Source of the DNA: a virus
IMG/VR virus record: IMGVR_UViG_3300028030_000059
Coordinates: 1 to 23,945 of that record
Strand: one strand, 5' to 3'
Length of the DNA: 23,945 bases
Shown here piece after piece: positions 1 to 23,945 of the stretch. Positions within the stretch are counted from its first letter, which is position 1, and every line of letters starts with the position of its first letter. The translations under genes were made by a program, and so were the position numbers. The notes beneath the pieces were generated by a model. The model was not told the DNA's origin, did no database searches, and saw only the letters and a program-made list of their open reading frames with translations.

Positions 1-69
1 TTTTAATTTTATTAAATTAAGATTACATTACCTAGCACCTTGACAATAGCCTAAAACACTCCTCGTCAC

Positions 70-112
70 TTTTTGCCACATTTTTGACACATTGCCACCA
101 AAATGCCACCAA
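70..112 (+). repeat. Cluster of four TGMCAC repeats (possible iterons or operators)
   Basis: TGCCAC occurs at 74-79, 93-98 and 104-109, and TGACAC at 85-90. The start-to-start spacings are 11, 8 and 11 bases. The first pair is a tandem 11-mer (TTTTTGCCACA then TTTTTGACACA) and the second pair shares TGCCACCA. Spacing close to one helical turn suggests a protein binding on one face of the DNA. Whether it is an origin-binding or repressor site cannot be told from sequence. Confidence 0.4.
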
Positions 113-235
113 GCACCAATCTCAACATAGTTTTACTAAATAATAACAGACCCTAGTCAACCAACAACCTACAGCCAATAATTCCAACTTATCACTGATA
201 ATTTAATTAATTTTAATTTAAATCTAATAAAAATA

Positions 236-245
236 TAGATATAAT
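236..245 (+). promoter_or_regulatory. Promoter -10 element TAGATATAAT upstream of primase gene
   Basis: The ten bases TAGATATAAT contain a perfect TATAAT and lie 36 bases before the start of the 281 gene. The identical 10-mer occurs at 4148-4157 upstream of another gene, and the core GATATAAT recurs at 8983-8990. No TTGACA-like -35 box is seen at the usual distance, only A/T-rich DNA. The repeated placement upstream of genes supports a shared host sigma-70-type promoter. Confidence 0.5.
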
Positions 246-280
246 AAAAATCATATTCAAAATTATGGGAGATTTAATTA

Positions 281-2659
281 ATGGCAAAAACATTGCAAGT
301 AACGTATACCACCCTTCCTTTTACTATAGTTAGAAACTCAAAGGGCAAAAAAGTATATAGAATAGGCAACAAAGAATTCCAATCACCTCCTTTCCACCAA
401 TGGAAGAACTCACAACTCCAAGCCGGCTGGGAAGAGCTACATACTATCTACAAATCCCAACATGTAGCTATTATGCCTAAAAGTGAACTTATAGTTTTAG
501 ACTGTGATACCCTAGAAGCAACTAAACAAATAGAAAGTTTGGTCAACTCTTATAACCCATATATAGTTGAGAGCGACAATGGCACTAAGCATTTCTACTT
601 TACTCCTACCAAATATGCAGAGGATAGTTTATTATATAGTAAGCCGAATAGAGTAAGAGTTAATGATATAGACATCTTAAAAGGTACTAGTTTAGTATTT
701 ACTCCTTCAAAGGGCAATAGTACTAAAAAGTTAGTTTCACAACCCAGTCAACTCTGCCCAATACCCAACTTTCTAGTTGATTGGCTACAACAGCAACTTA
801 TGGATACAACTATAAAGCAGGCGCAAAGCTCCTACACCTCTATAGTTACATATATGGGGCCAAGGCTTAAGACATTGCTGGAGCAATATAGAGGGAGTGG
901 TAACAATAAACAATACATTCAACAGGCTCTCCAGTATCTCTGCCCTAGCAGGTATAGACCCATGCTGCAGCCAGACTACGACCCAAATAGAGTAGAGGAT
1001 GGAGAGGGCGTTAATTTCCTTCAAGCACTAGTTGCTAGGCTTGGAGTAGACCCTACCATATCTCTAGAGCAGGCTAAGGAGCTTATTAGCATAATAGCTT
1101 TAGAGTGCTGGGATAGTCCATTGCCAGAACAGCGCCTGGAGGTGCTTCTAAATTCAATACCAACTCAGACCTACCCAGATGGTAGTCCTGTCTTTGTCTA
1201 TGACCCTAATATAACAGAGACAGGGCTGTTGGCTGCATTCGAGGGCGACGGGTACTACCCTGTTTATAGAACGCCGGACGATGTCTATCTACTGACCAAC
1301 TCCAATGGAGGTGTTATAAAGACCACAGGGCTGCGTAATCTAGCCACTACCCTCTCATCCTCCAACTTCTCCCTCCTGCTCAATGGGAAGGCTATACCAT
1401 CGGCGCAAATTCATAAAGCGCTTAAGATGTCTATAGAGTATATGAGGACGGTGAAGATAGTTGAGAACCCTAAGAAGTCGTTTGGGTTTTATACTGAAGA
1501 CTATATACCTTATTTTAACACATATAAACAGACTAAATATCAGGCCATAGTTAGAGGGGAGCATTTAAGAGAGGACAAAGCCACTCAAATACCTCCAACG
1601 ATTCGTAAGGTGATAGCCAATGTATTCTATGACCATATTACAACTCCCGGCATTAATGGCGAGTTCAATGACAAGATAGTTATTAATTTTTTGCAATTCA
1701 TTGCGCATAAGCTTAAGACACTAGACTATAGTCCACTAGTCTTTCAATTCCTTGGAAGAAAAGGTTCTGGGAAAGACACCTTAATAGATGTAATTCTAGG
1801 CTCTTTGTTTGGAGGGGTTGGTGAAAGGCCCATCAAGGCCTCTAATTCCCAATTCAATGAAGACTATGCTACAAAGGCCATAGTCAAGATAGATGAGGCG
1901 AGGGCTACAGACACACTAAGGGAGGAGCTTAAGAAGCTCTCTGGGGCTGTTATTACTAGAGTAGAGCCTAAAAGGCAGACTGCTTATTATATACCCAACA
2001 TATCAACCTATTTTGTGACCGCAAATAAGGCGGCGCTGCTCAAGGAGGACATACTAGATAGGCGCTTTATTCCCATCCTCAGCTTTAAAGCCCCTATACT
2101 TACTATAGAGCGACTGCATGAGAGGATACAGTTGGAGCTGGAGGATTTTGCCCTATATCTAAGAGACCTGCCTCCTATTGACATGATTACATACACAAAT
2201 GCGACCAAGTGGCAGGACAATGCAATAAAAGAGGTTGAGGATGCTCAGGAGGCAGACGAGACCACCAGTGGGTTGATACTTAAGTTCCTCGACAAGCTAT
2301 TTATAGGTGAGGTGGATGAAGAGCTTTTCTACCAGGTGGCAGCAATACCTGGAGTGATAGTCTATGCACGTGCTGGTGTTAATAGACTCTATATACCTCT
2401 GGTCAATAAGCCTGGTGTGTATCTTAAGTCGTCACGCGATGAGGTGTTCACAGGGTTGACTAGACAGAAAATAATAGAGCGTAATCTTATAGGAGAGGTG
2501 CAAGGGCTTCACTCTAAAATAGTGATAGATAGTAATTTAAAGACATATAATAAGAGAATACATAGGCTTAAGGTGGAATTTACACCTAAATACCCACAAT
2601 ATAGTAAGGCACAGAGCATTATTCAAAATATTTTGGGTGGAATTGAGCCAATAGAATAA
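281..2659 (+). CDS. Primase-polymerase fused to SF3/D5-type replicative helicase
   Basis: The 792-residue protein probably makes primers and unwinds the replication fork. The N-terminal part looks like an archaeo-eukaryotic primase/prim-pol domain: D74 and D76 sit in IVLDCD (metal-binding motif I), H104 in GTKHFYF (motif II), and D131 in VNDIDILKG (motif III). The C-terminal ATPase has a Walker A GRKGSGKDT at 492-500, Walker B IVKIDE at 534-539, a sensor-like YFVTAN at 577-582 and a DRR arginine-finger candidate at 593-595, as in virus D5/DUF5906 helicases. The architecture resembles the NrS-1 phage primase-polymerase. The start has a weaker, distant GGGAG nine bases upstream. It is followed after 10 bases by the Dda-like helicase gene, so the two are likely co-transcribed. 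Base composition is clearly less AT-rich than genes further right, roughly 45-55% GC in sampled lines between 1200 and 2160. Confidence 0.88.
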   Translation: MAKTLQVTYTTLPFTIVRNSKGKKVYRIGNKEFQSPPFHQWKNSQLQAGWEELHTIYKSQHVAIMPKSELIVLDCDTLEATKQIESLVNSYNPYIVESDNGTKHFYFTPTKYAEDSLLYSKPNRVRVNDIDILKGTSLVFTPSKGNSTKKLVSQPSQLCPIPNFLVDWLQQQLMDTTIKQAQSSYTSIVTYMGPRLKTLLEQYRGSGNNKQYIQQALQYLCPSRYRPMLQPDYDPNRVEDGEGVNFLQALVARLGVDPTISLEQAKELISIIALECWDSPLPEQRLEVLLNSIPTQTYPDGSPVFVYDPNITETGLLAAFEGDGYYPVYRTPDDVYLLTNSNGGVIKTTGLRNLATTLSSSNFSLLLNGKAIPSAQIHKALKMSIEYMRTVKIVENPKKSFGFYTEDYIPYFNTYKQTKYQAIVRGEHLREDKATQIPPTIRKVIANVFYDHITTPGINGEFNDKIVINFLQFIAHKLKTLDYSPLVFQFLGRKGSGKDTLIDVILGSLFGGVGERPIKASNSQFNEDYATKAIVKIDEARATDTLREELKKLSGAVITRVEPKRQTAYYIPNISTYFVTANKAALLKEDILDRRFIPILSFKAPILTIERLHERIQLELEDFALYLRDLPPIDMITYTNATKWQDNAIKEVEDAQEADETTSGLILKFLDKLFIGEVDEELFYQVAAIPGVIVYARAGVNRLYIPLVNKPGVYLKSSRDEVFTGLTRQKIIERNLIGEVQGLHSKIVIDSNLKTYNKRIHRLKVEFTPKYPQYSKAQSIIQNILGGIEPIE

Positions 2660-2669
2660 AGGAGACACT

Positions 2670-4091
2670 ATGGACCTACAACAATTTATTAGCGATTTTC
2701 TCAATGACCCTAAAGAGCAGGAGGCATTTATATCAGGACCTGCTGGTTCGGGGAAGACTACCAGCCTTATAAATATTATTGAGTATTTAAATAAGAATGA
2801 GATAGCTTATCAAGTGACTGCGTATACTCATAAGGCTACTGAGGTACTTAAAAGCAAGCTGCCTCCAAATACTCCTATATCAACTTTACATAGTTGGTTG
2901 AAGAAAAGACCTAGCCTTAACACCAAAGCAACCAATATTAATAATGTTATGGTGAGTAGACAGTACGGCAAGCCTCAGCCTTTGCAGCTACTTATAGTTG
3001 ATGAATATAGCTTTGTGGGCGAGAGGGACTATTGGTCTATAGGAGAGCTACAAGACCCAAATCTTATTCCCTATAAATGCCCACAATGCTCTAATATAGA
3101 TGAGGGGCTAGAGGAGGTGTTTAAACTATCTAGAGAGGCTAAATGCTCACAGTGTGGGTATACATATGATACTGATAGTCTACAAAGAGCTAAAGCGTAT
3201 GAGCCACTTAAGGTGCTATATATAGGTGATGAACATCAACTACAGCCGGTGAAGGACATTGCAGCAGTGAGACCATCAGGCACTTATCAAATACACCTAG
3301 ACACTATACATAGGCAGGACAGTGAGGACCTATTAAAGATAAGTCAGCAGGTTAGACAGATGATAGCCACCAATACACCAACCAAATTACAGCCATCAGA
3401 GCATTTTAAAAGAGGTGTGGACATAGTCCAGCATTATATAGACAATGCCTCTACCTCCAAGAGACTCTTAGCATATACTAATCTACAGGTACAGCACTAT
3501 AATAAGACTATAGAGGAGCAGATGCACGGAGCTATAGTTGAGGAGGACTTATCCAATAGAGTGCTTTATAATTACACTATTAGGCAGGAGCTGATGATTA
3601 AGAGTAGTCAAAGGCTTACGACAGACTATAAATTTGGGCTTAATGATAGCATATTGGCGTGCGATAATAAAACATTTGTTAATGCTTTGAGCAGATTTAG
3701 TCCTTTGCAGACTATAATAGAGATAGTTAAGCTGTATCCATCAGCGCCCTTTTACCTCTTAAATACTAATAAGGGGCAAATAATTGTGATTCTTGGCACT
3801 TATAGTAATAAGGCTGTTAGGCAGGACGTTAATAGGCGACTGGTGGAGGCTAATCAACAGCATGGGTTTGACTCTACTAAGAGTAAAAAGGCATATAAGA
3901 TAGCTAAGGTGTTAAATGATATAGTCCATAAGGTAGATTTTAACCATTGTCAGACTATACATACAACCCAAGGGCAGGAGTATGACCATATTTATATAGA
4001 CATTAAAGATGTTACAAAAGCACCTAATTATTTAAATCTTTTATATGTAGGTGTAACCAGGGCTAAACAATATTTATATTTTAATGCCTAG
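2670..4091 (+). CDS. Dda/RecD2-like SF1B DNA helicase with zinc-ribbon insertion
   Basis: This 473-residue protein is a 5'-3' type superfamily 1 helicase like T4 Dda. Visible motifs are Walker A GPAGSGKTT (23-31), motif Ia YTHKATEV, motif II VDEYS (110-114), motif III IGDEHQLQP (185-193), motif IV-like LDTIHRQ (210-216), motif V HTTQGQEYD, and motif VI YVGVTRAK near the C terminus. Between motifs II and III is an extra segment with two CxxC knuckles (C137, C140, C159, C162), which should bind zinc. T4 Dda lacks such an insertion as far as I know. AAAGGAG lies five bases before the ATG. It probably acts in replication initiation, fork restart or removal of bound proteins. The gene is followed by a palindrome and a fresh promoter, so it ends the first transcription unit. 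Confidence 0.88.
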   Translation: MDLQQFISDFLNDPKEQEAFISGPAGSGKTTSLINIIEYLNKNEIAYQVTAYTHKATEVLKSKLPPNTPISTLHSWLKKRPSLNTKATNINNVMVSRQYGKPQPLQLLIVDEYSFVGERDYWSIGELQDPNLIPYKCPQCSNIDEGLEEVFKLSREAKCSQCGYTYDTDSLQRAKAYEPLKVLYIGDEHQLQPVKDIAAVRPSGTYQIHLDTIHRQDSEDLLKISQQVRQMIATNTPTKLQPSEHFKRGVDIVQHYIDNASTSKRLLAYTNLQVQHYNKTIEEQMHGAIVEEDLSNRVLYNYTIRQELMIKSSQRLTTDYKFGLNDSILACDNKTFVNALSRFSPLQTIIEIVKLYPSAPFYLLNTNKGQIIVILGTYSNKAVRQDVNRRLVEANQQHGFDSTKSKKAYKIAKVLNDIVHKVDFNHCQTIHTTQGQEYDHIYIDIKDVTKAPNYLNLLYVGVTRAKQYLYFNA

Positions 4092-4092
4092 A

Positions 4093-4116
4093 ATTTTTAT
4101 AAAATTTTATAAAAAT
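4093..4116. repeat. Perfect 24-nt A/T-only palindrome after the SF1 helicase gene
   Basis: The 24 bases are identical to their reverse complement and centre on 4104/4105, one base after the helicase stop codon. Each half begins ATTTTTATAAAA. It could form a weak A/T hairpin acting as a bidirectional terminator, or a protein-binding dyad between two transcription units. Because it contains no G or C, thermodynamic stability is poor and the role is uncertain. Confidence 0.55.
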
Positions 4117-4147
4117 CTTCACAATTTAATATTTATTTAAGATTATT

Positions 4148-4163
4148 TAGATATAATTATAAT
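4148..4163 (+). promoter_or_regulatory. Promoter with tandem TATAAT hexamers upstream of the 4191 gene
   Basis: TAGATATAAT at 4148-4157 is identical to the site at 236-245. A second TATAAT follows immediately at 4158-4163. The start codon lies about 28 bases further on, preceded by AAAAAGGAG. No -35 consensus is visible. Its position after a palindrome that closes the previous gene supports a new transcription start here. Confidence 0.55.
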
Positions 4164-4190
4164 ATAAATAAAATATAAAAAGGAGCAAAA

Positions 4191-4688
4191 ATGAAAAAGG
4201 CTGATTTATATAACCTTTTCGCGGGTGCAGTTGAGAAACTAGTTAACCCAAAGGATAAAGAGACAATGAAAGAATTGGTTGAGAAATATCTAAAACCTAA
4301 AACAGGTGGAGCTAAAGCATCATTAGAAGACGTAGTTAAAAGAGATGCTAATGGTAATATCACACACGTAAAATGTCAATTATCTGGTAAATGGTTCCCG
4401 GCAAATTTAGACTACTTCTATGAAGATAAAACAGGTAAAAGCAAAATAGAGGTAAAAGATAAAGATGGAAAAATTGTTAAACTTAAAAGACTAGCTAGAG
4501 TTAGTGAGAAAGTGTACAAGGCGTGGACGAGAAGAAATAAAGAATTACTAGCAGCGAAATATAATGAGTTATTAAATGCTAAAACTCCAGTGGATATTCA
4601 GAGATTACAAAAAGAGATAGAAGAGATTAAATCCCGCAAGATTAATTGGGAAGAAGAGTTTAAAAAGCTTCAAAATGCTAAGGCTTAA
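4191..4688 (+). CDS. Unknown small basic protein with C-terminal coiled coil
   Basis: I do not recognise this 165-residue protein. It is lysine-rich and probably soluble. The centre contains an aromatic segment around residues 62-77 (CQLSGKWFPANLDYFY), followed by charged turns (VKDKDGKIVKLKR). The last 55 residues are strongly helical and charged, consistent with a coiled coil. It has its own promoter-like site, a strong AAGGAG, and a very stable stem-loop just after its stop codon that could protect the 3' end. These features suggest abundant expression, perhaps as a nucleic-acid-binding or early host-takeover protein, but that is inference. A single Cys argues against a zinc site. Confidence 0.75.
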   Translation: MKKADLYNLFAGAVEKLVNPKDKETMKELVEKYLKPKTGGAKASLEDVVKRDANGNITHVKCQLSGKWFPANLDYFYEDKTGKSKIEVKDKDGKIVKLKRLARVSEKVYKAWTRRNKELLAAKYNELLNAKTPVDIQRLQKEIEEIKSRKINWEEEFKKLQNAKA

Positions 4689-4699
4689 TGCCTAGCATC

Positions 4700-4774
4700 A
4701 AAGTACTATAAATAGCCCTAGTATATCTTCTAGTGTCTCCCAATCCCTTTTACTAGGGCTATTTATAGTACTTT
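4700..4774 (+). promoter_or_regulatory. Perfect 24-bp stem-loop in the ssb leader
   Basis: Bases 4700-4723 and 4751-4774 are exact reverse complements (24 of 24), separated by a 27-base loop. Each arm contains AAAGTACTATA at the outer end and the GC-richer AGCCCTAGTA inward. There is no run of T after the right arm, so it is not a standard intrinsic terminator. A long perfect RNA duplex between two genes would suit an RNase III processing site or an mRNA-stabilising structure for the upstream gene. Confidence 0.75.
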
Positions 4775-4777
4775 ACT

Positions 4778-4823
4778 GAGGGTGCAAAAATTTAGAGAGT
4801 GAGCACCCTCTGAAAGTACTATA
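4778..4823 (+). promoter_or_regulatory. Second leader hairpin and third copy of AAAGTACTATA before ssb
   Basis: GAGGGTGC (4778-4785) and GCACCCTC (4803-4810) form a perfect 8-bp stem with a 17-base loop. Directly after it, AAAGTACTATA at 4813-4823 repeats the outer left arm of the 24-bp stem, so it can pair with TATAGTACTTT at 4764-4774. That pairing would disrupt the outer part of the big stem and stack on the 8-bp helix, leaving only ACT and TG unpaired between them. The ssb ribosome binding site lies about 25 bases downstream. This gives two mutually exclusive folds in the ssb leader. Confidence 0.55.
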
Positions 4824-4859
4824 TAGTATTTTCAAGATATTTGATGATAAGGAGATGAT

Positions 4860-5543
4860 ATGTCAACTATAAAGCACAAAGGCCGCAAGGTTAAAACAAT
4901 GGTAGGACCACTTAAGTGGGTGTTCATTAAAGGTGAGGGTAGAAATACTGCAATGCCAGGCCAACCAGAGCGCTATCAATACTTAGCTACTTTAAGAGTA
5001 AAAGAGAATGGCCCAGAGCATAAACACATGCTAGAGCAGATTATGGCAGAGTGGGAAGATTATAAAAAGAAATTTGGGGTTAAAGGTTTACCAGCATCTA
5101 ATGGCATTAGACCTTATATGATAGATGACCCAAGTGGAGAGATAGACCCTGCCACAGAGAAAGTGCGCAAAATCCCAAGCGGCGAGGTAGATATTACATT
5201 TAAAACCGATGTGAAGTGGCCAGATGGGAAGCCAAAGGTAATTAAGGTGTATGACGCCAAGGGTAATGATATCACCACCTGGTATCAAAACCTGGACGGG
5301 TACATAGGGGATGGCTCTACCGGAGTTATTCATGGCATAGCACATGCAAATAATGCAGGCGGGAAGCACAAAGTTAGTCTATATTTATCTGCAGTACAAT
5401 TAGCTAAATTTGTTAAAGGTGAGGGTGATGCACCTGATGTAACTGAAATTGATGGAGAAGAGATAGATATAGGTGATAGTGTGGCAGCTATCAATGAAAC
5501 TAACCACGCCGAGAATAATCCTGGAGAAGACGTACCAGTATAA
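4860..5543 (+). CDS. Single-stranded DNA-binding protein (T7 gp2.5/DUF2815-like)
   Basis: The 227-residue protein fits phage SSBs of the T7 gp2.5/DUF2815 type, which coat single-stranded DNA and recruit polymerase and helicase. Supporting features are a basic N terminus, a beta-rich core (VDITFKTDVKW, KVIKVYDAKGNDIT), the typical IGDGSTGVI segment (149-157), VSLYLSAVQLAKFV (172-185), and an acidic C-terminal tail from about 187 onward that in gp2.5 is the protein-interaction tail. AAGGAG lies five bases before the ATG. The gene sits behind an elaborate hairpin leader and ends in a strong terminator, so it forms its own expression unit. Confidence 0.78.
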   Translation: MSTIKHKGRKVKTMVGPLKWVFIKGEGRNTAMPGQPERYQYLATLRVKENGPEHKHMLEQIMAEWEDYKKKFGVKGLPASNGIRPYMIDDPSGEIDPATEKVRKIPSGEVDITFKTDVKWPDGKPKVIKVYDAKGNDITTWYQNLDGYIGDGSTGVIHGIAHANNAGGKHKVSLYLSAVQLAKFVKGEGDAPDVTEIDGEEIDIGDSVAAINETNHAENNPGEDVPV

Positions 5544-5549
5544 TTTAAG

Positions 5550-5581
5550 AATCAGTAGCCTTATGGTTGCTGATTTTTTTT
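5550..5581 (+). terminator. Intrinsic terminator after the ssb gene
   Basis: An 11-bp stem (5550-5560 with 5565-5575, including two G-U pairs) closes a TTAT tetraloop and runs into eight T residues at 5574-5581. This is the clearest intrinsic terminator in the window. The next gene begins 43 bases later. Only a weak TATTAA-like element is visible in between, so partial read-through may supply the polymerase genes. Confidence 0.85.
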
Positions 5582-5623
5582 ATCTTTAGAGTTATTAATT
5601 TAATTAAATAAAAAGGAGATACG

Positions 5624-6124
5624 ATGAAATATTATAGAGTGATACATTTTAATAATTATGCAGAGCTAGTTAATTTAAGAATAGATATAAATAAAGGCAA
5701 TTTAGAAGACTATAAATCTTATATTTATAAGAGTAAAGATTCTTATCCACTATTGCATGAAGTAATATGTAATACTACTAGAGGTTTTGCGCTTGGAATA
5801 ATAGTAGAGGAAATAGATGAGTCCGAGAAATTGCCATTTAATCCTCAAGATTACCCTATTAGTTTTATTTTCGGAGATGTGCATAAGCAGTTTAATAATA
5901 TGGATGAGCTAATGCAGTTAGTAAAAGCTGAGGGAAAATATATTGAAGAGCGTAAAAAGTTAACAAAGTATGCGAGGGCGACCAAAAAGCTTAATGAAAT
6001 ACTATCTACATTAAGTTCTGAAACTATTGCAGATATTAAAGCAAATACCACCTACGAATTAAGAGATGTTTTTGGCAAGCTAGAATTGTTAGATGAGCTA
6101 GGATATATTAAAGATGAGGAGTGA
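5624..6124 (+). CDS. Unknown protein upstream of DNA polymerase
   Basis: I do not recognise this 166-residue protein. The first half is mixed alpha/beta with many aromatic residues (MKYYRVIHFNNYAELV), including a hydrophobic strand FALGIIVEEI around 55-64. The second half (about 100-166) is charged and helical. AAAAAGGAG precedes the ATG by five bases. Its stop codon lies just before the polymerase start, and the polymerase Shine-Dalgarno sequence is inside its last codons. This implies translational coupling and a role linked to replication, but no function can be assigned. Confidence 0.75.
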   Translation: MKYYRVIHFNNYAELVNLRIDINKGNLEDYKSYIYKSKDSYPLLHEVICNTTRGFALGIIVEEIDESEKLPFNPQDYPISFIFGDVHKQFNNMDELMQLVKAEGKYIEERKKLTKYARATKKLNEILSTLSSETIADIKANTTYELRDVFGKLELLDELGYIKDEE

Positions 6125-6126
6125 AC

Positions 6127-7956
6127 ATGCAAGAGATAAAAGAAAAGCTTCAGCAGTCTATAGAAAATAGAGGAATTAATTTTCCTCTAGATATTATAGA
6201 TAGTGTTGATAAATTAAATAACTATCTACAAAATGTTGATGCTGGCACAGTTGCCATAGATACTGAAACAGCTGGTTTCTACGGCAAGGTTAGACTTATT
6301 CAGCTATTTAATGGCAAATCTCTTGGCTTAATAGATATGAAATATTTCAAATCAAATACTACTTTATTAATAGATAGTAGTATGGTGGAGTATAATGCTA
6401 AATTGCTTGATATTATTGGGATTTTCAACAAATATAATATTTTATGGGTAGGTGCTAATATTAAATATGAATTTAAAGTGCTTGGTTGGCACCCTACTAA
6501 ATGGGCAGACGTTTTAGCAGCAGGGCAAATTGCTTTTTATGCTTATAGGCCTAAAAATAACACATTAGATACCTTTGCACGAATTATTTACTCAAATGCA
6601 TATGATAATATAGATAAAAAAGTTATGCAAAAGAAGGGATTTGGCCTAGAGGAAGAACTAACACCAGAGCATTATGAATATGCACTACTAGATGCTTACT
6701 ATACTTATGCCATATTTTTTAGTCCTAAAGTACAAGCAGTGTTCCATAATAATACTGCTTTTTTCTTAGATAATAGTTTAATACCTACTATTATGCAAGT
6801 AGAAGAAAATGGCTTAATGGTGGACAAAGTAGCAGTAGCTAAAGAGATAGCCAAAATAGAGATAGAGCTTATGCAATATGAAGATATACTTGGTGGTATT
6901 AATCCTAATAGTTGGCAGCAAGTTAGAAAGGCATTAAATTCTACTGAGTCAGATGAAACTGCGTTATTAAAGATAGTTGCAGAAAATAGTGAGAGAAGTA
7001 AACTAGCAGAGGCTATTTTGCAAGTACGTAAGCTTAGAAAGGCTAAAGTTATGTTAGAGGCTTATGCCAATACTGATGAGAATAATAAGGTTTACACTAA
7101 CTTTAATATCTCAGGAGCTGTTACTGGTAGAATGTCTTCTAGTGGGAAATTCCTAAAGCACGGTATCAACGCACAACAAATTCCTAGAAAATATAAACAT
7201 ATCTTTATGTTTAATACAGAGGATACTATAGCAGTAAATATAGATTTTAGTACTGCAGAGCTTAGAATGGGCGCTGCTGTAATGAATGAAAAAGTAATGG
7301 CAGAAGAGCTTACACAAAAGCTAGATATTCATAAAGTTACAGCAGCAGCACTTAATGGAAATATTCCTCTAGAGCAAGTAACCAAAGAGCAGCGACAAAT
7401 AGCAAAAGGTATTAACTTTGGACTATTATTTGCCATGGGAGCAGAAAGATTCCAACAATATATGTTCACTAGTTATGGTATATCTATTACATTAGAAGAA
7501 GCAAATAAGTATAGAGAATTCTATTTAGGCAAATACAAAAATATTGCCAAATATGCTAAGTATTGGTGGAATAACTACAAGACAGAGCCAGTGGTTAGTC
7601 CTCTAGGTAGGAAGAAAATGGCAAATATGGGTACAGATGCTGTAAATTATAGTACTCAGAGTGGAATTTCTGAAACTACTAAATTGTCTTTAAGAAGAAT
7701 ATCAAAATTTTATCCTGAATATTTAAAATATATTTTTAACATAGTTCACGATAGTATAAACTTGCGAATTCCAATTTCAAAAGATTATAAGACAATAATT
7801 GAAAATGTATCAAAAGAAATGCTGAGGGCATGGGTAGATATTCAAAATAGCAAGATAGTGCATATTAAGACTATTCCAATGGCTGTTGAGTATGAGTATA
7901 TAGATATAGATGGTACAAAGGTATCTAAAGAATTGTGGTCAGATATAGACATATAA
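6127..7956 (+). CDS. Family A DNA polymerase with 3'-5' exonuclease domain
   Basis: This is the replicative polymerase, 609 residues from the chosen start. An in-frame GTG at 6121 overlaps the previous stop, but AGGAG at 6117-6121 is five bases before ATG 6127, so I start there. Residue numbers here subtract two from a GTG start. The exonuclease domain has Exo I IDTET (D45, E47), Exo II NIKYEFKVL with Glu at 115 where Asp is normal, and Exo III YALLD (Y185, D189). The polymerase domain has motif A VNIDFSTAELR (D373), motif B RQIAKGINFG (R423, K427, F431) and motif C VHDS (H541, D542, S543) where HDE is usual. It is shorter than T7 gp5 (704 aa) and E. coli Pol I, and has no 5' nuclease domain; the separate downstream gene supplies that. 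It works with the SSB, primase-helicase and ligase of this arm. Confidence 0.95.
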   Translation: MQEIKEKLQQSIENRGINFPLDIIDSVDKLNNYLQNVDAGTVAIDTETAGFYGKVRLIQLFNGKSLGLIDMKYFKSNTTLLIDSSMVEYNAKLLDIIGIFNKYNILWVGANIKYEFKVLGWHPTKWADVLAAGQIAFYAYRPKNNTLDTFARIIYSNAYDNIDKKVMQKKGFGLEEELTPEHYEYALLDAYYTYAIFFSPKVQAVFHNNTAFFLDNSLIPTIMQVEENGLMVDKVAVAKEIAKIEIELMQYEDILGGINPNSWQQVRKALNSTESDETALLKIVAENSERSKLAEAILQVRKLRKAKVMLEAYANTDENNKVYTNFNISGAVTGRMSSSGKFLKHGINAQQIPRKYKHIFMFNTEDTIAVNIDFSTAELRMGAAVMNEKVMAEELTQKLDIHKVTAAALNGNIPLEQVTKEQRQIAKGINFGLLFAMGAERFQQYMFTSYGISITLEEANKYREFYLGKYKNIAKYAKYWWNNYKTEPVVSPLGRKKMANMGTDAVNYSTQSGISETTKLSLRRISKFYPEYLKYIFNIVHDSINLRIPISKDYKTIIENVSKEMLRAWVDIQNSKIVHIKTIPMAVEYEYIDIDGTKVSKELWSDIDI

Positions 7957-7965
7957 GGAGATAAA

Positions 7966-8967
7966 ATGGAACCAATTTTTAGCAATGATATAGAAGATAT
8001 TACTATAAATTCAAATGGAGAGAACACACCTAGACTAGACTCTATTCTCTTGATAGATGCTGATACAATAATAGTAACAACAGTGTTAGAATGTCAAGCT
8101 AAAATAGAGACCTTGCCAAAAGAGTGCTATACAGAGGAAGAATGGAGGGAGATTGAATCAAATCCTACTTTCAATGGAGAGTACTATTTTGATTACTCTG
8201 AAGATGAACTAGTTGAGGTACTAAAAAATAGACTACAGACTATTTATGACAATTCTGGTGCCACTTCTGCAGAGCTTCATTTATCACTAGGACGTCAGTC
8301 ATTTAGATATAGTTTATATCCAGAGTATAAGGCAGGTAGAGATGAAAGAGCCAAAAAGTATAATGCAGAAATTAGCCCATATGCTTTAGAATTTTTGAAA
8401 AATCATGTTATTAATAACTATAGGGAATATCCTAATGTAATAAAAGCAGTAGGCTATGATAAGATAGAGGCTGATGATGCAGTGGTTTATTTAAAGAAAA
8501 AATACCCTAATAAATACACACTATGTGCTATCGATAAAGATGTATTATATAGTGTACCAGGAAGACATTTTAATTACTACACCTCTTCTCAGTGGAATAT
8601 CCCTATGCAGTGGGTAGAGGTACAAGAGAAGGACCCGGTCAATTGGTTTGGTATGCAATGTATAGCAGGTGATAAGACCGACAATATTAAAGGCTTGGCT
8701 GGCTATGGTCCCAAAAAGATAGCTCAATATTTATCTGGAGATAAACTCAAGGGAGTAACTATTAAAAAGTTGCATGATGCACTACCTTATATACCAGAGC
8801 ATACTGAGGAAGAGATGTGGGAAAAAGTAGTTAATCTTTACGAAGCTTGTGGTCTAACTGAAGATGATGCACTATTAACAGCTAGACTAGTAAGCTGTAA
8901 CCAAGTAACTAGCTTAAATCCTCTAAAAATTAAATTATTTAAAAATAAAGACGAAAATTTAATTTAA
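7966..8967 (+). CDS. 5'-3' exonuclease / flap endonuclease (T7 gp6-like)
   Basis: The 333-residue protein belongs to the PIN-like FEN family that removes RNA primers and 5' flaps. Metal ligands are visible: ILLIDADT (D31, D33), EADD (168-171), AIDKD (D190, D192) and GDKTDN (235-240). YKAGR at 121-125 matches the conserved basic segment, and GYGPKKIAQ at 246-254 is the helix-3-turn-helix DNA-binding element. An insertion of about 45 residues after the first motif (about 42-90) is acidic. The ATG follows AAGGAG and the gene lies nine bases after the polymerase stop. It supplies the 5' nuclease activity that the polymerase lacks. Confidence 0.9.
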   Translation: MEPIFSNDIEDITINSNGENTPRLDSILLIDADTIIVTTVLECQAKIETLPKECYTEEEWREIESNPTFNGEYYFDYSEDELVEVLKNRLQTIYDNSGATSAELHLSLGRQSFRYSLYPEYKAGRDERAKKYNAEISPYALEFLKNHVINNYREYPNVIKAVGYDKIEADDAVVYLKKKYPNKYTLCAIDKDVLYSVPGRHFNYYTSSQWNIPMQWVEVQEKDPVNWFGMQCIAGDKTDNIKGLAGYGPKKIAQYLSGDKLKGVTIKKLHDALPYIPEHTEEEMWEKVVNLYEACGLTEDDALLTARLVSCNQVTSLNPLKIKLFKNKDENLI

Positions 8968-8979
8968 TTTAATAAAATT

Positions 8980-8990
8980 TATGATATAAT
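8980..8990 (+). promoter_or_regulatory. Extended -10 promoter (TATGATATAAT) before the HTH gene
   Basis: TGATATAAT at 8982-8990 fits the extended -10 pattern TGnTATAAT exactly. It shares GATATAAT with the sites near 240 and 4152. It lies about 20 bases before the start codon at 9011, with an A/T-rich tract upstream and no -35 box. It would drive the HTH gene and the nucleotide-metabolism cluster behind it. Confidence 0.6.
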
Positions 8991-9010
8991 ATAAATAAAA
9001 AGGAGACGCA

Positions 9011-9223
9011 ATGAAAATAGAAAATTATATTAAGAATCTCAAAACAAAGCATAATACTGAAGAGATATGTAAAATGTTGCATATCTCTCAACCCATGTTG
9101 TCGAGATATAGTAAGGGCGATTTTCTACCTAGCTTGAGAGTTGCTAAACATGCTTTTAAAAATCATCAGGTGGTTTTATACCCTTTTAGTAAAGAGGCAG
9201 TATCGGAGGACTATAATGTTTGA
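9011..9223 (+). CDS. Small helix-turn-helix DNA-binding protein
   Basis: The 70-residue protein has a Cro/XRE-like helix-turn-helix: NTEEICKMLHIS forms the first helices and QPMLSRYSKGDFLPS the recognition helix and turn (about 15-42). It is the first gene behind an extended -10 promoter and precedes the nucleotide-metabolism genes, so it may regulate this unit or its own promoter. Its last eight bases overlap the start of the next gene, and the Shine-Dalgarno of that gene lies inside it. Confidence 0.7.
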   Translation: MKIENYIKNLKTKHNTEEICKMLHISQPMLSRYSKGDFLPSLRVAKHAFKNHQVVLYPFSKEAVSEDYNV

Positions 9224-9998
9224 AAAAGAGTACTTAAAATTAGTTAGATATATTTTAACTGAGGGTAAAGAAGTAGCCACTAGAAATGGCAATACTTTAA
9301 AAATTAATGGTGCCATGATTAGATTCAATGCTGATTGGGAAGTTCCTATTTTACAGAGTAGGAAATATCCATATAAAGGAGTACTAGGAGAATTCGCAGC
9401 ATTTATTAGAGGTCCTAAAAAGATAGAAGATTTTACAAAGTGGGGCTGTAATTATTGGCATAAGTGGGCAAATCCTGATGGCACTATAAACCTAGATTAT
9501 GGTAATGCTTGGATAAACTGGGAAGGTCTTAACCAAGTAGAAGAGGCTATTAATAACTTAAAGGCTTCTTCAGGTAACAGAAGAGTAATTATAACTGGAT
9601 GGAATCCTAAAAATATAGACAATCTAAGTTTACCATGTTGTCACTATGCCTACCAATTTATTAGAGATGGCAATGAAGTATCTTTAATTTGGATACAAAG
9701 AAGTGCAGATGTTATGATAGGCTTACCAGCAGATGCGTTACTAGCTTGGGTATTTTTAACTAGTATGGCTAAAACATGTGATTTAATACCAGGAGAAGTA
9801 GTGATGCAACTAGGTGATACCCACATTTATGAAGAACATATAGAGGGTGCTAAGGAGCAAATTAATAGAGTAGTTAGAACACCTGTTTTAGGCTATAATA
9901 AGTGTGAAAATATTTTTAACTTTGTGCCTGATGACGTAGTTATAGATGAAGAGAGCTATAATCCTCATCCACCTATTAAATATCTTTTAAAGGATTGA
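9216..9998 (+). CDS. Thymidylate synthase-family enzyme, probably dCMP hydroxymethylase
   Basis: The 260-residue enzyme belongs to the family that transfers a one-carbon unit from methylene-tetrahydrofolate to C5 of dUMP or dCMP. A longer frame opens at 9141, but GGAGGA at 9205-9210 precedes ATG 9216 by five bases. Conserved residues are E59 in LGEF, Y95 and W99, nucleophile C142 in LPCCH, R162-S163-D165 in QRSADVMIGLP, H203 and Y205 in GDTHIY, and a C-terminal PHPPIK. The segment RSADVMIGLPAD aligns without gaps to E. coli ThyA R166-N177, and D172 replaces the Asn that reads uracil. In T4 dCMP hydroxymethylase Asp occupies this position (D179). The usual C-terminal PVAV is also missing. I infer dCMP as substrate; a thymidylate synthase cannot be excluded. 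Confidence 0.85.
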   Translation: MFEKEYLKLVRYILTEGKEVATRNGNTLKINGAMIRFNADWEVPILQSRKYPYKGVLGEFAAFIRGPKKIEDFTKWGCNYWHKWANPDGTINLDYGNAWINWEGLNQVEEAINNLKASSGNRRVIITGWNPKNIDNLSLPCCHYAYQFIRDGNEVSLIWIQRSADVMIGLPADALLAWVFLTSMAKTCDLIPGEVVMQLGDTHIYEEHIEGAKEQINRVVRTPVLGYNKCENIFNFVPDDVVIDEESYNPHPPIKYLLKD

Positions 9999-10000
9999 TT

Positions 10001-10390
10001 ATGACACTTGGATTGATATTGCTAGATGATAATAATAGATATGTAGATAATAATGGAAATTTGCCAAAAGCCCCAAGCTGGGATAAAAAATTACTTTATA
10101 GTCTATCTAAATATAAAGATATTACTATAAGTAGAAAAACTTATGAGTCTTTACCTAAAAGTGTAAAAGAAGATACTAGATTTAATTTTCTAGTAGATAA
10201 TGATGGCTCTATTCCTTATGATATTAATTGGGGAATTAAACCATTCTATGAAGTACCTCCAGATATGCTAATAGTAGTTAAAGCATTAGAGAATTTACCT
10301 AATGGTAAGGTATTTAACCCATCTGAGTTATTTGATTGTATAGTAGATTTAAGTGCTTTATCAATTTGGACTAAAAAGGAGACACTATGA
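10001..10390 (+). CDS. DHFR-like protein, divergent and probably incomplete
   Basis: From ATG 10001 the protein has 129 residues; the longer frame uses TTG at 9995, but AAAGGA at 9989-9994 favours 10001. The N-terminal half resembles dihydrofolate reductase: LGLILLDDNNRYVDNNGNLP matches the first strand and loop, and ITISRKTYESLPKSV matches the MGRKTYES segment. The acidic residue that should follow the LP is not clearly placed, and no GG cofactor motif is seen in the second half. Length is below the usual 155-165 residues. It lies two bases after the thymidylate synthase-family gene, the classical partner of DHFR. It may be a decayed DHFR or a repurposed protein; activity is doubtful. Confidence 0.5.
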   Translation: MTLGLILLDDNNRYVDNNGNLPKAPSWDKKLLYSLSKYKDITISRKTYESLPKSVKEDTRFNFLVDNDGSIPYDINWGIKPFYEVPPDMLIVVKALENLPNGKVFNPSELFDCIVDLSALSIWTKKETL

Positions 10391-11016
10391 ATTTATCTTT
10401 AGAGCAATTAATAACTAGATTAGGTTCAAAAGAAAAAATTAAGTCATTGTCTGCAAAGACTATAGAAGTAGCCAAGGCAAGTCCTTGTAGAAAGAGAAAA
10501 GTAGGGGCAGTGCTAGCACTAGATGGAAATATTGTAAGTACTGGGTATAATCATAATAATGATTTGCCTTGTGAGGATATTAACGGTACCTCTTTAGTTA
10601 CTACTCATGCAGAGATAGATGCAATTAAGAAGGCAAAGACTAAAGGCAATATTATGTTTATTACACATCCTCCTTGTGATGCGTGTAAGGCTACATTGCA
10701 GGAGAATAACATAGATTACTATGTAGTTAATGAGTTTATGAAGTGGGATGACTACAAGTTAAAGTATAGTCTAATACCTCCTAGTACTTTAAAAGCATTA
10801 GCGCAGGTTTTAACATATGGAGCTAGAAAATATAAACCAAATAACTGGAGAAATGTTGAAGATATCTCAGTCTACTGGGATGCACTATATAGACACTTAG
10901 AAGCGTATAGAAGTGGTGAGTATATTGATGATGAAAGTGGTTTTTCACACCTAGCGCATGCTATAACCAATTTAGCATTTTTAATTGAATTGGAGGGTAA
11001 AAATGAAGTTAAGTAG
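10387..11016 (+). CDS. dCMP deaminase fused to dATP/dGTP diphosphohydrolase-type domain
   Basis: This 209-residue protein has two domains. Residues about 15-120 are a zinc deoxycytidylate deaminase: CRKRKVGAVLALDGNIVSTGYN, the zinc ligand and catalytic pair H74-A-E76, and PPCDAC (C97, C100). Residues about 124-203 match DUF5664, annotated as dATP/dGTP diphosphohydrolase (MazZ-like): KYSLIPPSTLKALAQVLTYGARKY, NNW, WDALYRHLEAY, and SGFSHLAHAITNLAFLI. Both families handle deoxynucleotides, so one chain could turn dCMP into dUMP and degrade purine dNTPs. The start has AAGGAG five bases upstream and overlaps the previous gene by four bases. Domain assignments come from motif recognition; the fusion is visible as one uninterrupted frame. 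Confidence 0.82.
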   Translation: MNLSLEQLITRLGSKEKIKSLSAKTIEVAKASPCRKRKVGAVLALDGNIVSTGYNHNNDLPCEDINGTSLVTTHAEIDAIKKAKTKGNIMFITHPPCDACKATLQENNIDYYVVNEFMKWDDYKLKYSLIPPSTLKALAQVLTYGARKYKPNNWRNVEDISVYWDALYRHLEAYRSGEYIDDESGFSHLAHAITNLAFLIELEGKNEVK

Positions 11017-11197
11017 CTTATTTAAGGTATGTAGATGTCTATATGTGTATATTGATACAGTTAAATATTATGACAAAACTTTGTGCAAAGAATTAAAGAA
11101 AGACATAGTATATATTGGTTATTGTGTTGAGACATCCTCTTTCCTAGCTTGGTTATTTGTAAAATTATTTGGTACATATTCACATAAGGAGAAATAA
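11003..11197 (+). CDS. Unknown 64-residue protein
   Basis: The start at 11003 is set by GGAGGG at 10992-10997, five bases upstream, although the frame opens earlier. It overlaps the end of the deaminase fusion gene by 14 bases and the start of the MazG-like gene by one base. The sequence has Cys- and Tyr-rich parts (FKVCRCLYVYIDTVKYYD) and a short hydrophobic stretch SSFLAWLFVKLF near the C terminus that might touch a membrane. I do not recognise it. Tight packing in the nucleotide-metabolism cluster is the main support for expression. Confidence 0.6.
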   Translation: MKLSSLFKVCRCLYVYIDTVKYYDKTLCKELKKDIVYIGYCVETSSFLAWLFVKLFGTYSHKEK

Positions 11198-11856
11198 TGA
11201 AAAATAAATTTAAAGATATAGTAGAAAAAATAAAAGAGTGGCATAAAAGGAATGGCATTACTGTAAATGGTAGCACTACTACTCAATACACAAAATTGGT
11301 AGAAGAGTTGCATGAATTTTTACATGCAACCACTAAAGGGCAAAGAGTAGATGCATTAGGTGACATGATAGTAGTAATTATAGCAATATTAGAACTTTTA
11401 GACTTACCTATGGAGTATGAAGAATTAAATATTGAAGTAGAGTCAACTAAAGAATTATTAACTGAATCTATTCTGAGTCTAGCATCTCCTCTTATTAGAA
11501 ATGATAAGGAAGAGGTGAAAAGAATAATTATCAATATATTATTAGATATTCAAAGATTTAACTACCTACATATACTTGCTGAAACTGCCTACAATGAGAT
11601 AAAAGATAGAGTAGGTATTTTGCTTAATAATGGCAATTTTGTTAAAGGAAGCGAACTAGTTATTCAACGTATAGATACAAATTTGTTTTATACTGAAATT
11701 ACTACCAAGTTAAAAAATAAATTTATTGAAATAAAAACAGATGCAATTCCTTTGACTACTCAGGTACAATACGGTAAAGCTACTTGGCAAGACTTCGTTG
11801 AACTGTGTAATAAGCATAATATTACACTTAATATCAAAGAAGTAAAGGAGTACTAA
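11197..11856 (+). CDS. MazG-like nucleoside triphosphate pyrophosphohydrolase
   Basis: The 219-residue protein contains the all-alpha NTP pyrophosphatase signature: EELHE at 36-40 (EExxE) and DALGD at 52-56 (DxxxD), which bind Mg2+ and hydrolyse (d)NTPs to monophosphates. A phage-typical segment AYNEIKDRVGILLNNGNFVK occurs at about 125-145. The C-terminal 70 residues are charged and unassigned. The substrate cannot be read from sequence. If the neighbouring enzyme is a dCMP hydroxymethylase, a dCTP pyrophosphatase here would supply its substrate. AAGGAG lies five bases before the ATG. Confidence 0.8.
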   Translation: MKNKFKDIVEKIKEWHKRNGITVNGSTTTQYTKLVEELHEFLHATTKGQRVDALGDMIVVIIAILELLDLPMEYEELNIEVESTKELLTESILSLASPLIRNDKEEVKRIIINILLDIQRFNYLHILAETAYNEIKDRVGILLNNGNFVKGSELVIQRIDTNLFYTEITTKLKNKFIEIKTDAIPLTTQVQYGKATWQDFVELCNKHNITLNIKEVKEY

Positions 11857-11857
11857 T

Positions 11858-12721
11858 ATGCATGTAAAACAGTGTAAAGGCAAAGATTTGACTAAACTTC
11901 CGGCCAAAATAGACAAAGATAGTAAAGAATACTATTGGAGTATAAAATATGATGGACACTATGTTCAAGTATATGTAGGGCCTATGAAGGAAGTTAGATT
12001 TTATACTAGTTCAGGTAAAGAATTTTATGTACCTGAACTAGCAGAGCATTTTAAGCAACTACCTCCATTATGTATTTATGAGTGTGAATTTGTAGGACAT
12101 AGTGAAGGCAAATTGGGTGATAGAACTGCTGCAGGTATTTTAACTACTTGGCGGACTGATTTTAAAAAGAATATAGTATCTACTTATAATGGGGAGAAAA
12201 TTTATATTTTTGATTATATAGACCTACATATTCCTAGTGCTATATTTGAAAAAAGATTAAATCTTCTCAAAGATTTAAAAAAATATAATAATGAATCTAT
12301 AAAAGTAGTTGATTATAAAGGATTAATATCTATTAAAGAGGCTTTAGTAATATCTTCTCAAGTATGCACTAAGGGCTATGAAGGTATTATGCTAAAACAT
12401 AAAGAGCATGTGCATAAATTTGCATCTAGAGTTAATACTGCAATTAAAATAAAGCAAAGAAAAACAGCTGATTTAGTATGCATAGCTACTTTAGAGGGAG
12501 AAGGAAAATATGAAGGGCAAATAGGCAGTCTAGTATTAAAAGATTCTAGGGAAAATATAGTAAAGGTTGGTAGTGGCTTGACAGACTTCGACCGACAAAG
12601 AGACCCTAATTATTATATTGGTAAGATAGTAGAAATTTCATACGATAGTTTTAAGGATACTTATTTACAACCTGTATTTATTAGTATTAGAGAAGATAAA
12701 CTAATAAAGGATATAGATTAA
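11858..12721 (+). CDS. ATP-dependent DNA ligase
   Basis: This 287-residue enzyme seals nicks using ATP, as T7 ligase does. The adenylation lysine is K30 in SIKYDGHY (motif I). Other motifs are SSGKEF (51-56), YECEFVG with E77 (motif III), YEGIMLK at 174-180 (motif IV, E175), and AIKIKQRK at 195-202 (motif V). The last 80 residues form the OB-fold (VCIATLEGEGKYEGQIGSLVLKD). It is shorter than T7 ligase (359 aa) and has no extra DNA-binding domain. It completes the Okazaki-fragment set with the polymerase and flap nuclease. AAAGGAG precedes the ATG by seven bases. Confidence 0.92.
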   Translation: MHVKQCKGKDLTKLPAKIDKDSKEYYWSIKYDGHYVQVYVGPMKEVRFYTSSGKEFYVPELAEHFKQLPPLCIYECEFVGHSEGKLGDRTAAGILTTWRTDFKKNIVSTYNGEKIYIFDYIDLHIPSAIFEKRLNLLKDLKKYNNESIKVVDYKGLISIKEALVISSQVCTKGYEGIMLKHKEHVHKFASRVNTAIKIKQRKTADLVCIATLEGEGKYEGQIGSLVLKDSRENIVKVGSGLTDFDRQRDPNYYIGKIVEISYDSFKDTYLQPVFISIREDKLIKDID

Positions 12722-12799
12722 ATGTATACATATTTTAAGTACTTAGTATATTTTGTAAATTATTTTGCATTAATTTATTTTGGAGTTAATTATGGGTAA
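12722..12799 (+). CDS. Possible 25-residue hydrophobic microprotein
   Basis: An ATG directly abuts the ligase stop and opens a frame of 25 residues that is almost entirely aromatic and aliphatic (MYTYFKYLVYFVNYF...), enough for one membrane span. It ends eight bases into the VRR-NUC gene, exactly filling the gap between neighbours. The best Shine-Dalgarno, AAAGGA at 12706-12711, is ten bases away, which is long. It could be a real microprotein, a coupling ORF, or chance in A/T-rich DNA. Confidence 0.25.
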   Translation: MYTYFKYLVYFVNYFALIYFGVNYG

Positions 12800-13139
12800 A
12801 GCAGAAGCTAAAATTCAAAGTCAGATTTTAAAATATCTTAAAGATAAAGGCTATCAACCTATAAAGGTGATAGCTAGTAATGCAAATGGAGTATCTGATA
12901 TTATATGTAATGTAAAGGGGATTTTTGTAGCTCTAGAGGTTAAAGTACCTGGAGGCAAGGCATCAGAGCTACAACTATTATTTCTAAACAATATTATAGC
13001 TAGTGGAGGAATTGGAGGAGTAGTAACTAGTGTTAAGGAAGCTAAAAACTTGACCGATTTGGCTGAAAAACGCAGTAGTTATTTACCACCATTAAATTTA
13101 GATTTACTTACTATAGATAACAATGAAGTACCATTATAA
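12792..13139 (+). CDS. VRR-NUC domain nuclease
   Basis: The 115-residue protein is a stand-alone VRR-NUC (PD-(D/E)xK superfamily) nuclease, a group including phage proteins thought to resolve branched DNA. Catalytic candidates are E5, D36 in GVSDI, E49 and K51 in LEVKV, and Q61. The frame opens with TTG at 12780, but TGGAG at 12781-12785 lies six bases before ATG 12792, which also starts right at the family N terminus (GKAEAKIQSQILKYL). It probably processes junctions or recombination intermediates beside ligase and the SF2 helicase. Confidence 0.85.
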   Translation: MGKAEAKIQSQILKYLKDKGYQPIKVIASNANGVSDIICNVKGIFVALEVKVPGGKASELQLLFLNNIIASGGIGGVVTSVKEAKNLTDLAEKRSSYLPPLNLDLLTIDNNEVPL

Positions 13140-13149
13140 GGAGAAAATT

Positions 13150-13608
13150 ATGGAAAGTCTTTGCAAGGCACGATTAGTTATTGCACTATCGCTATTAACT
13201 ATACTTTTTGAAGAGTTAAATATTAATATTCATAAGCCTAAAAAACAACTAACACCATTTGAGAGTGATTTGAAAAAAATTTTTGATGAGTTAACCACTT
13301 ATTATAAAGGGTTAAATCTAACAAATAAAAATGTGCAATATATTAAAAGAATCTATGATAACGCTGTGGGCAAGTTAGCGTTAGAAGAAGATGTTAATCA
13401 ACTAGTTTTTGCACTATCTTGGGCTAGAGATTATTTTAGACATTGTGGCAAATTACCTATGCTATATATTAATATTATTGATAGAATAATTAACCATTTT
13501 ACCCATCTAGAACAACGTTATAATAAGACGTCAAAAGCTAGTGCTACATTAGTTAATAGACTACGAATATTTAAAGAGATAGAAAAAGCGTTAAAGGAAG
13601 AAAAATGA
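13150..13608 (+). CDS. Unknown helical protein
   Basis: Start chosen at 13150 because AAGGAG (13138-13143) lies six bases upstream; an earlier ATG at 13123 is inside the VRR-NUC gene and has no ribosome site. The 152-residue protein is predicted mostly helical, with a hydrophobic N-terminal stretch RLVIALSLLTILF (8-20) that could be a membrane segment or a buried helix. The rest is charged (Lys/Glu/Arg). Its stop overlaps the SF2 helicase start (ATGA), suggesting translational coupling. I do not recognise a family. Confidence 0.65.
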   Translation: MESLCKARLVIALSLLTILFEELNINIHKPKKQLTPFESDLKKIFDELTTYYKGLNLTNKNVQYIKRIYDNAVGKLALEEDVNQLVFALSWARDYFRHCGKLPMLYINIIDRIINHFTHLEQRYNKTSKASATLVNRLRIFKEIEKALKEEK

Positions 13609-14927
13609 AGCCTTATCCTCATCAAATAGATGCAGCTAAAAGAGCGTATAAATTATTAAAGCAATATGGTTATGTGTACATTATAGGTCTACCTAGGAGT
13701 GGAAAAACTTATACAGCAATATTAACATGTGAAGAAAGTCCTAGACAACTGAATGTATTAATATTAACTAAAAAGGCAGCTATAAAAGGTATAGAAAAAT
13801 TCACCAATTTACCTCACTTAAAACAAAAATATACTGTAACTAACTACGAGCAACTTGGTAAGGCAATAGTAGATAAAAAAGGTAGAGTAAAATCAGTTGA
13901 ATTAAAGTATAATCCTAATGACTATGACCTGGTAATTATTGATGAGAGTCATAACTATGGCAAATTAGGTAAACCTGCCAATAGATACTATGTATTAAAA
14001 ACGTTTTGTAAAGATAAACCACATATTCATTTATCAGGTACACCATATGTGGAATCACCTAACCAAATCTACCATCAAATGGCTATTAGTAAATACACAC
14101 CTTTTAAACATAAAAATTTTTATGAATTCTTTAAAGAATATGGAATTCCAGAAGTTAAGTATATAGGCAATAGGACTATCAATGATTATTCTAAAGCAAA
14201 GCCTGAACTTTTAGATGTAATAGATAGTTTTACTATAAATATAGGTGGATTTGAAGCATCTATTGAAGATAAACTAATTTATGTATCCTTACCAGAAAGA
14301 GTTAAGTTAATTTATAATAAATTAGTAAAAGATAGCCAATGCCTAGTTAAAGTTGATAGATGCAAGCAGTGTGGAAGAATAGTTAATGATGCACTATGTC
14401 AAAATTGTAAAAGCATAGATTTAATTAACAGTACTTATAGAATTATTTGTGATACTACTTCTAAATTACGTACTTCTTTACACCAACTAGAAGGAGGTAC
14501 TTTAAAAATTGAAGACATGGACAATGATGGCGAGATATATAAAACTACTCTGCATTTTGAAAGTGCAAAATTACTCTGGATAATGAAAAATATCCCACTC
14601 CATAAAAAAGTAGGTGTTATGAGCCATTTTAAAGAAGAGCAAGAATATATTAAGCAATTTTTACCTCAAGCGGAAGTATATAGCTCAAATGCTCACGCTG
14701 AGGGAGTAGATTTAAGTCACCTTGATTATTTTATTATTTATAGCCAGGACTATAGTGGTGCCAGACATGTACAGCGACGTAGACGAATTGCCAATAGTGA
14801 GAAAGACAATAGTAAATTGGAGGTATACTATTTGCTAGTTAAAAATGCAATAAGCGAGCAAGTTTATAAAGCAGTTAGCAATAAACTAGATTTTAATAAT
14901 AGTGTATTCCAGAGATTAACTATATAA
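13605..14927 (+). CDS. SF2 DNA helicase/ATPase with zinc-knuckle insertion
   Basis: The 440-residue protein has superfamily 2 motifs: a Q-like PHQIDAAKRA at 5-14, Walker A GLPRSGKTY (28-36), motif Ia LILTKK, DEAH-type IDESH (112-116), and motif III LSGTP (143-147). A second RecA lobe has VGVMSHFKEEQEYI, the motif V-like AEGVDLSHLDYFI, and motif VI VQRRRRIAN (389-397). Between the lobes is a four-cysteine knuckle (C253, C256, C265, C268). It resembles phage SNF2/UvsW-like helicases used in replication or recombination. The start overlaps the previous stop by four bases. It ends with a stop that lies inside the strong Shine-Dalgarno of the following small gene. Confidence 0.85.
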   Translation: MKPYPHQIDAAKRAYKLLKQYGYVYIIGLPRSGKTYTAILTCEESPRQLNVLILTKKAAIKGIEKFTNLPHLKQKYTVTNYEQLGKAIVDKKGRVKSVELKYNPNDYDLVIIDESHNYGKLGKPANRYYVLKTFCKDKPHIHLSGTPYVESPNQIYHQMAISKYTPFKHKNFYEFFKEYGIPEVKYIGNRTINDYSKAKPELLDVIDSFTINIGGFEASIEDKLIYVSLPERVKLIYNKLVKDSQCLVKVDRCKQCGRIVNDALCQNCKSIDLINSTYRIICDTTSKLRTSLHQLEGGTLKIEDMDNDGEIYKTTLHFESAKLLWIMKNIPLHKKVGVMSHFKEEQEYIKQFLPQAEVYSSNAHAEGVDLSHLDYFIIYSQDYSGARHVQRRRRIANSEKDNSKLEVYYLLVKNAISEQVYKAVSNKLDFNNSVFQRLTI

Positions 14928-14936
14928 GGAGGTGAT

Positions 14937-15110
14937 ATGAAAGAGAATAAAAAATATGACAAATTTATACCTTATGTACATATGACATGGTCAACCCATA
15001 TGAAGCATAAAGGCTATAAATTTACTGAGTGGTTAATAGCCAAAGAGCTATATAAAAATGATAAAAATTTTAAAAATTATTATAAATTTAAAGCCAATAT
15101 ACTCACATAA
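14937..15110 (+). CDS. Small 57-residue basic protein closing the rightward arm
   Basis: The gene is short but well supported: AAGGAGGTGAT at 14926-14936 is a full 11-base match to the anti-Shine-Dalgarno consensus, right before ATG 14937. The product (MKENKKYDKFIPYVHMTWST...) is rich in Lys, Tyr and His and has no membrane segment; HKGYKFTEWLIAKELYKNDKNF looks helical. I do not recognise it. It is the last rightward gene before the convergent junction. Confidence 0.7.
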   Translation: MKENKKYDKFIPYVHMTWSTHMKHKGYKFTEWLIAKELYKNDKNFKNYYKFKANILT

Positions 15111-15130
15111 ATAGGCCAAATTTAGCTTAT

Positions 15131-15165
15131 TTTTAAAATCTAAGGCCTTAATATAGGGCTTAGAT
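15131..15165 (-). terminator. Possible terminator at the convergent junction
   Basis: ATCTAAGGCC at 15138-15147 pairs with GGGCTTAGAT at 15156-15165 with one G-G mismatch and an 8-base loop. On the minus strand the hairpin is followed by TTTT-AAAAATAA, a weak T tract, so it could end the leftward late operon. It lies between the last + gene (ends 15110) and the last - gene (ends 15193). In the rightward direction the bases after it are A-rich, so it is a poor terminator there. Confidence 0.4.
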
Positions 15166-15192
15166 AAAAATTAAAATATGGAAGAATTTTAG

Positions 15193-16398
15193 TTATAAAT
15201 TAAATCTAGCTTTTAGGAAATTTTCTACCTCTTGAGTAGTAACAAAATCTTCAAGGTTATTTTTATTAATTTTAACACTGCCAGGCTTATCTAATTCTTT
15301 ATAAATAAGTGGCAAATGTTTATTATCAAGTGCTCCTTTAATTGCTAATAATTCTATTACTTCATCTGGTTTAGGACTCCAATAGTTCATTGTAATTGCT
15401 TTAGGAAGTGCAAAGGCATCCTCTAAAGTGCGAGTATTCCCTCTACTAACATTATCAAAGTTAATAAAATTTAATTGTCCTTTAGAATCATTTAGCATAG
15501 ATACTATAGGATGGGTGTATAAAAATGCATTATCGTTATTTTGAACTGCATCATTAAGGGCTACTATGTATCTAGCTTCTAGTTCTCCTATATTTCTATA
15601 ATATAAAGAATCTGCAGGTATAGATTGAGCTTGTTTAGGTAATGTTGCCTTAATTAACTCAATATATTCGGGACTTACTCCAGTAATAGAAGATGGCTGA
15701 TGGAGATGCTCATATTCATGCACAAAAGAGGCAAATTTTTGGTTTATTGGATGGGTGCTATTTATACCTATTTCTCCAGTTTTGCTTACTTCGTCTCCTC
15801 TAGCATAACCTCCAAGACTAGCTTCTAAAGGTTTCTGTGTTACATCTATAGTTTTGTGTGGTAACTGTAGTTGCATGTGACTATCTTGAGAGCTTAAAAA
15901 TTTAGCTATTTCTGGTAGTTTATGAAAATCCAGCATTCTTGCTATACTAAAATCAGCAGGCACATACATACCATAGGTATGCCATAATTTTTGATGGAGT
16001 TCTGGGTTTAAATAAGCATCTAGACTTAACTCCAGTATTTTCTTTATTTCTTCTGGTTTATAGCTCATAAAATCAGATAGTTGAGAATCTACTTTTAAAC
16101 TCCTAAAAACATCTATTACTTTCTTGGGAGTTAATACGTTAGGATATTCCGACAATGTATTAGCTGCTTTATCAAAGTCATTCACTATTTTCATAGATAA
16201 TCCAGCAGAAGCTTTGCCATTCCTATATGCTCTCCAGACATTAGCACCACCAATACCGTATAATATATCTTTTAAACTAACTTTTCCATCGCCATCAGGG
16301 TCTGTTATAGCTCCAAATACAGCTCCAGAAATATTAGTCGCAAATATATCTTTATATTTATTTTCCCATAATGCTTTAAGTACACCACATTTACTCAT
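15193..16398 (-). CDS. Late protein with HExxH zincin motif and EF-hand-like loop
   Basis: The 401-residue protein ends the late operon. DPDGDGKVSLKD at 33-44 matches a calcium-binding EF-hand/dockerin loop (Asp at 1, 3, 5, 12). HEYEH at 227-231 is an HExxH zinc-protease-like motif, and GELEAR at 271-276 follows about 40 residues later, as in phage polyvalent-protein domains with a His-Glu metallopeptidase-like core. The N-terminal 30 residues contain a small Gly/Ala segment. It follows the M15-type peptidase gene after nine bases with AAGGAG. It may be an ejected virion protein or a protease acting on host or virion proteins; this is inference. Confidence 0.7.
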   Translation of the reverse strand: MSKCGVLKALWENKYKDIFATNISGAVFGAITDPDGDGKVSLKDILYGIGGANVWRAYRNGKASAGLSMKIVNDFDKAANTLSEYPNVLTPKKVIDVFRSLKVDSQLSDFMSYKPEEIKKILELSLDAYLNPELHQKLWHTYGMYVPADFSIARMLDFHKLPEIAKFLSSQDSHMQLQLPHKTIDVTQKPLEASLGGYARGDEVSKTGEIGINSTHPINQKFASFVHEYEHLHQPSSITGVSPEYIELIKATLPKQAQSIPADSLYYRNIGELEARYIVALNDAVQNNDNAFLYTHPIVSMLNDSKGQLNFINFDNVSRGNTRTLEDAFALPKAITMNYWSPKPDEVIELLAIKGALDNKHLPLIYKELDKPGSVKINKNNLEDFVTTQEVENFLKARFNL

Positions 16399-16407
16399 TT
16401 ATTCTCC

Positions 16408-16968
16408 TTATAATTCCAAATATCCATGTTTGAAAGTTCCTGCTCCCTTACCTAGCCCATATTTTTCTCTATTAATTTCAACATGATTTGGGTCTTTTGC
16501 TATAAATCTAAAGCTCCATTTATTACTATGCTGAGAGGCATATTTTCTAAGTAATTTGGCAATAATTGCATTTTCTTTTGCGTCTTTATAGCCTTTTGTG
16601 CTTATTATATCTAGTGCAAGTCCACTTTGATGAATAGATTTTTTCTTATATCCATCCGTACTAGTTACCCAATAACCTGGTCTATTTCTTTTATAAATTC
16701 TATTTTGCATTGCTGCTGTTCTAAAGCCACCTTCTGGAGCTATTTTTACTGGATGACCTAGTTTCTTAGCATATTCACTAAAGGATTTAAAGAACTCCTT
16801 AGTATCAGGTCGTAAATCTGTAGCATTACTATTATTGACTAGGGATATTTCTGACTGTTTTGTAGGAAACTTTAAGTCTTCATTATTAAATTTAGGTAAT
16901 TCTAATTTAGTAGTATTATCTGATTTTGAACCAAATAGTACTTTGTTAATCCAACTATTACTCCACAT
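16408..16968 (-). CDS. M15-type peptidase (peptidoglycan hydrolase)
   Basis: The 186-residue protein has the zinc site of M15/VanY-type D-Ala-D-Ala carboxypeptidases and L-Ala-D-Glu endopeptidases: SIHQSGLALD (H113, D120) and DPNHVEI (H162), with the substrate-side GGFRTAAMQNRIY at 80-92. There is no signal peptide and no separate cell-wall-binding domain; the first 55 residues are polar linker-like. It lies between the 864-residue ejection-type protein and the HExxH protein in the virion operon, with no holin seen, so it may be a virion-associated lysin that opens the cell wall during DNA entry. An endolysin role in release is equally possible. Confidence 0.82.
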   Translation of the reverse strand: MWSNSWINKVLFGSKSDNTTKLELPKFNNEDLKFPTKQSEISLVNNSNATDLRPDTKEFFKSFSEYAKKLGHPVKIAPEGGFRTAAMQNRIYKRNRPGYWVTSTDGYKKKSIHQSGLALDIISTKGYKDAKENAIIAKLLRKYASQHSNKWSFRFIAKDPNHVEINREKYGLGKGAGTFKHGYLEL

Positions 16969-19563
16969 TTAGCAATCCTTTCCATATTTTTCAGTAACAT
17001 ATTCCACTATGTCTTTAACCATGTCTTTTGGTGCTTTAATACCAAAATCAGCCTCAATATTTTTAACAATTTTATTAACATGATAGTCTATAATAGCTTG
17101 TAGTCTTTTAGCAGCACGTTCTTTATTTTTAATGTTTACTGTATGATTAAATTTATCTAATTCTCTAAAATATTTAACCTTATCTAAATATTTGCCTGCT
17201 TCTTCAACTACTCTACCTCCTACTACATCATTAACAGCATGTTCTCTAATATATGATAACATATAGTTGCCTAAGTTGGCTACATCTATATTTCTTTGCA
17301 TTTCAGGGGTTAATTTAACTACTTCACTAACTCCATCAGTATTGTAAATTTTTTCAATAGTAGTAGCTCTCTTTTTGGCATTAAAATGTTCCAAAGAAGG
17401 TGGTAGTTCCTTGCCTACTATCTCCCAAATTTTTTCTCTTAATCCTGGATTAATATTTTCTACTACTTTTTGTATTTTCTTTAATTTAGGTACTGTTAAA
17501 CTAATTTTGCCAAGCTTTTCTAGCATCCTATAGTCTTTAGCTGCCTCTGTAGGTAAATATTTTAATATTTGTTTAAATATTTTAGAAGTAGCATATACTA
17601 AAGCTCTTTCTTTTAAATCTGAAGATATACCACTACCTTCAAAAGTACCTGGTTTATATAGAGCTCTAATAGCATCATCTGTTTTAAATACATCAGAGAC
17701 TAGTTGAAGTGTTTTTTGAAGTTCTTGCCCTTCTGGTGTTACAAATCCTTTAGTAGCTAGATTTTTAGCTATAGTGCCCCAAGTAATGTCATCTGGATGC
17801 TTATCTAAAAAACTATTAATAATTAATTTCTCAAAATCCTGGGCATTTTTATCTCCTACTAGGTATTTAATATTTGAAAAAATTTCTCTACCTGCATCTT
17901 TATTTGTCTGAATTATTTCTAAAGCTCTAGTAGGTTCTATTTGTGGTTTCTTACCTCTTTTCTTTAAAGTTCTAAGAATTGCATCGCCTATTTTAGAATC
18001 TGCCACATCTGTAGCCAATTTATATTCATTACTAGCTTGTCTCCATAATCTATAATCATGAGGGTGTAATAATGCCTGTAAACTATCATCTAGTTGTTGG
18101 CGTATACCTTGCCAAGCATGTTGAATTTTGCCTGAGCTATTTCTAATTATATGATTAACTAATGGCATAGCTTCAATAAGATTAGTTGGATGTAATGGCT
18201 CTTCTTCTAATAATGTTTTTAATTGTGTTTTTATAGGCTTAATTTTATCTATCTCATCTATGATAGTATCAGGGAGTTTAAATGGAGGTATATCTTTTTC
18301 TATACCTTGTGGTACATATGCTTTATCTATTTGCCATTTTATTCTAGTATAATTATTATGAGCTGCTTGAATACTTTCTTCTAATTGTTTTGCTATATCT
18401 GGCAAAGTAACATCAACATGGCTCATTTTGTTTAAATCATGTATCCTAGCAACTCTAGCAGATTCTAATGCCTTATAGTATTTAGGTGACATTCTAGCAA
18501 GGGCTGATTTAAGTACTGCACCACTATCTCCAGCATGGTCTAAAATAGATAGTACTCTATCATGCATTTCTTTACCAGTAGATTCATTTATTTCTTTCCA
18601 AGTTTTATATACTTTGTCGGCGGTTACGTCATCATAATTAAGCTGACTCTTGTAATACTCATAAACATCTCTAGCAGCACGTTCCCCGAACATTCCCAAA
18701 AGTTTATCTATAGCATATGCAGCCCCTAGTGTTACAGTACCTGCTAAGGCACCTGCCGCAGCAGACTCTTCCACATCTTTACCCTCTGCTCTAGTATATC
18801 CATAACCCAGTGCCCCTGCAATTCCGGCAGTTAATAGTTTAGACTTTGCAACTGGAGAGGCTAAATCTACAGTTAATTGTCCTAAATTGTAAGGCGATAT
18901 AATATCTTTATTTTCCCTACTATGTTCTAATGTTTTTGCTAAATCTGCTATTTGTTCAACTGATTTTTTCCATTCTTCATCATCCTTAAAGCCAATAGCA
19001 TGTGCTATATCTTGCTCTATTGCATTAATTCCAGCTAATCCTCTAACAATACCTTTTACATAGTCATTATCCATTCCAAATTGTGATAATGTATAATTTA
19101 AAGATATATCTTTTTCTTGCTGATTTAGTTCTTTCTTTTTGTTTATAAAATAATTAACTATATCTTCATCTGATAATCCAGCTTTTTTGGCTTTATCAAA
19201 ATTATATCCATCATCAATATCTTTTAAATGCTCTACTATGTCTGAAGCTGATAGTCCAGCTTTTAAAGCATCGTCATAATGATATGAATATCTAGGTGAA
19301 TTTTTAAGCTCTACTACTTTTTCTAATTCTTTTAAATATTTCTTAGGTTTATTTAATAACTCTGTTACTTTGTCTACTTGCCAATGCACTAATTCATCTG
19401 CTTTTTTAGCAATTTCATCTAAGGTAACTATAGAATCAAAAGCTTTATCTACCATAGATTTATTAGTATCTTTACTCTTAGATAACTTAGTAGTATCTAT
19501 AGAGTTGTTAGTATTATCAGCGATAGTACTGTTATTTGTAGAAATATTCATAGTATTTTCCAT
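16969..19563 (-). CDS. Large internal virion / DNA ejection-type protein
   Basis: I infer from size, position after portal and composition that this 864-residue protein is an internal virion protein delivered with DNA. The N terminus is Asn/Ser/Thr-rich. Two copies of a short motif occur at 95-113 (YHYDDALKAGLSASDIVEHL) and 120-139 (YNFDKAKKAGLSDEDIVNYF), 25 residues apart; such repeats are common in phage ejection proteins. A Gly/Ala-rich hydrophobic region at about 243-292 (LLTAGIAGALGYGY, AAAGALAGTVTLGAAYAI) could cross or perturb a membrane. The remainder is long, charged and helical. GGGGAGG precedes the ATG, which overlaps the portal stop by one base. No lysozyme or transglycosylase motif is evident. 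Confidence 0.75.
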   Translation of the reverse strand: MENTMNISTNNSTIADNTNNSIDTTKLSKSKDTNKSMVDKAFDSIVTLDEIAKKADELVHWQVDKVTELLNKPKKYLKELEKVVELKNSPRYSYHYDDALKAGLSASDIVEHLKDIDDGYNFDKAKKAGLSDEDIVNYFINKKKELNQQEKDISLNYTLSQFGMDNDYVKGIVRGLAGINAIEQDIAHAIGFKDDEEWKKSVEQIADLAKTLEHSRENKDIISPYNLGQLTVDLASPVAKSKLLTAGIAGALGYGYTRAEGKDVEESAAAGALAGTVTLGAAYAIDKLLGMFGERAARDVYEYYKSQLNYDDVTADKVYKTWKEINESTGKEMHDRVLSILDHAGDSGAVLKSALARMSPKYYKALESARVARIHDLNKMSHVDVTLPDIAKQLEESIQAAHNNYTRIKWQIDKAYVPQGIEKDIPPFKLPDTIIDEIDKIKPIKTQLKTLLEEEPLHPTNLIEAMPLVNHIIRNSSGKIQHAWQGIRQQLDDSLQALLHPHDYRLWRQASNEYKLATDVADSKIGDAILRTLKKRGKKPQIEPTRALEIIQTNKDAGREIFSNIKYLVGDKNAQDFEKLIINSFLDKHPDDITWGTIAKNLATKGFVTPEGQELQKTLQLVSDVFKTDDAIRALYKPGTFEGSGISSDLKERALVYATSKIFKQILKYLPTEAAKDYRMLEKLGKISLTVPKLKKIQKVVENINPGLREKIWEIVGKELPPSLEHFNAKKRATTIEKIYNTDGVSEVVKLTPEMQRNIDVANLGNYMLSYIREHAVNDVVGGRVVEEAGKYLDKVKYFRELDKFNHTVNIKNKERAAKRLQAIIDYHVNKIVKNIEADFGIKAPKDMVKDIVEYVTEKYGKDC

Positions 19564-21374
19564 TATTTTGCCTCCCCTGCTAGTCTATTTTGTGTAATTT
19601 GAGTATTAGGTTGTCCACCAGCTCTTGGATTATTTCCTGCTAATTGTTCTTGTAAATGTGGTTGAGGTTGTAGCATATTTGCAGTTTCAATAAATAATTG
19701 AGCCATTTCAGGACTATTTCTAGTTTTACTGTTTTTTATACTCATAGCTACTGCTTTTAAGTATGCACCAGGATTCATTTGCAGTAATACCTGTCCAGGA
19801 GTGCCATTTAGTATAGTTTCTATTAATACTTGGTTACGCTCTACTTCGTTATTCATAGGAACTATGTCAACCATTAGGTCATAGTCGGTAAATGTCAAAT
19901 CAGTATCTGGGTCTATAACTGGTTCATATACAGGCATACCATTCTCATCTGTCTCCTGTTCACCAGTTAAGGGATTTATAGCTTCTCTCCAGATAGGTCT
20001 ACCAGTTTGAGGATTAATTAAAGGCTGATTTAATGCTAGCCATTTTTGTTGACCCTCTTCACTTAGACTAATCATATAACTAGCTTTAAAGTATTTAGAT
20101 ATCATTCCTAATGTATCTTGTGCATCTATTTGATAGAAGGTGCGTAACTTGGTGTCAATATATCGTAATGCCATAGTTGTTGCATTTTGCTGTAGTTGGA
20201 CTTTTTTACCACTATCATATTGAAAAGCCATTCCCAAGAAACTATCATTTATATTAAGTACTCTTTGTATTCTATCAAAAGCTTTGTCTATAATTATAAA
20301 TTGCTCTTGTAGTTCTTCTGTTAATTTTTCAATTTTAATTCCTTGAATATTAATTACAGGAATAACAGCGTTTACTCTATTGTAGGCATCAATAAAGTCA
20401 TCTAAATTGTCTACTGCTGATTCTTCTACAAATGCTTTTTTCCCACCAATTAGTAATTGAATTTGAACTAGTGCTTGATTAATTGCATCTTGACTAGCAT
20501 ATACATCCTCAAATATTCCATAAAATTCAGCTTTATCAGAATCATTTAGCTTAGTAATTCTAATAGGAAATTGACTAATAGGGTAATCTAATGTTTCTGA
20601 TGAAATTATGGTGTCGCCTACCCATTGAGTTAAGTTAATAGTGTTATCTGGCATCTTGGTATAACTTTGTACCAATAAATATAGTTTAGTCTCGCCATAC
20701 TCAGTTATAAACCTAGTGCCAAAGCGCTCTTCTACTTCTGCCTCTTCTATTCCAAGTCCATTATAATATTCCTCTAGCCTATTTAAATTTATGTTAGGGT
20801 TGATTTGTTTAATAGTTTCTTCTGATACCCACTTAAATCTATCTATATATCTAGCATCACTATAGTCCGCTTTTGTGCTCAAAGGGTCTAGTAGTAATTC
20901 TAATGGATTAATGGGCTCTTTAACTATTTTGTAGATAGTTCTACCAAATTTATCTCTCCTAATTTTTCCAGCCTTTGTATCTGGTTCAATAGAAATTTGA
21001 CTAGCAAAAATTCCTGTTAAAAAGCCATAAAGTTTAACTTCATCCATTACAACACCAAAGCTATTATGTTCATTAACATACTTTACAACGTCTGACAATA
21101 AATTAGCAATAGTTACGTCTTCGGGTTGACGTGGTAGAATATTATAGTCACCTATTACAGCACTATAGTATCCAATTAACTGGCGAGTAAATAGTTTAAT
21201 AATATTAAAAGTTTGAGGAGGTTGTCCAACTCGCCTCAATGCCTCCAATTGTTCCTCTGTATATTGTCGGTTATGATATAAATCTATAACATGCTTTGCT
21301 TTATCCCTAGACTCTTTGTACACATTATAGCTTGCGCGTATTCTATGTTGTAATTCATTTAATGTAGGTCTCAT
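19563..21374 (-). CDS. Portal protein (P22-like)
   Basis: The 603-residue protein forms the ring through which DNA enters and leaves the capsid. Features of the P22-type portal family are visible: an N-terminal helical segment (ASYNVYKESRDKAKHVIDLYHNRQYTEEQ), the conserved PPQTFNIIKLFTRQLIGYY at about 52-70, INPLELLLDPLSTKADYSDARYI about 155-177, and a long helical barrel-like part with DPDTDLTFTDYDLMVDIVP. The C terminus is Gln/Asn/Pro-rich. It is shorter than P22 gp1 (725 aa). GAGGGG precedes the ATG. The gene starts two bases after the coiled-coil protein stop, inside the virion operon. Confidence 0.88.
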   Translation of the reverse strand: MRPTLNELQHRIRASYNVYKESRDKAKHVIDLYHNRQYTEEQLEALRRVGQPPQTFNIIKLFTRQLIGYYSAVIGDYNILPRQPEDVTIANLLSDVVKYVNEHNSFGVVMDEVKLYGFLTGIFASQISIEPDTKAGKIRRDKFGRTIYKIVKEPINPLELLLDPLSTKADYSDARYIDRFKWVSEETIKQINPNINLNRLEEYYNGLGIEEAEVEERFGTRFITEYGETKLYLLVQSYTKMPDNTINLTQWVGDTIISSETLDYPISQFPIRITKLNDSDKAEFYGIFEDVYASQDAINQALVQIQLLIGGKKAFVEESAVDNLDDFIDAYNRVNAVIPVINIQGIKIEKLTEELQEQFIIIDKAFDRIQRVLNINDSFLGMAFQYDSGKKVQLQQNATTMALRYIDTKLRTFYQIDAQDTLGMISKYFKASYMISLSEEGQQKWLALNQPLINPQTGRPIWREAINPLTGEQETDENGMPVYEPVIDPDTDLTFTDYDLMVDIVPMNNEVERNQVLIETILNGTPGQVLLQMNPGAYLKAVAMSIKNSKTRNSPEMAQLFIETANMLQPQPHLQEQLAGNNPRAGGQPNTQITQNRLAGEAK

Positions 21375-21376
21375 AA

Positions 21377-23050
21377 TTACCCCTCAAAATCAGCTGGATT
21401 TGGTTTATTTTTTGGCTGACTATTGTTACTGCTATTAGTAGTTTGATTATTGTTACTAGTTTGTGTACTAGATTTTTTGCCAAATATTTTTACTGGGTCA
21501 AATTGTGGAGCTGTTTTAGCCCATTTTTCATAGTCATGTTTTAAAATTAAATAATTATAAGGTGTTATTCCCTTTAAACTATTTATAGTTGCTCTAGTAT
21601 TATTTATTAAATAGTCTTTAAAGCTATTAAGAGAAGTAACAGCTATGTCCGGTTGTGACCAGTCTCCTTTGGTAATAATATCTGAGTACATAGCACGTTC
21701 AATATCTGTTACAGCGGCGCCTGACATCATTTTAACATACGCAGCAATTGCTGCCTTTAATTTAGTATCAAAAGCTACTGAGTTTAATAATTTTTCAGTA
21801 TCTCCTGGTGTATATTTTCCTGACACTATTTTAGCTAGGGATTTTTGAATTTGAGGTAAAACACCTCTATCTATTTTACCTGTTTTAATACCCTTAACTA
21901 GTTGGCTAGTTAAATCAGTAAATACTTTTGATAGTGCTACTTTTTGTCGTATCTCTTTTCTATCCTCAGCAGCTAGGGTTGTTTTACCTTGTATCTTTTT
22001 AGCAACTTGTAAATTGGTATTATTAAACTTTAATTTATCTATATTTTCAAAAAATTGTGACTCATCTACTACAGGTACTGTTTTACCATCTTGTAATTCT
22101 ATCATTAATTTTTTATTCTTTAATTTTTTGTTTTGTAAGTCTAGTTTCTTTGACTCTATATCTAGCGGTGTAGTGGTCTTAGTTTTCTCTAAGTCTAATT
22201 GCTTCTTTTGTACTTCTAATTGTTTTTTAAGTATATCTAGTTGGTCTTTAGGGCTTGCTGGTTGAGCATTGGCCTGCAAGTAATCTTGTAAAGTAGCATC
22301 TGGATGTTCTTTTAAGAATTCTTGTAGGTCTTTTAGTTTTAATTCACTAATTTTTGACGCTAGTTGTGCTTGGTTAGTAGTTGCTTCTAAACTGGATTGA
22401 TAAGCTTGTTCCTCTAATTGAGACCTAATAGCTCCTCTAATTATATCTTGTGCATTTTTTAGTTCCTGCTTTTTCTTTTCTCTTTCTGAAGGTGGTAAGT
22501 AGTTGAAGTAATTAGTTTCCCTAACTATAGCTTCTGTAGGAACTATAGAGGTACTACCATCTGTGTTAATAGTTTTAACAAAATTTTTTAATAATGCTTG
22601 ACGTTGCTCAGGTGTCATCTTAGTAATATCTACATTGGGTAATAAATTTTGTAGCTCTTCTCTATCATGTTCTAGGTCAATAGGTGCCACACCATTTAAT
22701 TTAAAGTGAGTTCTTAGCTGCTCTCTTAATACTGGATTTAATTTAATAATAGTATCAGCATCTTTAGCCTTTCCATCAATTAAGGCACTAGTAGCATTTG
22801 TTAAATCTTTTGCATTGAGATAACTACTAACTATTTGGTTTTGAGCGTGTGCTGCACTTACTTGCTGCATTAATTGCTCTAATTGTAAGTCTGCTGCTAG
22901 TCTACCTCTAGCATCTGGTGCATAATGTATACCATCAGTAGACTTAAATCCATCTATATAAGCTTTCATTTTAAAGGCTTCTCTTCTGCGCTGCTCAGCT
23001 CCTACGTCTGCTCTTGCTTTTATCCATCCTGGTTGAGTATCCGCTAACAT
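21377..23050 (-). CDS. Coiled-coil virion protein of unknown role
   Basis: The 557-residue protein is not recognised by family. It is strongly helical and charged. A Lys/Gln/Leu-rich coiled coil runs from about 266 to 320 with repeated KKQL/KKLDLQ units. The last 30 residues are a Ser/Thr/Asn/Gln low-complexity tail (SSTQTSNNNQTTNSSNNSQ). It lies between the small Gly/Ala-rich protein and the portal, so it is likely an internal virion or ejection protein. AGGAGATAAA directly precedes the ATG. Confidence 0.7.
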   Translation of the reverse strand: MLADTQPGWIKARADVGAEQRRREAFKMKAYIDGFKSTDGIHYAPDARGRLAADLQLEQLMQQVSAAHAQNQIVSSYLNAKDLTNATSALIDGKAKDADTIIKLNPVLREQLRTHFKLNGVAPIDLEHDREELQNLLPNVDITKMTPEQRQALLKNFVKTINTDGSTSIVPTEAIVRETNYFNYLPPSEREKKKQELKNAQDIIRGAIRSQLEEQAYQSSLEATTNQAQLASKISELKLKDLQEFLKEHPDATLQDYLQANAQPASPKDQLDILKKQLEVQKKQLDLEKTKTTTPLDIESKKLDLQNKKLKNKKLMIELQDGKTVPVVDESQFFENIDKLKFNNTNLQVAKKIQGKTTLAAEDRKEIRQKVALSKVFTDLTSQLVKGIKTGKIDRGVLPQIQKSLAKIVSGKYTPGDTEKLLNSVAFDTKLKAAIAAYVKMMSGAAVTDIERAMYSDIITKGDWSQPDIAVTSLNSFKDYLINNTRATINSLKGITPYNYLILKHDYEKWAKTAPQFDPVKIFGKKSSTQTSNNNQTTNSSNNSQPKNKPNPADFEG

Positions 23051-23058
23051 TTTATCTC

Positions 23059-23673
23059 CTATAGTACATCTGGGTCTGTTTTCTTAATAGGTATTAGTTC
23101 AGATAAGCCTGTTACAGTTTGACCCCAAAAATTACCTATTTGCGATTGAGTAGTAGCCATTTGGTTACCTCCTTGATAAATAGCATTGGCTGTATTAGCC
23201 GCAGCTCCGGCCATAGATGCATTAATTGCATTTTCCTGCATTAATCCTTGATTTAGTACACTATTTTTTAAATTAAATGCTTGTAATTCGCCTTTAGCTC
23301 TTGCATTAGCTTCTGCTATGTCTCCTTGATAACCTATCTTAGTATCTAAGCTTAATTCTATTCCGCTATTTTGTAGTCCTCGTTGAGCTAGTTTCTCATG
23401 TAAGCTTTTCTGCGCTTGTTGGGTAGCCTGTTGGATTCTAGTAATCTCTGCTTCTGATAAAGTACTACCAGTTAAATTTTTGACATAAGATACTAAATCT
23501 TCTTGTAATGGTCCGTAAATTTGTTTCCATCTTTCATAGCGTTGTTTTTGAAATTCTAACTGCTCTTTTTGCAACTTGGTCGATTCTTTAATGGCTCTAG
23601 TTTGTGTATCCTGAGCATCATCTAAAAATAATCCCTGTACCAGTGCACCCGCTGCAGCACCTGCTAATTCCAT
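23059..23673 (-). CDS. Small internal virion protein (ejection-type)
   Basis: The 204-residue protein starts with a Gly/Ala-rich hydrophobic segment (ELAGAAAGALVQGLF) and continues as a Gln/Glu/Lys-rich helix (TKLQKEQLEFQKQRYERWKQIYGPLQ). The region AQKSLHEKLAQRGLQNSGIELSL and the following AEANARAK resemble small internal virion or ejection proteins of podoviruses, similar in role to P22 gp7 or T7 gp14. The match is by composition and pattern, not by a diagnostic motif. AAGGAG lies five bases before the ATG. Its first ten bases overlap the end of the GNAT gene. Confidence 0.65.
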   Translation of the reverse strand: MELAGAAAGALVQGLFLDDAQDTQTRAIKESTKLQKEQLEFQKQRYERWKQIYGPLQEDLVSYVKNLTGSTLSEAEITRIQQATQQAQKSLHEKLAQRGLQNSGIELSLDTKIGYQGDIAEANARAKGELQAFNLKNSVLNQGLMQENAINASMAGAAANTANAIYQGGNQMATTQSQIGNFWGQTVTGLSELIPIKKTDPDVL

Positions 23674-23945
23674 TGTATCTCCTTATATCCTAGTTTATAA
23701 TATAATTGTTGAGCTTTTTTATTATCTTTAAAATTTGGAATAGTTATTAATTTATCTTTATAATATTCTTCTATTAAAAGATTAAAACTTTTTAAATATC
23801 TTCTATATTTAGGCAAGATATAAGTATGGGTAATAACTATAATCAAATCTTTTTCAAAAATGGTAGTAAATCCTACCATTTTATTTGCTTTATACAACCC
23901 AAAAACATAATAACCTACAGTATCTAATACTGCTCTATATAAATT
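23664..23945 (-). CDS. GNAT-family N-acetyltransferase, N terminus beyond window
   Basis: The minus-strand frame stays open to the window edge, so the gene is partial; the first visible residues are NLYRAVLDTVGYYVFGLYKANKMVGF. The TTG at 23897 is not needed as a start. The pattern matches GNAT enzymes: strands around YYVFGLYKANKMVGFTTI, then THTYILPKYRR where acetyl-CoA binding normally occurs, and NKKAQQLYYKLGYKEI at the C terminus, a typical GNAT ending. GNAT genes occur among virion genes of several podoviruses, substrate unknown. It overlaps the small virion protein gene by ten bases. Confidence 0.7.
   Translation of the reverse strand, partial: NLYRAVLDTVGYYVFGLYKANKMVGFTTIFEKDLIIVITHTYILPKYRRYLKSFNLLIEEYYKDKLITIPNFKDNKKAQQLYYKLGYKEIQWN

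Follow-up and report, generated by a model that had tools for sequence, protein, structure and literature searches.

Absence of GATC from a podophage genome fragment and its possible causes in the host

Known GATC-poor phages and the closest relatives

Counterselection of GATC in enterobacteriophages such as phiX174 and T7 was described by McClelland (1984) and by Deschavanne and Radman (1991), both as cited in PMC5014478. According to that paper, the force behind GATC-free phages, recognised since 1984, is still called unclear, and Deschavanne and Radman are credited with the proposal that MutH damages under-methylated phage DNA. Roughly one viral genome in ten, usually that of a non-temperate virus, shows complete or near-complete elimination of sites (Rusinov et al. 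2018, PMC6286503).

We analysed a window of 23,945 bases, which is the entire IMG/VR record IMGVR_UViG_3300028030_000059, a genome fragment; all statements on its GATC content cover these bases. The window resembles the enterobacteriophage cases in that a virulent phage has lost GATC completely or almost so (3 of 97 expected sites are left in a T7 stretch), and differs from them in being AT-rich and in having many relatives with normal GATC. With the type II site elimination of PMC6286503 it shares a 4-bp palindrome, an observed/expected ratio below 0.1 and more than 15 expected sites; that class pairs the eliminated site with a host restriction enzyme, whereas the window is known from phage sequence alone. 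The loss of GATC in the window is ordinary in kind, and it is the comparative evidence that is useful.

The phage in question is a lytic podophage, a distant relative of Edwardsiella phage KF-1 (Kafunavirus), and the window is one part of its genome. Its portal protein is 38-41% identical to the portals of KF-1, Vibrio phage VPMS1, Pseudoalteromonas phage PH1, Dickeya phage Amaethon and two Manatee Spring genomes, and its polymerase is 26-29% identical to polymerases of the Kafunavirus group. The amino-acid identities to KF-1 itself (portal 40%, polymerase 26%) place the window outside the genus Kafunavirus but within the same wider group. As in the window, replication and structural genes face each other in this group (KF-1, Amaethon, VPMS1 and PH1), and a P22-like portal, a thymidylate-synthase-like enzyme with Asp177, a dCMP deaminase, a ligase and a VRR-NUC-type nuclease are common to both. 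The GC content of the group is 40-48% versus 33% in the window. All four isolated members are GATC-depleted (observed/expected: VPMS1 3/161, PH1 3/159, Amaethon 28/148, KF-1 41/162), KF-1 and Amaethon less strongly than the window. We take the hosts of all four (Vibrio, Pseudoalteromonas, Dickeya and Edwardsiella) to belong to Dam+/MutH+ groups. We regard the isolated relatives as virulent, and no integrase was seen in the window.

The window is approximately 95% coding, with rightward replication genes and leftward peptidase, portal and ejection genes (Table 1). No end repeat was found in the 23,945-base record; complete relatives measure 40-43 kb, so the window amounts to roughly half a genome. 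An open reading frame of 131 amino acids (9995-10390), lying between the thymidylate-synthase-like and dCMP deaminase genes, resembles by eye a short dihydrofolate reductase and has no Pfam match.

Table 1. Predicted features of the window and of related loci discussed in the text
Feature	Position	Strand	Evidence
Primase-polymerase/helicase (Prim-Pol, DUF5906)	281..2659	+	Pfam; KF-1 group homologues
Dda/RecD-like helicase	2670..4091	+	AAA_30, UvrD_C_2
gp2.5-like single-stranded-DNA-binding protein	4860..5543	+	phrog_112
Family A DNA polymerase	6121..7956	+	PF00476, E 8e-37
5'-3' exonuclease	7966..8967	+	PF02739 below curated cut-off; phage exonuclease matches
Thymidylate-synthase-like enzyme, Asp at E. 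coli Asn177 position	9216..9998	+	PF00303, E 5e-60; E. coli ThyA alignment
dCMP deaminase domain fused to dATP/dGTP diphosphohydrolase domain	10387..11016	+	PF00383, PF18909
MazG-like pyrophosphatase	11197..11856	+	phrog_1992
ATP-dependent DNA ligase	11858..12721	+	PF01068, PF14743
VRR-NUC/Hjc-like putative nuclease	12780..13139	+	PF01870, PF08774, both below curated cut-off
Superfamily 2 helicase (ResIII)	13605..14927	+	PF04851
VanY-type peptidase, probable endolysin	16408..16968	-	PF02557
P22-like portal protein (query for relatives)	19563..21374	-	PF16510, E 2e-65
DNA ejection protein	23059..23673	-	phrog_21132
Dam-family methyltransferase and PDDEXK_11 (PF20472) nuclease pair	L092:1459-2728; also L132, L135-L138

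GATC counts and codon choice in the window

The initial annotation, made by reading the letters, had claimed that GATC is missing from both strands and that base frequencies would predict about 70 sites. Counting bears this out: GATC occurs 0 times on the plus strand of positions 1 to 23,945 and, being palindromic, on neither strand, in coding and non-coding parts alike, against 73.0 sites expected from base composition. The comparison of tetramers with a second-order (maximal-order) Markov model, which the annotation had proposed, predicts 47.1 sites and places GATC lowest among all 256 tetramers (z = -7.9); the Poisson probability of zero sites given 47.1 expected is approximately 4e-21. When codons were shuffled synonymously (300 shuffles of 22 genes that preserved the proteins and the overall use of codons), 36.5 ± 4.2 sites were expected and no shuffle had fewer than 25; the z score of GATC was again the lowest of the 256. 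Strong selection against GATC in the window, already proposed in the annotation, is thus well supported by both controls. With 0 sites against 47-73 expected, the window falls among the eliminated sites as delimited in PMC6286503, the expectations here being Markov and base-frequency values rather than that paper's own statistic.

The absence is kept up through synonymous codons. In the genes of the window, aspartate followed by C is encoded 28 times by GAC and never by GAT, versus 330 GAT and 90 GAC in other contexts, as the annotation had described. The example motifs that it gave are real, and their positions are off by no more than about one 60-base line: GACC lies at 1168, 12221 and 12590 (given as 1201, 12222 and 12601) and GGTC at 16299, 19877 and 20885 (given as 16300, 19908 and 20884). 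Other palindromes are retained, also as first reported, including GGCC (17), GTAC (65), CATG (48) and GATATC (at 5268, 10861 and 20098). The sole other low palindrome is TCGA, with 6 sites observed versus 10.6 expected under the Markov model, largely because CG is generally scarce in the window.

Distribution of GATC across the family

Scans of IMG/VR with the window polymerase or portal as single-protein queries returned zero relatives, and a search with a portal alignment yielded 80 loci. The comparison covered 71 non-duplicate family sequences no shorter than 8 kb. Of these, 29 have less than 10% of the expected number of GATC sites, including 10 without any; 17 have 10-40%, and 25 have more than 40%, which is near normal. 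Zero-GATC records of 37.6-44.8 kb (L055, 0 in 44,134 bases; L059, 0 in 44,843; L024, 0 in 37,571), together with one of 40,259 bases that has a single site (L014), stand beside relatives with normal counts, for example L025 (92 observed, 132 expected) and L008 (69 observed, 65 expected).

In the tree built from 91 portal rows, the label "absent" requires 23 changes, at least 18 of which are forced by well supported branches. The label is more clustered than at random (0 of 500 shuffles needed as few changes), as would be expected if kin share hosts in part. Next to L008 in this tree, the window has a long branch, so that its exact placement is unsure. Inheritance of GATC loss across a whole clade was rejected, as L007 and L008, its nearest relatives by portal, have retained GATC. 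Because the trait flips often among relatives with the same core genes, determination by the host is more likely than determination by the phage; the trait follows something variable, probably the host. With at least 18 gains or losses on one tree, the family is a good test bed; once hosts are assigned, comparison alone could separate mismatch repair from restriction.

GATC is by far the commonest eliminated palindrome in the family: strong depletion was seen in 34 of the 71 sequences, versus 8 for CATG, 3 each for GTAC and CTAG, 2 for GGCC and 1 for GCGC, and AGCT, CCGG, ACGT and CGCG are strongly avoided in no member. Neither adenine methyltransferases (PF02086, PF05869, PF01555) nor a MutH/Sau3AI nuclease domain was found in 50 related phage records, a provisional result given that many of these records are fragments. 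A phage-borne adenine methyltransferase, which these three families did not reveal in the 50 records, could have accounted for the GATC-normal members.

Mismatch repair, restriction and other explanations

Selection by some GATC-directed cleavage in the host very probably accounts for the loss of GATC in the window. That the agent is host Dam/MutHLS mismatch repair has, in our estimate, an even chance, and we consider it more likely than restriction. Under this scenario, fast-replicating phage DNA would be under-methylated, and once MutS and MutL had activated MutH at a mismatch, MutH could cut one or both strands at GATC sites that lack methylation; mutants free of the site would gain, and the genome would be purged of it. 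For the window's phage we infer both the host and the nuclease.

Support comes from a second phage family, the T7-type phages, for which stretches of 20-25 kb were compared. Where the host is presumably Dam+/MutH+, GATC is nearly or entirely gone: besides the T7 stretch mentioned above, observed/expected counts are 0/90 in ICP3, 0/89 in phiAS7 and 0/92 in KP32. Where the host is one that we take to lack Dam, GATC is retained (phiKMV 120/81, gh-1 139/89, Fri1 80/85, P-SSP7 81/81, RHEph21 133/73, S-CBP4 80/76). In this small, hand-picked sample, 10 of the 12 phages agree with the pattern. The misfits are the pelagiphages HTVC019P (0/72) and HTVC011P (0/58); HTVC010P, which is not T7-type and has the same listed host, has 70/58. 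To our knowledge, neither Dam nor MutH has been reported from Pelagibacter, and GATC-free phages of such a host indicate that other causes of GATC loss exist. A Dam+/MutH+ host thus seems to be sufficient for GATC loss, not required. E. coli was the only MutH-positive genome among 14 controls; a set of 274 gammaproteobacteria includes 60 with MutH, 78 with Dam above the cut-off and 48 with both, and Dam and MutH go together in this class. Two further observations count against MutHLS as the agent: phiX174 with GATC restored had no measurable fitness loss without stress (PMC5014478), and the bin of one relative, described below, has no MutH match yet carries a Dam-like methyltransferase beside a nuclease.

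The next explanation, plausible but short of an even chance, is a host type II restriction-modification system of GATC specificity that cut unmethylated phage DNA until the sites were lost; it could be a system of the DpnII, MboI or Sau3AI type, or one that pairs a Dam-like methyltransferase with some other PD-(D/E)XK nuclease. Phages are documented to evade restriction by losing sites, most strongly so when they are non-temperate (PMC6286503), and the losses of CATG, GTAC, CTAG and GGCC counted above argue that restriction is also acting on this family. L008, for example, keeps GATC yet is nearly devoid of GTAC (2), CTAG (1) and GGCC (0). This 23,124-base IMG/VR relative also has few CATG sites (7), a pattern suggestive of evasion of several restriction specificities.

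A depleted relative (L023 = L087; 12 GATC sites versus approximately 100 expected) was binned in a gammaproteobacterial genome in which we found no MutH match. In this bin, the gene of a DpnM-like methyltransferase (match to the DpnII methyltransferase, E 5e-63) overlaps that of a PDDEXK_11 (PF20472) nuclease. A tblastn search with the two proteins found the pair adjacent in 5 further genomes, out of 10 with PF20472 among the 274 gammaproteobacteria. The pair looks like a candidate GATC restriction-modification unit, linked to the phage by binning only; this link is weak, and the PDDEXK_11 protein is only a putative nuclease. DpnII was not found in four metagenome bins, a genome scan for relatives yielded no more than five contigs, from metagenome bins that are doubtful as a guide to the host, and gene neighbours gave weak and mixed host matches (Pelagibacter, cyanophage, Cellulophaga).

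Restriction also has to face the finding that T7-type phages are as a rule free of GATC where the host is Dam+/MutH+ and has Dam as an orphan enzyme. The initial annotation had read the footprint as most simply that of a host GATC restriction system. Its host origin is supported by the at least 18 tree flips and by the lack of a phage-borne GATC nuclease or adenine methyltransferase of the searched families in the 50 related records; a restriction enzyme is not established, as phages of Dam+/MutH+ hosts without GATC restriction are equally GATC-free. The annotation is right on selection and too narrow on cause.

The nucleotide metabolism genes suggest a further element. In the alignment with E. 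coli ThyA, the thymidylate-synthase-like protein has Asp in place of Asn177, a change that shifts preference to dCMP and tracks with cytosine-modified phage DNA (PMC8670742, PMC6400193); the other residue singled out in PMC8670742, His147, is canonical in the window. The enzyme probably acts on dCMP. Asp177 is present in all 28 family sequences found (L001-L006 among the loci), some of which are overlapping copies of one record, and the whole family may carry modified cytosine in its DNA. With Asp in all 28, there is no contrast by which Asn/Asp177 could be correlated with site avoidance. Modified cytosine, if present, would leave the family open mainly to insensitive enzymes, GATC cutters included. 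Protection might then have two layers, which we consider unlikely: modified cytosine would block most cytosine-sensitive restriction enzymes, and the remaining cytosine-insensitive cleavage, associated with adenine-methylation systems (GATC, CATG, GTAC), would be escaped by eliminating sites. If true, this would explain why GATC dominates, and why strong avoidance is never seen for AGCT, CCGG, ACGT or CGCG and is very rare for GCGC and GGCC.

If GATC were avoided not because of cleavage but to evade Dam methylation itself, or a SeqA/Dam-linked control of how the phage is replicated, transcribed or packaged, the same link to Dam+ hosts would result; we judge this improbable, since such control would act at few sites and here all are gone over 24-45 kb, within genes too. 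Still less credible is a GATC-specific nuclease of the phage's own, used for instance in breaking down host DNA, that would force the site out of the phage genome. The window does encode a small VRR-NUC/Hjc-like nuclease, and VRR-NUC is also annotated in VPMS1 and Amaethon. Against this, the MutH/Sau3AI domain is found in 0 of 50 relatives, KF-1 and Amaethon keep 41 and 28 GATC sites with the corresponding gene annotated as endonuclease or VRR-NUC, and the trait flips frequently on the tree despite a shared gene set. An artefact (chance, codon bias, or assembly or library preparation that removed GATC-bearing fragments) has a negligible probability and was rejected, as it is contradicted by the Markov and synonymous-shuffle controls, by a record that neither starts nor finishes at GATC, and by independent contigs and cultured isolates that show the same GATC pattern.
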